A stretch of 64,000 nucleotides of DNA from Streptomyces sp. WM6378. Lineage in GTDB: Bacteria > Actinomycetota > Actinomycetes > Streptomycetales > Streptomycetaceae. Numbering within the stretch: the stretch's first letter is position 1; every line of letters begins with the position of its first letter. Shown piece after piece: positions 1 through 64,000 of the stretch. The notes beneath the pieces were generated by a model. The model searched no databases. It saw only the letters and a program-made list of their open reading frames with translations, and had not been told where the DNA came from. Position numbers and translations under genes: made by a program. The stretch lies in assembly GCF_001279695.1 (NCBI RefSeq), contig NZ_LGDD01000309.1, forward strand, positions 1 through 64,000. The letters are read 5' to 3'.

Positions 1-321
1 GAGTGGCGGCTGTGGATCACCACCGTCTTCCTGCCCACCCACCGCGCCATCCGCGACCTCGTCAACACCAGAGCGGACCTGATGGACGAGGCCGAGATGG
101 CACCCGTCCTGTTGGAGGTCTACGCGCACGCGGCCTGGCACGAACTGCCCGCCGCGAAATGGGAACGCGGGGACCCGACCATCGAGCATCCGCCCCACGC
201 GTTCCCGGCAACCGCGATACGCGCCTACGCCCGCGAGAACTTCCCACGACTCAAGTCCGAGCAGGCAGCTCTCCTCGGACGGCAACGCGGGCACGGCAGG
301 CGCACTGCCACTCAACGCTAG
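1..321 (+). CDS. C-terminal part of an unrecognised protein (5' end outside window)
   Basis: The frame is open from the first base and stops at 319-321, so about 106 residues of a gene entering from upstream are present. The peptide is soluble-looking, Trp- and Ala-rich (W-R-L-W-I-T-T near the start), and ends in a basic tail. I do not recognise a family. The start shown is the window edge, not a real start codon. The frame has the GC-rich third positions expected of real Streptomyces coding sequence. The stretch just downstream (322-441) carries no supported gene. Confidence 0.5.
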   Translation, partial: EWRLWITTVFLPTHRAIRDLVNTRADLMDEAEMAPVLLEVYAHAAWHELPAAKWERGDPTIEHPPHAFPATAIRAYARENFPRLKSEQAALLGRQRGHGRRTATQR

Positions 322-441
322 CTCCGCCCGCGTGGGAGCAACGCCCCCTTCCACCGCCGGCTCTGCCCCAGGACTCCCAGGCCGTGATCGACCACAACCT
401 GACCCGGGTACACGCCGCCTGCGACCTGGTGGACCACGGCG

Positions 442-900
442 TCACGACCGCGAAAAGGGAGTCCAGTCGACCTGCTCGAACTGGATGGATGCGTAGGCGA
501 GTTTGCCCTGGAAGCGCTCGCGGACCGTGGCCGTGGCGTCGCGGAGGAATGCGTTGATGCGCACGCCGAGCTCGCGCATCGCTTCGGCGCACCGCTCGGG
601 TTGGCTCATCAGCTGCTCGACCCGCTCCTCGGGGCTCTCTCCGGGCAGGAACCCGCGGTTCATCACGCTCAGCTCGGCCCCCGCGACGAACACGACTGTG
701 GCCCCCTGCTGCCGGAGCCGTTCCGCTCGCTCGGCGCAGTCACGGAAGCGCGTGAGGATCTGCTCCGGATCCAGCTCCAGCGGATAGGGCGAGAACCAGA
801 CCTCCAGGCCGAGCTCGGCGGCGGCACCGGCGGCCAGCTCCAGCCGGTCCCGGGCTCCGTGTCTGGGCATGGGGATGATCATCGCCCGCTCACCGGCCCT
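442..900 (-). pseudogene. Fragment of an 'abortive phage infection'-type TIM-barrel-like protein
   Basis: About 140 residues resemble the middle of a Streptomyces family usually annotated as abortive infection protein (glycoside-hydrolase-like): RLELAAGAAAELGLEVWFSP, then a region ending in A-S-I-Q-F-E-Q-V-D-W-T-P-F. In the intact family the chain continues after V-D-W-T-P-F for another half. Here it stops two residues later, and the usual N-terminal strand is replaced by unrelated sequence. It is therefore truncated at both ends. The family assignment is from memory. The truncation is visible because the conserved-looking block has no continuation in any frame. Confidence 0.45.
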
Positions 901-920
901 GATCCTCTCCGGCATTCCCC

Positions 921-1130
921 CACGAACACGCCGGATCCGCCTCAGGGCTGGCCAACGCCACCATCCAGCTCGGCCAGGCCGTCGGCGCTGCCCCCTTGAG
1001 CGGCGACGTCCTCGAAGCACTGGCCGGATCCGGCGCGTACGGCTGGAACGCGGTATTGAAGTCCGCGCGCCGGGCCGGGATCGTAGGCGGCCTCACGTTC
1101 CCCATTACATCGCGAGGTGCGCCACGGTGA
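921..1130 (+). pseudogene. Remnant of an MFS transporter C-terminus
   Basis: The frame starting CAC-GAA at 921 reads as the last membrane segments of a DHA1-type MFS transporter (E-H-A-G-S-A-S-G-L-A-N-A-T-I-Q-L-G-Q-A-V-G-A-A, then A-G-S-G-A-Y-G-W-N-A-V-L). It ends at TGA 1128-1130. No start or preceding transporter sequence exists; antisense to it lies another gene fragment. Its stop overlaps the GTG start of the next gene (GTGA), suggesting the hydrolase was once translationally coupled to a full-length transporter. Confidence 0.4.
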
Positions 1131-1903
1131 ACGACCGCTCCACGGTGAGCTACGGTCCCGAAGGCGATCAGGTCGCCGACCTCGCCGTCCCGGCGGGGGC
1201 GACCGGACCCGTGCCCCTGGTGGTGCTGCTGCACGGCGGCTTCTGGCGCGACCAGTACGACCGCCACTACCTCACGAAGGCGATCGACTCACTCACCGGG
1301 GACAACATCGCCGTAGCCAATGTGGAGTACCGGCGGACCGGCGCGGGCGGCGGCTGGCCTACGACGTTCACCGATGTCGCCCAGGCTCTCGACGTGCTCC
1401 CCGCTCTCTTCGAGCGCGAGCATCCGGGCCGGGTCGACCTCGACAGGGTGGTGTACGTCGGGCATTCGGCCGGCGGACAGCTCGGGCTGTGGGCGGCGCT
1501 TCGCCACCGCCTCGCCCCGGGGACGCCCGGTTGGAGTGCGAATCCCGCCAAGGTGGCCGGGGTCGTCGCACTGGCCGCTGTGGCGGACATGGCCGAATCG
1601 CATCGATTGAACCTTGGCGAAGGTGCGGTGGCCCACTTCCTCGGGGGCGGCCCGGAGGACGTGCCCGAACGGTACGCGGCCGCTGACCCGGCCGGCCTCG
1701 GCGAGTTGGGGATCCCGGTCTTCCTCGTGCACGGCGAGCTGGACGAGATGGTGCCGGTGTCCGTTTCCCGCAGCTACCAGGCCGCGGCCGGGGGCACGCT
1801 CATCGAGGTGCCGGGCGCGAGCCACGTCGACGTCGTCAGGCCCGGTTCCGCGGCCTGGCCCGCCGTCCAGGCCGCAGTGCATCATGTCCTGGACAAGGCG
1901 TGA
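1127..1903 (+). CDS. Alpha/beta hydrolase
   Basis: A 258-residue alpha/beta-hydrolase-fold enzyme of the BD-FAE/esterase-lipase type. Visible elements are the oxyanion-hole strand L-L-H-G-G-F-W near residue 33, the nucleophile elbow G-H-S-A-G-G near 115, the acid in H-G-E-L-D-E-M-V-P and the catalytic His in G-A-S-H-V-D near the C-terminus, so the Ser-Asp-His triad is complete. Related enzymes hydrolyse small esters or N-formylkynurenine; the substrate here is unknown. The GTG at 1127 is chosen because it overlaps the stop of the upstream transporter remnant and begins the conserved domain. The longer frame upstream has no homology. It converges on the DAHP synthase gene with a 14-bp gap. Confidence 0.75.
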   Translation: MNDRSTVSYGPEGDQVADLAVPAGATGPVPLVVLLHGGFWRDQYDRHYLTKAIDSLTGDNIAVANVEYRRTGAGGGWPTTFTDVAQALDVLPALFEREHPGRVDLDRVVYVGHSAGGQLGLWAALRHRLAPGTPGWSANPAKVAGVVALAAVADMAESHRLNLGEGAVAHFLGGGPEDVPERYAAADPAGLGELGIPVFLVHGELDEMVPVSVSRSYQAAAGGTLIEVPGASHVDVVRPGSAAWPAVQAAVHHVLDKA

Positions 1904-1917
1904 CGCGTAGGAGGCCC

Positions 1918-4062
<2,145 letters not shown>

Positions 4063-5406
4063 ATGACAACCGAGACACACGCACGCTCGAACAACGTTGT
4101 CGGCGATCACGCGATAAGGCTCGCCGATAACCTCAATACCTTCAGCAGATCAGATCTGGAGCGACTGCGGGACAACAATCTTCGGGCCATGGTCGCAGCG
4201 GCGCGCAACAGCCCCTCGGTGAACCGGCGCTGGCCGGCGCTCGACCAGGTGACCCACCTCTCCGAGCTGGCCCGGTTACCGATATTGACGCCGCAGGACC
4301 TCGCCACGGGCTGTCCGCCCGGCTCGGACGAATTCCTCATCGACGGTGGGGATTCGGGCCTGGTGATCCGCTCCAGCGGAACCTCGGGCCTCAACAAAGT
4401 CCTCTACCACTCCTGGGAGTTCACCCGACAGGTGAACCGGCTCGGCGCCAGGGGCATACACGCCACCGCGCCCCAGCTGCCCCGCCGGGCGGCGAACTGC
4501 ATGCACCCGGCGGAACTGGGCGGCGCCTTCACCTTCGTGCAGGACGTTCTCCAGCTGGTGCCCGCACTCGCCTTCCCGCTCGGCAGCAAGCCCACCATGG
4601 CGCAAATAGCCGAACTGGTGCGCGAGCACGGAATTGACACGATCGTCTCGTCCCCGTCTCACGGCGCCGAACTCGTGACGACCGAGACCGTGGCGACGGT
4701 TCCGCACCTGAGGCGACTCCTCTACATGGGCGAGCCGGTCGGACAGGTGCGCAGGGACGCGATCGCCGCCGTGGCCCCGGAACTGACGGTCCGTTCCTTC
4801 GCGTACTCGACGACCGAGACCGGTCCGATCGGATACCAGTGCGCCCATCTCTCCGCGACGGAACACCATGTGCACGAGGACGCGGTCGTGGTGGAGATCA
4901 TCGACGAAAGCACCGGTGAACCCGTGCCCGCGGGCCGTCCCGGGGCGGTGGTCGTCACTCCACTCGCGACCACCGGAATGGCCCTGTTCCGCTACTGGAT
5001 CGGCGACCGCGGCCGGCTGGACCCGCCGGGATGCGCGTGCGGCAGCCAGGCGCAGCGGCTGACGCTGCTGGGCCGGACCGGCCAGACGCTGATCGTAGAC
5101 ACCTGGAAGGTATCGTCCGACCAACTCATGGAGCGGCTGGCCGCGTTGGGAGTCCTGGACCCGGCCGACTGCCAATTTCAGGTGCTCTGGGAATTCCCCC
5201 ACTACAGAGTGCGGTTGCTGCTCTCGCCCCGGACGCCGATAGGAATCACCACGGCGGCCGTCGCCCAGTCACTGCACGAAGCCCATCACATCCACCAGGT
5301 CATCACCGGTCCGCGGTGTGTCGAATTCACAGTGGAGCGGACGGGCCTGGAGAAGTTCGCACAGACCGAACGGAACAAAGTCCCGGTTCTCTACCAGAGG
5401 ATGTGA
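4063..5406 (+). CDS. PaaK/EhpF-like AMP-forming acid ligase
   Basis: A 447-residue member of the phenylacetate-CoA ligase-like adenylate-forming superfamily. The P-loop S-S-G-T-S-G is at residues 104-109, an aromatic/adenine-binding block T-T-E-T-G-P-I-G-Y near 255, and a Y-W-I-G-D-R-G A8-like motif near 310. A short C-terminal domain follows, as in PaaK and the phenazine enzyme EhpF. Such enzymes activate an aryl or aryl-acetic acid as acyl-AMP, then thioester. Here the partner is inferred to supply the acyl group for the alpha-oxoamine synthase downstream. ATG 4063 gives the family's usual length. The frame extends to 3844 but that segment is non-homologous. The stop lies one base before the papB start. 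Confidence 0.8.
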   Translation: MTTETHARSNNVVGDHAIRLADNLNTFSRSDLERLRDNNLRAMVAAARNSPSVNRRWPALDQVTHLSELARLPILTPQDLATGCPPGSDEFLIDGGDSGLVIRSSGTSGLNKVLYHSWEFTRQVNRLGARGIHATAPQLPRRAANCMHPAELGGAFTFVQDVLQLVPALAFPLGSKPTMAQIAELVREHGIDTIVSSPSHGAELVTTETVATVPHLRRLLYMGEPVGQVRRDAIAAVAPELTVRSFAYSTTETGPIGYQCAHLSATEHHVHEDAVVVEIIDESTGEPVPAGRPGAVVVTPLATTGMALFRYWIGDRGRLDPPGCACGSQAQRLTLLGRTGQTLIVDTWKVSSDQLMERLAALGVLDPADCQFQVLWEFPHYRVRLLLSPRTPIGITTAAVAQSLHEAHHIHQVITGPRCVEFTVERTGLEKFAQTERNKVPVLYQRM

Positions 5407-5407
5407 C

Positions 5408-5740
5408 ATGCCCGTCGGCAATTCGGACCCACTCGAAGTGCTACGTGGAGAACTCGACCGCATCGATGAACAACTTCTTGACATCATCAGGCGGCGCATC
5501 GAATGCTGTATGCGCATAGCGGACTACAAGCGCGAGAATGACGTCCCCATGATGCAGCCCCATCGCATCGGGGTCGTGCAGCAAAGGGCGGCAGAATACG
5601 GCGCGGCCCACCATGTCGATCGCGATTTCCTTCGCCGCCTCTACGAAGTGATCATCGATGAGACCTGCCGCGTGGAGGACCTGGTGATAGCGGGTCCCAT
5701 CGCCTCTCCGACGACGGGCGGCGGCAGTAGTCCAGAATGA
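5408..5740 (+). CDS. papB: AroQ-type chorismate mutase, probably 4-amino-4-deoxychorismate mutase
   Basis: A 110-residue all-helical AroQ mutase. The helix-1 signature L-R-G-E-L-D-R-I-D-E-Q-L-L-D-I-I-R-R-R is near residue 12, with helix-2 Lys in D-Y-K-R and a third helix containing R-R-L-Y-E-V-I-I-D-E. Immediate linkage to PapA and PapC homologues suggests the substrate is 4-amino-4-deoxychorismate, rearranged to 4-amino-4-deoxyprephenate, as in chloramphenicol and pristinamycin pathways. An ordinary chorismate mutase cannot be excluded from sequence alone. It begins one base after the AMP-ligase stop, so the two are almost certainly co-translated. Confidence 0.85.
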   Translation: MPVGNSDPLEVLRGELDRIDEQLLDIIRRRIECCMRIADYKRENDVPMMQPHRIGVVQQRAAEYGAAHHVDRDFLRRLYEVIIDETCRVEDLVIAGPIASPTTGGGSSPE

Positions 5741-10104
<4,364 letters not shown>

Positions 10105-10181
10105 CCTATCGTCACATCCGCCGACGCACTCGTTCCTGATCCCGCACCTTGCTTTCCCATCCATGAGGAGACAGCACTACC

Positions 10182-11642
10182 GTGACGATCACTCAGGAAG
10201 ACAGGCACTCGTACGACGTCATCGTTGTCGGCAACGGGGCACTCGGCCTCTCGCTGGCACTCACACTGGCCCGCCGCAAGATCCGGGTCGCCCTCCTCGG
10301 ACAGCCGCACCGCCCGTGGGCGGCGTCGACCGCGGCCGGCGCGATGAACGGCTGCTTCGGCGAGGTCACCACCACCCTCGTGGCCAGCGAACACGGCCGG
10401 TCCAAGCTGGAGATGGACATCCAGGCCCGGAAGATGTGGCCCGAGTGGTCGCAGCAGCTCGCCGAGGAGACCGGCCAACCCAACGTCCAGACCGCCGACG
10501 GAACGGTCGTCCACCTGAACACGGTGGGCCACCCGGGCATCGACGAGGGCAACTACGAGGCCATCCGCGCCGAGTTGGACCGCTATGACGAGCCCTACGA
10601 GGACATCGACCCGGCCGACATCGAGTGGATGGAGGCCCATGCGAGCCAGCGTTCACTGAAGGCGTTCTTCATCCCGGGCGAGCACGCCGTGGACTCCCAC
10701 CGGCTCCTCGACCAGCTCCAGGCGGCCTACCTGAGCACCGGCGGGGTGCTCATCGCCGAGCACGCCGTGCGCCTCGAATACAGCAAAGGCAAGATCGACG
10801 GCGTGGTCCTGGAGTCCGGGGGCACCCTCTGCGCCAAGGACGTCGTGCTCGCGGCGGGCGTCCGGTCCCAAGACCTCCTCGACACGGTGCCCGACATCGC
10901 CCGCCGGGTGCCCCGCCTGGTCAGCGGATACGGCGTGTCGGCGCTGATCCAGACCGACGACAACACCGTGCCGCGCAGCGTCATCCGCACCCCGAACCGG
11001 GCGTTCGCCTGCGGTCTGCACATCGTGCCGCGCGGCGACGGCCAGGTGTATGTGGGCGCGACCAACATCATCTCACCGGAGCCGATGGACACCCCCGTCC
11101 TGCGGGACGTCCAGTTCCTCCTCGACTGTGCTCACCGCCAGGTCCGTACCGGACTGTGGAACAGCGGTCTCGCCAAGCTGCAGGTCGGCAACCGGCCGGT
11201 GTCCCTGGACGCCTTCCCGCTGCTCGGCGAGACGGAGGGCCTGGCCGGCCTGTGGATGATGACCGGCACCTACCGCGACGGTCTGCACCTGTCCCCGCTG
11301 CTCGCCAAGGAGATAGCCGGCCGGATCCTCGGTGAGAAGCCGGAGCTGGACATCGACCGTTTCCGGCCGGTACGGGCGCCGATCCAGCCGATGAGCCGCG
11401 AGGAGGCGGTGAATCAGGCGGTGACCCACATGCTGGCCACCGGTTGGGAGTACAACTGGCAGGTCACGGTCGACTGGCCGGTCATCGTCGAGTACAACAT
11501 GCGCCCGTCGTACCAGAAGTGGGCGGAGGACTTCGACCCACAGTTCACACCGCCGCCCGAGCTGCTCGCCGCGTCCAGGATCCACCCGAGTCTGGTCAAG
11601 ATGCTCCAGGACTACTACGAGGCCAGTCGCGCCGAGGCCTGA
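10182..11642 (+). CDS. FAD-dependent amine/amino-acid oxidoreductase (DAO/ThiO-like)
   Basis: A 486-residue protein with the N-terminal FAD-binding motif V-I-V-V-G-N-G-A-L-G-L-S near residue 14 and a C-terminal G-T-Y-R-D-G-L-H-L-S-P region. It follows the glycine oxidase/ThiO/D-amino-acid oxidase plan, with an extra ~90-residue C-terminal tail. Family members oxidise a primary or secondary amine alpha to a carbonyl. In this operon it may act on the aminoketone or amino acid made by the preceding enzymes. GTG 10182 is preceded by GAGGAG. A 77-bp gap separates it from the fusion gene and a perfect hairpin follows. Confidence 0.75.
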   Translation: MTITQEDRHSYDVIVVGNGALGLSLALTLARRKIRVALLGQPHRPWAASTAAGAMNGCFGEVTTTLVASEHGRSKLEMDIQARKMWPEWSQQLAEETGQPNVQTADGTVVHLNTVGHPGIDEGNYEAIRAELDRYDEPYEDIDPADIEWMEAHASQRSLKAFFIPGEHAVDSHRLLDQLQAAYLSTGGVLIAEHAVRLEYSKGKIDGVVLESGGTLCAKDVVLAAGVRSQDLLDTVPDIARRVPRLVSGYGVSALIQTDDNTVPRSVIRTPNRAFACGLHIVPRGDGQVYVGATNIISPEPMDTPVLRDVQFLLDCAHRQVRTGLWNSGLAKLQVGNRPVSLDAFPLLGETEGLAGLWMMTGTYRDGLHLSPLLAKEIAGRILGEKPELDIDRFRPVRAPIQPMSREEAVNQAVTHMLATGWEYNWQVTVDWPVIVEYNMRPSYQKWAEDFDPQFTPPPELLAASRIHPSLVKMLQDYYEASRAEA

Positions 11643-11654
11643 TCCACCACGGTC

Positions 11655-11680
11655 CGCGGGGCGGCGAAAGCCGCCCCGCG
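11655..11680 (+). terminator. Strong GC hairpin ending the first pap operon
   Basis: A perfect 11-bp stem closes on a GAAA tetraloop, 13 bp after the oxidoreductase stop. There is no U-run, but this is the usual Streptomyces form. It splits the locus into two transcription units, although read-through is possible. Confidence 0.75.
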
Positions 11681-11768
11681 TCCTGTCGTCCTTCCCGCAC
11701 GCCCTCTCTCGTTCTTCCTGTTTCTTACCGTTCCTTCCCGTTCACGACATTGAAAGATCGAGGTCTTG

Positions 11769-14700
11769 GTGTCCGCACGCGATAGTGAACCGAACCAGAT
11801 CCGACGTCGCGAGCTGCTGCGTTACAGCGGCGGACTGGCGGTAGCGGCCGAAGCCCTCTGGCTCGCCCCCTCGCTGGTGGGCAGGGCAGGTCAGGCGGAG
11901 GCCGCCCAGGTCACGGACGAGACCGCACGGTCGGTGGCTGTGCACGAGGGCTCCAACCTCCGTGCGGTGATGTCGCCCGACGGCCGCACCATCGCCATGG
12001 ACTCCCTCAACTCGATCTGGCTGATGCCCGCGGACGGCGGGCAGGCGCGCCGGCTCACCGACGACGTACAGGACTCCACCCAGCCGGACTGGTCACCCGA
12101 CGGAAAGAGCCTGGTCTTCCAGTCGTTCCGCGACGGCGTCTACAACCTGTGGCGGATCGACGCGGACGGCTCCGGTCTGCGCCGGCTGACCAGCGGCCCC
12201 GGCTACGACCTGGAGCCCCGGTTCTCACCCGACGGCAAGTACGTCGTCTACGCCTCGGACCAGGACCAGCGCAGCCGGATCCGCCTCCTGGAGCTGGCCA
12301 CCGGGAAGATCCGCGCGCTCGTGGACGAGGGCCACGCCTACACCACGCCGTCCTGGTCACCGGACGGCTCCCGCGTGGTCTACGTCGTCGACTTCTCCAT
12401 CATCGAGGCCGTCGACGTCGCCTCCGGCCACCGCGAACAACTGGTCACCGCCGAAGGCGACGCGACGTTCTACGGCCCGCAGATCGGCCGGGACGGCAAG
12501 ACGCTCAGCTACATGCGGGTGACCGGACCCCGCGGCGAACTCGTCGTCGGCAACACCGTGGTGAGCGGGGACGAGGACGTGTCGCCGTTCGCGCCGGGCT
12601 GGCTGTCCGCCACGGAGCTCCTCTACACGTCCGACGGGAAGATCCGCCGCCGTCAACTCGGAGGCAGCGTACGGGACATCGCGTTCACCGCGGTCGTGCC
12701 ACTGGCACGCCGGAACTACCGCCGCAAGGTCAGGGACCTCACCGCCGTGGGCCCCTTCGACGTCAAGGGGATCGCAGGCCCGGTCCTCTCGCCGGACGGC
12801 GGCCGGATCGTCTTCCGCGCGCTCAACGCCCTGTGGCTGCTGACGATCGGCGGCCGGCCCCAAAAGATCGTGTCGGACGGCTACTTCAACACCGACCCCG
12901 ACTGGTCGCCGGACGGCCGCTCGCTCGTCTACGTCAGCGACCGGGCGGGCACCGCCAACCTCTGGCGCTTCGACATCGTCACCGGCCGCTCCGAGCGGCT
13001 CACCGACCTGCCCAACGCCCAGCTCACGCCCCGCTGGTCGCCGGACGGCGCAAAAATCGCGTACCAGGACGAGAGCGGCGCGACCTGGGTCTTCGACCTC
13101 GCGGCCAAGGCCGCCACCAAGGTCTTGCCCGCCATGTACCAGCCGGGCAGGCCAAGTTGGTCCCCCGACTCCACCCGCCTGTCGCTCGCCGCGATCCGAC
13201 CGTACTCCCAGCGCTCCCTCGCGGGTCACAACCAGGTCCTCACCGTCGACCTGCGCGGCAACGAGATCCGGTACGAGGCCGTGGCGACCGACCGGTCCAT
13301 CGCCACCCGGGGCGACGACGGCCCCGTGTGGACGGGCGACGGGAAGTACTTCGTCTTCGCGATGGAGAGCCTGGCGTGGCGGGTGCCGGTCGACGCGACC
13401 GGCCACATCACCGGCGCGCCGAGCAGGCTCACCGACGAGGTCACCGACTCGATCTCAGTGAGCGCGGACGGCCGGACCGTCCTCTACCTCTGCAACGGGG
13501 CCCTGCGCACGGTCTCCATCGACGGCGGGCACCCCCGCACGATCCCGGTCAACCTGACCTGGCGCGCGGCCGACCGCCCCGAGCGGGTCGTGGTCCGCGC
13601 CGGGGCGATCTGGGACGGCAGCAGCACGGAGCTGCGCCGTGACGTCGACCTGGTGATCGAGGACGGCAAGATCGCGGCGATCCTGCCCCGCGGCGCCAGA
13701 CCCGGCGGCCGGGTGATCGACGCGTCCGGGCTGACCGTCATGCCCGGCCTGATCGACACGCACAACCACTGGCACATCCGGGGCCGCCAGTGGGGCGACC
13801 GCGCCGGGCGGCTCTGGCTGTCGTACGGCATCACCACCAGCCGCTCCCCCGGCGACCCCGCTTACCAGATGGTCGAGACGAGGGAGGCCCTGGCAAGCGG
13901 CTCCCGCGTCGGCCCGCGGTACCTGGGCACCGGTGAGACGCTCGACGGCACCCGCGCGTACTACAACTTCATGCGCCCGGTGTTCACGCCCGAGCAACTC
14001 GAACGGGAGCTGGACCGGGCGCGCGGCCTCGACTACGACCTCGTCAAGTCCTACATGCGGCTGCCGGTGTCGTTCGAGCAGCGCGTGGTGTCCTGGGCGC
14101 ACGACCGGGGCATCCCGGTGACGTCCCACTACCTGTATCCCGCTGCCCACACGGGACTTGACGGCATGGAGCACACCGGCGGCGGCAACCGCCTGGGCTA
14201 TTCCCGGACGTTGAGCTACGCCGGTGGACGCACCGCGTCGGACTCCGTCGCGATCCTGGCCGCGAGCGGCATGTGGATCTCGACGACGACCATCTTCGCC
14301 AGTGAGCTGTTCGTAGGGGACCGCTCGCTGCTCGACGACGACCGGACCAAGGTGCTCTATCCCGACTGGGAGTACCAGCGACTCCTGCAGAAGGCCGCGG
14401 ACGCCGACGGCGGTCCCGGGTCCGACGTCAACCACGCATGGACCATGGGCGACGCCGACATGCTGCTGCGGGTGCACCGGGCCGGCGGGCTCGTAGTCGC
14501 CGGGACCGATGCCGCCCTGGACGACGTCGGCATCAGCCTCCACCAGAACCTGCGGGCGATGGTGAAGTACGGCTTCACGCCCCGCGACGCCCTGACCACG
14601 GCGACCGGTAACGCGGCCAAGTGCCTCGGCATCGACGACAAGGTCGGCTCCATCGCCCCCGGGAAGCTCGCCGACCTCGTCTTCGTCGAGGGCGACCCCC

Positions 14701-14921
14701 TGCACGACATCCGCGCGGCGGCCGCCGTGAGGACCGTGCTGGTCGGCGGTCACATCCGGACCGTCCCCGAAATCCTCGCCCCTTTCCGGAGTTCCGCGGC
14801 GAAGGGCATCGCCGGCCCCGGCGTGAAGGTCCGTGCCGACGCCCCCACCGCGCTCCACCGCGACGACCACTACTGGCACGAGCCGGAGTGGGCGCACAAC
14901 GGCTGCTGCCGGGCCCGATAA
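11769..14921 (+). CDS. Secreted TolB-like beta-propeller + amidohydrolase
   Basis: About 1,050 residues. The N-terminus carries a twin-arginine-type signal (R-R-R-E-L-L-R-Y then a hydrophobic Ala/Leu stretch, A-x-A cleavage near 45). Residues 60-590 hold repeated W-S-P-D-G blades of a WD40/TolB propeller. Residues 600-1020 form an amidohydrolase: metal motif G-L-I-D-T-H-N-H-W-H near 665, a candidate bridging Lys in V-K-S-Y, His in S-H-Y-L-Y and H-T-G-G, and Asp in G-T-D-A-A-L-D-D. It probably hydrolyses an amide, lactam or peptide-like substrate outside the membrane, for example maturing an exported precursor. GTG 11769 is chosen (GAGGT just upstream); TTG 11766 is an alternative. Confidence 0.85.
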   Translation: MSARDSEPNQIRRRELLRYSGGLAVAAEALWLAPSLVGRAGQAEAAQVTDETARSVAVHEGSNLRAVMSPDGRTIAMDSLNSIWLMPADGGQARRLTDDVQDSTQPDWSPDGKSLVFQSFRDGVYNLWRIDADGSGLRRLTSGPGYDLEPRFSPDGKYVVYASDQDQRSRIRLLELATGKIRALVDEGHAYTTPSWSPDGSRVVYVVDFSIIEAVDVASGHREQLVTAEGDATFYGPQIGRDGKTLSYMRVTGPRGELVVGNTVVSGDEDVSPFAPGWLSATELLYTSDGKIRRRQLGGSVRDIAFTAVVPLARRNYRRKVRDLTAVGPFDVKGIAGPVLSPDGGRIVFRALNALWLLTIGGRPQKIVSDGYFNTDPDWSPDGRSLVYVSDRAGTANLWRFDIVTGRSERLTDLPNAQLTPRWSPDGAKIAYQDESGATWVFDLAAKAATKVLPAMYQPGRPSWSPDSTRLSLAAIRPYSQRSLAGHNQVLTVDLRGNEIRYEAVATDRSIATRGDDGPVWTGDGKYFVFAMESLAWRVPVDATGHITGAPSRLTDEVTDSISVSADGRTVLYLCNGALRTVSIDGGHPRTIPVNLTWRAADRPERVVVRAGAIWDGSSTELRRDVDLVIEDGKIAAILPRGARPGGRVIDASGLTVMPGLIDTHNHWHIRGRQWGDRAGRLWLSYGITTSRSPGDPAYQMVETREALASGSRVGPRYLGTGETLDGTRAYYNFMRPVFTPEQLERELDRARGLDYDLVKSYMRLPVSFEQRVVSWAHDRGIPVTSHYLYPAAHTGLDGMEHTGGGNRLGYSRTLSYAGGRTASDSVAILAASGMWISTTTIFASELFVGDRSLLDDDRTKVLYPDWEYQRLLQKAADADGGPGSDVNHAWTMGDADMLLRVHRAGGLVVAGTDAALDDVGISLHQNLRAMVKYGFTPRDALTTATGNAAKCLGIDDKVGSIAPGKLADLVFVEGDPLHDIRAAAAVRTVLVGGHIRTVPEILAPFRSSAAKGIAGPGVKVRADAPTALHRDDHYWHEPEWAHNGCCRAR

Positions 14922-14934
14922 GGAGATTGTGCTC

Positions 14935-16152
14935 ATGCGCTCGTATCGCGACCTGATGACCGTGCCCGGTGCCGCGGCCTTCGTGGCCGCCGGATTCATC
15001 GGTCGGATACCCATGTCCATGCGGACGCTCGGCTGTCTGTTGATGGTCGAGGCGCTCACCGGTTCCTACACGCTGGGCGGCGCGGTTGCCGGGACGTTCG
15101 GTCTGTCGAACGCCTTGACCGCGCCGCTCCTCGCCCGGCTCGCCGACCGCCGCGGCCAGCGGCCGGTCATCCTCTGGTCGACGCTCGTCCACACCTGCGG
15201 AATCCTCGGCATCGTCCTGGCAGCCGAGTCGGGGATGCCCTCCTGGACGTACTTCCCCATCGCGATCCTGGCGGGGGCCTCCGCGCTGCCGCTGGGGTCG
15301 CTGGTGCGAGCCCGGTGGAACGCCGTGCTCAACGAGGGCAAGCGCATGCAGACTGCGTACGCCCTGGAAGCGGTGCTCGACGACGTCGTGTACATCGTCG
15401 GCCCGCTCCTGGTGGTCTGGCTCGCGGTCGACATCTTCCCGAGCGCCGGCCTGATCGGCGCGATCGCCCTCACCGTGGGCGGCTCGCTGGTCATGGCGAC
15501 GCTGCGGCGATCGGAGCCGAAGATCCACCCGGACGCGGACCTGCCGCGGATCGGCGTGATCCGGATGCGCGGGATGCCGCTCCTGACGTTCGGCTACCTC
15601 GCCACCGGAACCCTGCTCGGCACGGCCGACGTGGCCGTCCTCAACTTCGCCGACAAACACGGCGAATCGGGGAGGGCCGGCCTGCTGCTCGCGCTGATGA
15701 TCGTGGGCAGCATGATCGCCGGATTCGCCTTCGGCCTGGTGAACTGGAAGCTGCCGGTGGTCCGCCAACTCCTGGCCACCAATGTGGTGTTGTGCCTGAC
15801 GATGGTGCCACTGGTGTTCGTCGACTCGATGGCGGCCATGTACGGGTTCGTCATCCTGTCCGGCGTGGGCATCTCGCCGGTCCTCATCACCGGCAGCACG
15901 GTGGTCGGTTCGATCGTGCCGCGCGAGGCGCTCGCCGAGGGCTTCGCCGTCGTCGGGAGCGCGCTCACCCTTGGCATGTCCGCCGGAAACGCCGTCGCGG
16001 GTACGCTCGCCGATCTGGGGGGCAGTCGGCTTGCCTTCGCCTTCGTGGTCGGCTTCGGGGCGCTGGCCGCCCTCACCACCGCGGTCGGTGGTCGCTCGTT
16101 CACCCCAGCCCCAGAGGAATCCGCCTCGATCACCGCAACGGTCATGGAGTAA
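14935..16152 (+). CDS. MFS transporter, probable product exporter
   Basis: A 405-residue protein with about twelve hydrophobic segments and the A-R-L-A-D-R-R-G-Q-R-P loop 2-3 motif of drug:H+ antiporters near residue 65. ATG 14935 is preceded by AAGGAG eight to nine bases away and lies 13 bp after the amidohydrolase stop, so the two form an operon. The position among biosynthetic genes points to export of, and self-protection against, the locus product. The substrate is not deducible. Confidence 0.88.
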   Translation: MRSYRDLMTVPGAAAFVAAGFIGRIPMSMRTLGCLLMVEALTGSYTLGGAVAGTFGLSNALTAPLLARLADRRGQRPVILWSTLVHTCGILGIVLAAESGMPSWTYFPIAILAGASALPLGSLVRARWNAVLNEGKRMQTAYALEAVLDDVVYIVGPLLVVWLAVDIFPSAGLIGAIALTVGGSLVMATLRRSEPKIHPDADLPRIGVIRMRGMPLLTFGYLATGTLLGTADVAVLNFADKHGESGRAGLLLALMIVGSMIAGFAFGLVNWKLPVVRQLLATNVVLCLTMVPLVFVDSMAAMYGFVILSGVGISPVLITGSTVVGSIVPREALAEGFAVVGSALTLGMSAGNAVAGTLADLGGSRLAFAFVVGFGALAALTTAVGGRSFTPAPEESASITATVME

Positions 16153-16156
16153 CCGA

Positions 16157-16717
16157 ATGATCAGCCTGGGCCACCCGATCACCACCGCACACCTCGTGCT
16201 GCGTCCGTTCGTCGAGGACGACCTCGACGCGCTGTACGACATCCAGCGCCGGGAGGACGTCAACCGCTACCTGTACTCCTCGCCGCGCACCCGTGACGAG
16301 GTGCGGGCCAAGCTCGTCGAGCGGATCACCTTCACCACGCTGGAGGACGAGGGCGACACCCTGCTCCTCGCGGTAGCCCTGCGCGACTCCGGCACCCTCA
16401 TCGGCGACGTCAACCTGCACTGGACGAGCCGAACCCACCGTCAGGGCGAGATCGGCTATGTCCTGCACCCCGACCATCGAGGCCGGGGGTACGCCGCCGA
16501 GGCGACCCGGCCCCTCATCCAACTGGGCTTCGAGAAGCTCGACCTGCACCGGATCGTCGGCCGCCTCGACGGCCGCAACGCCGCCTCGATGCGCGTCCTG
16601 GAGAAGCTGGGCATGCGGCGCGAGGCGCACCTGGTGGAGAACGAGTTCGTCAAGGGCGAGTGGACCGACGAGGTCATCTACGCGATCCTCGCCCGCGAAT
16701 GGCACCCGGACAACTGA
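16157..16717 (+). CDS. GNAT N-acetyltransferase (RimJ/RimL type)
   Basis: A 186-residue GCN5-related acetyltransferase of the Acetyltransf_3 group. The acetyl-CoA pyrophosphate-binding loop is H-P-D-H-R-G-R-G-Y-A-A-E-A near residue 108, followed by N-A-A-S-M-R-V-L-E-K-L-G-M-R. These enzymes acetylate primary amines on proteins or small molecules. With an aryl-amine or aminoketone product predicted, self-resistance by N-acetylation is a reasonable inference, but ribosomal-protein acetylation is an alternative. It starts 4 bp after the MFS stop and is the last gene of the operon. Confidence 0.85.
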   Translation: MISLGHPITTAHLVLRPFVEDDLDALYDIQRREDVNRYLYSSPRTRDEVRAKLVERITFTTLEDEGDTLLLAVALRDSGTLIGDVNLHWTSRTHRQGEIGYVLHPDHRGRGYAAEATRPLIQLGFEKLDLHRIVGRLDGRNAASMRVLEKLGMRREAHLVENEFVKGEWTDEVIYAILAREWHPDN

Positions 16718-16734
16718 CCACTGCGCCCGGCCCT

Positions 16735-16767
16735 GGGCCGCCGCTCCGCGAAGGCGGGGCGGCGGCC
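16735..16767 (+). terminator. Hairpin after the acetyltransferase gene
   Basis: A GC-rich inverted repeat (about 12 bp with one G-T-type mismatch) begins 18 bp after the GNAT stop and would end the second biosynthetic operon. Confidence 0.55.
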
Positions 16768-16908
16768 TGTCGGTCGCTGTCGAACGGGCCGAAGTGTGGG
16801 CGTTCTGTCCAACGGGCCCGACCACGGCCAGGAGGAGTGCTGCACCCCTCGCGTGCCCGTTCGGGCGGGGAAGTACGGGAAATCACCGACGGGCACCGAG
16901 CAGCAGTA

Positions 16909-16941
16909 CGGTCCTTGACCGTGTCACCTGGTCAAGGACCG
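16909..16941. terminator. Perfect 12-bp hairpin, possibly a tRNA-gene terminator
   Basis: CGGTCCTTGACC pairs perfectly with its complement across a 9-base loop and is followed on the plus strand by GTTTCT. On the minus strand it lies directly downstream of the tRNA-3'-end-like sequence at 16951-17002, the arrangement seen after tRNA genes. Confidence 0.6.
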
Positions 16942-16950
16942 TTTCTGCCA

Positions 16951-17002
16951 GCGGTGGGTGTGCGATTTGAACCCGCGATGATTCGCGCCACGACGGTTTT
17001 CA
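16951..17002 (-). other. tRNA 3'-end-like remnant (possible attachment-site scar)
   Basis: On the minus strand this reads GAAAACCGTC, then a variable-region-like stretch, then GGGTTCAAATC and CCACCGC. It resembles the anticodon-stem 3' strand through the T arm to the acceptor end of a tRNA. The T-stem pairs poorly and no 5' half is present, so it is not a functional tRNA. It abuts a terminator-like hairpin. I read it as a possible remnant left by an integrating element, with modest confidence. Confidence 0.3.
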
Positions 17003-17079
17003 CATCCGGCCGCACCGCCCGCGGTGATTGAGAGTTCCGGTCCCGGTGAGCTGGTCGGCTGGTCCTGGCTGTTCCGCTC

Positions 17080-17901
17080 CTACACCTGGCACTTCGGCGT
17101 CGAGGCGATGCCACCTGTACGCGCCCACGAATTCGACGCCGCGCCGTGCGGATGATGATGGACGCCGACCCGGCCGGGATCCTGCGGAAGGTCCGGGAGT
17201 TCCCTGTGTTGTGCAGCGTGCGAGATGGGCTGCTGCCGCTGACGTGTGGTCAGCGGGTGGTGGTATCGGTGTTCCGGGTCTCTTCTACGCGCGCGCAGGA
17301 AGGGCAGGATCCCTCGCACCAGCAGAGCCCGCCGCCAGTGCTGTGCCTGCCGCCAGACCTTCAACGAGTCGTCGGCGTCCGGGTCGACACGCGGGGCAGT
17401 TCCGGGGCCAGCCGCCGGGCGGTTGCGTATCGCTGTGATCATCAGCCAGATCAGGTCGGCCAGGAGGCCGAGACCTGTGACGCCCGCGCAGATCCATCCC
17501 ATGGCCTGGCGTTCTCCGGCCAGTTGAGGATGGCTGCTCGCCAAATGCAGGCCATAGCCGACGAGTAGGAAGACGACTGCGGCGATCCCTGCCAGCGCAG
17601 GTACGAGCACGGCCAGCACGGCGGGCAGTTGGTCGGAGGCGCGGGCTGACACGTTGGTGCGGCGCAGCCGCAGCACTCCGTGATATGCGGCGGCTGCCGT
17701 TGCGGCGACGCTCTCCCTGGCCTCCCAGGTCAGTGCGCGCAGATCTCCGGCGGTGATCATCCGGCCCATGGCGCGTAGCGCCTGCTGGATCTCGGCTGGC
17801 TCCAGGGCTTGCTGGAGGACCTCCTCGAAGGCGGGCAGGTCCTCTTCTCCGAGGTGGTCACACCACCCGCTGCGCGTGTTCCCGGTGCACGTTTCGTGCA
17901 T
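17080..17901 (-). CDS. Hypothetical membrane protein
   Basis: A 273-residue protein with a soluble N-terminal part containing an acidic helix (E-E-D-L-P-A-F-E-E-V-L) and two hydrophobic segments near residues 93-122 and 135-160. A long, Arg/His-rich, low-complexity C-terminal tail follows and may include read-through into non-conserved sequence. ATG 17901 is chosen over the frame's first codon because GGGGGAG lies six bases upstream. I do not recognise the family. Its promoter region is shared with the small gene at 18027 and holds one copy of the 24-bp palindrome. Confidence 0.6.
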   Translation of the reverse strand: MHETCTGNTRSGWCDHLGEEDLPAFEEVLQQALEPAEIQQALRAMGRMITAGDLRALTWEARESVAATAAAAYHGVLRLRRTNVSARASDQLPAVLAVLVPALAGIAAVVFLLVGYGLHLASSHPQLAGERQAMGWICAGVTGLGLLADLIWLMITAIRNRPAAGPGTAPRVDPDADDSLKVWRQAQHWRRALLVRGILPFLRARRRDPEHRYHHPLTTRQRQQPISHAAQHRELPDLPQDPGRVGVHHHPHGAASNSWARTGGIASTPKCQV

Positions 17902-17994
17902 GCGTTCTCCCCCCGTTGTGTGCTGAAGCAGGCGAGACCTGCGCACATGCCGCCGTGGGCGCCGGCGGACGTTGCGTGAGCGGCCTCACTATCA

Positions 17995-18018
17995 TTATCG
18001 AGTTGCGCAACCTCTAAA
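17995..18018. promoter_or_regulatory. Palindromic operator copy 1 (TTGC-N4-TTRCGCAA-N4-GCAA family)
   Basis: The core TTGCGCAA is at 18003-18010, with degenerate outer arms and a right flank CCTCTAAAGTG nearly identical to copy 5. It lies 9 bp before the ATG at 18027 and about 95 bp from the divergent gene at 17901. Confidence 0.55.
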
Positions 18019-18026
18019 GTGTTGCC

Positions 18027-18266
18027 ATGGATGCGGACGACACGGCGGGCTGGGAATCGGCTGAGCTCGACGGCGGGCCGGCGCACGGGCTGCGCATGCG
18101 GATCGCCGGCCAGCCCGGGGTGCTCCAGGTGACGTACCCCTGTGCGGTGGAGCCGCAGGCGGAGAACGTGAGCGTCCAGGCGCTGTTCATCTACCGGCGG
18201 GACACGCGGCGACGCACCGGCGGTGATCAGCCGGTGCGCTACGGCTTCGATGCGGCCAGCCCCTGA
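18027..18266 (+). CDS. Small hypothetical protein
   Basis: A 79-residue acidic-to-neutral protein without membrane segments or recognised domain. The start ATG lies only nine bases after the palindrome copy 1, so no normal Shine-Dalgarno sequence fits and translation may be leaderless. It converges with the broken tatA copy on the minus strand. Function unknown. Confidence 0.5.
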   Translation: MDADDTAGWESAELDGGPAHGLRMRIAGQPGVLQVTYPCAVEPQAENVSVQALFIYRRDTRRRTGGDQPVRYGFDAASP

Positions 18267-18277
18267 GCCTTGGCCCG

Positions 18278-18561
18278 TCAGCTGCCGTCGACGTGCTGCT
18301 GGACGGTGCGGGCCGAGGCCGCATCGCCGGGAGCGGTCTGGATCGTCCAGTCAGGCGCCTCCGGCTGCGCGACCGGGGGAGAATCCGCCGAGGCCGCCGC
18401 TTGGGCACCCTCCTGCTTCATCGCCTTCGTCTCGCTCTTGAGGATGCGCAGCGACTTGCCCAACGCCCGGGCCGTATCGGCGGTTTCTACGAGCCGAACA
18501 GCAGGATGATCACAATCGCCAGGATCAGCAGATGCCATGGCTCCAGCCCGTTGCGGAACAT
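18278..18561 (-). pseudogene. tatA: Frameshifted tatA (Sec-independent translocase subunit A)
   Basis: Starting at ATG 18561 the frame gives M-F-R-N-G-L-E-P-W-H-L-L-I-L-A-I-V-I-I-L, a typical TatA transmembrane helix and hinge ending L-F-G-S. It then hits TAG where K-K-L-P is expected. The amphipathic helix T-A-R-A-L-G-K-S-L-R-I-L-K-S-E-T-K continues in the neighbouring frame to 18278. A one-base loss at the F-G-S-K-K-L-P junction explains both. TatA inserts in the membrane to form the twin-arginine translocation pore; this copy should be inactive unless frameshifting occurs. It is divergent from the LCP gene. Confidence 0.75.
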
Positions 18562-18622
18562 TCCGCCCCCGCTTCCCCCCGTCGAACCAGGACACCTCGA
18601 CGGGATGCGCCCACGGGAAAGA

Positions 18623-18646
18623 TTGCTACATTGCGCAACTGTACAA
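18623..18646. promoter_or_regulatory. Palindromic operator copy 2
   Basis: TTGC-TACA-TTGCGCAA-CTGT-ACAA: the outer left arm and core are perfect, with one mismatch in the right outer arm. It sits midway between divergent starts at 18561 (tatA remnant) and 18707 (LCP). Confidence 0.65.
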
Positions 18647-18706
18647 CTGTGGGGTGGGTTGAATCGGCCCCTTCTTTGGTGAGCCGTACGGACAAGGGGC
18701 GCGCGA

Positions 18707-20254
18707 GTGGCAGGCAGTCGTAAGGCGTCGAGTCGGCGTCGTGGTGGTGGCCGGGCGCTGGAGGCGAGCCGGCGGCGCAAGCGCAGCAAGACGAAGGTCG
18801 GGATCTGGGTCGCGGTCTCGCTGCTCGTGCTGCTGACGGCCGGCGCTGGCTGGATCTACCTTCAGCTCGACGGCAACATCGAGACCTTCGGTGCGGACGG
18901 AATTTCCAACAACCGGCCGCCCGCCTCCGCGAACGGGTCGAACGTGCTGGTCATCGGCACGGACGCACGGACCGGAGGGAACAGCGACCTCGGTGGCGGC
19001 GACAAGAGTGACATCGGTCGCTCCGACACCGCCCTCCTGCTGCACGCCTATGCCGACCAGAAGCACGCCGTCGCGGTCTCCATCCCCCGCGACACTCTGG
19101 TCGACATCCCGCCGTGCAAACTCCCCGACGGCAATTGGACCAAGCCCCAGGCCAACACCATGTTCAACGCGGCCTACTCCGTGGGGCAAACCCCCAAGGG
19201 CAACCCCGCCTGCACCCAGAACACCGTCGAGAAGCTGACCGGCCTGCGCGTCGACCACACCGTGGTCGTCGACTTCAAGGGCTTCGCGAAGATGACCGAG
19301 GCCGTCGGCGGCGTCCAGGTCTGTCTGCCCCAGGACCTCTACCAAAAAGACCTCAACCCCAACCGCCCCACCCGCGGTGCCCAGATCTTCGCGAAGGGTC
19401 CGCAGACCGTCTCCGGCCAGAAGGCCCTGGACTACGTGCGCATCCGCCACGGCATCGGCGACGGCTCCGACATGGGCCGCATCAAACGCCAGCAAGCCTT
19501 CGTGGCCTCCCTGCTGAAAAAGGTGAAGAGCGACGGCCTGACTCCCACCAGCCTGCTCCCGCTCGCCAACGCCGCCACCGAGTCGCTGACCGTGGACCCC
19601 GGGCTCGGCTCCGCCCAGAAGCTCATCTCCTTCGCCATGTCGATGAAGAACATCGACCTGCACAACACCAAGTTCGTCACCCTCCCATGGCGCTACCAGG
19701 GCGCCCGTGTCGCCATCGTCCACCCGGACACCGAAGCCCTGTGGGCCGCGCTGAAGGCCGACCGCACCCTCGACGGCCAGGACGCGGGCAACCACCACGA
19801 CGAGCAGGCCAGTGACTCGTCCCCGTCACCCAGCGCCACGGAATCGGTGTCCGGCACGGGCATCTCCGTCGCCGTGTACAACGGCACCACCGTCACCGGC
19901 CTGGCCGCCCGCGCCGCCGACGCCCTCAAGCAGCACGGCTTCACCGTCACCAGCACCGGCACCGCCACGGTCCGCACCCAGAGCAAGACCGTGATCGAGT
20001 ACGGGCCCGGCGAGAAGGACCAGGCCGAGAAGGCCGCCCAAATCTTCCCCGGCGCGGAAGTCACCGCTACGGCCAAGCCCAGAGTCAAGATCATCCTGGG
20101 CAAGGTCTACGCCACCGACCCCACCTCGACGGCATCAACCGCACCGAGTGCGGTGCCCTCCGGTATCGCCGGGGGCGCCCGCTCCGCCGACGACGACCCC
20201 TGCTCCAACCTCTCGTACGGCTCAGTACGAGTCCCACCCGCCCGACGCACCTGA
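18707..20254 (+). CDS. LytR-CpsA-Psr (LCP) family cell-wall glycopolymer ligase
   Basis: A 515-residue membrane-anchored protein: basic cytoplasmic N-terminus, one helix at about 31-52, then the LCP catalytic domain (V-L-V-I-G-T-D-A-R near 80, S-I-P-R-D-T with the phosphate-binding Arg near 125, R-I-R-H-G near 243). A LytR_C domain follows near 385-470 (S-V-A-V-Y-N-G-T-T-V-T-G-L-A). LCP enzymes transfer undecaprenyl-linked polymers such as teichoic or teichuronic acids to peptidoglycan outside the membrane. GTG 18707 is the start. The TPM-like gene follows after 12 bp, so they are one operon downstream of palindrome copy 2. Confidence 0.88.
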   Translation: MAGSRKASSRRRGGGRALEASRRRKRSKTKVGIWVAVSLLVLLTAGAGWIYLQLDGNIETFGADGISNNRPPASANGSNVLVIGTDARTGGNSDLGGGDKSDIGRSDTALLLHAYADQKHAVAVSIPRDTLVDIPPCKLPDGNWTKPQANTMFNAAYSVGQTPKGNPACTQNTVEKLTGLRVDHTVVVDFKGFAKMTEAVGGVQVCLPQDLYQKDLNPNRPTRGAQIFAKGPQTVSGQKALDYVRIRHGIGDGSDMGRIKRQQAFVASLLKKVKSDGLTPTSLLPLANAATESLTVDPGLGSAQKLISFAMSMKNIDLHNTKFVTLPWRYQGARVAIVHPDTEALWAALKADRTLDGQDAGNHHDEQASDSSPSPSATESVSGTGISVAVYNGTTVTGLAARAADALKQHGFTVTSTGTATVRTQSKTVIEYGPGEKDQAEKAAQIFPGAEVTATAKPRVKIILGKVYATDPTSTASTAPSAVPSGIAGGARSADDDPCSNLSYGSVRVPPARRT

Positions 20255-20266
20255 GGAGAATCCCCC

Positions 20267-21634
20267 ATGCCCGCCTACCCCCGGGCCGCACGACCGAGCT
20301 GGGCCACGGCTCTGGCCGCGTCGCTGCTCGCCCTGGCCGCCGCGCTCATCCCCGTTCCCGCACATGCCGCGAGCGGCACGGCGACGGTGGCCGACGCACT
20401 CAAGAAGAGCCCGGTCTACGTCGATCCGCGGGCCGAGGCCCAGCTGCCGAAGCCGGATGCCGAGGCGCTCGCGAAGAAGATCAAGGACGCGGGTAAGCCC
20501 GTCTTCGTGGCCGTCCTGCCGCAGAGCGCCGAATTCCCTTCCGGCTCCGTCCTGAAGGACGTGCGCTCGCTCACCGGCATCACCGGGCTGTACGCGATCC
20601 GGCTCGGCGACGGCTTCAACGCGGGAGCCGATCGGCAGGTGATGGCCAAGAACGCCGTCGAGAACCTGGTGGGCGCCGTCAAGCGGTCCTCGCCTCCGGA
20701 CGCGAAGACGGAGCTGAACGCCTTCGTCGACCAGGCCCTCCACCAGGCCAAGGGCAAGGCACCCGGCTCCTGGTCGGGCGGGGGCGAGGACGGCTCCGCC
20801 ACTGCCGCCTGGCTCGCCGTCGGCGGGGTGCTCGTGGTGGGCGGCGGCGCCGGATACGCCATTCTGAGGCGGTCGCGGAAGAAGCGTGAGGAGCGCGAGC
20901 GCGCCGAACTGGACGCCCTGCGCACCGTGGTGGACGAGGACATCACCGCCTACGGCGAAGAACTCGACCGACTCGCCTTCACGCCCTCCGAGTCCGGCGC
21001 CACCGACGCCATGCGCAAGGATTACGAGCACGCCCTCGATGCCTACGACAAGGCGAAGGAGCAGACGGCGGCGGCCCGTGTGCCGCAGGACATCCAGGCG
21101 GTGACCGAGACGCTCGCCGACGGCCGGTTCGCCCTGGCCACCTTGGAAGCCAGGCGCGGCGGCCGACTTCTGCCCGAGCGCCGACTGCCGTGTTTCTTCG
21201 ACCCCCGGCACGGCCCTTCGGTGACCGACGTTCAGTGGGCCCCGCCCGGGGGCAGCCCGCGCCCGGTTCCGGCCTGCGCCGACGACACCGCACGCGTCAA
21301 CTCCGGGCAGGACCCCGAAGCCCGCACGGTCCACACCGACCAGGGCCCGCAGCCGTACTGGAACGCCGGGCCCGCCTACGCCCCTTGGGCGGGCGGCTAC
21401 TTCGGCGGCGCCGCCGGCGGCATCCTCGGCGGCCTCCTCGTGGGCACCGTGCTCGGCGGCCTCATCAGCGCGCCGAGCGCGTTCGCCGAACCGGGCTTCG
21501 CCGGGCCCGAAAGCCTGCCCGGCGGCGGCGAGTCCAGCGGCTCCGACTTCAACCCGGCCGACTTCTCCGGAAGTTTTGGCGGCGGCGGGTTCGGCGGTGA
21601 CTCGGGAGGCGACTTCGGCGGCGGCGACTGGTAG
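20267..21634 (+). CDS. Secreted/membrane protein with TPM-like N-terminal domain and Gly-rich tail
   Basis: 455 residues: Sec signal peptide (hydrophobic 14-32, A-H-A-A-S cleavage), a domain resembling TPM phosphatase modules (V-Y-V-D-P-R-A-E-A then V-F-V-A-V-L-P), one transmembrane helix near 185-205, and a basic, coiled cytoplasmic segment. The C-terminus is Gly/Ser/Phe-rich with repeated G-G-G-F-G-G-D-S-G-G-D-F, as in other TPM proteins. The role is probably in envelope quality control or polymer metabolism; the biochemical activity is uncertain. ATG 20267 follows GAGGAG and lies 12 bp after the LCP stop. Confidence 0.7.
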   Translation: MPAYPRAARPSWATALAASLLALAAALIPVPAHAASGTATVADALKKSPVYVDPRAEAQLPKPDAEALAKKIKDAGKPVFVAVLPQSAEFPSGSVLKDVRSLTGITGLYAIRLGDGFNAGADRQVMAKNAVENLVGAVKRSSPPDAKTELNAFVDQALHQAKGKAPGSWSGGGEDGSATAAWLAVGGVLVVGGGAGYAILRRSRKKREERERAELDALRTVVDEDITAYGEELDRLAFTPSESGATDAMRKDYEHALDAYDKAKEQTAAARVPQDIQAVTETLADGRFALATLEARRGGRLLPERRLPCFFDPRHGPSVTDVQWAPPGGSPRPVPACADDTARVNSGQDPEARTVHTDQGPQPYWNAGPAYAPWAGGYFGGAAGGILGGLLVGTVLGGLISAPSAFAEPGFAGPESLPGGGESSGSDFNPADFSGSFGGGGFGGDSGGDFGGGDW

Positions 21635-21651
21635 CCGTCACGGCCCCAGGC

Positions 21652-21679
21652 CCGGCCCCGGTGCCGCAACCGGGGCCGG
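21652..21679. terminator. Bidirectional hairpin between convergent genes
   Basis: A perfect 11-bp GC stem with a six-base loop lies between the TPM-like gene (ends 21634, plus) and the arsR gene (ends 21766, minus). Confidence 0.65.
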
Positions 21680-21765
21680 CTCCACCCCGCAGCCAGTCGG
21701 CCAGTTCACTCTCAAGCTCCACTAGCTCCCCTGCATTGCCGACGGAGGTCGAACGGCTCCCGGCC

Positions 21766-22122
21766 TCAGGACCCCACAGAACACAGGAGACGTTCAGGGG
21801 CCTCATCGGCGGTCCGCCTCAGCTGACGCACCATCAACTGCACGACGGCGACGATGTCCTGGTCGTCCACGTAGTAGATCTGGCGACGTCCTTCGCGGCG
21901 TGAGCCCACGAGGCCGGCGAGTTTCAGCTTCGCCAGGTGCTGGCTCGTCGCAGGGAGCGCGCCGCCCAGCCGCTCCGCGAGCCCCGACACATCGCTCTCG
22001 CCCTGCGCCAGCGCCCACACGATGTGCAGGCGCGCGGGCGAAGCCAGCAGGCCGAACGCCGCTGCGGCGTCCGCCAGGACCTCCGCGGTCGGGTCCATGC
22101 GCTCGCCGCTGCCCGCTGCCAT
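21766..22122 (-). CDS. ArsR-family winged-helix regulator
   Basis: A 118-residue HTH_20/ArsR-type regulator: helix-turn-helix D-V-S-G-L-A-E-R-L-G-G-A-L-P-A-T-S-Q-H-L-A-K-L near 45-67, then the beta-wing R-R-E-G-R-R-Q-I-Y-Y-V-D. There is no obvious Cys or His metal-site cluster, so it may sense something other than metal. ATG 22122 has GGGAGG nine bases upstream; GTG 22131 is less likely. Palindrome copy 3 lies about 105 bp upstream. It is the only intact specific regulator between 17 and 30 kb, so it is one candidate for reading that palindrome, though ArsR operators usually differ. Confidence 0.82.
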   Translation of the reverse strand: MAAGSGERMDPTAEVLADAAAAFGLLASPARLHIVWALAQGESDVSGLAERLGGALPATSQHLAKLKLAGLVGSRREGRRQIYYVDDQDIVAVVQLMVRQLRRTADEAPERLLCSVGS

Positions 22123-22226
22123 CTCGTCCACCCTCCCGTCGCGTCCCGGTCACGTCCCGTGCCCGGGGGCAGCCTCAGTGTAGGCACGGCACTTGCCGTC
22201 TTACAGGGAGACGCCCTGCGCGGGCT

Positions 22227-22250
22227 CCAGATAGTTACGCAACCGTGCAA
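22227..22250. promoter_or_regulatory. Palindromic operator copy 3
   Basis: The core TTACGCAA at 22235-22242 is followed by CCGT and GCAA (right half perfect). The left outer arm is degenerate. It lies upstream of the arsR gene. Confidence 0.55.
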
Positions 22251-22383
22251 CGGATTATTGCCGCCAGGCATCCGGCGTCCCCGGACGCGGCCGGATTTCT
22301 GCCGCGCCACAACGATGGCACGGAGGCATCGCGTGCTGCCCCTGTGCGGGCGCATGAACATGGCTCGTCGGCGCCGGGCGGAG

Positions 22384-22417
22384 CCTTGGGACCCGCCGAT
22401 GGCGGCGGGTCCCAAGG
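22384..22417 (-). terminator. Terminator hairpin of the cold-shock-like gene
   Basis: A perfect 14-bp stem with a six-base loop ends five bases before the stop codon region of the minus-strand cold-shock-like gene. Confidence 0.7.
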
Positions 22418-22421
22418 GGGC

Positions 22422-22646
22422 TCATTCGGCCATGCGGACGCGCTCTGCTAGGTGGACGTGTTCGGCATGGAGCTCGCCGGAGCCGGTCACCGCCACGTAG
22501 GTGACGCGCAGTCCTTCGGTGAGGAAGGTTGCGCCTTCGATGGCTTCGCGGCGGACCAGGACCTCACGGCCGTCGTCCCCGTCGATGTACCCGTACCCCT
22601 TGGCCTGGTTGAACCAGCGGACCACTCCGCTGACCCTGTCGTTCAC
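22422..22646 (-). CDS. Cold-shock-domain-like nucleic-acid-binding protein
   Basis: 74 residues with the CSD fold: G-V-V-R-W-F-N-Q-A-K-G-Y-G-Y-I (RNP1 region, with Tyr replacing the usual Phe) near residue 5-19. The RNP2 equivalent is V-L-V-R-R-E-A-I rather than V-F-V-H-x-S-A-I, and T-Y-V-A-V-T follows in the last strands. It is a divergent paralogue of the CspA family, which binds single-stranded RNA or DNA; loss of aromatic RNP residues may weaken binding. GTG 22646 is preceded by GAGGAAGAGGA. Confidence 0.78.
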   Translation of the reverse strand: MNDRVSGVVRWFNQAKGYGYIDGDDGREVLVRREAIEGATFLTEGLRVTYVAVTGSGELHAEHVHLAERVRMAE

Positions 22647-22736
22647 TCCTCTTCCTCCCCGCTGTGTACTGGACTTACCTGTCCCTCTGCCGCCTGTGAT
22701 GCCCTTTCCTGGGGGGCGCACGCCGGAAGCGCCGGG

Positions 22737-24299
22737 TCAGTTGACGCAGGGCACGCCACCGGCCTTCACCGCCGGCCCGCTGTCCCCGCTGTCCGCCGCG
22801 GAGGCGGAGTCGCTGGGAGCGGGCGCAGGCGCCTTGCTGTTCGGGGGTGTGTAGTCGCGGCCCAGTGTGACGCGGACGTGTCCGGCCGGAATGGCGGAGC
22901 TGGCGGTGGCCGTACCCGACTTGAGGCGGGACGCGATCTGCTGGGCGGCCTGCTGTGCGCCTGCCCCGTAGGCCACGGTGGTGTGGGCCTGGGCGGGCGC
23001 GTTGCCGGTCTGTCCCGCGGTGTAGCCGAGTGCGGTCAGGGCGTTGAGCTCGGTGTCGGCGAGACCGCCGGTGCCGTTGCCGTTGCGGACGTCCACGGTG
23101 GCCGGCGCGGCCTTCGCGCCGGCCTTGGAGTCGCCGTCATCGGGCGCGGCGGACGAGGCGGGGCTGGGGCCGAAGGTCTGCTGAACGATTGCTTTGATCT
23201 TCTCGGCGTCGACGAGGTTGACCGATTCGCCCTTGCGGGTGGCGAATCCGGTGATGGGCAGGGTGTGGAACTCGACGTTGCCGCCGGTGAGGTTGGGTGC
23301 TTGCTGAGCGAAGTCCAGTACGTGCCAGGCACTGTCGAGGACCAGGTCCTTCTTCACGACCCCGAACAGCCCCTGCAGCTTGCCGAGGTCGCCGAAGAGG
23401 CCCTCGTCCTTGAGCTGGTGGGTGACGCTGGAGATGAATGCCTGCTGGCGGCGGGTGCGGTCGAGGTCGCCGTTGTCGAGGCCGTGGCGCTGGCGGACGA
23501 AGGCGAGGGCCTGCTTGGCGTCGACCTTCTGTACCCCGGCCGGGAAGTCCGCGCCGGAATAGCGGTCCTTGACCGGGTGCTTGAGGCAGACGGTGATGGG
23601 CTGAAGGACTTTGGCGATGTCGTAGAAGCCGAGCAGGTTGACCTCGGCGAAGTGGTCGATCGGCACGCCGGTGAACTGCTGCACGGTGGCGAGCGTCGCC
23701 TCGCGCCCGGCCTCGCGGCTCTTGCCTTCGAGGTCCGGGCCTTTGATGCCCTGCTTGGACAGGCGTTCGCTGGCGCCGGTGTAGGCGTTGGCGTACGCCT
23801 CCTTTATCTTGTGCTCGCCCTGGGAGGAGCCGTCGCCGTTGAGGGTCTCCACGTAGTCGTCCCGGGGAATGGAGAACGCGCTGACTTTGCCGCCGTCCGC
23901 CGGGATGTGCATCAGGATCAGCGTGTTGGTGTTGTAGTAGCCGATATCGCTGGACCCTGCGTGCAACTGGTCCTGGACGAACTCCTTGGGCAGGTCGTTG
24001 CCGTCCATGTCCTTGCGTGAATCGAGGCCTATCAGCAAGAGGTTCACCGAACTGTCCAGGTGCTTGGGCGCGTTCTTCTTCACGGCGTCCAGGGCATCCG
24101 ACGTAGTGAGGCCGTTCGTCAGTGACCGGTACGCGAACCACGTCACGCCACAGGCGATGAGCACGACGGCGGAGGTCAGCCACACCATGGCGCGCAGGGC
24201 GAGGACCCACCGCGGTCGGCGGGTACGGCCGTCGGCCGGTGAGCCGGGCGACGACTTGCGGCGGCGGTTCTGCGGGCGGGAGGAAGGGTTGTCAGGCAT
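22737..24299 (-). CDS. Second LytR-CpsA-Psr family protein
   Basis: 520 residues with a basic cytoplasmic N-terminus, one membrane helix at about 31-57, and an LCP domain with L-L-L-I-G-L-D-S-R-K-D near 87, S-I-P-R-D-D-Y-V near 143 and F-V-R-Q-R-H-G-L near 263. A LytR_C domain (V-D-V-R-N-G-N-G-T-G-G-L-A) near 400 and a Ser/Pro/Ala-rich tail ending in Cys follow. The role is attachment of glycopolymer to the cell wall. Its start overlaps the end of the upstream DUF6542-like gene by 8 bp, indicating translational coupling. It is divergent in sequence from the LCP gene at 18707, so it is not a recent tandem copy. Confidence 0.88.
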   Translation of the reverse strand: MPDNPSSRPQNRRRKSSPGSPADGRTRRPRWVLALRAMVWLTSAVVLIACGVTWFAYRSLTNGLTTSDALDAVKKNAPKHLDSSVNLLLIGLDSRKDMDGNDLPKEFVQDQLHAGSSDIGYYNTNTLILMHIPADGGKVSAFSIPRDDYVETLNGDGSSQGEHKIKEAYANAYTGASERLSKQGIKGPDLEGKSREAGREATLATVQQFTGVPIDHFAEVNLLGFYDIAKVLQPITVCLKHPVKDRYSGADFPAGVQKVDAKQALAFVRQRHGLDNGDLDRTRRQQAFISSVTHQLKDEGLFGDLGKLQGLFGVVKKDLVLDSAWHVLDFAQQAPNLTGGNVEFHTLPITGFATRKGESVNLVDAEKIKAIVQQTFGPSPASSAAPDDGDSKAGAKAAPATVDVRNGNGTGGLADTELNALTALGYTAGQTGNAPAQAHTTVAYGAGAQQAAQQIASRLKSGTATASSAIPAGHVRVTLGRDYTPPNSKAPAPAPSDSASAADSGDSGPAVKAGGVPCVN

Positions 24300-24828
24300 G
24301 GTCGCGCCTCCTGCTGCGCAGGGACTGGAGGCCGAGTACCGCCAGCACGGCCAGTACCGTGCACTCTGCGGCGGCCATGGCGGGGAAGGCGGCTACCGCC
24401 CACCGGATCAGGTCCGTGGACGTCGACTTGCCGCCGGAGCTGGAAGGCCCGGTCAACAGGTGCACGGCCGCGGCCAGCGCGGCGACCACCAGGGCAGGCA
24501 GCGGCGCCACCCACGACAGAGCCTTTCGCCTCACCCCCAGCACGGCCGACGCGGCCGCACCGGCCACACCGCCCACCAGCAGCCCCCATCCGGAACCGGA
24601 ACCACCTACGGCATCGACACAGGCACCCACCAGCGGCGGGACCAGCAGGGCCAGCGCCAGGGCCGAACGCGTGGGCCCTCGGCCGCGGGCCGGGCCGGAC
24701 CGATGCCCGGCGGACACTCCCGGCGGCACAGAATCGGGCACTGGCCGCTCCCCCTGTACGGGCGTGCCACCACCGGGGCCCCGGCGTGGTGGATTGCCGC
24801 CCGGCACGGCCGGAGATCGCTGCTGCAT
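24292..24828 (-). CDS. DUF6542-like integral membrane protein
   Basis: About 178 residues: a Pro/Gly-rich cytoplasmic N-terminus, then four hydrophobic segments (around 57-75, 80-98, 105-122 and 140-165) in the pattern of the actinobacterial DUF6542 domain. Function unknown. ATG 24828 follows GAGGGA at seven bases and is preferred to ATG 24843. Overlap with the LCP gene suggests a partnership in envelope polymer assembly. Palindrome copy 4 lies about 110 bp upstream. Confidence 0.6.
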   Translation of the reverse strand: MQQRSPAVPGGNPPRRGPGGGTPVQGERPVPDSVPPGVSAGHRSGPARGRGPTRSALALALLVPPLVGACVDAVGGSGSGWGLLVGGVAGAAASAVLGVRRKALSWVAPLPALVVAALAAAVHLLTGPSSSGGKSTSTDLIRWAVAAFPAMAAAECTVLAVLAVLGLQSLRSRRRDHA

Positions 24829-24935
24829 GCACCCGTCCCTCATGACTCAGTCCGAGAGGCTCCCCTCCCGCGACCCCAATACGGCCACCCCTCATGCCGT
24901 TACCGCAGAGGAAGACGAGCCGCCCACCCCATTAG

Positions 24936-24959
24936 TTGCAGACTTACGCAATCTCGCAA
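24936..24959. promoter_or_regulatory. Palindromic operator copy 4
   Basis: TTGC-AGAC-TTACGCAA-TCTC-GCAA: both outer arms are perfect. It is preceded by ATTAG as in copy 7. It lies upstream of the DUF6542-LCP operon. Confidence 0.7.
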
Positions 24960-25203
24960 GCATCACGGCTGTGACGAGAGTCACTAACCCGGGGTGGCTG
25001 CCCGGACTGGCCGCCTGAAGCCCTCGGGCTGATCCGTGCCGGACGGGCCGGTAACCGCGGACGGCGCGGCGCGAACTGCTTCACTCCGGCCCTGGCCACA
25101 GCTCCACACCACCCCCGCAGTCGTGTTCCAGCTCACGGACCTGGCTCGCGTACACGCGGTGGAGCAGGCGGTGCGTCTCACGGGCCAGCCGCAACCACTC
25201 CCC

Positions 25204-25434
25204 CTACATACGGGAGCGCCTGCGGTTCGCGCGCACCGGATGCAGGGTGCCTCCCGCCGCGATGCAGGCCCCGACTCCGCTCGTCACGTTGGTGCAGTTG
25301 CCGCCGATCAGCTCGACCGTCCCGCTCGGGGTGAGGATATGCGCGAGCGGCAGCACGATCAGACAGATGCCGAGTGCGGTCAGGAAGACGCCATGCGCCT
25401 TGCCGGCCAGGACGCGGAAGCAGAGCGAGGGCAC
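25204..25434 (-). CDS. Small membrane protein with a Cys pair
   Basis: 76 residues: one hydrophobic helix (G-V-F-L-T-A-L-G-I-C-L-I-V-L-P-L) at about 15-32, then G-G-N-C-T-N-V-T-S-G-V-G-A-C with two Cys nine residues apart that could form an extracytoplasmic disulphide, then a basic tail. GTG 25434 follows GAGGGG at about 11 bases. Family not recognised. Confidence 0.55.
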   Translation of the reverse strand: MPSLCFRVLAGKAHGVFLTALGICLIVLPLAHILTPSGTVELIGGNCTNVTSGVGACIAAGGTLHPVRANRRRSRM

Positions 25435-25633
25435 GGTCGAAACGCCCCTCAGGGTGGGCGATATCCGTCAGCGACTCGACGGGCGCCGCCCCCCATCCTG
25501 GCCCCCGGCTCACCCGCGGGAGGGGCGGACGCGCCGAACTCTGCACTCATGCCAGAACCTCCGGATTCCGCCGGGCTGAACACGCAGTGGTTCCTCTACT
25601 ACGGCTGGGAGGACGAACCGCGACACCGGATGG

Positions 25634-25657
25634 TTCCCTACTTGCGCAACCTTTAAA
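25634..25657. promoter_or_regulatory. Palindromic operator copy 5
   Basis: The core TTGCGCAA is at 25642-25649, with right flank CCTTTAAAGTG almost identical to copy 1. It lies about 65 bp upstream of the tatB start. Confidence 0.6.
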
Positions 25658-25722
25658 GTGTTGAGGGTGTGGCTCGCCGTGCTCGCGGCGTGCGGGCGCT
25701 TTGTCGATCAAGGAGCGAGCGG

Positions 25723-26142
25723 ATGTTCAGTGAACTGAGCCCGATGAAAGTGGTCACCATCGCCATCGTCGCGATCTTCATCTTCGGGCCGGACAAGCTG
25801 CCCGAGTTCATCCGCAACGCGACCGGCGTCCTGCGCAAGGTGCGGGCCTTCGCGGACAGCGCCAAACAGGACCTCCGTTCAGAACTCGGCCCGGAGTTCA
25901 AGGATTTCGAGTTCGAGGACCTCCACCCGAAGACCTTCGTACGCAAACACGTGCTGGACGGCGACAGCCTCGCCGGGGTGGAGGAGATCCGCAGCGCCCT
26001 CGACCCGCGCCCCGAACTGGCGGAGATCACGGCCGCCGTGCGCGACACAGCCGACGGCCGGGCGCCGGGTGCCGGCTCACTGGCCAAGGGCGCACAAGCA
26101 ACGCCGCCGACGCGACACGTGTTCGACCCCGACGCCACGTGA
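25723..26142 (+). CDS. tatB: TatB-like twin-arginine translocase subunit
   Basis: 139 residues. The N-terminal helix M-F-S-E-L-S-P-M-K-V-V-T-I-A-I-V-A-I-F is followed by the hinge F-G-P-D-K-L-P-E and an amphipathic helix. The Streptomyces TatB block D-S-A-K-Q-D-L-R-S-E-L-G-P-E-F-K-D-F then appears near residue 45. TatB receives twin-arginine signal peptides with TatC. ATG 25723 has AAGGAG upstream; the frame's earlier start is not homologous. No tatC is nearby and the only tatA copy here is frameshifted, so this is probably a paralogue. The twin-arginine amidohydrolase at 11.8 kb would be a client of the general system. Confidence 0.82.
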   Translation: MFSELSPMKVVTIAIVAIFIFGPDKLPEFIRNATGVLRKVRAFADSAKQDLRSELGPEFKDFEFEDLHPKTFVRKHVLDGDSLAGVEEIRSALDPRPELAEITAAVRDTADGRAPGAGSLAKGAQATPPTRHVFDPDAT

Positions 26143-26275
26143 CCGCCGACCGGCCAGGCAGCTCACACCACTGACGCCCTCCGACGAAGTGCCGCACGCC
26201 AGGAACGAGTTGGGCGTGCCCGTTCTAGACTTTCCCCCTCGGTTGTGGTGCTCGACCAGGACAGGGGGCAGCGCC

Positions 26276-26638
26276 GTGGAGTGGACGAAGCTGTGGCTCC
26301 AGGAGCCCGAGGAGCACGATTTTCCGGCGGCGGCCGACTACCTCAGCCTGTTGCTCAACGCGGACGAGGTGAAGCGCATCGTCGACGCCCTGCGCACGGC
26401 CCCCACCCAGACGAAGAAGGCGAAGGACATCATGCGGGCCTCGACTCTGCCGCTGCTGCCTGCCGACAACATCCACGTCAAGCACAACATCCAGAAGGTC
26501 AAGTCCGGCAAGAAGCTCTCCCCCGTGCTCCTGGTCTCCGGTACTCCGCTGGTCATCGCCGACGGCTACCACCGAGTCTGTGCCGCCTACCACCTGACGG
26601 AAGACCTGGTCGTGCCCTGCCGGATCACCGGCCGCTAG
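26276..26638 (+). CDS. Small ParB/sulfiredoxin-like domain protein
   Basis: 120 residues; the second half (L-P-A-D-N-I-H-V then S-P-V-L-L-V-S-G-T-P-L-V-I-A-D-G-Y-H-R-V-C-A-A) has the layout of ParB N-terminal/Srx-like nuclease folds, where D-G-x-H-R binds nucleotide. It lacks a DNA-binding domain, so chromosome partitioning is unlikely. GTG 26276 is preceded by AGGGGG. It is monocistronic as far as can be seen. Function unknown. Confidence 0.6.
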   Translation: MEWTKLWLQEPEEHDFPAAADYLSLLLNADEVKRIVDALRTAPTQTKKAKDIMRASTLPLLPADNIHVKHNIQKVKSGKKLSPVLLVSGTPLVIADGYHRVCAAYHLTEDLVVPCRITGR

Positions 26639-26717
26639 ACCGCCGCCGGACTCCCCGCAGCACCTGGGCACCTGCTCGTTCGGCACGACTTCCTGGCGCA
26701 TGATCACATCCAGATGA

Positions 26718-26741
26718 TTGCCGGATTACGCAACTGGGCAA
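26718..26741. promoter_or_regulatory. Palindromic operator copy 6
   Basis: TTGC-CGGA-TTACGCAA-CTGG-GCAA: a perfect match to the consensus. It lies about 30 bp before the frame at 26773. Confidence 0.7.
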
Positions 26742-26772
26742 CCCTCTCGGGTGTAACCGTCAACGCCGAGGG

Positions 26773-27123
26773 GTGCAATTGCCACAGGAACAGCTTCCGT
26801 CAACGGGCAGCGCGAACCTGCGCATTGGGGCGGCCATGGCCCAGATAGAGGGCCTCTACACGGCCCTGCGCCTCACCGGCCCCGGCCCTCGCAGGGAGCA
26901 GCTGGCTGCCGATCTCGCACGCGCCGCCCAGAGGCTCTCCGCCATAGCCCTCGCCACCGCAGGAGCGGACGTGATCATCCCGCCGCGCTCGCGCTGGCAG
27001 CGCCGCCGTGCGCTCGCGGCCCGCGGAGCCAACTGGCTCATCACCCGCACCTCCCGGCCCACACCCGACGGCCCGAGCCCAAAGGAAAAAGGGGCATCCG
27101 GCAAGGGGATGCCACCTATGTAA
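26773..27123 (+). CDS. Hypothetical basic protein
   Basis: Up to 116 residues from GTG 26773; ATG 26836 is an alternative start. It has an alanine-rich helical middle (A-M-A-Q-I-E-G-L-Y-T-A-L-R near 21 and D-L-A-R-A-A-Q-R-L-S-A-I-A near 47) and an Arg/Lys/Pro-rich tail. No family recognised. The position immediately after palindrome copy 6 supports a real promoter and gene. Confidence 0.5.
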   Translation: MQLPQEQLPSTGSANLRIGAAMAQIEGLYTALRLTGPGPRREQLAADLARAAQRLSAIALATAGADVIIPPRSRWQRRRALAARGANWLITRTSRPTPDGPSPKEKGASGKGMPPM

Positions 27124-27125
27124 GA

Positions 27126-27143
27126 CCCGCAGGGGGCTGCGGG
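27126..27143 (+). terminator. Short hairpin after the 26773 gene
   Basis: CCCGCAG pairs with CTGCGGG across a GGGG loop just after the stop codon. A GGCATCC/GGATGCC repeat lies immediately before it. Confidence 0.5.
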
Positions 27144-27216
27144 GGCGGCGGTCGTGAACCTCAAGCCCAGTCTGCAACCGGCACTTTACGCCGTGGATGA
27201 CGACCGGAACGCCTTG

Positions 27217-28056
27217 CTACCCACGTGGGCGCTGTCGGCGGATACGTTCGGCGATCTCGCTGTCCTCGGATTCCCACCAAGGGCGGACCAGGTCCACGTT
27301 CTGCCCCTGTGGCTGCCCAGGAAGGGCGGGTGAGGGGGTGAGTTCCGTCTGAAGGCGGCGGTCCAGCGCAGCCGCCTCCGCGCGGTCGGCGCGGGCCCAC
27401 TGGACCAGGATCGCGAGCAGGAAGGGCACCGCGACCAGTTCGGCGATGCTGAGCATCGCGCCGCCGCCGAGCTGTTGGTCATGGTGGGCATCGGGCGCCC
27501 AGGACGGCGCGTGGTGCCGGCACCAGTCGCCCGCGATCAAGGTGCTGCCAGCCATCACCACGATGCCCGGCAGGGCGTCGACGATGCCGTCGAGGAAGAC
27601 CAGTGCCCCGCGTACCGGATGCGTGCACCAGGACGGTGCTGACGAGCGGGAACGTGAGCAGCCGCACCAGGAGCCCGGTCGTCGCCCGCCGGACCCGCTG
27701 TGCCGCGCGGTCGGGTAACGCGCGAGCAGCCAGCTGCAGCGGGTCGCCGAGCGCGAGGCCGAGTGGTGCGATCAGGTCGAGGAGCACGTTCTGGACCGCG
27801 GCCGGCCAGAACAGCGCGCGGCCGTACACAGCGAGCGCAGACATCGTCGCCACCACGAGCGCGCCAAGCCCCAGCAGCACGAATGCAGCACAACGAACCA
27901 GCGGCCAGCGCACACCGCGCCGTTCCAGACGCAGCGCCCCCCAGCCGTACAGCCCGCCCAGGACGGCGACGAGAACAGCGCCGGAACGTCCAACTCCCAG
28001 CAGGACACGGCCGTTCCCGCGGTCAGCTCCTTCACCTCAGCCGCACTCCATGCCAT
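27217..28056 (-). pseudogene. ctaG: Broken ctaG (caa3-type cytochrome c oxidase assembly factor)
   Basis: Pieces of a CtaG-family membrane protein lie in order but in different frames. First comes a W-E-L-D-V-P-A-L-F start, then L-G-G-L-Y-G-W-G-A-L-R-L-E-R-R-G-V-R-W-P in a second frame. R-C-A-A-F-V-L-L-G-L-G-A-L to F-P-L-V-S-T-V-L-V-H-A-S follows to about 27630. Then L-V-F-L-D-G-I-V-D-A-L-P-G-I-V-V-M and D-Q-Q-L-G-G-G-A-M-L-S-I-A-E-L continue in another frame. About 40 residues that normally separate the last two blocks are missing. At least two frameshifts and an internal deletion make it non-functional. CtaG normally helps insert copper into terminal oxidase. Confidence 0.8.
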
Positions 28057-28248
28057 GCCGACCGCCCCTCGCTCCCGGCTCGCGCTGGGGCCCCAACCCG
28101 GTTCACGCTAGACCCGCCTGGCGGGCCGGGTGTCGCGGGAGCGGGCAAGAGGGCAGCAGCGCCTTCCCAGCGCCAGGTGCTCCGTCGTTAGGCGGCTCAC
28201 CCGGTGTCCGCCGCTTCGGACGGCGGGCCGTATTGTGGTCGCGATTAG

Positions 28249-28272
28249 TTGCATAATGGCGCAACTTAGCAA
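28249..28272. promoter_or_regulatory. Palindromic operator copy 7
   Basis: TTGC-ATAA-TGGCGCAA-CTTA-GCAA, one mismatch in the core. The ten bases ATTAGTTGCA at its left are identical to copy 4. It lies between the ctaG remnant (minus) and the SEDS gene (plus). Confidence 0.68.
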
Positions 28273-28399
28273 GTGTCTATGAAGAGAGCCACACCCGGAA
28301 CCGGCTCAGGCCGCCCGCCGTCCTTCGATGCGTTGGCATCGCGAGCAACGGCGTAGCCATGCACCCGGGGCTGTGGCTCTTTCAGGGTGGGAGGTTTTC

Positions 28400-29848
28400 G
28401 TGCGGAGAGTGGCGAACGTGACCCGATCTCGGTCTGCAATGGGTGCGGGCTCCGAGGACGACTACGGGCACACGATGTCGTTCGCGGCGCTCGCGCAGGC
28501 GCCCAACCGGCGGCGCGCCGAGGCATGGCTGCTCGGCTTCGTCGTACTGATCACCGTCGGCGGCTACACCTGCACCGGTCTCTCCATGGACGGCCGGCTG
28601 CCCTCGGGGCTGCCCGGGTTCGCCGCCGCCGTCTTCCTGCTCGCGCTGGTGCCGCACCTGGCGGTGCGGCGCTGGGCGTCGAGGGCCGATCCACTGCTCC
28701 TGCCGCTCGCCCTGCTGCTGACCGGGCTCGGCCTGGTGCTGATGTACCGGCTCGACATCACCTACGCGGCCGAGCCCCGCCTGAGGATCCCCCAGGCCGG
28801 CAGCGGCCAGCTGATGTGGACGGTCATCGGGGTGGCCGTCTGCGTCGGCGTGCTGGTCATCCTGCGTGATCACCGCTGGTTGCAGCGGTACCTGTATCTG
28901 ATGATGGCGGTCGCCCTGGTACTGCTGATGGCTCCGGCGTTCTTCGGCGCCGACCAGTTCGGCGCCAAGCGGTGGATCATGCTGGGGCCGCTGTCCGTGC
29001 AGCCCGGCGAATTCGTGAAGATCATGATCGCGGTGTTCTTCGCCGGTTATCTCACGGTCAACCGCGACGCGCTCGCCCTGACCGGCCGACGCCTCCTCGG
29101 CATGAGGCTGCCGCCCGGCCGGCAGATGGCGCCGATCGCGACGATCTGGGTGCTCAGCCTGCTGGTGCTCATCTTCGAGCGAGACCTCGGTACGTCCCTG
29201 ATCTTCTTCGGCCTCTTCGTGATCATGCTGTACATGGCCACCGAGCGCACCAGCTGGGTGGTGTGCGGCCTGCTCATGGCCGTGGTCGGGGCCGGGGTGG
29301 TCGGCTCGATGGAGCCGCACGTCCACGGCCGAGTGGTGGCCTGGCTGCACCCCATGGATGCCTTCACGCCCGCCGGGCAGAAGGCCGGGATCTCCGAACA
29401 GCTCGGCCAGGCCCTGTTCAGCTTCGGCAGCGGCGGCATCACCGGCACCGGCCTCGGCCAGGGCCACCCCGAACTCATCGGGTTCGCAGGCAACAGCGAC
29501 TTCATCCTCACCACCGTCGGTGAAGAGCTCGGCCTGGCCGGGGTGATGGCCGTCCTGCTCCTGTACGGCCTCCTCGCGCAGCGCGGACTGCGCATCGGCG
29601 TCCTGGCCCGCGACCCGTTCGGCAAACTCCTGGCGGTCGGCCTGTCCAGCGCGCTCCTGCTCCAGGTATTCGTCGTCTCGGGCGGCGTCATGGGCCTGAT
29701 CCCGCTAACCGGCAAGGCCCTGCCGTTCCTCGCCAAGGGCGGCTCCTCCATGGTCGCCAACTGGCTGATGGTGGCCCTGCTGATCCGCATCAGCGACAGC
29801 GCCCAGCGCCGGCGCGAACCGACCGCCAAACCCTCACCTCAGCCGTAA
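28400..29848 (+). CDS. FtsW/RodA/SpoVE (SEDS) family peptidoglycan polymerase
   Basis: About 482 residues with roughly 12 hydrophobic segments. SEDS signatures are present: G-A-K-R-W-I-M-L-G-P-L-S-V-Q-P-G-E-F-V-K near 200, F-E-R-D-L-G-T-S near 262, the catalytic-loop region F-G-S-G-G-I-T-G-T-G-L-G-Q-G near 350 and D-F-I-L-T-T-V-G-E-E-L-G near 375. SEDS proteins polymerise glycan strands with a cognate class B PBP. No PBP gene is adjacent, so it is an extra, possibly differentiation-specific, copy. GTG 28400 has GGGAGG six bases upstream. It lies downstream of palindrome copy 7. Confidence 0.88.
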   Translation: MRRVANVTRSRSAMGAGSEDDYGHTMSFAALAQAPNRRRAEAWLLGFVVLITVGGYTCTGLSMDGRLPSGLPGFAAAVFLLALVPHLAVRRWASRADPLLLPLALLLTGLGLVLMYRLDITYAAEPRLRIPQAGSGQLMWTVIGVAVCVGVLVILRDHRWLQRYLYLMMAVALVLLMAPAFFGADQFGAKRWIMLGPLSVQPGEFVKIMIAVFFAGYLTVNRDALALTGRRLLGMRLPPGRQMAPIATIWVLSLLVLIFERDLGTSLIFFGLFVIMLYMATERTSWVVCGLLMAVVGAGVVGSMEPHVHGRVVAWLHPMDAFTPAGQKAGISEQLGQALFSFGSGGITGTGLGQGHPELIGFAGNSDFILTTVGEELGLAGVMAVLLLYGLLAQRGLRIGVLARDPFGKLLAVGLSSALLLQVFVVSGGVMGLIPLTGKALPFLAKGGSSMVANWLMVALLIRISDSAQRRREPTAKPSPQP

Positions 29849-30208
29849 CATCCCACACCCACCCGACAGGATACGAACCCATGGGCCGATGAATACCCCT
29901 CAGAGGCGCCGCTCCTCCCTTACAGCGACCCCAGCAGGGAGGTCAAGGGTGAACCCGCCGTCAGCGAGCGGACCGTCAGGTCATCCGGTCAGGCGGGAAC
30001 CGCCGGGATCTCGTCGATCCCGGCCGAGGCGGCTCGAAGATGCACTTCGTACCAAGCGTGCGGATTCCTGCGAGCCCGAGACGCACACGAGGAACAAGGG
30101 GGACCACGGCCTGCACCGTCACCTCGGCTGGGACGTGGCCGTCGACAAGAAGGCGGACCGCTGGGACGCCAAGCACCGCATCTGGAAGCACGGGAAGTAG
30201 CAGCACCC

Positions 30209-30232
30209 CTCTCCCGGCGGGGACCGGGAGAG
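30209..30232. terminator. Hairpin
   Basis: CTCTCCCGG pairs perfectly with CCGGGAGAG across a six-base loop, nine bases after a stop codon at 30198-30200. A second GC-rich inverted repeat follows. Confidence 0.45.
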
Positions 30233-30328
30233 CGCCTGACCCGCCCCAGCGTTCGGCGACGAGCGTGGGCGGGCCTGTGCTTCTTATGGTATGGGGCGTG
30301 AGGGGGCGGTCTCGCTCCCTGCGGTCTT

Positions 30329-30427
30329 TCACGCCATCCGCGCAGCGATCACCGCCCCGATGGCGATGGCACCGAGGATGCCCGCGATCACGGCGAGCAT
30401 CCTCAGCAGCTTTCGGTGACCGTCCAT
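30329..30427 (-). CDS. Candidate 32-residue membrane peptide
   Basis: ATG 30427 opens a 32-codon frame with a basic start (M-D-G-H-R-K-L-L-R-M), one hydrophobic helix (L-A-V-I-A-G-I-L-G-A-I-A-I-G-A-V-I-A) and A-R-M-A at the end. No good Shine-Dalgarno sequence is visible. It is divergent from mgtC. Size and topology recall MgtR-like regulatory peptides, but there is no sequence identity I can claim. Confidence 0.25.
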   Translation of the reverse strand: MDGHRKLLRMLAVIAGILGAIAIGAVIAARMA

Positions 30428-30533
30428 GGGATTCGGTTCAAGAACAGGCAGGCGCTTCAGCCTCACACGAGGACCGAACTGCGCCCCAGAAGCTCCCCGT
30501 AGGAGCCTGGAGCCGGTGAGGAGGCGGGGCGCA

Positions 30534-30619
30534 TGGATGACAGTCACAGTAGACAGGGCCGGCATCGGCCCCGCATCCGTCTGTCCACACACCTTTCCGA
30601 CACGCTGTAACGCCAGTCC
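30534..30619 (+). promoter_or_regulatory. Conserved leader element upstream of mgtC (copy B)
   Basis: An 86-nt stretch aligns without gaps to 35785-35870 on the minus strand, before the NRAMP gene: TGGA, AGT, CAGTAG, a hairpin GGGCC-N6-GGCCC followed by CGCATCCG, then CACGC and TAACG at identical spacing. The hairpin stem is kept while its loop differs. It ends 56 bp before the mgtC start. It could be a cis-regulatory RNA or a shared protein-binding promoter. Confidence 0.55.
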
Positions 30620-30675
30620 GTTGTGCGCCTTGTCTGGTCGGCCACCCTGCCGGCAAGGGGCGATAGGAGGCCGCC

Positions 30676-31404
30676 ATGGCTGACCTGACTACCTTCGACT
30701 TCGCCCTGCGGCTCGCCGTGGGTGTCGGCTGCGGGGCCCTGATCGGTATCGAGCGGCAGTGGCGTGCCCGCATGGCGGGACTGCGCACCAATGCGCTGGT
30801 GGCAGCCGGTGCGACCCTGTTCGTCCTCTACAGCGAGGCGGTCGGCGACGCGGGCAGCCCGACGAGAGTCGCCTCCTACGTCGTCTCCGGCATCGGCTTC
30901 CTCGGCGGTGGCGTCATCCTGCGCGACGGCGCCTCCGTACGCGGCCTCAACACCGCGGCCACCCTGTGGTGTTCGGCCGCCGTCGGAGTCCTGGCAGCCT
31001 CCAGCCACCTGGAACTGGCCCTGATCGGCACGGGCGCGGTCCTCGCCGTCCACCTGGCGCTGCGGCCCGCCGGACGGCTCATCGACCGGGTTCCCCAGCA
31101 TGACCCCGACACCGAAGGGGTACGCGCCACCGTCCACCTCGTGTGCGACCGCAGCGAGGACGCCCACATCCGCGCCCTGCTCCTGCAGTCCATGGCGAGC
31201 AGCGGACTCACCCCCACCGGCCTGCGCGTGCGCCGCGAGGACGACGACACCACCGAACTGCGGGCAGTCGTCGCAGTCGGCGGCGACCCCGCCCGCGCCC
31301 TGGAACAGCTCATCGCCCGGCTGTCGCTCGAACCCGGCATCCACGACCTGCACTGGCACCTGGACCCAACCGCCACCGAAGACGAACGGGACGCCGTGGC
31401 ATGA
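30676..31404 (+). CDS. mgtC: MgtC/SapB family membrane protein
   Basis: 242 residues: an N-terminal MgtC domain with four or five helices and the signature G-C-G-A-L-I-G-I-E-R-Q-W near residue 17-28, L-R-T-N-A-L-V-A near 36, and G-F-L-G-G-G-V-I-L-R-D-G near 73-84. A C-terminal ACT-like soluble domain follows from about 150. MgtC proteins support growth in low Mg2+ and modulate ATP synthase or phosphate uptake in other bacteria. ATG 30676 follows AGGAGG. The next frame overlaps its stop as ATGA. The leader shares an element with the NRAMP gene, suggesting common control. Confidence 0.9.
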   Translation: MADLTTFDFALRLAVGVGCGALIGIERQWRARMAGLRTNALVAAGATLFVLYSEAVGDAGSPTRVASYVVSGIGFLGGGVILRDGASVRGLNTAATLWCSAAVGVLAASSHLELALIGTGAVLAVHLALRPAGRLIDRVPQHDPDTEGVRATVHLVCDRSEDAHIRALLLQSMASSGLTPTGLRVRREDDDTTELRAVVAVGGDPARALEQLIARLSLEPGIHDLHWHLDPTATEDERDAVA

Positions 31405-31808
31405 ACGACCACGGCCTTCCACCGGAACGCCGCGCCGTGCGGCTCGCCGCCCACCACCTGGCCGAGGAGGCGCCGGATCTGGTGGCGGCCTCCGCCGACG
31501 TGCTCCGTGCCGGCCTGGCCGCCCGCGCGGACACCCTGCGGCAGGCCGCGCTCACCGCGTGGAGGGCAGGCATCCCACCGCAGCACGATGGCCGAGGACT
31601 CGCGGCTGCCCTCGCCCACGTGCCTGTGTGGCCGCCGTCGCCGGGATTCGGCAGGCGCCCATGCCCCTCCGCGGCCTGGCATCAGTCGCGGTCTTGGTGT
31701 GCGTGGGCCGCGTCGACCAGGAGGGCTGCGACGTTGTGCGGCAGGCCGAGGCGTCCGACGATCCAGGCGGTGTCGTGGCCGTGGAGTGCCAGGACCCACG
31801 CCGTGTAG
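31401..31808 (+). CDS. Possible small gene coupled to mgtC
   Basis: Starts as an ATGA overlap with mgtC. The first 70 residues (R-R-A-V-R-L-A-A-H-H-L-A-E-E-A-P-D-L-V-A-A-S-A-D-V-L) look like a real Ala-rich helical protein. From about 31,640 the composition changes and the frame runs antisense into the minus-strand gene 31682-32059, so the true C-terminus may have been lost by a frameshift. Family not recognised. Confidence 0.35.
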   Translation: MNDHGLPPERRAVRLAAHHLAEEAPDLVAASADVLRAGLAARADTLRQAALTAWRAGIPPQHDGRGLAAALAHVPVWPPSPGFGRRPCPSAAWHQSRSWCAWAASTRRAATLCGRPRRPTIQAVSWPWSARTHAV

Positions 31809-32059
31809 AGACGGTTGAGGTCCGGGGCATCGGGGCCCAGCAGCAAGGGGCGAACAGCCTCCATCGGGAAGCCGTCCAGGGTCCGGGCGGTGAACCAGGA
31901 CGCGTCAACCGACTCCGGCGACACGGAGGGGCTGTGGCGGGCAACGATCCTCCGGTGCCGGTGTGCCAGGACGGCCGTCATGACGAGAACGGCGACGGAT
32001 GCGCCGAGCAGAAACCCCGTAATCCCGGGGCGCAGTCCCGGTGAGGCGAGACGCAGCAT
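31682..32059 (-). CDS. Hypothetical protein with one membrane helix
   Basis: 125 residues from ATG 32059: a hydrophobic helix at about 12-32 (I-T-G-F-L-L-G-A-S-V-A-V-L-V-M-T-A-V-L-A), then a soluble acidic domain with L-N-R-L-Y-T-A-W-V-L-A-L-H-G-H-D near 80-96 and V-D-A-A-H-A-H-Q at the end. Function unknown. The longer frame upstream is a shadow of the degraded arsR and mgtC remnants. Confidence 0.5.
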   Translation of the reverse strand: MLRLASPGLRPGITGFLLGASVAVLVMTAVLAHRHRRIVARHSPSVSPESVDASWFTARTLDGFPMEAVRPLLLGPDAPDLNRLYTAWVLALHGHDTAWIVGRLGLPHNVAALLVDAAHAHQDRD

Positions 32060-32259
32060 GCGGCGTAGCGCGCACCCACTTGCTCCGTCAGCTCTCCCAC
32101 CGAGAGTTCCCGATGATCCAGTGCCTGGAGCAGTCGTAACCGGATGGAGCCGGCCAGCGCCTTCAACACGGCTACCGCCGAACCCACTTCGGCGTCCTTC
32201 AGCGGCACGGCCGCCGCGAGGGCCGGGAGGATGATGTCGGGCTCCGTGGCAGTGTGTAT
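32060..32259 (-). pseudogene. N-terminal remnant of an ArsR-type regulator with a damaged start codon
   Basis: An AAGGAGG ribosome-binding site is followed, at the right distance, by ATA (32257-32259) instead of ATG or GTG. The frame then reads L-P-A-L-A-A-A-V-P-L-K-D-A-E-V and L-K-A-L-A-G-S-I-R-L-R-L-L-Q-A-L and E-L-S-V-G-E-L-T-E-Q-V-G. This is the first half of an ArsR DNA-binding domain. After V-G-A it runs out of homology. The damaged start and missing C-terminus mark it as dead. Confidence 0.5.
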
Positions 32260-32284
32260 GGAAGGGCCTCCTTGTCGACTGGGG

Positions 32285-32550
32285 CTTGCGCATCCGGGCG
32301 TTGGGTTCACGGTGCTGGCGCCAGTGCAGGTCGCGCACGCCGGGTTCCCGGGACAGCTGATCCACCAGCGGTCCAGGGGTGCGGTTCCCGGGCCGTCCAG
32401 GGCGATCGCAAGTCTCAGATGCGCGGTGGCCGTGTCGTGGCGGCTGATGTTCAAGCCAAGCAGATGTGCACTGGGCGCAGTGAGGGCCAGCGCTCACAGT
32501 GCCCGTACTTTGATCTCCGCACGCCGGTCGTAGTCGCTGTGGACGTTGGA
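32285..32550 (-). pseudogene. Remnant of a second MgtC C-terminal (ACT-like) domain
   Basis: From V-H-S-D-Y-D-R-R-A-E-I-K-V-R-A-L the frame meets TGA (32494-32496), continues L-A-L-T-A-P-S-A-H-L-L-G-L-N-I-S-R-H-D, then shifts frame to L-V-D-Q-L-S-R-E-P-G-V-R-D-L-H-W-R-Q. This parallels the intact MgtC tail at 31.3 kb (L-E-Q-L-I-A-R-L-S-L-E-P-G-I-H-D-L-H-W). One stop and one frameshift are therefore visible. A 40-codon frame from GTG 32616 with AAGGAGG upstream leads into it and could still be translated as a short peptide. Confidence 0.55.
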
Positions 32551-32669
32551 AAGGGACGACGCCGAAGGGGCGGGCCGCCCCGCCCTCCTCGCCCGTACGC
32601 GGCGCAGGAATCGCACGTGGCACCTCCTTGAGACATACCCTTCGCCGGGCGTCGGCTAGGGGGGACGGG

Positions 32670-33137
32670 TCAGTGTTCGGTCGTGGGTGGCGCCGCGGCG
32701 GGTGACGGGTCGAGGGCGTAACCGACCTGCCGTACGGTGCGGATCAGAGTCCGGTGACCGGGGCCGAGTTTGCGGCGCAGGCGGGCGATGTGGGCATCGA
32801 CGGTGCGCATGTCGCCCATGGGACGCTGCTGCCAGACGAGTTCCATCAGTTGCTGGCGGGTGTAGACGCGGTCCGGGTGCGCGGCGAGATGGGCGATCAG
32901 CTCGAACTCCATGCAGGTGAGCTGCAGTTGGCACCCTTCGGCGGAGACGCGGCGGGTTCCGCAGTCGACGACCAGGCCGCCCACACGGTGCACCGGGGCC
33001 TTGGGAAGTTCTGCGGCTTCGGGCCGGGAGGCCGACTGCGGTACGGGCGGCCGGGCCCCACGTGACCACCGCGCCCCCGTGGGTGCGGTCAGCAGATCGC
33101 GGTGAACTCGGTGGACCAATCGGTAGTTCAAGGGCAT
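32670..33137 (-). CDS. Stand-alone OmpR/PhoB-type winged-helix DNA-binding protein
   Basis: 155 residues from ATG 33137, which has AGGAGGGG just upstream. The C-terminal 95 residues are a Trans_reg_C domain: L-T-x-M-E-F-E-L-I-A-H-L-A-A-H-P-D-R-V-Y-T-R-Q-Q-L, then D-M-R-T-V-D-A-H-I-A-R-L-R-R-K-L-G (recognition helix) and I-R-T-V-R-Q-V-G-Y (wing). There is no receiver domain, so control must be by something other than phosphotransfer to this protein. It is last in a minus-strand series behind the NRAMP gene. Confidence 0.78.
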   Translation of the reverse strand: MPLNYRLVHRVHRDLLTAPTGARWSRGARPPVPQSASRPEAAELPKAPVHRVGGLVVDCGTRRVSAEGCQLQLTCMEFELIAHLAAHPDRVYTRQQLMELVWQQRPMGDMRTVDAHIARLRRKLGPGHRTLIRTVRQVGYALDPSPAAAPPTTEH

Positions 33138-33314
33138 GTCCCCTCCTGTCGGGTCAGCACAGGGGCATAGTGCGCGCTGCGGGCATCGGGCCCCAGGGAA
33201 GTGAAGCCGCCCCCAGCGGATCGGTGCGGGCAGCTTGAAGCGGGCAGCCCCGTGCCGGGCGAAGGGCTCCGGGGCGCTCATGGGCGTTGCCGCCTGCCGG
33301 ACCGGGAGCCGGGG

Positions 33315-33575
33315 CTAGTGCCAGGTGGCTTCGAGGTGACGTCGGCCGTCGGGGCCGGTGGCGGGGTGCCAGTGGGCGTGCGGGGCTGAGCCGCTCCGGG
33401 CACGCCCCGTAGTGGTTCGCACTGCCGCCGGGCCGGGAGCCGCGCGGATGACGGTGCTGTCCAGCGGGCTGTCGGCGAGGCGCCGCAGAATGCTGGTGAG
33501 CCGTGCGCGTACGGCACCGTGCTTGCGGGGTGTGGCGTGGCGGACGGGGAAGTGGATGGCGGTCAGGACGGACAT
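33315..33575 (-). CDS. Small hypothetical protein, NRAMP-linked
   Basis: 86 residues from ATG 33575 with GGAGG at a good distance. It contains a basic helix (R-A-R-L-T-S-I-L-R-R-L-A) near residue 23 and a His/Arg-rich end. No family recognised. It begins 8 bp after the stop of the gene at 33583-33921, so it belongs to the NRAMP operon. Confidence 0.5.
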   Translation of the reverse strand: MSVLTAIHFPVRHATPRKHGAVRARLTSILRRLADSPLDSTVIRAAPGPAAVRTTTGRARSGSAPHAHWHPATGPDGRRHLEATWH

Positions 33576-33582
33576 GGGCGAC

Positions 33583-33921
33583 TCACCTCCGTGCGGGGCG
33601 CAGGGCGCGGGCGGAAGGGGACGGGGTGGCGGTGGCGGCTCGGCTGATGCGTTGGGCGGCCGTCAGCGGCAGATCGGTGAACTGGGCCACCCAACGCGCT
33701 TCGCGGCCCTGACGGGCGAGCAGGTAGGCGAGGTGGACGCGGGGGTGGTAGGCGGCGTGCCGGGCGTGCGGGCCGGTGCAGTCGGCCGGGTCGTTCAGGA
33801 GATAGGTGCGCGGGGTGCCGTCGAACAGCGTCAGGGGCAGCGACGGACAGGCGCATCCTGGAGGGGCGACACGCCGGACGGCCGACGAGGTCAGTCTCGT
33901 GACGTACTGGAGAAAGCGCAT
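33583..33921 (-). CDS. Small hypothetical protein, NRAMP-linked
   Basis: 112 residues from ATG 33921 with GGGAGG upstream. It has a conserved-looking centre (P-P-G-C-A-C-P-S-L-P-L-T-L-F-D-G-T-P-R, then A-D-C-T-G-P-H, then P-R-V-H-L-A-Y-L-L-A-R-Q-G) with three Cys and two His, possibly a metal site. No family recognised. It lies between the NRAMP gene and two further minus-strand genes. Confidence 0.55.
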   Translation of the reverse strand: MRFLQYVTRLTSSAVRRVAPPGCACPSLPLTLFDGTPRTYLLNDPADCTGPHARHAAYHPRVHLAYLLARQGREARWVAQFTDLPLTAAQRISRAATATPSPSARALRPARR

Positions 33922-34006
33922 GGAATCCTCCCTTGTCGAAGGGGAGTTGGGGGCGGTCTGGCGCTCCGGCCCGCGGGGCGGCGTTGGTCGCCGCCCCGCG
34001 CGGGGC

Positions 34007-35650
34007 TTACTGGCCGAGGGCGACCTGGACGATTTTGATGACGACCAGGATCATCGCGATCAGCAGGTAGGTGCGCAGGGCGCCCATGCCGATCTTGCGG
34101 GTGGTGGACATGGTCGGCCTGGTGAGTGTCTCCAGGGGTGGCATCCGCCAACCGTCGCGGCCGGTGCGGTCGATGGGGTCTTCCTTGGTGCCGGTGCGCC
34201 GCCGGGTGAAGGAGTACCCGGCCGCCAGGACTCCGGCCACCCCACAGGCGGCCATGATGTCGAGGATCGCGTTCGCGGTGATGTCGGGGAACAGGACGGA
34301 GGCGGTCAGGATGACGGAGAGGGTGACCAGGACGCCGACGACCGCTGCGGTGAAGGCGTTGGTCTTGGGACCGTTGACCCAGGGGCCAAGGACGGCCTTG
34401 TCGTTGCAGAGCAGCAGCAGGAAGACGGACGCGGAGGGCAGCAGGACTCCGGCCAGGGTCTGCACGCCCTGGGTGAGCAGGCCGAGCGGGGAGCCGGGGA
34501 TCAGTACGATCGTGGCGGCCACGGCCACCAGGCCGGCGTAGATGGCGTAGAAGCCCTTGGCGCCCTTGACCCCGCGGTGCAGGGAGTGCTTCATGCCGAA
34601 CACGTCACCGATGGCGTAGGCGGTGGAGAGCGAGACCGCGAACGCTCCGATGATCGAGGCATCCAGCAGGGCCACGGCGAAGAGCACGCCGGCAACCTTG
34701 CCGGCGTGGGCCTCGATGCCGGCCGCGACACCGGCGGTGTCGTCGAAGTTGCCGAAGCCGTTGGTCCCGGCGAACGCAGCGGCGGCCATGCCCATGACCG
34801 CGGCGGCGCCGATGATGACGATGGCTATGCCGATCCACAGGTCGGCCTTCTCGTACTTCATGAAGCGCGGGGTGATCCGCTTGTCGATGACGTACGACTG
34901 CTGGAAGAACAGCTGCCACGGCGCCACCGTCGTGCCCACGATGCCGATGATCAACAGCATCACCGTCGCCAACTCCCCTGATCCGCCCGGCATGTTGGGC
35001 ACCACGAAGTCGTGTGCCATCTGTGAAGAGGCCGGGTGAATGATGAAGTACAGCGGAACCAGCAGCAGCGAACCCGCGCACAGGAAGATCGCGATGCGCT
35101 CGAACCGGCGGAAGGACCCGGTGAACGCCGAGGCGATGATGACCGCGGCGGCCAGGATCACCGACGTCGCCTTGGGCAGCCCCAGATACCCCGCGGCCAA
35201 CGTGATACCGATGAACTCGGTAACGAGGGTCAGCGCGTTGAGCAGGAACAGGTCAATGACACTGAACGCGCCCCAGAACTTCCCGAACCGCTCCAGGATC
35301 AGGCGGGCGTGCCCGACGCCGGTGACCGCACCCAGGCGCAGCACCATCTCCTGGTTCACATAGAGCACCGGAATCAGCAGGAGCAGGGTCCACAGCAGGC
35401 TGGTGCCGTAGTTCTGCCCGGCCTGGCCGTAGGTGGCGAAGGCGCCGGCGTCGTTGTCGCCGACCATCACGATCAGGCCCGGGCCGACTATCGCAAGGAG
35501 CGTCTTGAGCTTGGCGGACAGTCCCCGGCGCTCGCCGTGGTCGTCCAGTTTGATGGTGCCGAGCGCGCCGCGGATGTCGCCGACGTGGGCGTCGTCCAGT
35601 ACGGCAGTGCGGGGCTCCGGAATGACGGGCCTGGTGGGTGCGGTGGTCAT
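34007..35650 (-). CDS. NRAMP-related divalent cation transporter, probably Mg2+ type
   Basis: 547 residues, 11-12 helices. The TM1 metal motif reads D-N-D-A-G (residues 65-69) where Mn2+/Fe2+ NRAMPs have D-P-G-N. The TM6 motif reads T-V-A-P-W-Q where they have the metal-ligand Met of M-P-H-N. Replacement of the TM6 Met by Ala is, to my knowledge, the hallmark of NRAMP-related Mg2+ transporters. The extra C-terminal helix and tail end in V-K-I-V-Q-V-A-L-G-Q. ATG 35650 has GGGAGG upstream; earlier codons are not homologous. An M-box Mg2+ riboswitch precedes it, which independently supports Mg2+ as substrate. Confidence 0.88.
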   Translation of the reverse strand: MTTAPTRPVIPEPRTAVLDDAHVGDIRGALGTIKLDDHGERRGLSAKLKTLLAIVGPGLIVMVGDNDAGAFATYGQAGQNYGTSLLWTLLLLIPVLYVNQEMVLRLGAVTGVGHARLILERFGKFWGAFSVIDLFLLNALTLVTEFIGITLAAGYLGLPKATSVILAAAVIIASAFTGSFRRFERIAIFLCAGSLLLVPLYFIIHPASSQMAHDFVVPNMPGGSGELATVMLLIIGIVGTTVAPWQLFFQQSYVIDKRITPRFMKYEKADLWIGIAIVIIGAAAVMGMAAAAFAGTNGFGNFDDTAGVAAGIEAHAGKVAGVLFAVALLDASIIGAFAVSLSTAYAIGDVFGMKHSLHRGVKGAKGFYAIYAGLVAVAATIVLIPGSPLGLLTQGVQTLAGVLLPSASVFLLLLCNDKAVLGPWVNGPKTNAFTAAVVGVLVTLSVILTASVLFPDITANAILDIMAACGVAGVLAAGYSFTRRRTGTKEDPIDRTGRDGWRMPPLETLTRPTMSTTRKIGMGALRTYLLIAMILVVIKIVQVALGQ

Positions 35651-35784
35651 GGTGAGCCTCCCAATTCCCCTGGCAGGGGGAGAACATGGGGGCACGCGGC
35701 AGTCACGTACGGCACACCGAAGCAGCCCGGCCGCCCGGGACGGCCAGAGGCCGTACGGGTGCGGGTGAAAAGAAGTGTGCGCAG

Positions 35785-35870
35785 GGAGTGTCGTTATCGC
35801 GTGCCGAGGACGGGCGAGGTCGATCGGATGCGGGGCCGACTGTGGCCCGGACTACTGCAACTACAGTCCA
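35785..35870 (-). promoter_or_regulatory. Conserved leader element upstream of the NRAMP gene (copy A)
   Basis: Aligns without gaps over 86 nt with 30534-30619 before mgtC; roughly two thirds of positions agree by eye. It includes the GGGCC-N6-GGCCC hairpin with CGCATCCG after it, CACGC and TAACG. It lies between the M-box and the coding start, about 135 bp upstream of the latter. It may be an expression platform, second promoter or operator. Confidence 0.55.
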
Positions 35871-35989
35871 CGTCTCTCGCCTCCTTCCGGCCGGAGCACA
35901 CGCGGGTGCTGGACGACGCGGCAAGGAGCGGACCGGGCCCATCCCGGTTCACCCCAACTCGTCAGAGCTTTGGCACTGCACGGCGTAAT

Positions 35990-36115
35990 CCCCCTACCGG
36001 GGAAGCCACTTGGAGTCACCCCTTAAGTCGGGGAGACCTGTCCTGACCCTGGGCGTCTCTCGACGTCGTGGGGTCAGTGGCCTGTGTCCGTACAGACGCC
36101 TCACCGAACGAGGTG
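35990..36115 (-). ncRNA. M-box (ykoK) Mg2+ riboswitch
   Basis: On the minus strand the conserved M-box order is present: CGTT-GGTGAGGC at about 36110-36098, a variable stem, CACTGACC, then CGTCGAGAGACGCC and GGGTCAGGACAG. A GC stem around GACTTAAGG follows, then AAGTGGC. CGTCGAGAGACGCC is essentially the textbook core. M-boxes bind Mg2+ and repress downstream Mg2+ uptake genes when Mg2+ is plentiful. The target is the NRAMP-related gene starting at 35650. Confidence 0.85.
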
Positions 36116-36149
36116 CCCTCTTCAAACCTCCAGAAGCATAACCCCCTTC

Positions 36150-36173
36150 TTGCGCGATCACGCAACTACTTGG
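36150..36173. promoter_or_regulatory. Palindromic operator copy 8 (divergent)
   Basis: TTGC-GCGA-TCACGCAA-CTAC-TTGG: left arm and most of the core match, right arm poor. It lies between the divergent mscS gene and the M-box transcript. It is the weakest member of the set. Confidence 0.4.
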
Positions 36174-36320
36174 TGAACTCTTGACACGGGCGACCGTCTA
36201 TGAGCATCCCCGCTCGGAGTCATTGCCACCTGCGCCCGCCAAGTGGACACTGCCGCCCGACTGCCACCCCGGGCACGGTTACTCTGCTCCGCGAACATCC
36301 GCACCACAGGGGGCTCATCG

Positions 36321-36992
36321 GTGAACCACGACCACAAGACCGCAGGCAGCACCGCCGTTGGGCATCACGTGCACTGGCGCGGGGTGATCCGGACCAGGCG
36401 CGCTGTCATCACAACGTCGCTCGCCCTCGGCGGGCTCGTCGTGTCGCTCACCTTCGGCGGCCTGCTCGGGAACCCGGACAGCCACCAGTCCGTGACGTCC
36501 CGGGTCGTCGCCGGCATCAGCGCCGGCGTCTTCCTGGTGGGGGCGCTGATCGCGGTGCGCGGGGCCACGGACGACCTGGTGAAACTGCTGACCGGCCGGA
36601 TCAGCGACAACCGGTCCGCCGCGTTGCGAGTGATATGCCTCCTGTCCGGCTATGCCCTGGTGATCCTGGGCGCGCTGAGCCTGGTCCGGGTGCCGTGGGA
36701 GAAGCTGCTGGTCGGCGGTGCGCTGACCGGAGTGATTCTGGGCATCGCCGCCCAGCCGGTCCTGGGCAATATCTTCGCGGGCCTGGTCCTCCTGGTCGCG
36801 CACCCGTTCACGATCGGCGAGCGGATCAGCGTCCAGTCGGGTCCGCTGGGCGGCCGCATCGAGGGCGAAGTGACCGACATGACCCTGCTGTTCGTCCAAC
36901 TCCACACCGACGACGGCAAGATGCTCCTGCCCAACAACGCGGTACTTGGCTCGGCCATCGGCCCGCCCGCCCATGAGACGCCCACGGCCTGA
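36321..36992 (+). CDS. Small-conductance mechanosensitive channel (MscS family, short form)
   Basis: 223 residues from GTG 36321: three or four membrane helices, the last containing the pore-lining G-A-L-T-G-V-I-L-G-I-A-A-Q-P-V-L-G-N-I-F-A-G-L (near 140-165), followed by the MscS beta domain (F-T-I-G-E-R-I, G-E-V-T-D-M-T-L-L). The chain ends soon after L-P-N-N-A-V-L-G, lacking the C-terminal alpha/beta cage, as in other short actinobacterial homologues. It opens under membrane tension to release solutes in hypo-osmotic shock. The earlier ATG 36243 is not supported by homology. Confidence 0.85.
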   Translation: MNHDHKTAGSTAVGHHVHWRGVIRTRRAVITTSLALGGLVVSLTFGGLLGNPDSHQSVTSRVVAGISAGVFLVGALIAVRGATDDLVKLLTGRISDNRSAALRVICLLSGYALVILGALSLVRVPWEKLLVGGALTGVILGIAAQPVLGNIFAGLVLLVAHPFTIGERISVQSGPLGGRIEGEVTDMTLLFVQLHTDDGKMLLPNNAVLGSAIGPPAHETPTA

Positions 36993-37027
36993 AGGCCGAC
37001 GTTCGCGACGCGCCGTGCTGAGCGGCG

Positions 37028-37438
37028 TCAGCGCACGGAGGCGGTCGGAGTCCGGTCGGCCCGAGCGGCGGTGGCGGGGGTGTCGCGCAGGCCGAGGCGC
37101 AGGTGCTCCACGTGGAAGAGCGCCTGGTCAAGCAGTTCGGCCACATGGTTGTCGTACAGCGCGTAGATCACCGAACGGCCGTGCCGCTCGCCGGTGACCA
37201 GACCGAGGTTGCGCAGCAGGCGCAGCTGGTGGGAGCAGGCCGACTGCTCCATTCCGACGGCGCCGGCGAGCTCGGTCGCGGCGCAGGGGCCCTCTTGGAG
37301 GCGGGCCAGGATCCGCAGCCGGGACGGGGTGGCGAGGGCCTGGAGGGTGGCGGCGACATCGGCGGCGCCCACTGCTTCGAGGCGGTCGCGTGCAGTGGCG
37401 GCGTTCTTGTCGTCAGCTCCGTGGCCCATGCCCTCCAT
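37028..37438 (-). CDS. ArsR/SmtB-family metal sensor with an alpha-5 site
   Basis: 136 residues: HTH S-A-C-S-H-Q-L-R-L-L-R-N-L-G near 70-83, wing E-R-H-G-R-S-V-I-Y-A-L-Y, then D-N-H-V-A-E-L-L-D-Q-A-L-F-H-V-E-H. The spacing D-x-H-x10-H-x2-H is exactly the alpha-5 four-ligand site of CzrA/NmtR-type Zn2+ or Co2+/Ni2+ sensors. The regulator probably represses the divergent P1B ATPase. That ATPase is now broken, so the regulator may be orphaned. It converges with mscS. Confidence 0.87.
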   Translation of the reverse strand: MEGMGHGADDKNAATARDRLEAVGAADVAATLQALATPSRLRILARLQEGPCAATELAGAVGMEQSACSHQLRLLRNLGLVTGERHGRSVIYALYDNHVAELLDQALFHVEHLRLGLRDTPATAARADRTPTASVR

Positions 37439-37456
37439 CCTACGGACATGAAATCA

Positions 37457-37470
37457 TGAATGAGTGTTCA
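37457..37470. promoter_or_regulatory. Candidate ArsR/SmtB operator
   Basis: TGAATGAGTGTTCA is an imperfect palindrome between the arsR start and the ATPase remnant, of the kind bound by SmtB/CzrA-type repressors. Confidence 0.45.
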
Positions 37471-37563
37471 CGTGTTCCTGCATGGTGAAGAGCTAGCCCA
37501 GGCGCGCTCCTGCGCCCGTACGCCGTGGCGCCCACTGAGCCCCCATGAAGGACCGCCCCCGTC

Positions 37564-38168
37564 ATGACCTCCACACTCACTTCGTCGCCGGTCCAGGCGG
37601 CACCCGCCCTCGAAACCGCCGCGCCCCGGCGCCGCACCCGGGCCTTCGCACTGCCGGAGGCCCGCTGGGCAGCCGCGGCCACAGCCTCGCCACCTCCGGT
37701 GCCCTGGAGGCTCTGGCCACCGCACGGACCGCCGACTCGGTGCGCTGCCTGCTCGACCTGGCGCCCGCCACCGCCACCCGGCTCGATGCCGACCGGGGCG
37801 AACAGCCCGTCGCGGTCCAGGAGTTGGCGGTCGGTGACACGATTCTCGTACGCCCCGGGGAGCGCGTCGGCGCCGACGGCCGGGTCCTGGAGGGGGCCAG
37901 CGACGTCGACCAGGCGACCATCACCGGTGAACCGCTCCCCGTGGCAAAGGAGTTGGGCGATGAGGTGTTCGCCGGCACCCTGCCCCTGCCGCTCGGCGTC
38001 CTCGGCCACGAAGGCTCCACCGTCATCGTCGGCCTCAACGGCCTGCGCCTGCTGCGCGACGCCGCCTGGCAGCAGGCCGTCGCCGAGGGCACCAGGGCGA
38101 TGCCGAGGGCGACGACCGCCGATGGGAGTCCGGCCACCGCGCCCAGCCAGTCGGCGAGTGGCAGGTGA
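37564..38168 (+). pseudogene. Collapsed P1B-type heavy-metal ATPase
   Basis: The start [12 protein letters not shown] and [18 protein letters not shown] is in one frame. It shifts to the next frame at [13 protein letters not shown], then reads actuator-domain sequence ([29 protein letters not shown]). From V-F-A-G-T-L it jumps, still in frame, to the extreme C-terminus [17 protein letters not shown]. The phosphorylation D-K-T-G-T domain, the C-P-C helix and most membrane helices are absent. An internal deletion plus a frameshift killed it. It was the likely target of the adjacent ArsR sensor. Confidence 0.8.
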
Positions 38169-38387
38169 GTCATGCGGCCGACCTGCTCGCCCGATGCCGG
38201 GGAACTTCCCCATCTGCGGAGGGTGGTCGCCGTCGGGACCGGGAGGCCCGTCCGCTGACGCCAGCTCACCATTCTCCCCCAAGTCGCGCGGTGTCGGCGG
38301 CACTCCGGCACCGCGCGCCCTTCGAGGAGTCGGCCCGTCGGGGGCGCGGGTTCCGGGCCGCCCGGGTGGCGCGGGTCACAGGAGCGC

Positions 38388-38432
38388 GGTGGTCCGCCCC
38401 GTAACCGGTTCACCGGGACGGGGCGGACCACC
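38388..38432 (-). terminator. Long hairpin after the YcnI-like gene
   Basis: GGTGGTCCGCCCCG pairs with its complement across about 15 bases, six bases beyond the stop of the minus-strand gene at 38439. Confidence 0.65.
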
Positions 38433-38438
38433 GTCGGG

Positions 38439-39182
38439 TCAGACCTGTGGCGACCGGTGTCCGCGACGGATCGCGATCACGGCGGCGGCCAGACCCAGCA
38501 CGCCGACGACCAGTCCCGCGATGCCCAGACCACGGGCCGTGCCGTCACTGGACGACGCGGTGGCGGCCTTGGGGGCGGCGGGCGAGACGCTCGGGGACGC
38601 GGGGGCCGCCCCGCTGTCCCCGGTCACCGCCTTGGTGAGGCTCAGGACCGGCGCCGGGTTCGCCGGTTCGGGCTGGCCCTGCTTGGCCTCGTCGATCCAG
38701 CGGACCGTCTTGCCGTCGGAGTAGGTCTGCAGGGTCTTGAACGACAGCTGGTCGGTGTCGTCGGGCAGTTGGCCGAAGGCGACGTTGAAGTCCTGGTACT
38801 GGCCGGGATCGATCTTGCCGCCGGTCCAGGTGATCTCCGAGGCGGCCTCGGTGATGGTGCCGTCGTCGGTCTTGACGGGGGTCTTGAGCTTGGCGGTCGC
38901 CACCTGGGCGGTCCAGCCCGGCGTCTGAGTGACGAGGACGCCCAGCACGGGGTGGTCGGTGGGCACGAAGACCTGGACCTTCGTGGTGCTCGCGTTGTCC
39001 TCCTCGTTGGGGACGCGGAAGGTCAGGACGCCGTCCGTGGCGCCCTTCGCGTAACTGCCGGGGTGGACGGTGACGTGCGCGAAGGCCACTCCGGCGGCGG
39101 CCAGGACTCCGGCCGAGGCGAGCGCTGCCGTGAGCGCGGTCCGGCGCAGGGCACGCCGGAGGGAAGTGCGTATGGGGATCAT
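38439..39182 (-). CDS. YcnI-like (DUF1775) copper-associated secreted protein
   Basis: 247 residues: signal peptide (A-G-V-L-A-A-A-G-V-A-F-A, cleaved before H-V-T-V-H-P), so the mature N-terminal residue is a His as in copper-binding YcnI proteins. The DUF1775 domain follows (F-R-V-P-N-E-E-D near 55, V-T-Q-T-P-G-W near 85, T-W-x-G-G-K-I-x-P-G-Q-Y-x-D-F near 120), then a Ser/Ala/Pro linker and a C-terminal membrane anchor. It probably binds Cu2+ outside the membrane. ATG 39182 is used; the much longer upstream frame is non-homologous. It is followed by a hairpin and preceded by a gene often found with it. Confidence 0.86.
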   Translation of the reverse strand: MIPIRTSLRRALRRTALTAALASAGVLAAAGVAFAHVTVHPGSYAKGATDGVLTFRVPNEEDNASTTKVQVFVPTDHPVLGVLVTQTPGWTAQVATAKLKTPVKTDDGTITEAASEITWTGGKIDPGQYQDFNVAFGQLPDDTDQLSFKTLQTYSDGKTVRWIDEAKQGQPEPANPAPVLSLTKAVTGDSGAAPASPSVSPAAPKAATASSSDGTARGLGIAGLVVGVLGLAAAVIAIRRGHRSPQV

Positions 39183-39226
39183 GAGCGGAGCTCCGAAGGG
39201 GAGAAGTCGGGTTGGGGTCAGCGTGG

Positions 39227-39796
39227 TTACGTCCGCGCCGCCGGCGGCCCCCGACCAGACACGGCGTACCGGAGCAGCACCTGCCTCAGCGCCTGCGGAG
39301 CCGCCGCCCGTCGTACAGGTCCACGGCGCGCGGGATCCGGAAGCGCATCCGTCCCGGCCCGCCACCAGGCCGCGAGGCCGGGTACGAACGCCACGGCCCT
39401 GCGCAGCAGGGACCAGACGGCGGCTTCCCCACGCCGCAGCCACCAGGACGCCACCAGCGCCGCCGCGGTATGGGCCGCGAACGCATGGGGCGTCACCGCG
39501 TGGGCGTGCGTCATCCGCATGCCGTGCATGGCCATGGCGGTACGGGGCCGGGCGGCCTCGTACGCGAAGTGCAGGCCCGCCTGCCCGGCAAGTGTCGCGC
39601 CCCCGATCCCCGCCAGTGAACGCTCCCGGCCCCCGAGCAGGAAGCCGAAGGCGAAGATCCCGAAGAATCCGGCGCCGTCCGCCCACAGCGGTGGCAGTTC
39701 CCCCATCGCCAGGCCATGACCCCCGACGGCGAGCAGCACGCACATCGCGGCGAACACCGCCGCGCGCACGCCTCGTACCGTCATGGAGACACCCAT
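39227..39796 (-). CDS. Hypothetical His/Met-containing membrane protein
   Basis: About 189 residues with hydrophobic segments near 12-32, 40-58 and 100-125, and a Met/His cluster M-A-M-H-G-M-R-M-T-H-A-H that could bind copper. This fits co-location with the YcnI-like gene. The C-terminal 60 residues are Arg/Ala-rich. ATG 39796 has GGAGG 11 bases upstream; ATG 39784 is an alternative. Family name not recalled. Confidence 0.55.
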   Translation of the reverse strand: MGVSMTVRGVRAAVFAAMCVLLAVGGHGLAMGELPPLWADGAGFFGIFAFGFLLGGRERSLAGIGGATLAGQAGLHFAYEAARPRTAMAMHGMRMTHAHAVTPHAFAAHTAAALVASWWLRRGEAAVWSLLRRAVAFVPGLAAWWRAGTDALPDPARRGPVRRAAAPQALRQVLLRYAVSGRGPPAART

Positions 39797-39990
39797 AGTG
39801 GCCGCATCCTCCCACGCAGCACCGGCGACCAGGCCCACAAGTCGGCGTCCGCCTCCACGACGCCGTAACCGGCCTCCGCGTCGTCGGCATCGGCCCCTTC
39901 CACGGCGTCGACCACGACCGTACGGGTCGCCAGGTCCACAGTGACCTCACGGACGCCCGCCACCGCGGAGACCTTGTCCGATAGGCCGGT
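39781..39990 (-). pseudogene. Heavy-metal-associated (HMA) domain remnant lacking CxxC
   Basis: D-K-V-S-A-V-A-G-V-R-E-V-T-V-D-L-A-T-R-T-V-V-V-D and A-G-Y-G-V-V-E-A are the last three quarters of an HMA/CopZ ferredoxin-like domain. The first strand and metal-binding G-M-x-C-x-x-C loop are absent. The sequence upstream reads into an unrelated frame. It is probably the ruin of the copper chaperone of this neighbourhood. Confidence 0.55.
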
Positions 39991-40265
39991 ACAGGGCGCG
40001 GCGGTCGCCGCTCAGCGCGTAGTAGCGGGCCGCGAGGCCTTGTTCGAGGGGTTCGCCGATCTGCCCGCAGAACAGCGCCACACGGACGCCGGGCTCATTG
40101 TCGACCAGGCAGGCAGGGGCGACTTCGAGCATCAACTCACCCATGGCGTACGCGGCCGCCATAAGGCTGTCGACCACCCGCCGCCCCTCCCTCCGTTCCC
40201 TCACAGTTTCCTGAGAACATCCGGTGCCGCACCTTTCGTGAAGAGGGGTAGCGCATGCTCGGGTC

Positions 40266-41534
40266 ATGCGCCAATACACGCCTCACACACAGCCCCCGCT
40301 CCCGGTTCCATTACCCCTCGACGCACCGTCCGGCGGGCCGACGGTGCGCCTCATCGGTGTCGACTTGGCCCGCGGCCTCGCCGTCTTCGGCATGTACGCA
40401 GCTCACGTCGGGCCGGATCCATCCGCCGGCGGCCCGGTCGGGCCCCTGATGGAACTGGGACACGGCCGCGCCTCCGCGCTCTTCGCCGTCCTGGCAGGCT
40501 TCTCGCTGATCCTCATCACCGGGCGCCGCGCCACCAAGACCGGCGAAGCAGGCCGCCGGGCAGTAGCGCGGGTCGTCGTCCGCGCCCTGATACTCCTCGC
40601 CCTGGGCAGTGCCCTCACCGCGACCGGGACGCCAGTCGAAGTGATACTCGCCTACTACGCCGTGTACTTCCTGCTGGCCTTGCCGCTGCGCAAGCTGTCG
40701 GCCGGCCGCCTGGCCCTGATAGCTGCCGGGGGTGCGCTCGCTCTGCCACAGGCGCTGTATGCGATGTGCAGCTGGATCAACGACGGGCAGTGGGCCTCCA
40801 CCGTCATCTCCTACGACCCCCTGGCCCGGATCAGGGGCACGAACGGGGTGGTCGATCTCCTCTTCACGGGCAGCTACCCAGTGCTGACTTGGATGCCCTA
40901 CGTCATCGCGGGCATGGCCGTCGCCCGCATCGACCTGGAGTCGGCGCGGGTGCGCCGCTGGCTGGCAGCGGGCGGGGCGGCACTCGCCGTACTGGGGTAC
41001 GGCGGATCGTGGCTGGCCCTGCACCTGCTCCCGCACGCCCGCGCCGTCATCGCCGCCACGGGCAACGGGAACGGCTCCGCGTCGGCGGCATGGTGGTCGG
41101 ACACCGTCGGCAACCCCGACTCACCGACCGCCGCCTGGCTCGTGGTCGGCGCCCCGCACAGTGAGACCACGTTCTCGATCGTGGGCAACACCGGAGTCGC
41201 GCTAGTCGTCCTCGCCCTGTCCGTCACCCTCACCGACCGCTTTCCCCGGGCACGCTGGGCGGCTCGTCCCGTCATCGCCGTCGGCACCATGTCCCTGACC
41301 GCCTACGTCCTCAACATCGCCGGTATAGCGGCCCTGAACATCAAGAACGTTCCGGGCTCTTCTCTGCTCGTCCTCCTCGGCTTCCTGTCAGCCATATCCC
41401 TCTTCGCCACGGTATGGCTCCGCCTCTTCTCCCGCGGGCCTCTTGAGCACCTTCTCCACCACGCCTCCTCCGGAACGGCCAGCCTCGCGGTACGCGGTCT
41501 TCGTCCTGCACCGCGTACCGCCCAACCGGGATAG
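40266..41534 (+). CDS. DUF418/acyltransferase-like polytopic membrane protein
   Basis: 422 residues, about ten hydrophobic segments. The N-terminal V-R-L-I-G-V-D-L-A-R-G-L-A-V-F-G-M-Y-A-A-H-V-G near residue 28-50 and F-A-V-L-A-G-F-S near 73 are the signature of the heparan-N-acetyltransferase-like/DUF1624-DUF418 family. Members may acetylate cell-envelope molecules across the membrane; the substrate is unknown. It is monocistronic. ATG 40266 is the start; no strong ribosome-binding site is evident. Confidence 0.8.
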   Translation: MRQYTPHTQPPLPVPLPLDAPSGGPTVRLIGVDLARGLAVFGMYAAHVGPDPSAGGPVGPLMELGHGRASALFAVLAGFSLILITGRRATKTGEAGRRAVARVVVRALILLALGSALTATGTPVEVILAYYAVYFLLALPLRKLSAGRLALIAAGGALALPQALYAMCSWINDGQWASTVISYDPLARIRGTNGVVDLLFTGSYPVLTWMPYVIAGMAVARIDLESARVRRWLAAGGAALAVLGYGGSWLALHLLPHARAVIAATGNGNGSASAAWWSDTVGNPDSPTAAWLVVGAPHSETTFSIVGNTGVALVVLALSVTLTDRFPRARWAARPVIAVGTMSLTAYVLNIAGIAALNIKNVPGSSLLVLLGFLSAISLFATVWLRLFSRGPLEHLLHHASSGTASLAVRGLRPAPRTAQPG

Positions 41535-42078
41535 CGCGGCGGCGCGGCATGGATTCCCCGCGCCACAGTTGTCCGAGGGCGAAGGGAAGACCGGCGGTGC
41601 CTACCGACGGCCGGATGCGCGGGGCCCACTCGTTCCGCCACCGGCCGGGAGTCTCCCGCACCCCGCCGCCGACCGAGTCGAACGCACGAGTGGGCGCGGT
41701 GCTCAGCCATGACGGAATCGGTGATCACATCTGTAGATGCCAGAGGGAGGCCCAGCGCCCAGCGGGCGCTGCGGATCCGGCTCCGTCGCGGTGCCGTACA
41801 AACCGCCGCCAGCCCTCCGGACATTGCCGAAGGACTACAGAAATGGGGTTCCTTTGCCGGGCTTTTCAAAAGCCGAGGGTGCTTCCGGAGCAACCTTTAC
41901 GTGCCTCAAATGAGACGCAGCCTGATTCGGACCCTCCCCGCGGGGGATCGACGTATCCGTGTGCGACTTGACGGTGCGTCATGACTTCACAGCGTTGCCA
42001 CGATGTTTCGCCGTTCGAGCCCCACATCCATCGACCGAGGACATGGGGACGCCCCGGCCCCTGGGGAGGCACGGCTCG
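41535..42078. other. Region without a supported gene
   Basis: About 540 bp after the DUF418 gene. A 91-codon plus-strand frame from ATG 41709 exists, but it has no ribosome-binding site, domain or hydrophobic pattern I trust. Confidence 0.5.
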
Positions 42079-42290
42079 TGACAGAGATCAGATCCGCCCC
42101 CGCCGCACAGGCTCATCCATACGACGTGCCCCCAGCGCAATCGCTGGCCGAGTTCTTCGAGCGATCGTGCGACCGCTCACCGGACTCCATCGCCGTGGTG
42201 TGCGGAGCGGAGCAGCTGACGTACGCAGAACTCGACTTGCGCGCCGACCAGTTGGTGCACCTGCTGTGCGAGCGGGGCGGCGGGCTGGCC
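42079..42290 (+). pseudogene. N-terminal stub of an NRPS adenylation domain
   Basis: From GTG 42079 the frame reads P-P-A-Q-S-L-A-E-F-F-E-R-S-C-D-R-S-P-D and I-A-V-V-C-G-A-E-Q-L-T-Y-A-E-L-D-L-R-A-D-Q-L (A1 motif region L-T-Y-x-E-L), then loses homology after L-L-C-E-R-G-G. Only about 65 of some 500 residues remain. The downstream sequence belongs to the antisense LysR gene, so the rest was deleted or replaced. Confidence 0.65.
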
Positions 42291-42387
42291 TGGGAGAATA
42301 CGCGAGCCGCTCACCGACCGGCACGTCAGCCCAGACTCTCCGTCGAGGGCGGTGACCACGAGGGCGTACGCGAGCCGGTGCCGATGT

Positions 42388-43311
42388 TCAGGCGCGGGTA
42401 TCCAGCAGGTCAGCGAGGTGGTGCGGGAGAAGACGGGCGCTGTCGCGGGCGAGGGTGAGGAACTCGCTGACGAGGGGGTGCGGAGCAGGTCGGGCGAAGA
42501 CGGCCAGCGCCCGGCGTTGGCGCGGCGTGAGACGCAGGACGGTGCCGGGAAAGTCCGGGGTGAGGATGTTGGCAGGCACCAAGGCGACGCCCAGGCCTGC
42601 GGCCACCAGTCGGGGAATCGCGGCGGTCTGGCGGGAGCGGATCGCGGCGCTGGGGGTGAAACCGGCCTGGGAGCATAGGTGTTGGACAGTCGCGGCCAGG
42701 CCGTGTGCGGAGTCGTACAGGACCCAGCGGCGCGCGGCCAGCTCGGTCAGGCGCACTGTCCGGCGACTGTGCAGGGCGTCGCCGGGCGGCACGATCGCGA
42801 CGACCTCCTCCTCCCCCAGCGGGTGGTGCGGCCCGGACCAGTCTTCCGGCAGGGGGCCGATTGCGACGTCGGCGGTGGCGTCGGTCATGGAGGCGGCAAA
42901 GTCGTCGAGGTCCGCGTACTCGTGCAGAACGACATCGACAAGCCCGTGGTGCTGATGCCAGGAGGCCAGCACGGAAGGAAGCACCCCCAGCGTCACCGAC
43001 AGCACGGACGCGAGGTGCAGCTCGCCGTGGGTCATCCCGGCCACAGCACGGGCGGCGCCGGTGGCCCGTTGGGCACCGGACAGCGCGTGGCGGGCACCCG
43101 GCAGGAAAGCACGACCGGCCGGGGTGAGGTGGACACCGCGCGGGGTGCGCTCAAGGAGCAGCGTGCCCACGCTGCGCTCCAGGGCCTTGAGCTGCTGGGA
43201 GAGGGTGGGCTGACTGACACGCAGGTGCGCGGCTGCCTCGGTGACGGAGCCGTGGTCGACAACGGCGAGGAGGTATTCGAGCTGCCTGAGCGTGGTCATC
43301 GACATAGGCAA
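42388..43311 (-). CDS. LysR-family transcriptional regulator
   Basis: About 303-307 residues: N-terminal winged HTH (L-R-Q-L-E-Y-L-L-A-V-V-D-H-G-S-V-T-E-A-A-A-H-L-R-V-S-Q-P-T-L-S-Q-Q-L near 8-41) and a LysR substrate-binding domain from about 95. Start could be 43311, 43305 or 43299. It is divergent from the small membrane protein gene at 43402, its likely target. The intergenic stretch contains GAAATTTCGTC and AACTATA but no confident LysR T-N11-A box was singled out. Confidence 0.87.
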   Translation of the reverse strand: MPMSMTTLRQLEYLLAVVDHGSVTEAAAHLRVSQPTLSQQLKALERSVGTLLLERTPRGVHLTPAGRAFLPGARHALSGAQRATGAARAVAGMTHGELHLASVLSVTLGVLPSVLASWHQHHGLVDVVLHEYADLDDFAASMTDATADVAIGPLPEDWSGPHHPLGEEEVVAIVPPGDALHSRRTVRLTELAARRWVLYDSAHGLAATVQHLCSQAGFTPSAAIRSRQTAAIPRLVAAGLGVALVPANILTPDFPGTVLRLTPRQRRALAVFARPAPHPLVSEFLTLARDSARLLPHHLADLLDTRA

Positions 43312-43401
43312 ACTCTATGGGTTGATGTGAAATTTCGTCTTTGAACTATACCGGCGACGTTTCTAACGTGGAGGGCGACTTGGACGAAAGGACTCTCCTC
43401 C

Positions 43402-43698
43402 ATGACCACCCCCACCCCCACCCCCACACGCGACGAACGGGGCGCAGCTCAGCCTCGGCCCGCGCTTCCGCCCCTGAACGGCCTGGCCACCCTCGCCCTC
43501 GCCTACGGCATCATCGCCATCACGGCCGGCATTCTCCCCGCCGTCCGACAGTTCACCGGCAGCCTCGCCGTCCCCGCCATCGCCCTCGCCGCCACGGGAC
43601 TGGCCAACGCCCGCCGCCTCAACGGCGTCGGCACGAAACAGGCCGCACTCGGCCTCGCCACCGGCCTCACCGCACTGGCCATCAACCTTGCCACATAG
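43402..43698 (+). CDS. Small DUF4190-like membrane protein
   Basis: 98 residues: a Thr/Pro-rich start, then two hydrophobic helices (L-A-T-L-A-L-A-Y-G-I-I-A-I-T-A-G-I-L-P near 29-47; L-A-V-P-A-I-A-L-A-A-T-G-L near 55-68) and a third weak one at the C-terminus. AAAGGA lies nine bases before ATG 43402. Divergent from the LysR regulator; role unknown. Confidence 0.65.
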   Translation: MTTPTPTPTRDERGAAQPRPALPPLNGLATLALAYGIIAITAGILPAVRQFTGSLAVPAIALAATGLANARRLNGVGTKQAALGLATGLTALAINLAT

Positions 43699-44318
43699 TC
43701 GAATTGGGCACTCCCTGTAGCTGAGAGCAGACGCCAGACCACGGCCTCCTGCGGCGCCACAGGCACAGACTCGATCGACGGATCCTCCGCACTCGACGGC
43801 CGACTCTTCGCCATACCAGCCATCACACGCCGCACCCCAGAACGCACGCGCAGGAACAGGCAACTCCACGACAGGAAACGGCGCTTGCGCTAGGCGCTTC
43901 ACGACAGTCAACCGATCACCACGTATTGATCCGAAACGGTAGGTGTTCCGGGGTGACCACGAGATCATGGTCGGCCAATAGCACACCGGCGACGAGCACG
44001 GCCCAACCCACTACCAGTACGCCACGATCTCCGACTGACTCCGTGACCGGGAGTGTCCGCGGTATCGGTGCGGGTATGAACCAATAGCTTTGCGGGTCGG
44101 GGCCCTGCTGCCCCGTGTCGCGGACGGGGCGCGGCCCACGTATGCGGTAGCACCGACCGAAGGGCGTGCTGTCCGCGCGAGTGCCGTGACGGCCCGTCCG
44201 AACAGACACCTGCCGAAACCCGGGCGCACGTCCTGGCGCCTGGTCACCGATCCTGCCCGGTCGCCGCGCGGACCACGTGCGCAGTGGCTGCCGGGCTCGA
44301 TCTATCCGGAGTGATGCG
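43699..44318. other. Region without a supported gene
   Basis: About 620 bp. Minus-strand frames contain isolated protein-like phrases (for example near 43750-43850 and 43916-44020) but none has a start, ribosome-binding site and consistent composition together. It is probably decayed sequence. Confidence 0.5.
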
Positions 44319-44866
44319 ATGGAACTCGACCGCCTGCTTCCCGTCTACGACCTTCGCTCCCGGTTCGCCCGGCGGATCACGGCGGACCCGGCGACCGTGT
44401 GGCGGGCACTGACCGAGGTCACCGCCGGGGAACTGCCCGTCTACCGGACGCTGATGCGGCTGCGCCTGGGTGGCCGGGGCAGGGTCCAGGGGCCGTTCGT
44501 CGACGGTTTCCCCACCCCCACCCTGGTCACCGTGGACGGCGAGGAACTGGTCAAGGGCATGGTCGCCCGGTTCTGGAAGACCCGCCCCCAGCCCGCCCCG
44601 GTCACCCCGGGGGACGTCGCGGCGTTCATCGCATTCGACGAGCCGGGCTGGGCCAAAGCCGCCCTGAACCTGCGCGTCGTCCCGGACACCGGCGGCTCGC
44701 TCCTGTCGTTCGAGACCCGGGTGCACTCCACCGATGCCCATGCCCGACGCGCCTTCCCGGCCTACTGGCTGCTCATCCAGCTGGGCGGGGCGGCATACTC
44801 AGGATCGAGGTACTGCGCGCCGTGGCCCGCCGCGCCGAACACGCCACCGCCTCAAGCCACCCATAA
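44319..44866 (+). pseudogene. SRPBCC/DUF2867-like protein with a C-terminal frameshift
   Basis: From ATG 44319 about 158 residues read well: S-R-F-A-R-R-I-T-A-D-P-A-T-V-W-R-A-L, E-E-L-V-K-G-M-V-A-R-F-W, F-D-E-P-G-W-A-K-A-A-L-N-L, F-P-A-Y-W-L-L-I-Q-L-G-G. The natural ending I-L-R-I-E-V-L-R-A-V-A-R-R-A-E-H is in the neighbouring frame, so one base was gained or lost in the GGGCGGGGCGGC run near 44795. Read without correction, the protein ends at 44873 with an unrelated tail. Only the last helix is altered, so some function could remain, or a sequencing error is possible in such a run. Confidence 0.6.
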
Positions 44867-45031
44867 ACGGTGAGTGTCCGCGGACTCCCCGACCCACACA
44901 CGGGCCACGTGCGCGGCCATCACCCGTTCCGCGAGCACCACGACGGAACGGCGGGCATCGCCGATCGCCTCCCGGATACCAGCAGTCATCACACGAGCCA
45001 CCGTCTCGTCCAGTGGCAGCAAGTAACAAGC

Positions 45032-46357
45032 TCAGCCGGCCGGGATCGGGTCCTGGCCCGCGCAGGGTTGGATGGGTTCGCGTACCAGGCAGGTGGCCGC
45101 GAGGGAGAGGGTGGCGGCGGCGGTCGCGGCCCAGGGGACGAGGCGGACGTGTCCGGCGTCGGCCAGAGCTTCGGCCAGGAGGGGAAAGGCACCACCGAAG
45201 AGGGCGATGGAGAGGGTCAGGGGCAGGCCCATGGCCACCACGCGGATGCGTACGGGGAAGAGGCGGGCGAAGAAGACGTTGGCGGTGGCGAGGGGGCCGG
45301 CCAGGCAGGCCAGGACGAGGGTCGCCGCGATCCACGCGGGAAGGCGCCGTGCGCTGACCGCCGCGTAGGCGGGGACCGTGGCCAGCGCGGTGAGCAGCAG
45401 GCCGGCGCGGAAGACCGGCCGGGCGCCGACGCGGTCCGCCAGTGCTCCTGTGGCGGCCATCAGGGCGAGGAGCAACAGCAGCGGTGCGACCATTGCCGCG
45501 GTGCCCCGTGCGTCGGCCGTTCCCGCGGTGTGCCGTACGTATTGCGGCAGGTAGGTGATGGTGAGGTAGTAGCCGGAGGTGAGGCCGGCCGTCATGAAGA
45601 AGACGGCTGTGGCGTTGCGCCTGACCAGGCGCCGGGAACGGGAGCCCCGTGCGTCACTGTCGTGGCGGTCGGAGCGGGCGCAGGCCAGGAATTCCGGGGA
45701 TTCCGCGGCCCAGCGGCGAATCAGCACGGCGGCGAGACCGAGCAGTCCGCCCAGGGCGAATCCGGCCCGCCAGCCGCCGTCGCGCAGCTGCTGCGGCCCG
45801 AAGTGGGCGAGCAGAGCCGCCAGCACCAGGTAGCACAGCACCGTCCCGAGAATCACGCCACCGTAGGAGACGCCGCTGTAGAGCATCCGTCGTTCCGGCG
45901 GAGCCGTCTCGGTCACGTACGCGGCCACGGTGGAATTCTCGGCGCCCACGGCCAGGCCCTGGACGATGCGTACCAGCACCAGGAGCACCACAGAGCCCGG
46001 GCCGAAGCGGTCGGCAGTGGGCAGGGCCGCAAGGGCGAAGCAGCCGGCCGCCAGCACCGTCATGGACAGCAGCATGGCAGCCCGCCGGCCCCGGCGGTCA
46101 CCGAACCGTCCGAGCACAACACTGCCCAGCGGCCTCGCCAGGAAGCCCACGGCGAATCCGGTGTAGAAAACCAGTGTCCCCGCCGCGCCGGGCCCGACCA
46201 GCTGGCCGGAGAAGTACGGGACCAGCAGCGCGTAGAGCGTCCAGTCGAACGTCTCGACCGCGCTGCCCGCCATGGCCGCCCACAGGCTGCGGCTCCCCGC
46301 CCTCCGCCTGCCCCCGCCGCCGCCCTGCCTCCCGATTCCCACCTGCTCCCCCACCAT
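45032..46357 (-). CDS. MFS transporter of the metabolite:H+ symporter (MHS) type
   Basis: About 441 residues, twelve hydrophobic segments, with the MHS/sugar-porter loop R-F-G-D-R-R-G-R-R near residue 105 and F-D-W-T-L-Y-A in TM1. Relatives (ProP, KgtP, ShiA) import dicarboxylates, betaine or shikimate. Import of a small carboxylate is the most likely role; the substrate is not determinable. ATG 46357 has GGGGAG nine bases upstream; ATGs at 46381 and 46399 are less likely. No partner gene adjacent. Confidence 0.85.
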   Translation of the reverse strand: MVGEQVGIGRQGGGGGRRRAGSRSLWAAMAGSAVETFDWTLYALLVPYFSGQLVGPGAAGTLVFYTGFAVGFLARPLGSVVLGRFGDRRGRRAAMLLSMTVLAAGCFALAALPTADRFGPGSVVLLVLVRIVQGLAVGAENSTVAAYVTETAPPERRMLYSGVSYGGVILGTVLCYLVLAALLAHFGPQQLRDGGWRAGFALGGLLGLAAVLIRRWAAESPEFLACARSDRHDSDARGSRSRRLVRRNATAVFFMTAGLTSGYYLTITYLPQYVRHTAGTADARGTAAMVAPLLLLLALMAATGALADRVGARPVFRAGLLLTALATVPAYAAVSARRLPAWIAATLVLACLAGPLATANVFFARLFPVRIRVVAMGLPLTLSIALFGGAFPLLAEALADAGHVRLVPWAATAAATLSLAATCLVREPIQPCAGQDPIPAG

Positions 46358-46619
46358 GCTCCGTATCTCCCCTCTCTCCATGTGCTTCGCCCGCGTCACC
46401 CCTGCCCTCCTTCGGTATCGGCGAACGACCCGTCAACCTGGAGGCCCGGAGCCAAGTGCGCGCAAGCACACGGCCCTTGCGCGGTGGCGTTCGGGCGTGT
46501 CCGGCGAGCCGCGCGACGTGGATCGGGCAGCCGCATAAGGGACTCACGGAGGCGGAGGCAAAGACGGCCCGGCTGAAGGCTGCCGAAGTCGTAATCGGTC
46601 AGCGCTGACAGCGAAATCA

Positions 46620-47117
46620 CCGAGCCCGTACCCGTCGGCCAGATCAAGGCCAGCCTCCGGCGCCATGGTGGTCTCGGCAAGAACGAGAACCGGGCGGAGC
46701 AGCGGGCGAAACAGCTCACCGACATCGACCCGACTGGAACTGCCCCTGGCCACCGGACTGGCACCCACGACCGCGTCCTCGCCCAACTCGCCGACACCGA
46801 GACCGGCGGCTTCCCACCCCTGATCGAACCCGGCGTGCTCTTCGAAAGGCGTACGGATGCACCTGCTCACTCCGCTCACGACGATCGAAGAGGACCGGAA
46901 CCCTGCGGTCTTGAGGTGGACGGTGGATTGGCAACGCCACTATGTCGGCCTGAAGGCTCTGTTGGACGACAGGGCCACAGCTCGCGCAGTTCGTGCCCGG
47001 GTGACGTACCGCGGTGATGACACCGGGCGCCGGCCCGCCCGCCAGCAAAGCGACCTTGGTCGGCTGAATGCGGAGCAGCAGAAACAGCTCGCCGAACTCG
47101 GCATCGACTGGGCGTAG
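46620..47117 (+). pseudogene. Degraded helicase-associated-domain protein
   Basis: Blocks typical of Streptomyces helicase-associated (HA) repeat proteins appear in two frames. First G-G-L-G-K-N-E-N-R-A-E-Q-R-A-K-Q-L-T-D-I-D-P and E-T-G-G-F-P-P-L-I-E-P-G-V-L-F-E to 46850. From 46857 come V-D-W-Q-R-H-Y-V-G-L-K-A-L-L-D-D and L-G-R-L-N-A-E-Q-Q-K-Q-L-A-E-L-G-I. The helicase core is absent. It is a remnant of a larger, often mobile-element-linked, DNA-dependent ATPase. Confidence 0.6.
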
Positions 47118-47416
47118 GCCGCGGTGACCGCGGCCGTGGCCGGTCGTCCCGTCCAAGCGGGTCCGCGGGCAGGACGGATGAGGTGGGAGCACCGGCAGGC
47201 CCCCGGGCAGGACACAGAACGCGGAGCCAGGGGCGGCGCCTTGGACAGGACACACCCCGCTTGGAAAGCCGGTTTCTCCACGGCTATCGCGTGGAGGAAA
47301 GGTGCCGGCGGTCCGATCGCCCTTCCCTCCTTCTCGTAGAGAAAAGCCCCGCCGGACCGGTGACGGCGCCGTGGCGGCGTACGTACCGGCCGACGACTGG
47401 TCCCGGATTTCCGGGT
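47118..47416. other. Region without a supported gene
   Basis: About 300 bp between the helicase-associated remnant and a minus-strand membrane-protein gene; nothing convincing on either strand. Confidence 0.4.
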
Positions 47417-47704
47417 TCACCGCTGGCTGACCCACGCCTGCACGAGCTGCGCCACCCCGAAGACGACCACCAGCGAGAGCGGCACCGGCCACCAGCGACG
47501 CTTCGCACCACTCAACTCCTGCTGGTTGTACACGTCGAGGGTGGCCAAACCACGCAGCGCCCAGGCGGCGGCGAGAACGAGCGGCACAGCCAGCGCCGCG
47601 TGTACGGCCCAGGCACCGATCAGGGTCGGCCCGCCCCAGGAATGCCGGTATTCGTGCGTGTCCAGCACTTCCCCACGGCCCTGGCCACGAGGCCGGGCCG
47701 ACAC
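47417..47704 (-). CDS. Small hypothetical membrane protein
   Basis: Up to 95 residues with two hydrophobic helices (G-A-W-A-V-H-A-A-L-A-V-P-L-V-L-A-A-A-W-A-L near 30-50, and V-P-L-S-L-V-V-V-F-G-V-A-Q-L-V near 73-88). A conserved-looking Y-N-Q-Q-E-L loop lies between them. The start may be an internal GTG. Family not recognised. Confidence 0.5.
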   Translation of the reverse strand: MSARPRGQGRGEVLDTHEYRHSWGGPTLIGAWAVHAALAVPLVLAAAWALRGLATLDVYNQQELSGAKRRWWPVPLSLVVVFGVAQLVQAWVSQR

Positions 47705-48045
47705 CGGGCGGGAGCGGGAGTGGGGGCGGTGTGCTGCTGCGTGACGTTCATAGATCCAGGCTCACCGATCCACGGCGCCGGATCGATGGTGCCAGCACGA
47801 AACCGAAGGGTGGGGTAAACCGAACCCCCGCCGCCAGAGCAGATCAGCACTGCCGGTGTGAGTTTGGCGGCGCTGGGCGCGTTCGCGGTGCACTCCTTCG
47901 GGCAGCCGTGACGTGGTCCCGGCACACCCGCTGGATTTCGCCCCTGCAGGCGGCGACGGACGAAGCTCCCTGAGCCGACTGGGCGGTGAGCCAGCGTGGC
48001 TGGACGTTCCGCAGTGGCCCCTCTCGTCCGGCAACGGGGGAACCG
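47705..48045. other. Region without a supported gene
   Basis: About 340 bp of mixed composition; no frame has a start with a ribosome-binding site and a recognisable product. Confidence 0.4.
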
Positions 48046-48248
48046 ATGACGTTCCTCGTCCAGTTCCGCGTGCCGGGCGAGAGCGTCACGACGTACCTCT
48101 TCATGGACCTGCGGAGCACTCGCACCTGGCTGCCCAAGGGCAGCCACAACGCCTTGATCCGCCAGCTGTCGGGCCGGATCCCCCCGTTCATCACGACAGC
48201 CCCGTCGACGTCTATGCGGTGGCCGCGGCCGTGCGCGAGGATGTGTGA
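48046..48248 (+). pseudogene. Small gene with a frameshift, upstream of the cupin
   Basis: ATG 48046 (GGGGG upstream) opens M-T-F-L-V-Q-F-R-V-P-G-E-S-V-T-T-Y-L-F-M-D-L-R, a protein-like start. The natural-looking end S-P-V-D-V-Y-A-V-A-A-A-V-R-E-D-V lies in another frame and stops at 48246-48248, two bases before the cupin start. One indel near 48195 reconciles them. Uncorrected, the frame runs on to 48267. Function unknown. Confidence 0.45.
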
Positions 48249-48250
48249 CC

Positions 48251-48721
48251 ATGGTGGACACTGCTGATACTCCGGATCCCTCCGCGTCGGCCCCTTCCGA
48301 ACTGGTCACCCTTCTCGGCCTGCAGCCACACGTCGAGGGCGGCTGGTTCCGCGAGACCTGGAAGACCTCGGGCGGGACGGTCCCCGACGGATACGGCGGA
48401 CCGCGAGCCTTCGCGACCGGGATCTATTTCCTGCTCCACCCCGGCGAGGTCTCCCGCTGGCACCGCGTCCGCTCGGACGAACTCTGGCTCTGGCACCGGG
48501 GCGGCCCGCTGCGGATGCGGCTGAGCGGACCCGGTGACGCCCCGGACGAAGGCGGGGCGGTCGAGGTGATGGTGGGGAACGGGATCGAGCACGGGGAGCA
48601 GCCGCAGTTCCTCGTTCCGGGCGGCGTCTGGCAGAGCGCCGAACCCGCGGGTGACGAGCCGGTCCTGGTGACGTGCGTCGTCGCCCCGGGCTTCGACTTC
48701 CAGGACTTCGAGATGCCGTAG
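48251..48721 (+). CDS. Cupin-5/DUF985 protein
   Basis: 156 residues of the DUF985 (cupin_5) family: L-G-L-Q-P-H-V-E-G-G-W-F-R-E-T-W near residue 25-40, T-G-I-Y-F-L-L near 60, S-R-W-H-R-V-R-S-D-E-L-W near 73-84 (candidate metal or substrate pocket), and G-V-W-Q near 125. Single-domain beta-barrel; enzymatic role of the family is unsettled. ATG 48251 begins two bases after the preceding frame's natural stop. Confidence 0.8.
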   Translation: MVDTADTPDPSASAPSELVTLLGLQPHVEGGWFRETWKTSGGTVPDGYGGPRAFATGIYFLLHPGEVSRWHRVRSDELWLWHRGGPLRMRLSGPGDAPDEGGAVEVMVGNGIEHGEQPQFLVPGGVWQSAEPAGDEPVLVTCVVAPGFDFQDFEMP

Positions 48722-49091
48722 TGCCTCAGCGGAAACCTCCGCCCACGACCAGAAACCCCGCTTCCGGTCATCCCGACCACCCAACTACCCTGAAGTCACG
48801 CCTAGTTGGGCTCTGGCCCGCACGCTGCGGTTCCCAGCCCCCGGGCCGTGCCGGGTCAGTGCGACCAGTTGGAGCCGTACCGCCGACACCACGGCTCCGG
48901 CCGCCGCCCTGCGGGCTCGACGACAAGCAGGGCAACTCCCCCAGCCCCGGCCCTCTGCTGGAAGGGCACCCGCGCGAGGACCGATCGAGGGGGGAGCCTC
49001 GGTCCCTCGCGCCCCTGGTCGCCTCACCACCGCGAGGTGCAGAGCTTCAGGATGAGCTGGTGACAGCAAGCACTCCCGCTCCTTCGTCCAG
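48722..49091. other. Region without a supported gene
   Basis: About 370 bp between convergent genes. Open frames exist but are low-complexity. Confidence 0.4.
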
Positions 49092-49352
49092 CTAGTCGGT
49101 CTCCGGGGCGCGCTGCCCGAACCGCCACAGCGCCTCCACCATCCGGGCGACGAACGCCACGGCTGCTGCAGCTCCCGCTGCGGCGACGAGTCCGCTCTTC
49201 GCCGCGCCGGACACCAGGCCGTACAGCACCGGCAGCATGACCAGGAGGAACGTGGCGCCGGCATACAGCGTCGAGGAGAACAGCGCGGAGACGGTCTCGA
49301 TGGTCATCGCGTCCCGTTCGGCCTGAGTCCTGCGTGTGCGTGTGTTGGTCAT
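49092..49352 (-). CDS. Small hypothetical membrane protein
   Basis: 86 residues: a basic N-terminus (M-T-N-T-R-T-R-R-T-Q) and two hydrophobic helices (L-Y-A-G-A-T-F-L-L-V-M-L-P-V-L-Y-G-L-V near 29-47; G-L-V-A-A-A-G-A-A-A-A-V-A-F-V near 54-68). Family not recognised; monocistronic. Confidence 0.6.
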   Translation of the reverse strand: MTNTRTRRTQAERDAMTIETVSALFSSTLYAGATFLLVMLPVLYGLVSGAAKSGLVAAAGAAAAVAFVARMVEALWRFGQRAPETD

Positions 49353-49574
49353 GGCAATCGCTCCCGCCCCGCGCGTGTCATCCCGAAAAATATTGCAGAG
49401 GCGGAGCCCATGGACCAGGTGTTCGCCTCGCCCATGGACCCCGCCCCCCGAACGTGCGGGCCGGTGTCAGTCCCGCAGCGCCAGACCTCCTCATCTACCC
49501 CGACGCCGTTCGTGGCCCGGATGTTGAGCGAAGCCGGCCGCTGCCAACCCGGTAGCTTCCGGCGCGGAACGCGC

Positions 49575-49880
49575 AAGCGGAGTGCAGCACTTCGAGAACA
49601 AGGGCCGCATCGAAGAACACATCACCGCGCTCGGCCTGCCCGCCACTGTGCTGCGCCCCGCCATGTTCATCGAGAACTTCGCCGGAATGGGCCCGGTCTG
49701 GCAGGGCGGCGAACTCACCCTGACCCTGGCTCTTGCCCGAAACGACCCTGCAGACGATCGAGACCGACGACATCGGCCACTTCGCGGCCGAAGCGTTCGA
49801 GCACCCCGACGACTACATGGGCCGCCAGAGCAAGGGCGGAACCTGGTTCATGACCAACCATCACACGTCAAGGCGGTGGA
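49575..49880 (+). pseudogene. NmrA-like NAD(P)-binding protein fragment
   Basis: Starting S-G-V-Q-H-F-E-N-K-G-R-I-E-E-H-I-T-A-L-G-L-P-A-T-V-L-R-P-A-M-F-I-E-N-F, the middle of an NmrA/SDR-a5 protein. After L-T-L-T-L-A the frame shifts and continues T-T-L-Q-T-I-E-T-D-D-I-G-H-F-A-A-E-A-F-E-H-P-D-D-Y-M-G. The N-terminal Rossmann motif and the C-terminus are missing. Confidence 0.65.
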
Positions 49881-50081
49881 TGTAGCGGGCGGCTTCCAGC
49901 CCGCCGACATCCGGCATCAGTACGTCCAGAAGTACGAGCGCGACGTTGCCGTGCAACAGGGCCTTGAGGGCCCGCTCGCGGCCCGCTCCGGGTGACAACC
50001 GAGCGGGGCGAGGGCGCTCGCGACGGCGAACAGGCTGTCGTCGCGGTCGTCGACCAGGAGGACCTTGGCTTCATCAGCCAT
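49861..50081 (-). pseudogene. Truncated, frameshifted response-regulator receiver domain
   Basis: From ATG 50081: M-A-D-E-A-K-V-L-L-V-D-D-R-D-D-S-L-F-A-V-A-S-A-L-A-P-L-G (acidic pocket D-D present). A one-base shift leads to A-L-K-A-L-L-H-G-N-V-A-L-V-L-L-D-V-L-M-P-D-V-G-G (phospho-acceptor Asp in L-L-D-V). It ends after A-A-R-Y-I-H-R-L-D-V, halfway through the receiver. It starts 8 bp after the gene at 50089-50343. Confidence 0.7.
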
Positions 50082-50088
50082 GTCTCGT

Positions 50089-50343
50089 TCACGCTCCCCG
50101 CGTGGTATCCAGTTCGAGCCGCTCCCCCAACGGGTGCCCGACCAGGGCCCTGGGACTCGTGCCCCCGATGGCCCAGGTCATCGGCCGGCCGTCGGCCAGG
50201 TCGACAACATCACCGGTCAGTTTCAACAGCTCGGGCTCGTCGTTGGCGACCCACCTCGACAGCAGGGACTTGTCCTCGGTGTCCAGCGCGAGGCCGTGAT
50301 GGTGGCTCGTGCCTCTGCCGATCCCCGCCCATATCCGGCTCAT
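50089..50343 (-). CDS. Small hypothetical protein
   Basis: 84 residues from ATG 50343, with AGGAG six bases upstream. Soluble; contains D-T-E-D-K-S-L-L-S-R-W-V-A-N-D-E-P-E-L-L-K-L near 21-42 and a Gly/Pro-containing end. No family recognised. It precedes the receiver-domain remnant. Confidence 0.5.
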   Translation of the reverse strand: MSRIWAGIGRGTSHHHGLALDTEDKSLLSRWVANDEPELLKLTGDVVDLADGRPMTWAIGGTSPRALVGHPLGERLELDTTRGA

Positions 50344-50709
50344 CGTGCTCCTGACGTGCGTGTTGGTGCTGTACGTACCACGGACGACTTCGCCGGCATT
50401 GCTCTACTCAGCGACTTGTTCGCACTTCCTAACCGGCGGCCGAGTCGTCGTGGGGCGCCGGGCGGCGAAGCGACAGAAGCCACAGTCGGCGGCGGCCTGA
50501 CAGCCGCACCCGGCACCCTTGGGTGTCCTCACCCTGCGAGGAGGAGGACCAACCCGGGCAAAAAGGTAGAGCAGTCTGACGACCGACTGCGGAAGGTTTT
50601 CGCCTCAGAGTTCCTCCGAGGGTCACCTCACTGCCGCCCTTGATCCCTTCCGGGTCCAACAAACCACCGGTACCCCAGCGGTCATGACCAGGCGAGCCGC
50701 CGTCGTCTG
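50344..50709. other. Region downstream of the anticapsin-like operon without a supported gene
   Basis: About 365 bp. Must hold the 3' end of the eight-gene minus-strand operon; short GC-rich repeats occur but no clear terminator was identified. Confidence 0.4.
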
Positions 50710-51003
50710 TCACACCTCCACGTCGGCGATGACCCACTCGCTGATCTCCCGCCATTGGCGGATCGCCTCCTGGTGGAAGGGGTGGATCAGATACTGCTCG
50801 ACGGTCGCCATGTCGTCCATGAGCCCCTCGACGAGAAAGTCGTAGGCGACATCCCGGGGGGATATGTTGCGGCCGTAGCGCCAGTCGCGGAGTTCGGGAA
50901 CCTCGCTGCCCACTTTGGCCGCGGTGCGTTCCGCTGCCGCCGCACGTGGATCGTCCCAGTTGATTCCCGGCTTGAATTTGAAGAGTACGACGTGGCGTAT
51001 CAC
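50710..51003 (-). CDS. Dabb-domain (stress-responsive A/B barrel) protein
   Basis: 97 residues, one dimeric alpha/beta-barrel domain: starts I-R-H-V-V-L-F-K-F-K-P, then L-R-D-W-R-Y-G-R-N and Y-D-F-L-V-E-G, and ends H-P-F-H-Q-E-A-I-R-Q-W. The H-V-V-L-F-K and H-x-x-H pattern is the family signature. Members include olivetolic acid cyclase and many of unknown function. Here it is the last gene of the bacilysin-like operon, its GTG overlapping the chorismate mutase stop (GTGA). It has no counterpart in bacABCDEFG, so it may catalyse or assist a new step, but could be an ancillary protein. Confidence 0.8.
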   Translation of the reverse strand: MIRHVVLFKFKPGINWDDPRAAAAERTAAKVGSEVPELRDWRYGRNISPRDVAYDFLVEGLMDDMATVEQYLIHPFHQEAIRQWREISEWVIADVEV

Positions 51004-51317
51004 AGAACGTCTCCTGTGGGTCGCGAAGAGGAATCAACCGGATCTGCGCCGCCCCGGCACAGTTTGAGGACGTTCATTGCGATCTGCGTTCCGTCCGCAC
51101 CGAGCTCGTTCCGGTAGCGGGCCAGAACGTCCATTTCCCGGGAGAACACCGTGCGCGGGCCGCCGGAACTGATGCGGCTCTGCTGGATGCCGGCAGATAT
51201 CCGGGCCCGTTGGGCGAGCAGGTCGATGATTCCCATGTCGAGTCGGTCAATCGCTCCTCTGGCTTCCTCCATACGGGCTTCGGGTTCGGTTGTGTCGGTC
51301 ATGGTCGAGCTGTCCAT
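51000..51317 (-). CDS. AroQ-type chorismate mutase of the anticapsin-like operon
   Basis: 105 residues from ATG 51317 (AAAGGA five bases upstream). Helix 1 reads A-R-G-A-I-D-R-L-D-M-G-I-I-D-L-L-A-Q-R-A-R-I-S; helix 2 has the Q-Q-S-R position and helix 3 R-Y-R-N-E-L-G. Supplies prephenate for the BacA-like decarboxylase. B. subtilis bac operons have no such dedicated gene. The usual helix-2 Lys is not obvious, so activity should be tested. Overlaps the Dabb gene and follows the aminotransferase. Confidence 0.78.
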   Translation of the reverse strand: MDSSTMTDTTEPEARMEEARGAIDRLDMGIIDLLAQRARISAGIQQSRISSGGPRTVFSREMDVLARYRNELGADGTQIAMNVLKLCRGGADPVDSSSRPTGDVL

Positions 51318-51327
51318 CTGTGTCCTT

Positions 51328-52482
51328 TCAAAACTCGGCGAGCCTGGCAACTGCTTCCCGAAGCCGGTCCTCGGGTGCCAGCAGGCTCACCCGCACATAT
51401 CCTTCGCCGTACTTTCCGAACCAACGCCCGGGCGCCACCGCCACCTTGGCTCGGGTGAGCAGGTCGTCCGCGAACGCGACGGAACCGCCGCCGCCGGGTA
51501 TCGGCAGCCAGGCGAAGATCGACCTGGGCACCTCGACGTCCCAGCCGGCGGCCCGCACTCCGGCCACGAAGATGTCCCGTCTGCGTTCGTAGATCTTCGA
51601 GAGTTCGTGGACACATTCCTGGGGGCCACTCAAGGCTGCGGCCGCGGCCCGTTGGATGAACGGCGGGAGCGACACGTAATAGTGCTCCTGGATGAGATTG
51701 ATCGCCGCGATGACGTCAGGATTTCCGACGACGGCGCCGATCCGCCATCCGGCCATGTTGAACATCTTCGAGAGCGAGATGAATTCGACGCCCACTTCTT
51801 TGGCACCGTACGCCTGCAAGAAGGAGACCGGAGCCTGTCCGTCGAACCCCAGCGCCGCGTAGGCAAAATCGGATGCCACGATCACTTTGTGCTTGGCGGC
51901 GAACCGTACCGTGTCCTCATAGAACTCCACCGGCGCCGTCACCGAGGTGGGATTGTTCGGGTAGTTCAAGAACATCAGCTTGGCCCGGTCGCACACGGCC
52001 GGGTCAAGAGCAGAATAGTCCGGCAGGAAGTTGTTCTCCCGCCGGAGGGGAACGGTGTGCATGTGCGCCCTGGCGAGTACCACGCCTGCCCAGTAGTCAG
52101 GGAAGGCCGGGTCCGGCATCAGGCATACGTCGCCCGGGTTCAGGAAGCACTGGCTGATCTCCACGAGGCCGGCCTTCGCGCCGAAGAGGATCGCGACTTC
52201 CTTCTCCGGGTCCAGCCGTACCGAGTAATTGTCCACGTACCACTGGGCGACGGCGGCTTTGAGTTCGAGGAGCCCGGAGAAAGAGGGGTACCGGTGCGTG
52301 GCGGGGTCGAGCACCTCCTCGCGCAACGCTTCGACGATGTGGGGCGGTGTGGGGAGGTCGGGATTTCCCTGGCACAGGTTGACGACGTCCTCGCCTGCCC
52401 CGATGAGTTGGTCGATTCTGCCCGTGGTCGTCGCGAACGAGCTTCGCGGCAGATCGAGGAGCCGCTGCGCGAGTTCAGTCAT
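51328..52482 (-). CDS. bacF-like: Class I/II aminotransferase (BacF-like)
   Basis: 384 residues, fold-type I PLP aminotransferase: C-Q-G-N-P-D near residue 38, N-Y-P-N-N-P-T near 162, S-D-F-A-Y near 193, PLP Lys in S-L-S-K-M-F-N-M-A-G-W-R near 225, and V-R-V-S-L-L-A near 365. By analogy with BacF it would transfer an amino group to tetrahydro-4-hydroxyphenylpyruvate, giving a tetrahydrotyrosine-type amino acid. ATG 52482 overlaps the MFS gene by 8 bp. Confidence 0.85.
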   Translation of the reverse strand: MTELAQRLLDLPRSSFATTTGRIDQLIGAGEDVVNLCQGNPDLPTPPHIVEALREEVLDPATHRYPSFSGLLELKAAVAQWYVDNYSVRLDPEKEVAILFGAKAGLVEISQCFLNPGDVCLMPDPAFPDYWAGVVLARAHMHTVPLRRENNFLPDYSALDPAVCDRAKLMFLNYPNNPTSVTAPVEFYEDTVRFAAKHKVIVASDFAYAALGFDGQAPVSFLQAYGAKEVGVEFISLSKMFNMAGWRIGAVVGNPDVIAAINLIQEHYYVSLPPFIQRAAAAALSGPQECVHELSKIYERRRDIFVAGVRAAGWDVEVPRSIFAWLPIPGGGGSVAFADDLLTRAKVAVAPGRWFGKYGEGYVRVSLLAPEDRLREAVARLAEF

Positions 52483-53764
52483 CAATTGCCGCCGCCTTTG
52501 CCGGGAGAGCCTGGCCGGTTTCGCCGTCGCGGGCCGGGGCCTGCGCGTCGCGTCGGCGGTGCGCCCATCCGCTCAGGGCGAAGGCGATGAGTGTGATGGC
52601 GGCGCAGACCCAGCCCACGGCGGAGAATCCGTACGCCGTGAACAGCGGGCCGAGTACGGCGGCCCCCAGGGCCACGGCGAGGTTGGTCGCGAAGCTGTAG
52701 AAGGCGAGGATGGTCCCGCGGTGCTGCTGCGAGCACTCGCTCAGGAGGGTGCTGAGCAGAGTGACGACCAGGCTCTGCATCGCACCCCACAGGAAGAGGC
52801 AGAGCACCAGGGGCACTGTCCAGTGGACGACCAGCGGGATGACCGCCAGGGCCGGAACCAGCCCGGCCAGCAAGGTGACAAGGACGCGTTCCTTGCCCAG
52901 TTCGTCGGCCCATCTGCCGGTGACGAAGCTGGTGGAGAATCCCAGGCCGTACAGAAGGATCATGATGCCTGTCATGGAGCTTCCGCTGCCGAACCGGAAT
53001 TGCAGGGCGCTGCCGAGATAGGTGTACATCCCGTAGAAGCCGAGCATGTTCAAGAAGGTCGCCGCCACATAGACGGACACCTTCGGTGTACGGAAGACCC
53101 CGGCGGCGGAACGCAGCCAGCCTTGCGTCGGCGAGGCCGTGTTGGCTTCCGCCGATGCAGCGGAAGCGTCATCGGCGGCGTTCTGGCTGTTGGTGCGCAG
53201 CAGCACGCAGGTCAGGAGGACTCCGAGGATCGAAAGCAGTCCGAAGACCCACCTCCAGCTCAGCCATTGCCCGACGAACGATCCCATCGGTACGCCGAGG
53301 ACCAGCGAGATCGACCAGCTCGACACGATGATGCCCATGGCCTTGGCGCGGTGCCGGTACGGAATCTGGTCACCGACGAAGGCGTACGCGGTCGGCACGA
53401 AGACGCCCGTCGCCAGGCCGGCCAGCGCCCGTCCCGCGAAGAACACGCCCGGTCCGGCGGCGGACGCGCACAGTACGGTCCCGAAGATGAACGCCGTCAT
53501 CCCGATCGCCAGACCGACACGCCGCGACACCCTGTCCCCGAGCGGGGCGTAGAGCAGCGCTCCGATCGCCGTACCGATGCCGTACGTGGTGACCGACAGC
53601 GCCATCACGGCCACCGACGTGTCGAACGACTCAGCCATGTCCACGAGCAGCGGGGAGACCACCAACTCCTCCGAGCCGACCGCGAAGATCCCCGCCATCA
53701 GGGCGAGGACCGTCAGCACGGGGAACCCCCCGGTACGCTCCTCGCCGGTCAATCGGTCCGACAC
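52475..53764 (-). CDS. MFS efflux transporter (BacE position)
   Basis: About 429 residues, twelve hydrophobic segments, AraJ/Bcr-type: L-G-D-R-V-S-R-R-V-G loop near 78 and G-S-W-S-I-S-L-V-L-G-V-P-M-G (motif C-like) near 145-155, indicating an exporter. Probably exports the cyclohexanone-type amino acid, as BacE does for bacilysin. GTG 53764 is chosen with GAGGAAAGG nine bases upstream; TTG 53773 opens the frame. Overlaps the aminotransferase gene. Confidence 0.85.
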   Translation of the reverse strand: MSDRLTGEERTGGFPVLTVLALMAGIFAVGSEELVVSPLLVDMAESFDTSVAVMALSVTTYGIGTAIGALLYAPLGDRVSRRVGLAIGMTAFIFGTVLCASAAGPGVFFAGRALAGLATGVFVPTAYAFVGDQIPYRHRAKAMGIIVSSWSISLVLGVPMGSFVGQWLSWRWVFGLLSILGVLLTCVLLRTNSQNAADDASAASAEANTASPTQGWLRSAAGVFRTPKVSVYVAATFLNMLGFYGMYTYLGSALQFRFGSGSSMTGIMILLYGLGFSTSFVTGRWADELGKERVLVTLLAGLVPALAVIPLVVHWTVPLVLCLFLWGAMQSLVVTLLSTLLSECSQQHRGTILAFYSFATNLAVALGAAVLGPLFTAYGFSAVGWVCAAITLIAFALSGWAHRRRDAQAPARDGETGQALPAKAAAIDD

Positions 53765-53806
53765 TCCAGCCAACCTTTCCTCGGTGCGGGTGAATGAGAA
53801 GGACGG

Positions 53807-54556
53807 CTAGATGGCCGTGTAACCGCCGTCGACGGTGAGTGCGGCACCTGTGATGAACGACGACTTGTCCGAAGCGAGGAACAGGATCGCGTTCGCGACG
53901 TCCTCAGGTGTTCCCAGGCGCCCGATCGGATTCAGCTTCGCCTTCTGTTCCTTGACTGCCGCGTCATGGCCGATGGACACGTCCGTCATGGGGGTGTCGA
54001 TGATGCTGGGGCAGACGCAGTTCGCGCGGATGCCGTACTTGGCGTAGTCGACGGCGAGTGATTTCGTGAGCATCATGACGCCGCCCTTGGTGGCGTTGTA
54101 CGCGGCGATGCCGGGCCATGCCACCAGCCCGCTCACCGAGCAGACGTTCACGATCGCTCCCGTGGACGCCTCGATCATCTCGCGCAACGCGTACTTCGAG
54201 CACAGGAACATGCTCTTCAGGTTGGTGTCGACCAGCGTGTCCCACTCGTGCACCGGCATCTCGTGCAAGGGCGTGGAGATCTCCATGCCGGCGTTGTTGA
54301 CCAGGACGTCGACCCTGCCGAATGTCTCGGCGGCTGTGGTGATGAGGTTCTTGCAGTCCGGTTCGCTGGTGAGGTCGGTCCTGACGAACAGCGCGTCGTG
54401 TCCGTCGTTCTTCAGGTCGGCGACGACGTCGGTGCCTCGCCTCTCGTCGATGTCCGCGACGACGACCCTCGCGTCCTGCCGGGCGAATTCGATCGCGGTC
54501 TGCCTACCGATGCCGGATGCGGCGCCGGTGACCACGGCCACGGTGTCCTTGAACAC
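53807..54556 (-). CDS. bacC-like: SDR oxidoreductase, BacC-like dihydroanticapsin dehydrogenase
   Basis: 249 residues of a classical short-chain dehydrogenase: T-G-A-A-S-G-I-G near residue 9-16, N-N-A-G near 86, S-V-S-G and catalytic Y-N-A-T-K near 135-155, and V-D-G-G-Y-T-A-I at the end, closely matching BacC as I recall it (G-L-V-A-W-P, V-C-P, D-T-P also shared). BacC oxidises the ring C7 alcohol of dihydroanticapsin to the ketone with NAD+. GTG 54556 follows AAAGGAG; the frame's ATG 54580 precedes that site and is rejected. Confidence 0.85.
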   Translation of the reverse strand: MFKDTVAVVTGAASGIGRQTAIEFARQDARVVVADIDERRGTDVVADLKNDGHDALFVRTDLTSEPDCKNLITTAAETFGRVDVLVNNAGMEISTPLHEMPVHEWDTLVDTNLKSMFLCSKYALREMIEASTGAIVNVCSVSGLVAWPGIAAYNATKGGVMMLTKSLAVDYAKYGIRANCVCPSIIDTPMTDVSIGHDAAVKEQKAKLNPIGRLGTPEDVANAILFLASDKSSFITGAALTVDGGYTAI

Positions 54557-54570
54557 GAGCCCATCTCCTT

Positions 54571-55344
54571 TCACACGCATGTCAGTTGCCCGCCGTCCAC
54601 CGAGATCTGCTGGCCGGTGAGGTACGACGACTCGTCGGACGCCAGGAATCCGATGACCGCGGCAACCTCGTCGGCGCCCCCCGGCCTGTCCATGGGAATC
54701 GCCCGTCTCATCCGGTCCTCGGCCTCTTGCCGCGAGAGTCCGCGGGTCCGGCTCACCTGGTCCACCGCACGGTCATAGCGCTGCGTCCGGATGGTCCCGG
54801 GGTGCACGCAGTTCACCGTCACGTTGTCCTTGGCGTACCGGGTTGCCAGGTACTTGCTGGCATTCGAGACGGCCGCGTTGACCAGGCCGGAGAGGAACAT
54901 GCCGGAGGCGGGTTCCTTGCCGATGTTGCCGACGATGTTGACGATCCGGCCGAATTGTTGGCGAACCATCACTGGTGCAACGGACTTGATCAGGTCCAGG
55001 TATGGCACCAGTTTCTGGTCCATCGCGGATGTCACGTCGCCGGCATCCACGCTGTCGAAGGATCCCGGTGCCGGGCCGGGCATGTTGTTGACCAGCACGT
55101 CGATCCGGCCGAATCTGCGCTCGACGTCGCCGACCAGTTCGGTGCGGAAGGCTCGCGACGTGATGTCGCCCGGAAGGACGTGTACGCGAGTGTCCTGCCC
55201 GCCGCCGGATTCCTGCGCGACTTTCTCCAACGCGCTCTTGCTGCGCGCACACAGAACCGTCGTGTAGCCCTTGGAATGCAGATGCAATGCGGTTGCGCGC
55301 CCGATGCCCTGGCTGGAGCCCAGAACTACCGCCACCCGCGTCAC
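54571..55344 (-). CDS. bacG-like: SDR reductase, BacG-like, lacking the catalytic Tyr
   Basis: 257 residues: G-S-S-Q-G-I-G-R near 9, N-N-M-P-G-P near 87, and V-N-A-A-V-S-N-A-S-K where the family has Y-x-x-x-K: the Tyr is Asn, the Lys is retained. BacG (YwfH) is likewise an atypical SDR that adds hydride from NADH to a conjugated dienone of dihydro-hydroxyphenylpyruvate, where a general-acid Tyr is not essential. The same variation supports the assignment. GTG 55344 overlaps the cupin stop (GTGA). Confidence 0.83.
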   Translation of the reverse strand: MTRVAVVLGSSQGIGRATALHLHSKGYTTVLCARSKSALEKVAQESGGGQDTRVHVLPGDITSRAFRTELVGDVERRFGRIDVLVNNMPGPAPGSFDSVDAGDVTSAMDQKLVPYLDLIKSVAPVMVRQQFGRIVNIVGNIGKEPASGMFLSGLVNAAVSNASKYLATRYAKDNVTVNCVHPGTIRTQRYDRAVDQVSRTRGLSRQEAEDRMRRAIPMDRPGGADEVAAVIGFLASDESSYLTGQQISVDGGQLTCV

Positions 55345-56054
55345 GGGGATTCCTGCTCACTGTCCTGGTCGTCCCCCGGCTTGGGGACCCGGTGATACCG
55401 AGGCGGAATGAAGATGTTCAAGGAGCGCGCCATTCTGGTATGGGGATTCGCCGCGCTGTGCCCTTCCTGGCTCGCGCAGAAATATGTACCCCCGAACCGC
55501 AACTCGTGGCTCGTCTCCTCGACGGTCATGTCGTACCGCCCTTCCAGGCATATCCCGATCTGCTCGTGGGAGTGCTTGTGGTAGGGCATCTCTCCGCCGC
55601 CGGGGATATCGGCGATCATCAGCTCGATCCAGTCGGCCAGAAAGAACGTGACGTCCATCTTGACGAACTTGCGGGATTCGAGCGGTTCGAGGAAGTATCC
55701 GCTCGGGGCGGGGCAGTTCTCTCCCGCCTTGTCGCGCCTGATCTCAAGTACGACGGTTTCACTCGACGATGTGTTGACGGCCGAAAGCTCGACGCCGGGC
55801 GGAACGACATAGACGTCATGCTCGGGCTTCATCAGCTTCGTCACTCCCCCGACCGTCGCGGAGAGTTCACCATGGAAGACCATCCCTACCTGCGCCTCCG
55901 CTCGGGACTGGGCCGCTACCACGGCACCCGGCGGGAGGTAAGAGACCCGCACTTCCGTGTCGTCACGCCGATACGAATCGAAGCGGATCCCATTGTCGTG
56001 GAGCACCGCGTCGGGAGCCGGGAAGTAGAGCCGTTCATGCGCCTGCGTGGTCAT
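55341..56054 (-). CDS. bacB-like: Bicupin isomerase, BacB-like
   Basis: 237 residues with two cupin domains. The C-terminal one keeps a metal site, P-Y-H-K-H-S-H-E-Q-I-G-I-C-L-E-G near 155-170 with the later G-H-S-A-A-N-P-H. The N-terminal one (E-A-Q-V-G-M-V-F-H-G-E-L near 53) has lost most ligands. In bacilysin biosynthesis BacB shifts the double bond of the BacA product from exocyclic/endocyclic to the conjugated dienone that BacG reduces. ATG 56054; 20-bp overlap with the bacA-like gene. Confidence 0.83.
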   Translation of the reverse strand: MTTQAHERLYFPAPDAVLHDNGIRFDSYRRDDTEVRVSYLPPGAVVAAQSRAEAQVGMVFHGELSATVGGVTKLMKPEHDVYVVPPGVELSAVNTSSSETVVLEIRRDKAGENCPAPSGYFLEPLESRKFVKMDVTFFLADWIELMIADIPGGGEMPYHKHSHEQIGICLEGRYDMTVEETSHELRFGGTYFCASQEGHSAANPHTRMARSLNIFIPPRYHRVPKPGDDQDSEQESP

Positions 56055-56667
56055 TGCGGTCCTTCCTGCGGGAAAACACGGTCCAGGTCATGGGAATCCG
56101 TGAGAACTTGTAGACGAACTTGAGGTTGTGCTGCTTGACCGCCTGCTCGTTCGTGATGGCGATGCTGTATCGCCCGTCGGCGACGTGACCGGCCGCCTGG
56201 CTCGTGGAGTTCGCGGTGACCAGGTTCACGGGGCGGTCGAAGTGGTGCCTCAGCAGCGGGATCGGTGCCGGGTGCGATACGACGGTGTCGGTGTAGAGCA
56301 GTTCTTCGTGAAAGGCGAAGTCGGATCTCGTGGCCAGGCCGTACTCGGGTGTGCTGCCACGGAATACGAGAGCGGGCTCCAGGTCCGGGTTCATGTAGAA
56401 GGCGTTGATCTGAGGATAGGCGTGAGCCACCAGGACAAGATCGACACGATCCGCAGTGAGGGAGTCCACGCACTGTTCATAGGTGTCTTCCAGCATGATC
56501 CGAAAGCCTCCGCGCTCACCGAGGGCGCGGGACATCAATTGGGCGATGTACTCGCTGCTGGTCCCTTCGGGCCCCAGCGTTCCAAGCTTTGTGGAGTGGG
56601 TGGAGTCGGCCGGGACGAGCGCATTGAACGCTCGTCTTTCGATGTCGGGGATCTGGAGTATCTCCAC
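56035..56667 (-). CDS. bacA-like: Prephenate decarboxylase, BacA-like
   Basis: 210 residues, close to the ~204 of BacA: starts with L-G-T-L-G-P-E-G-T-S-S-E-Y-I-A near 28-42, as in BacA and prephenate dehydratases, and ends F-S-R-I-P-M-T-W-T-V-F. There is no ACT domain. It decarboxylates prephenate without aromatisation to a dihydro-4-hydroxyphenylpyruvate, committing carbon to anticapsin-like amino acids. GTG 56667 is preceded by AAGAGGAG about ten bases away. First gene of the operon. Confidence 0.87.
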   Translation of the reverse strand: MEILQIPDIERRAFNALVPADSTHSTKLGTLGPEGTSSEYIAQLMSRALGERGGFRIMLEDTYEQCVDSLTADRVDLVLVAHAYPQINAFYMNPDLEPALVFRGSTPEYGLATRSDFAFHEELLYTDTVVSHPAPIPLLRHHFDRPVNLVTANSTSQAAGHVADGRYSIAITNEQAVKQHNLKFVYKFSRIPMTWTVFSRRKDRNDHAGA

Positions 56668-56824
56668 GCCTGGTCAACTCCTCTTGAACTGGGCACGCAA
56701 TGACGGCTGTTCGCACACAAATAAGGAGATCAGCGCTACTCCCTCGATCAGGGCGCCGGGCCCGCCTGGCCAGGCAATTGCCTGTCTTTCAGCGGCAGTT
56801 GACCTCTTGTTCAAGCCGCACGTC

Positions 56825-56855
56825 ACTATAGGCATCTTGATCTTGAGGCAGTCAA
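56825..56855 (-). promoter_or_regulatory. Candidate promoter of the anticapsin-like operon
   Basis: On the minus strand TTGACT and TATAGT are spaced 19 bp, about 160 bp before the bacA-like GTG. Good hexamers, slightly long spacing. The 56668-57080 interval otherwise holds no supported gene. Confidence 0.4.
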
Positions 56856-57099
56856 GGGACTTGATAACCGGAAAGTCTTATGCCGTCCAGTTTGCGAAAA
56901 CCGGAAACGAGACCTTAACCATGTTTCGCCGAGAAGTCCCGACGTGAGCAACTGGGCCTGCGAGGGGGCCCGTTGAGTCAGGCGAGTCGCCGCGGATTGC
57001 GCTTTCCGCCTTCCCGGCCGCCTTCGCGAGCGTCGTTCTCTTCGTATACAAGCCAGGGCGGCGAAGAGTCCGGGACGCGACCCGTCGAACTCGCCGACA

Positions 57100-57380
57100 T
57101 GATCACCAGAGGTCGGGCATCGGCGCCCTGCTGGGCGCCGAGTTCCTGGCCGCCGTGGGCAGCGAGACGGCGCCCTTCGCCGCCCCGGACCGGCCGGCTG
57201 CCTTCGCCGCCCCGGCCCCCGCCCCGCCCGACTCCGGAACGCTCCACGGAAACCTGCACCAGCCACAGCAGTATCACCGCGGCGTTCAACGCGTCTTCTG
57301 CACCTCCGCACTGATCAGCACCCGCAGCGAGCCCAACTCGCGCCGTTTCCACGACAGAAAGCGAGCCGAGGGACCATGGC
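57100..57380 (+). mobile_element. IS110-family transposase remnant
   Basis: The plus frame reads I-G-A-L-L-G-A-E-F-L-A-A-V-G, then F-A-A-P-D-R-P-A-A-F-A-A-P-A-P, then S-G-x-L-H-G-N-L-H-Q-P-Q-Q-Y-H-R-G-V-Q-R-V-F-C-T-S-A-L, then R-R-F-H-D-R-K-R-A-E-G. This is the C-terminal Transposase_20 region of IS110/IS116 elements. The N-terminal DEDD domain and the last residues are missing, so the element is dead. It ends where a degraded minus-strand gene begins. Confidence 0.7.
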
Positions 57381-57800
57381 GTAGCGGACGGCGCCGATGC
57401 CGGTGGCGACGTAGTTCTGGGTGGCCAGGCGCAGCCCGCCGGCGCGGGTCTGCGGGTCCGGTGCCGGAGCGGGTGCTCGACCAGGTCCCTCGCACTGACC
57501 CACGGCACCCGGCGCGAAGAGCCCGCTGAAGATGTCGGTCGAGTCGAGTGGCCTGTTGTCGTTCGTCTCGACCAGGATCGGCCGGGCCGAACCTCCGTCG
57601 GTGATCAGCCCCCCTCGTAGTCGCCGAGGAAGTGTCCCCAGCCGGCCTACGGCGCCTGGAGCCAGTCGAAGACGTGGCTGATCCGCCACTCGCCCGGATA
57701 CCCCTCGCCGCCGCGCGGAACGTCACGAGCCAGGCCGACGTGGGCAGCGTGGTTGGTGTCGCCGGGGTAAGGCAGCGCAGGTCGTAGTACGTCAGCGCCG
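57380..57800 (-). pseudogene. Degraded gene of unrecognised family
   Basis: Protein-like blocks in order but in several frames: Y-P-G-D-T-N-H-A-A-H-V-G-L-A-R-D-V-P, W-R-I-S-H-V-F-D-W-L-Q-A-P ending at a stop, then G-G-L-I-T-D-G-G-S-A-R-P-I-L-V-E-T-N-D-N-R-P-L-D-S-T-D-I-F, and L-A-T-Q-N-Y-V-A-T-G-I-G-A-V-R-Y-A-M-V-P. I do not recognise the family. The IS110 remnant abuts its 3' end. Confidence 0.45.
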
Positions 57801-58040
57801 GGCGGGATAGCGAGCCGACTCAGCCCCCGCTACGAACGCCACCCCCCTGCAGCTACCTGGCCCTCCTCGGCCTCGCCGCCGCCCTCTGCTGCTACGAGCG
57901 ATATATCCGCCACACCACATGGGCCACGGTCTGAATCACCGACGCAGGAACCCTTCCGCGCTGCGTCGCCGCCGCCTCACGGGTAACGACCGCGAGGCTC
58001 GACGATCAGAGTCACACCGCGGTGATTCCCGCCACCCCAT

Positions 58041-58247
58041 TCAATCCATGAGATCGGCGTAGCCGCACATACTGGCGGGAGCGCCCTCCCCCGCCTGCGT
58101 GACGCCGCGAGCGGGGGCGGCGGCCGCATTGAGGCAGGAGTTACCGAAGGCCGCGTTTCCCGTCGCGCCGGCCATGGGGGCGGCAGCCACGACCAGGGCG
58201 ACAGCGCCCACCGCGGCTGCCGACACGGCCCCCAAAGACTTGAGCAT
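58041..58247 (-). CDS. Small secreted protein with two Cys
   Basis: 68 residues from ATG 58247, with AGGAGA upstream. A signal peptide (A-A-A-V-G-A-V-A-L-V-V-A-A-A-P-M-A-G-A-T-G) leads to a ~42-residue mature chain with N-A-A-F-G-N-S-C-L-N and C-G-Y near the end. The F-G-N-x-C piece faintly recalls chaplins, but the chaplin domain is not present. Function unknown. Confidence 0.6.
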   Translation of the reverse strand: MLKSLGAVSAAAVGAVALVVAAAPMAGATGNAAFGNSCLNAAAAPARGVTQAGEGAPASMCGYADLMD

Positions 58248-58707
58248 TCCACTTCTCCTAGCGAGATCACGGGCCATCTTGACCCACCGCCACCGAAGAC
58301 CAAGCGGCACGGTGCAGGTATCCGGGGTTCATACCCCTCGAACTGAGATCACCACTCCAACGACCAAAGAGCGGGGCCCGTCACGCCCCCAACTGCTGTA
58401 CTCCCTCCAGCCCGTTCGGCAGGTCGGTCGCCCAACTAGTGATCATCAACGGATTTGCCACACGAGAGGGCCGCGGACGCGCAGAAGGTCGCTCCGGCCG
58501 TCGGAGCGAGGGCCCGAGCTCACGGACCCGCGGCGGGAGTTCGGTTCTGCCCAAAGGGTCGGACTCTAGCCAAGCCGGGCATGCGCCACTGGAAAATGCC
58601 AGAACTCCCGCCACCGAACGCCACGGTGCGTAACGTCGCCGTCACCGCCGCACGCTCGTTCCGGCGGCCCGAACACATCCATGCGCCGCGCCGAGAGGGG
58701 GTTCCGC
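58248..58707. other. Intergenic region upstream of the roadblock operon
   Basis: About 460 bp between divergent genes. No supported gene, and no clear promoter hexamers seen. The AACTAGTGATCATCA-type AT-richer stretch near 58433 is a candidate regulatory region. Confidence 0.4.
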
Positions 58708-59127
58708 GTGCCCGGAATCGACCAGTGCCTGCTTGAGGCGATGCTGTTGCCCGGAGCGCTCGGAGCCGGCGTGGTCGACTGGGCCAGCGGACTCTCCCTC
58801 GGCGCCATCGGCGACTCGCCCGGCGGCGACCACGAGGTCACCGCCGCCGAGACCGCAGAGCTGGCACGGACAGCCGCCGAGCACCCCGACTTCGGCGCGT
58901 CCCCCTCGCGCCACGGCGAAGACCTGCCGGCCGTGGGCCCGCCCGCGACGGACCTGCCGGTCGAGGACCTGATCATCACCACCCGTACCGCCTACCACGT
59001 GCTCTGCTTCGTCGAGACGGCCTTCGACAGCAGCGTCTTCCTGCACCTGTGGCTCGACCGCGAGGAGGGCAATCTCGCCCTCGCCCGGCTCCGGCTGCGC
59101 GGCCTGGCCGAACGTCTGGTGCTGTGA
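58708..59127 (+). CDS. Roadblock/LC7-like protein, paralogue of the 60436 product
   Basis: 139 residues from GTG 58708. The start G-A-G-V-V-D-W-A-S-G-L-S-L-G-A-I-G and end V-E-D-L-I-I-T-T-R-T-A-Y-H-V-L-C-F then F-L-H-L-W-L-D-R-E-E-G-N-L-A-L-A-R-L-R-L parallel the roadblock-type protein at 60436 segment by segment. The middle carries an extra acidic/His-rich insert. Roadblock proteins regulate small GTPases. Its stop overlaps the next start (TGATG). Confidence 0.7.
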   Translation: MPGIDQCLLEAMLLPGALGAGVVDWASGLSLGAIGDSPGGDHEVTAAETAELARTAAEHPDFGASPSRHGEDLPAVGPPATDLPVEDLIITTRTAYHVLCFVETAFDSSVFLHLWLDREEGNLALARLRLRGLAERLVL

Positions 59128-59939
59128 TGAGCCCGCCGACGGACACCCCGGCGGGACCGGCTCCTCGGACGCGAACGCCCGTCTCCCCCATGCTCGTCCG
59201 CCTGGTCGCCGAGCGGGCCACCGGTGCCCTGCTGCGCGACCGGGGCACCCTGTACCTCTGCGACGGCCAGGTGGTGCACGCGGAGAGTCCCGCGGCGCCC
59301 GGCATAGACGTCCTGCTCACCACCTCCGGACGCCTGCGGCCCGAGGGCTGGCGGGAGGCCGTCGACCGGGCGGGCCCGCGCGGCCGGGTCGGCCGGTTCC
59401 TGGTGGAGAGCGGCCAGGTCGGCGACGGCGAGCTGGAGATCTGCCACCTCGGCGCACTGCACGACGCGGCGTTCTTCGCACTGGCCCCCGGCAGCGGCCC
59501 CACCCGATTCCGTTACGGGGTGGCTCACTGGATCGGTCCCGTCAGGCCCGTGCCCGCCGAGGCGGTGGAGCGGGAGGCAGCCCGCCGCAGAGAGCTCCTC
59601 GACCGGCTCTGGCCCTGCCCGGACCTGGACACCGCCCCCGTGGTGCGCAGCCGGCGCCGCCCGGACGCCCCGCTCACCCCGCGCCAGCGGGCGGTGCTGA
59701 CGCGGGCCGACGGGGCGCGTACCCCGCAGGACATCGCACGGGCGCTCGGCCGCCCCGCGTTCCACACCCTGATCGACGTGCGAAGGCTGGCGGCCGTCGG
59801 GGCCGTCGAGACCCCGCGAGCCCGTACGCCGCCGCCGGACCCCGTCCCCACATGGTTCGCCCGGATGTCGGCGGAGACGGCCGATCCCGATGTCGCGCTG
59901 CTCCGGCGACTGCGCGACGCACTGGAGGCCACGCTGTGA
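59127..59939 (+). CDS. DUF4388-like protein with C-terminal winged-helix-like segment
   Basis: 270 residues. The N-terminal half (A-T-G-A-L-L-R-D-R-G-T-L-Y-L-C-D-G-Q-V-V-H-A-E-S near 32-55, then G-R-V-G-R-F-L-V-E-S-G-Q-V near 92) matches the DUF4388/PATAN pattern found with two-component and Ras-like systems. The C-terminal part (L-T-P-R-Q-R-A-V-L-T-R-A-D-G-A-R-T-P-Q-D-I-A-R-A-L-G) looks like a DNA-binding-type helical bundle. Sits between roadblock genes, overlapping both by one to four bases; likely part of the same signalling complex. Confidence 0.65.
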   Translation: MSPPTDTPAGPAPRTRTPVSPMLVRLVAERATGALLRDRGTLYLCDGQVVHAESPAAPGIDVLLTTSGRLRPEGWREAVDRAGPRGRVGRFLVESGQVGDGELEICHLGALHDAAFFALAPGSGPTRFRYGVAHWIGPVRPVPAEAVEREAARRRELLDRLWPCPDLDTAPVVRSRRRPDAPLTPRQRAVLTRADGARTPQDIARALGRPAFHTLIDVRRLAAVGAVETPRARTPPPDPVPTWFARMSAETADPDVALLRRLRDALEATL

Positions 59940-60379
59940 TCCGCGCACTGCGGCAGCGCGCCGAGAGGAGACAGCTGATGGCGGCGGAAGCACAGATCGC
60001 TGAAGTCCTCGAAGAACTGCGGAGGTTGAGAGCCAGACTGCCCCAGCTCACGGGAGCCCTCGCGGCGAGCTCCGACGGCTTCGTTATCGCCCAGGACGGC
60101 ACCCCACAGGCCGCCGAAGGCATCGCCGCCCTCACCGCCGCCGCACTCGGCGTCGCCCAGCGGCTGACCGAGACCACCGGTCAGGGCGGCTTCCGCGAAC
60201 TGGTCGTGCGCGGCGAGGCGGGTTACCTCGCCACCTACGCAGCAGGCTCCACCGCCGTACTCACCCTCCTCGCGGACCCCCGTGTCAACGTCGGCCGGCT
60301 GCACCTCGAAGCACGCCGTTCCAGTACGCGCGTCGGCGAGCTGATCGACGGCGCCCTCGACCGGCAGGAGACCCCATGA
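59936..60379 (+). CDS. Roadblock/LC7 (MglB-like) domain protein
   Basis: 147 residues from GTG 59936, overlapping the preceding stop (GTGA). A coiled N-terminal helix ([18 protein letters not shown]) leads into a roadblock domain: [16 protein letters not shown] near 43-58, then [19 protein letters not shown]. MglB-type proteins activate MglA GTPases; no GTPase gene is in this operon. Confidence 0.8.
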
Positions 60380-60435
60380 ACGGCACCGGCACACCCAGCC
60401 GGAACAGCCCCCGAAGGAAAGGAAGTACAACGCCG

Positions 60436-60810
60436 ATGACCAACACCGAGACCACCCTCAAGGAAGCGATGACCGTGATCGAGGGCAGCCTGGGCGCGGC
60501 CCTCGTCGACTACAGCAGCGGCATGGCACTCGGCATCCTGGGCGGCGGCAAGGACCTCGACCTGACGGTGGCCGCCGCCGGGAACACCGATGTGGTGCGC
60601 GCCAAGGTGCGGACCATGGAGATGCTCGGCCTCAAGGACGAGATCGAGGACATCCTGATCACGCTGGGCGGCCAGTACCACCTCATCCGGCTCCTCAAAG
60701 GCCGCGGCAACAGCGGCCTGTTCCTCTACATCGCGTTGGACAAGAAGCGGGCCAACCTCGCGATGGCCCGCCACCAGCTCAAAAAGATCGAGAACGAACT
60801 GGAAGTGTGA
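60436..60810 (+). CDS. Roadblock/LC7-like protein
   Basis: 124 residues from ATG 60436 (AAAGGAAG upstream): [18 protein letters not shown] near 20-37, [17 protein letters not shown] near 73-89, L-F-L-Y-I-A-L-D near 98. One-domain roadblock fold. Fourth gene of the operon; followed by a very stable hairpin. Confidence 0.75.
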
Positions 60811-60838
60811 ACTCGGGCCTTCCGCAGGCCCGTTCAAT

Positions 60839-60866
60839 GACGCCGCGCCCCACCGGGCGCGGCGTC
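60839..60866 (+). terminator. Terminator of the roadblock operon
   Basis: GACGCCGCGCCC pairs perfectly with GGGCGCGGCGTC across CACC. A smaller hairpin (CGGGCC/GGCCCG) lies just before it. Confidence 0.75.
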
Positions 60867-61164
60867 ACCCGCACCGAGTCTGGTCACCCGCGAGCCCCAC
60901 ACCTCATGCATCGCTTCATCGGAGGTCTGGCACGGCGAAGCACACATGGTAGAAGGCAGTCATCCACCCATGATCGAACACGTCGCTCCACATGCGCGGG
61001 GGAATAAAGAGCAAGGCAGCCCCGGGTCAGGGTGCTGTCACAGAGGGTGCCGAACAGCGAGCCTGAGCTGTTGCAACTGATCGAGGACGTCCTCACCCCC
61101 CTCGATCAAGGTCCCCTTGGACCGGAACACCACATCACTGGTCAAACCGTTTGCCCGGCTGCCC
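60867..61164. other. Region without a supported gene
   Basis: About 300 bp between convergent genes, with somewhat lower GC. Nothing convincing seen. Confidence 0.4.
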
Positions 61165-61830
61165 TCAGGTCGTCCTCAGTTCCCTGTCACGGCCGTCACG
61201 CTCACCGATGCCACTGCCGCCACTCCTGCTCCGCGCGTTGGCATACAGGACAAGCAGCGACGCCATCACCGTGAAGGCCAACGTGATGATCACCGACCAG
61301 GTCGCCACATGCCCGTAGCCTCCCGGCTCGCGGGGGTCGAGAAAGTCGTACGGATACCAACCGGCACTCGGCCCGCGCAGCAGCGAGTAGGCAAGGTAGA
61401 GCAGTGGGAAAGCAAGCCACGGGAGAGACCTGGTCCAGGAGATACGGCGCAGCGGCGGGCGCAGTAGCCAGTCGGCGAGGAAGACGGCCGGCATGACACC
61501 GTGCACGACATCGTTGGCCCAGATGATCGTGTTCGCGTCGATGGTTCCGGCCAACAAGGTCCAGTAGACCGCTCCGGTGATCACGAGATAGAGGGTGGCG
61601 GCGCCGCGCAACAGGTCGGGGACGGGGCGGGTGACGCGCAGCAGGGCCAGCCCACCGGTCAGCAGGACGCCGGCGCCGAGCAGGTTGGAGAGATTGGTGA
61701 AGTACGAGATCCAGTTCGCGGCGCCCTCGTCGGTGTGCGCTGCTCGGTTCAGCGAGGTGGCGAGGGCGGCGACGGCCAGCAGAGCAAGCCCCGCCTTGAC
61801 CGACCCTTCCAGCCTGGTGCTTAGTGACAT
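61165..61830 (-). CDS. Pr6Pr (FAR-17a/AIG1-like) membrane protein
   Basis: 221 residues, six hydrophobic helices, with the family's W-I-S-Y-F-T-N-L-S-N-L near residue 40-50, D-V-V-H-G-V-M-P near 107 and P-W-L-A-F-P-L-L-Y-L-A-Y near 137-148, then G-W-Y-P-Y-D-F-L-D. Human relatives hydrolyse fatty-acid esters of hydroxy fatty acids; bacterial function unknown. ATG 61830; weak ribosome-binding site. Confidence 0.8.
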   Translation of the reverse strand: MSLSTRLEGSVKAGLALLAVAALATSLNRAAHTDEGAANWISYFTNLSNLLGAGVLLTGGLALLRVTRPVPDLLRGAATLYLVITGAVYWTLLAGTIDANTIIWANDVVHGVMPAVFLADWLLRPPLRRISWTRSLPWLAFPLLYLAYSLLRGPSAGWYPYDFLDPREPGGYGHVATWSVIITLAFTVMASLLVLYANARSRSGGSGIGERDGRDRELRTT

Positions 61831-62091
61831 GGCCTGGATGTTACTTGTATGTAGATCGGTGGACAGCTCAGTAGATCGCCTTCGCCGCACTGATCCCCAC
61901 ACCCCTCTGCCCCGAGAACTGGGTTGCGGAGACCAGCCGATGAAGGCAGCGCCCAGGCATCGTCGACGAGTCCTCCACTCGCCTCGCCATCGCCGAGACC
62001 CACGCGACGGACTGCCCACCGGCTCTGCCGATCAGGCGGCAGCGTGTCACGGGCGGCAGCCAGGGCTGCCGCCCGTGACCGTGCTGCTGGA

Positions 62092-62517
62092 TTAGCGGAC
62101 GCTGACGGTTGCGGTGTCGGAGGTGCGTTCGCGGACGGGGTGGCTATCTGTGGGGGTGGTCAGTCCGTAGACCACCGCACGGTATTCGACGATGCCTGTG
62201 TGGGCAGCCTTGATCTGCATGACGTCCTGGGCCTCGGTGCCGGCGGTGACTATGCTGCCGCAGGAGATCTGCTGCCAGACTCCACCGCTGCTGCGGTCCT
62301 CGATGCAGACGCGGAGAAACGGTGCGGCGTCGTCGTTGCCGTGGCCGGTGACCCGGTAGGTCTCACCCACGTGCGTCGTACGCTGCGCAGAGATGTCGAC
62401 ACTGCCCTTGGCGAACGCCGGCGTCGCGGCCAGCGTCACGGCGGCCAGGCCCAGTGCGCCGAGTGCGACGAGTCGGCCACTTCGTGCACGTATGGCGGTC
62501 TTCTTCGTCCTGGTCAT
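62092..62517 (-). CDS. Small secreted protein
   Basis: 141 residues from ATG 62517 with AAGGAAG upstream. Signal peptide (L-V-A-L-G-A-L-G-L-A-A-V-T-L-A-A-T-P-A-F-A) then a beta-rich mature domain with two Cys (V-C-I-E-D and I-S-C-G). Homologues I recall are uncharacterised Streptomyces exported proteins. Confidence 0.65.
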   Translation of the reverse strand: MTRTKKTAIRARSGRLVALGALGLAAVTLAATPAFAKGSVDISAQRTTHVGETYRVTGHGNDDAAPFLRVCIEDRSSGGVWQQISCGSIVTAGTEAQDVMQIKAAHTGIVEYRAVVYGLTTPTDSHPVRERTSDTATVSVR

Positions 62518-62809
62518 GGACTACTTCCTTCCTACGGATCGCCCCGCGGGGGCGGCGACCCTCCCCTGTGGTGAACGCGCCCAACGCGCTTCACTGACAG
62601 GCCAGATGAGCGGCCGACCCGGCCCGTTGCGTCCAAGACGCTGCCGTTACAGACCCCCGACAAAACCTGGTGCATTCGGGCACGACGGGCATGTCCGCCC
62701 GAGCAGCATCGGGAGGACATGCGGTCCTTTTGCCCACATCTCCCCAGGCCGCGCTGCTTCTTCCACCTGAAGGACCCACCGAACACCGTTCCTTCTTGAC
62801 CCATGGGCC

Positions 62810-62975
62810 CACGCCACTGACCACGACCGGGCTGCCGAGGGGGGCGTCGTCGCGCCCGACGAGGGAGCGGGCGCCGGTCGCGGCGACCAGGCCGGCCAGC
62901 GCCCGGTGGCGGTCCCAGTGCTGGTGCGTGGTGAACACCGTGCCCAGGCCGCCGTCACCATTAAGGTCGAGTAGA
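62810..62975 (-). pseudogene. Metallo-beta-lactamase-fold fragment with damaged metal motif
   Basis: Reads G-L-G-T-V-F-T-T-H-Q-H-W-D-R-H-R-A-L-A-G-L-V-A-A-T-G-A-R-S-L-V-G. The MBL zinc motif T-H-x-H-x-D-H has Arg for the last His. Only about 50 residues remain, with no start and no continuation. Confidence 0.6.
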
Positions 62976-62999
62976 GGTTGTCCCGTAAGCAGCGGCTCA

Positions 63000-63610
63000 C
63001 ACCCTGGGCAGGAACAGACACCAATGTGCGACCTGGTGTTTTGTGGTTGCTCGGTAGTAGTTGGTCTCGAATTCGACGGGCGGTGTGTGCCCGATCTCAC
63101 CGTGCAGTCGGCGGTGGCAGTACCAGTCGATCCACTCAGCGGTGGCCAGTTCGACCTCCGGGGGGTGCCTACCAGAGCCGCCGGGATTTGATCCGGGGTT
63201 TGATCAACTCGGTCTTGAACAGGCCGATCGTGGACTCCATCAGCGCGTTGACGTGGGCATCGCTGACCCATCCGATCGACGCGGCGATGCCTGCCCGGTC
63301 GAGGTGCTCGGCGAGTGCGAACGATGTGTACTGCGCCCGGCATCGGAGTGATGTATCAACTGACCTTCCCTGCGGGGGTGTTGGTATCGATTGCGCTGCC
63401 ACTGGGCCATCTTGAGGGCGGCCAGGACGAGCCGTGTCTCGTTCGATGTGGCTGCGGACAAGCCGACGATGCGGCAGAAGGTGTCCACGACGAAGGCGAT
63501 GTAGCCGACGGCGCCCTTTGACGACCGGGTGGTGTTCTCCTGCCGGGACATCGGCCCAAGGAGCAGACTGGGGGCAGCGCCGGTGTCGTCGAGGGGGAGA
63601 TCCTGGCACC
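63000..63610 (-). mobile_element. IS3-family (orfB) transposase remnant
   Basis: Retroviral-integrase-core blocks are spread over frames: V-G-Y-I-A-F-V-V-D-T-F-C-R-I-V-G-L-S-A-A-T-S-N-E-T and Q-L-I-H-H-S-D-A-G first, then Q-Y-T-S-F-A-L-A-E-H-L-D-R-A-G-I-A-A-S-I-G. N-A-L-M-E-S-T-I-G-L-F-K-T-E-L-I follows, then G-x-L-A-T-A-E-W-I-D-W-Y-C-H-R-R-L-H-G-E-I-G-H-T-P-P. At least two frameshifts, and the N-terminal third is missing. I could not find terminal inverted repeats. Confidence 0.8.
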
Positions 63611-63937
63611 TCTGGAGACCGAGCTGGCGATGACGACGGCCGTACGCCGGGTCGCCACGAAGGAGACAGGGCTCCCCGGAGCGGTGGAGGGCCTGGCGCC
63701 ACAGGATCGCGTCCACGCCATCGCGATCTGCACCGCAGTCATGCTGCTGGAAGTACGTGGCCGCGCCACAGTCGTAGAGCGGCTCGATGCCGAAAACGTG
63801 CGATATGAGCAGATGGGTTACCCCAGGCCCTACACGATCACTAGACCACACCGGCTGCTGCTTCGCTCCGGAGCGGCGGCTGGCCGCCGCAGATCGGACT
63901 GGTCCAACTTCGATGACATCCGTTTAGGCTGCCTCGC
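63611..63937. other. Region upstream of the last gene, unassigned
   Basis: A plus-strand frame to 63944 contains L-E-T-E-L-A-M-T-T-A-V-R-R-V-A-T-K-E-T-G-L-P-G and A-I-A-I-C-T-A-V-M-L-L-E-V. It may be a fragment of an Ala-rich helical protein, but I cannot name it or find a start. Confidence 0.3.
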
Positions 63938-64000
63938 ATGCTGATCGCCTGGTGGGTCCTCGTCGTGGCAGCAATCTGCGGGAACCTCGCGTTCTGGATG
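63938..64000 (+). CDS. Start of a possible membrane protein (runs off window)
   Basis: ATG 63938 opens M-L-I-A-W-W-V-L-V-V-A-A-I-C-G-N-L-A-F-W-M, a hydrophobic N-terminal helix, continuing past the window edge. No strong ribosome-binding site is visible. Confidence 0.3.
   Translation, partial: MLIAWWVLVVAAICGNLAFWM

Follow-up and report, generated by a model that had tools for sequence, protein, structure and literature searches.

Architecture of the cluster

The window, a stretch of 64,000 nucleotides from Streptomyces sp. WM6378, contains a cluster of envelope genes with a palindromic sequence recurring between them (Table 1). Profile matches confirm the two LCP proteins, the SEDS protein and the TatB-like protein of the original prediction. 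The tatA gene is dead, as had been stated; ctaG is likewise broken in this region. The name TPM, given to the product of the gene adjoining LCP1, found no counterpart among the profiles. The arsR gene (NF033788, 76.3 against a cut-off of 55) lies between the gene at 20267–21634 and a gene for a cold-shock protein, and an mgtC gene is found at 30676. The SEDS start at 28439 is that of the codon-usage gene caller.

Table 1 Operators and genes of the cluster (matrix scores for operators, bit scores for profile matches)
Feature	Position	Strand	Remarks
Operator 1	17995..18018	+	score 28.8; exact TTN6TTGCGCAAN6AA
Operator 2	18623..18646	+	between broken tatA (−) and LCP1 (+); score 34.3, top of six
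Possible half-operator	22227..22250	+	~105 bp upstream of arsR; score 4.2, noise level
Operator 4	24936..24959	+	~92 bp upstream of DUF6542–LCP2 genes (minus strand); score 23.3
Operator 5	25634..25657	+	65 bp upstream of tatB-like gene; score 31.8
Operator 6	26718..26741	+	upstream of 116-aa protein at 26773; score 22.5
Operator 7	28249..28272	+	upstream of SEDS (FtsW/RodA) gene; score 28.4
Protein without Pfam match	17080..17946	−	homologs downstream of sites in 11 loci
79-aa conserved protein, target	18027..18266	+	no Pfam match; homologs behind sites in 11 loci (window counted)
Broken tatA remnant	18278..18595	−	TatA of contig C329 matches in two frames
LCP family transferase 1 (LCP1), target	18707..20254	+	PF03816, PF13399; TIGR00350
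Protein adjoining LCP1	20267..21634	+	no Pfam or NCBIfam match
ArsR-family regulator, 118 aa	21766..22122	−	PF01022, 40.7 bits against cut-off 22 (scored as 21766–22131)
LCP family transferase 2 (LCP2)	22737..24299	−	PF03816, PF13399
DUF6542 protein	24292..24843	−	first gene behind operator 4; PF20177, 25.9 bits, slightly below cut-off 27
TatB-like protein, target	25723..26142	+	NF002377, 106.7 against cut-off 96
116-aa protein, target	26773..27123	+	no Pfam match; site-bearing homolog in L127
SEDS protein (FtsW/RodA/SpoVE), target	28439..29848	+	PF01098, 238.7 bits, scored from 28328

Eight copies had been predicted, of which six are strong. The copy at 22227 has a good right half only and is at best a half-site, its membership in the set being uncertain. 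The copy at 36150 was rejected with a score of −5.7; the mscS gene behind it is present at 36321 and lies outside the regulon. With 22227 at noise level and 36150 negative, the cluster therefore spans 17995–28272. By our own gene calls, all six strong sites are intergenic, in agreement with the prediction. The further claim that the copies lie mostly between divergent starts applies to about half: to 17995, 18623 and 28249 (broken ctaG against the SEDS gene), not to 24936 and 26718, and to 25634 only if a 76-aa open reading frame at 25204–25434 is real.

Operator 1 ends 8 bp upstream of the start of the 79-aa gene and carries TAAAGT at its right edge, a layout kept upstream of the 79-aa orthologs in other genomes. 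On its opposite flank lies the minus-strand gene at 17080–17946, which is likely its second target. The 24-mer of operator 2 occurs identically on contig C329 and is conserved in the divergent tatA/LCP regions of other loci. LCP2 is a possible target through operator 4, an arrangement paralleled in S. noursei (L197), where a site lies 313 bp upstream of a DUF6542 gene that is followed by an LCP gene. Sites also precede tatB-like genes at five other loci (L079, L080, L121, L151 and L182; compare operator 5), a homolog of the 116-aa protein (L127_g1, at 71 bp; operator 6) and SEDS genes in L151 and L221 (operator 7).

Operator sequence and selectivity

The consensus first proposed carried TTGC in its outer arms. 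Within the window, this pattern at up to three mismatches gives 10 strand-matches, equal to 5 palindromic places, compared with 0.33 expected from dinucleotide shuffles, none of 100 of which reached 10; its core TTRCGCAA is found 9 times against 1.21 expected. Over the whole genome, the same pattern at up to three mismatches is unselective (matches: 16 forward, 17 reverse; reversed control, 12 and 8), and tightening it to two mismatches yields 69 forward against 36 control matches in 81 genomes. After genus-wide searches, the TTGC outer arms were dropped and TT...AA arms taken instead. The refined, wider consensus reads AYRnTTn6TTGCGCAAn6AAnYRT, a dyad of 24–30 bp. At up to one mismatch, it occurs at 10 places in its own genome against 1 for the reversed control, a rarity that supports the predicted single regulator with a single envelope regulon. 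The exact form TTN6TTGCGCAAN6AA gives 156 forward matches against 4 for the control in 199 genomes; the operator is thus selective enough for the regulon to be read from a genome.

A scoring matrix was built from 76 distinct exact sites. It assigns 22.5–34.3 to the six strong sites of the window, and five shuffled windows peak at 8.1, 4.2, 1.2, 0.7 and −2.6. A similar frequency inside coding regions would have spoken against an operator; none of the 118 and none of the 105 strong sites in two sets of fetched loci lies inside a called gene, where inside is taken as a distance of over 30 bp to each end of the gene (one earlier pass used 15 bp). Genes of the fetched loci were called with a codon-usage caller of our own, trained on five open reading frames of the window, so that starts are uncertain; it missed 17080–17946 and 26773–27123. 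One site in L093 overlaps a called gene start. Conservation at orthologous promoters, the other check proposed, is found in other species. The repeated sequence is a real operator, conserved and intergenic.

Co-occurrence of operator and ArsR

The exact site is present in 68 of 71 ArsR-positive and in 4 of 128 ArsR-negative genomes of the genus (199 genomes). A further 109 genomes give 40 of 41 against 1 of 68. ArsR itself is found in about one-third of the sampled genus (71/199 and 41/109). Herein, a genome counts as ArsR-positive at a best E of ≤1e-25 and weaker hits (43–56% identity) count as negative; the genome sets were compiled by hand from result tables, and their members share ancestry, so that plain statistics overstate their independence. 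The ArsR-positive genomes without an exact site are G010, G028, G197 and G311, of which G010 has a site with one mismatch. Conversely, G005, G080, G168 and G288 hold the site with no ArsR ortholog at threshold. Among the 4 exceptions in the 128 ArsR-negative genomes is G120, which carries an exact site 50 bp upstream of another ArsR-family gene, whose product is 39% identical. In other genera of the order, the exact site was found in none of 15 genomes, 7 of which hold a more distant ArsR (57–59%).

The association was also seen at loci picked by ArsR alone, namely, the best 80 of 487 relatives. Sites lie within 10 kb on either side in 63 of these 80 loci (105 sites) and are missing from the flanks of 17, and five column-permuted matrices find no match. 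Without the 9 loci that share sequence with the matrix-building loci, 71 remain, 55 of them with sites (93 in all).

Orthologs of LCP1 provide a natural control. They carry a site within 450 bp upstream in 17 of 18 cases from ArsR-positive genomes, the exception being G033:C57, and in neither of 2 cases from ArsR-negative genomes; 20 of 21 hits were taken, with G073 left out. A decayed operator before LCP1 of G070 was considered and set aside: the best upstream match, at 113 bp, shares 16 of 24 letters with the common tatA/LCP site and is only a suggestion, because its score of 5.0 falls within the range of shuffles.

Target families

The recurring targets are LCP transferases, accessory TatA and TatB, TerD, GlsB and two unnamed families; SEDS, UppP and alkaline phosphatase are further targets. 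Taken together, the genes most likely under this control serve the cell wall, protein export and ion transport. These families derive from the fetched loci only, and the locus sets other than the ArsR-alone set were chosen for holding the site, ArsR or LCP1. The TatA/E subunit that is the target on C329 (L113:11450–11719) scores 97.9 against a cut-off of 72 for NF001854 and 59 against 53.9 for TIGR01411. An MgtA-type ATPase family, neighbor to arsR in other genomes, is present in 33 of the 44 loci with both site and ArsR; the one protein scored (L092:1548–4229) reaches 679.8 against 610.75 for TIGR01524.

Proposed regulator and mode of action

The original prediction named no regulator. The candidate is the ArsR-family protein encoded within the cluster, and from the sequences we infer that it binds the operators, represses the genes behind them and responds to a signal. 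Binding is very probable. An ArsR dimer, or two dimers on four TT/AA quarter-sites, would occupy the 24–30 bp dyad at promoters dispersed over the genome.

Repression of the targets is judged probable. In the 79-aa family, TAAA-N-T stands at the site edge in 11 of 11 cases, and the start codon follows 2–9 bp after the site in 5 of 11; a site that covers the likely −10 element and sits no more than 9 bp from the start codon fits blocking. That ArsR instead binds as an activator is unlikely in light of this layout, even though some members of the family (HlyU) are named activators in structure records and many targets show no −10 element within the site. Autoregulation does not appear to be general and was dropped as a rule: only 5 of 51 ArsR-family genes of the first locus set have an upstream match (three of them full-strength, a fourth scoring 17.6 and that of the window 4.2). 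Sites precede arsR in 3 cases of this set and make up 13 of the 105 sites of the ArsR-only loci, 10 of these being shared with GlsB.

The 46 of 51 ArsR-family genes without an upstream match would also suit a different DNA-binding protein that owns the operator and travels with ArsR, the latter being a mere member of the cluster; so would G005, G080 and G168, where the site occurs and no ArsR ortholog was found. This is quite unlikely. Of the 32 gene families most widespread near the sites, no other DNA-binding one is comparably conserved: TetR-, LysR- and BlaI-like proteins, named by eye, each appear in 4 of the 44 loci, a set selected to contain ArsR. The pairing persists, moreover, where ArsR and site lie on different draft contigs (G016, G181, G233, G285 and G292), and G120, which has no ortholog, has its own exact site at the gene of the distant ArsR.

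Promoter elements are not palindromic. A reading of the motif as a promoter element that one sigma factor recognizes draws on its place close upstream of genes and on TANNNT hexamers, which in 39 of 248 oriented sites start at one of two preferred offsets from the site end. The operator itself accounts for part of this phasing, and the claim is weakened because the control side of the sites, with no called gene, shows it too. The dyad has equal arms and serves genes in both directions, and its distance to starts varies from ~0 to >300 bp; hence, this reading was rejected as very improbable. A mobile or structural repeat with no regulator attached, such as a site of insertion or recombination, was also rejected and is scarcely credible: several copies do lie within ~10 kb, in a region with broken tatA and ctaG, but flanks differ among target classes, the genes behind the sites belong to the same families time and again, and site presence tracks that of ArsR.

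Comparison with known systems

By PF01022 and NF033788, both above cut-offs, the protein preferred here as the regulator belongs to the ArsR/SmtB family of transcription factors, which uses dyad operators. It shares the winged-helix fold and, with the operators proposed for it, a dyad near promoters with the repressors SmtB, CzrA, NmtR, KmtR and CmtR. It differs from them in its ligands and in its targets, which are envelope genes at several loci. By the ligand numbering of SmtB and its alpha-5 pattern D-x-H ... H-x2-E/H, an ungapped alignment with SmtB (1r22) keeps D104, replaces H106 by D and H117 by Q and leaves E120 unaligned. Hence, the ArsR of the window lacks alpha-5 metal ligands of the SmtB type, and metal sensing is unsupported by this comparison. 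A His somewhere in the alpha-5 ligand region, exact position left aside, occurs in 36 of the 120 listed homologs. Cysteine ligands of the alpha-3/N-terminal type are likewise missing: among the 120 listed of 1271 homologs, 9 have any Cys, in 8 cases before the last 20 residues. The distant ArsR of G120 retains D-x-H-x10-H, which hints, together with its own exact operator, that the circuit may descend by rewiring from one that sensed metal.

NolR, BigR/SqrR and Rv0081 are ArsR regulators without a metal role. The candidate regulator resembles them in having an ArsR fold that lacks the metal site of SmtB and in its dispersed targets, and chains of NolR and Rv0081 are among its sequence matches. 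It falls outside the BigR/SqrR equivalog (NF040642, 46.4 against 155), and cysteines are absent from 111 of the 120 listed homologs. The operators and targets of NolR, BigR and Rv0081 presumably differ from those described here.

MgtA and MgtC belong to the magnesium response of enterobacteria. The likeness to it lies in the MgtA-type ATPase and in the MgtC of the window; the regulator, in contrast, is an ArsR, and no such ATPase adjoins arsR in the window. SigE, of the SigE/CseBC system of Streptomyces, is a sigma factor, unlike the dyad-binding repressor proposed here. Control of a LytR (LCP) gene may be common to both: the report on S. albulus ascribes its acid-induced lytR to SigE (PMC7317143). 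These published acid-stress data hint at low pH as a signal.

Proposed circuit and its meaning

ArsR would most likely repress its targets until a signal frees it from the DNA. This signal would be something other than a classical metal, perhaps a shift in the state of the envelope or of ions, low pH being one example. Expression would then go up for LCP wall-glycopolymer transferases, accessory Tat subunits, the SEDS glycosyltransferase and the small proteins; TerD, GlsB, UppP and alkaline phosphatase would join them in other species. Tentatively, many Streptomyces may possess a one-component envelope-stress circuit: an ArsR that has lost its metal site would read the state of ions, protons or the envelope and, in a single regulon, switch an accessory Tat translocon, the LCP, SEDS and UppP wall machinery and TerD near an MgtA-type pump.

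Operator and regulon appear undescribed. In titles and the beginnings of abstracts of the Streptomyces and ArsR literature, neither was found by TTGCGCAA or by topic, a search that misses other spellings, and none of the papers searched was found to deal with how these species control their LCP, accessory Tat and SEDS genes. The finding raises the question of what a metal-free ArsR, often encoded near an MgtA-type pump, senses. For the LCP, accessory Tat and SEDS genes of these species, it gives a candidate regulator, an operator and a list of targets.

Operator pattern and its copies

The original prediction placed eight intergenic copies of TTGC-N4-TTRCGCAA-N4-GCAA in the window. At up to three mismatches, this pattern gives 10 strand-matches, corresponding to five palindromic places in 64 kb, where shuffles lead one to expect 0.33 matches. 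In the 9.49-Mb genome, matches at up to two mismatches lie on the window's contig (C308) and on contigs C329, C94, and C18; with a third mismatch allowed, the pattern barely exceeds the reversed control (16 + 17 versus 12 + 8 matches). A TTGC-armed pattern was scanned at up to two mismatches through 81 genus genomes (69 forward versus 36 control matches, summed from the table), and a wider consensus was derived from its sites. The refined pattern TTN6TTGCGCAAN6AA, required to match exactly, gives 156 forward versus four control matches across 199 genus genomes, 72 of which contain it. Allowing one mismatch, the own genome contains 10 places (six in the window, two on C233, and one each on C329 and C94), and the control one. 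A symmetric matrix built from 76 distinct exact sites reveals further conserved columns, an A at −3 and a purine at −1, giving AYRnTTn6TTGC|GCAAn6AAnYRT. The top scores in five mononucleotide-shuffled windows are 8.1, 4.2, 1.2, 0.7, and −2.6. Measured against these, six of the eight predicted copies are strong sites, 22227 is a possible half-site, and 36150 is rejected as an operator copy. The matrix scan of the window detects no strong operator past 28272.

Features of the operator cluster and related loci (window coordinates unless a contig or locus is named)
Feature	Location	Remark
Strong operators	17995, 18623, 24936, 25634, 26718, 28249	matrix scores 22.5-34.3
Possible half-site	22227	matrix score 4.2
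Rejected copy	36150	matrix score -5.7
Imperfect palindrome before mscS	36150-36165	TTGCGCGATCACGCAA; separate, distinct from the ArsR-associated operator
ArsR	21766-22122 (-)	ArsR-family protein
LCP1	18707-20254 (+)	LCP family transferase
79-aa protein	18027-18266 (+)	conserved family, no Pfam match; homologs recur behind operators
17080 family	17080-17946 (-)	conserved family, no Pfam match; homologs recur behind operators
Broken tatA	18278-18595 (-)	intact C329 TatA matches in two frames; operator and divergent LCP still present
Caa3_CtaG	27217-27913 (-)	matches split over two overlapping ORFs in different frames; gene looks broken
MgtC family protein	30676-31404 (+)	near cluster
Nramp-family transporter	34007-35650 (-)	near cluster
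Second own-genome ArsR	C307:68063-68347 (L105)	71% identical; no site at up to one mismatch in the 17 kb fetched around it
Distant ArsR of genome G120	L154:352-783	39% identical; D-x-H-x10-H as in SmtB alpha-5
Exact operator of G120	L154:278-301	50 bp before the distant ArsR
Exact site in genome G288	L171	no ArsR ortholog at E threshold

Co-occurrence with an ArsR-family protein

The cluster encodes an ArsR-family protein (ArsR), of which an ortholog (best E ≤ 1e-25) is found in 71 of 199 genus genomes. Exact sites occur in 68 of these 71 versus four of the 128 others; among the 109 genomes new to the analysis, they occur in 40 of 41 ArsR-positive versus one of 68 ArsR-negative genomes. Since the genomes are related, the Fisher p-values (3e-44 and 2e-27, respectively) are descriptive only. 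An earlier count with a narrower pattern gave 25/29 versus 0/52 at up to one mismatch and 28/29 versus 14/52, chance matches included, at up to two. Site and ArsR lie on separate contigs in the draft genomes G016, G181, G233, G285, and G292. Five genomes with two to four ArsR copies, picked by eye, are rich in exact sites (ArsR/exact sites: G260 4/13, G280 4/6, G238 3/8, G265 2/9, and G169 2/10), so that regulon size may follow ArsR copy number.

Selection by ArsR similarity only (best 80 of 487 loci) leads to the same operator: the matrix finds at least one site in 63 of the 80 loci and none in the other 17. All of these 105 sites are outside called genes or within 30 bp of a gene end; column-permuted versions of the matrix, five in all, match nowhere in these loci. 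Excluding the nine loci that share sequence with the matrix-building ones leaves 93 sites in 55/71. For LCP1, 20 orthologs were examined, and a site within 450 bp upstream is present for 17 of 18 in ArsR-positive and neither of two in ArsR-negative genomes. One of the latter (G070) has a best match of 5.0 at the usual distance, within the shuffle range, which resembles a putative decayed operator copy. Of the 32 families found most widely near sites, ArsR is present at 44/44 loci (by selection), P-type ATPase at 33, LCP and TatA at 30 each, and the TetR-, LysR-, and BlaI-like ones (assigned by eye) at four each.

Several observations count against this association. ArsR-positive genomes without an exact site are G010 (one at one mismatch), G028, G197, and G311; an exact site without an ortholog at threshold occurs in G005, G080, G120, G168, and G288, G120 being a seeming exception in view of its distant ArsR. 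No exact site occurs in 15 genomes from other genera of the order, despite 57 to 59% ArsR in seven, although a matrix match is present at two of three Nonomuraea loci. In the first locus set, an upstream match precedes only five of the 51 ArsR-family genes, three of them at full strength; in the ArsR-selected loci, 13 sites precede arsR, 10 of them common to GlsB.

Target genes

The fetched loci, selected for the presence of a site, ArsR, or LCP1, total 1.23 Mb and are 82% coding by our own gene caller. They contain 118 sites with a score of 20 or more, none deeper than 30 bp inside called genes. Families with a gene start at most 330 bp behind a site are LCP and TatA-like (35 loci each), TerD (16), the 79-aa protein and the 17080 family (11 each), TatB-like (5), ArsR and GlsB (3 each), and alkaline phosphatase, SEDS, and DUF6542 (2 each), with TatC, UppP (BacA), LURP-one, a lytic transglycosylase-like protein, and others as single cases. 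For all six strong window operators, the downstream gene family also has a site in another genome.

Mode of action and possible signal

Repression is the likelier mode for ArsR as the proposed regulator. The 79-aa family is preceded by 11 sites, all ending in TAAA-N-T; five of these have the start codon 2 to 9 bp after them, an arrangement suggestive of a leaderless message with a covered −10 element. Of 248 oriented sites, 39 have a TANNNT that begins at −3 or +2 relative to the site end, with any other offset reaching at most four. Because this phasing is partly operator-derived and also appears on the flank lacking a called gene, its support for repression is modest.

A classical metal or thiol signal appears unlikely, since ArsR keeps one of three aligned SmtB α5 ligands and a cysteine occurs in nine of 120 listed homologs. 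The order in Streptomyces noursei (L202) is arsR-mgtA-(TPM)-LCP-site-tatA-79aa-site-17080 family-terD-glsB, with arsR and mgtA overlapping (own gene calls); one Nonomuraea locus (L243) has a site before a CNNM/CorC protein behind arsR-mgtA. A Streptomyces albulus transcriptome shows MAGL008579, a LytR family gene (printed values 1.29 and 3.12), and the TerD gene MAGL008582 (1.14 and 2.52) rising together as pH falls; its authors attribute lytR to SigE (PMC7317143). The two numbers, three apart, would fit the ArsR/operator cluster. Low pH or ion stress is thus a lead only.

A literature search at the level of titles and abstract beginnings found no description of this ArsR-family operator and its targets. 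The evidence supports the proposal that a single regulator governs one envelope regulon; ArsR is most likely that regulator.
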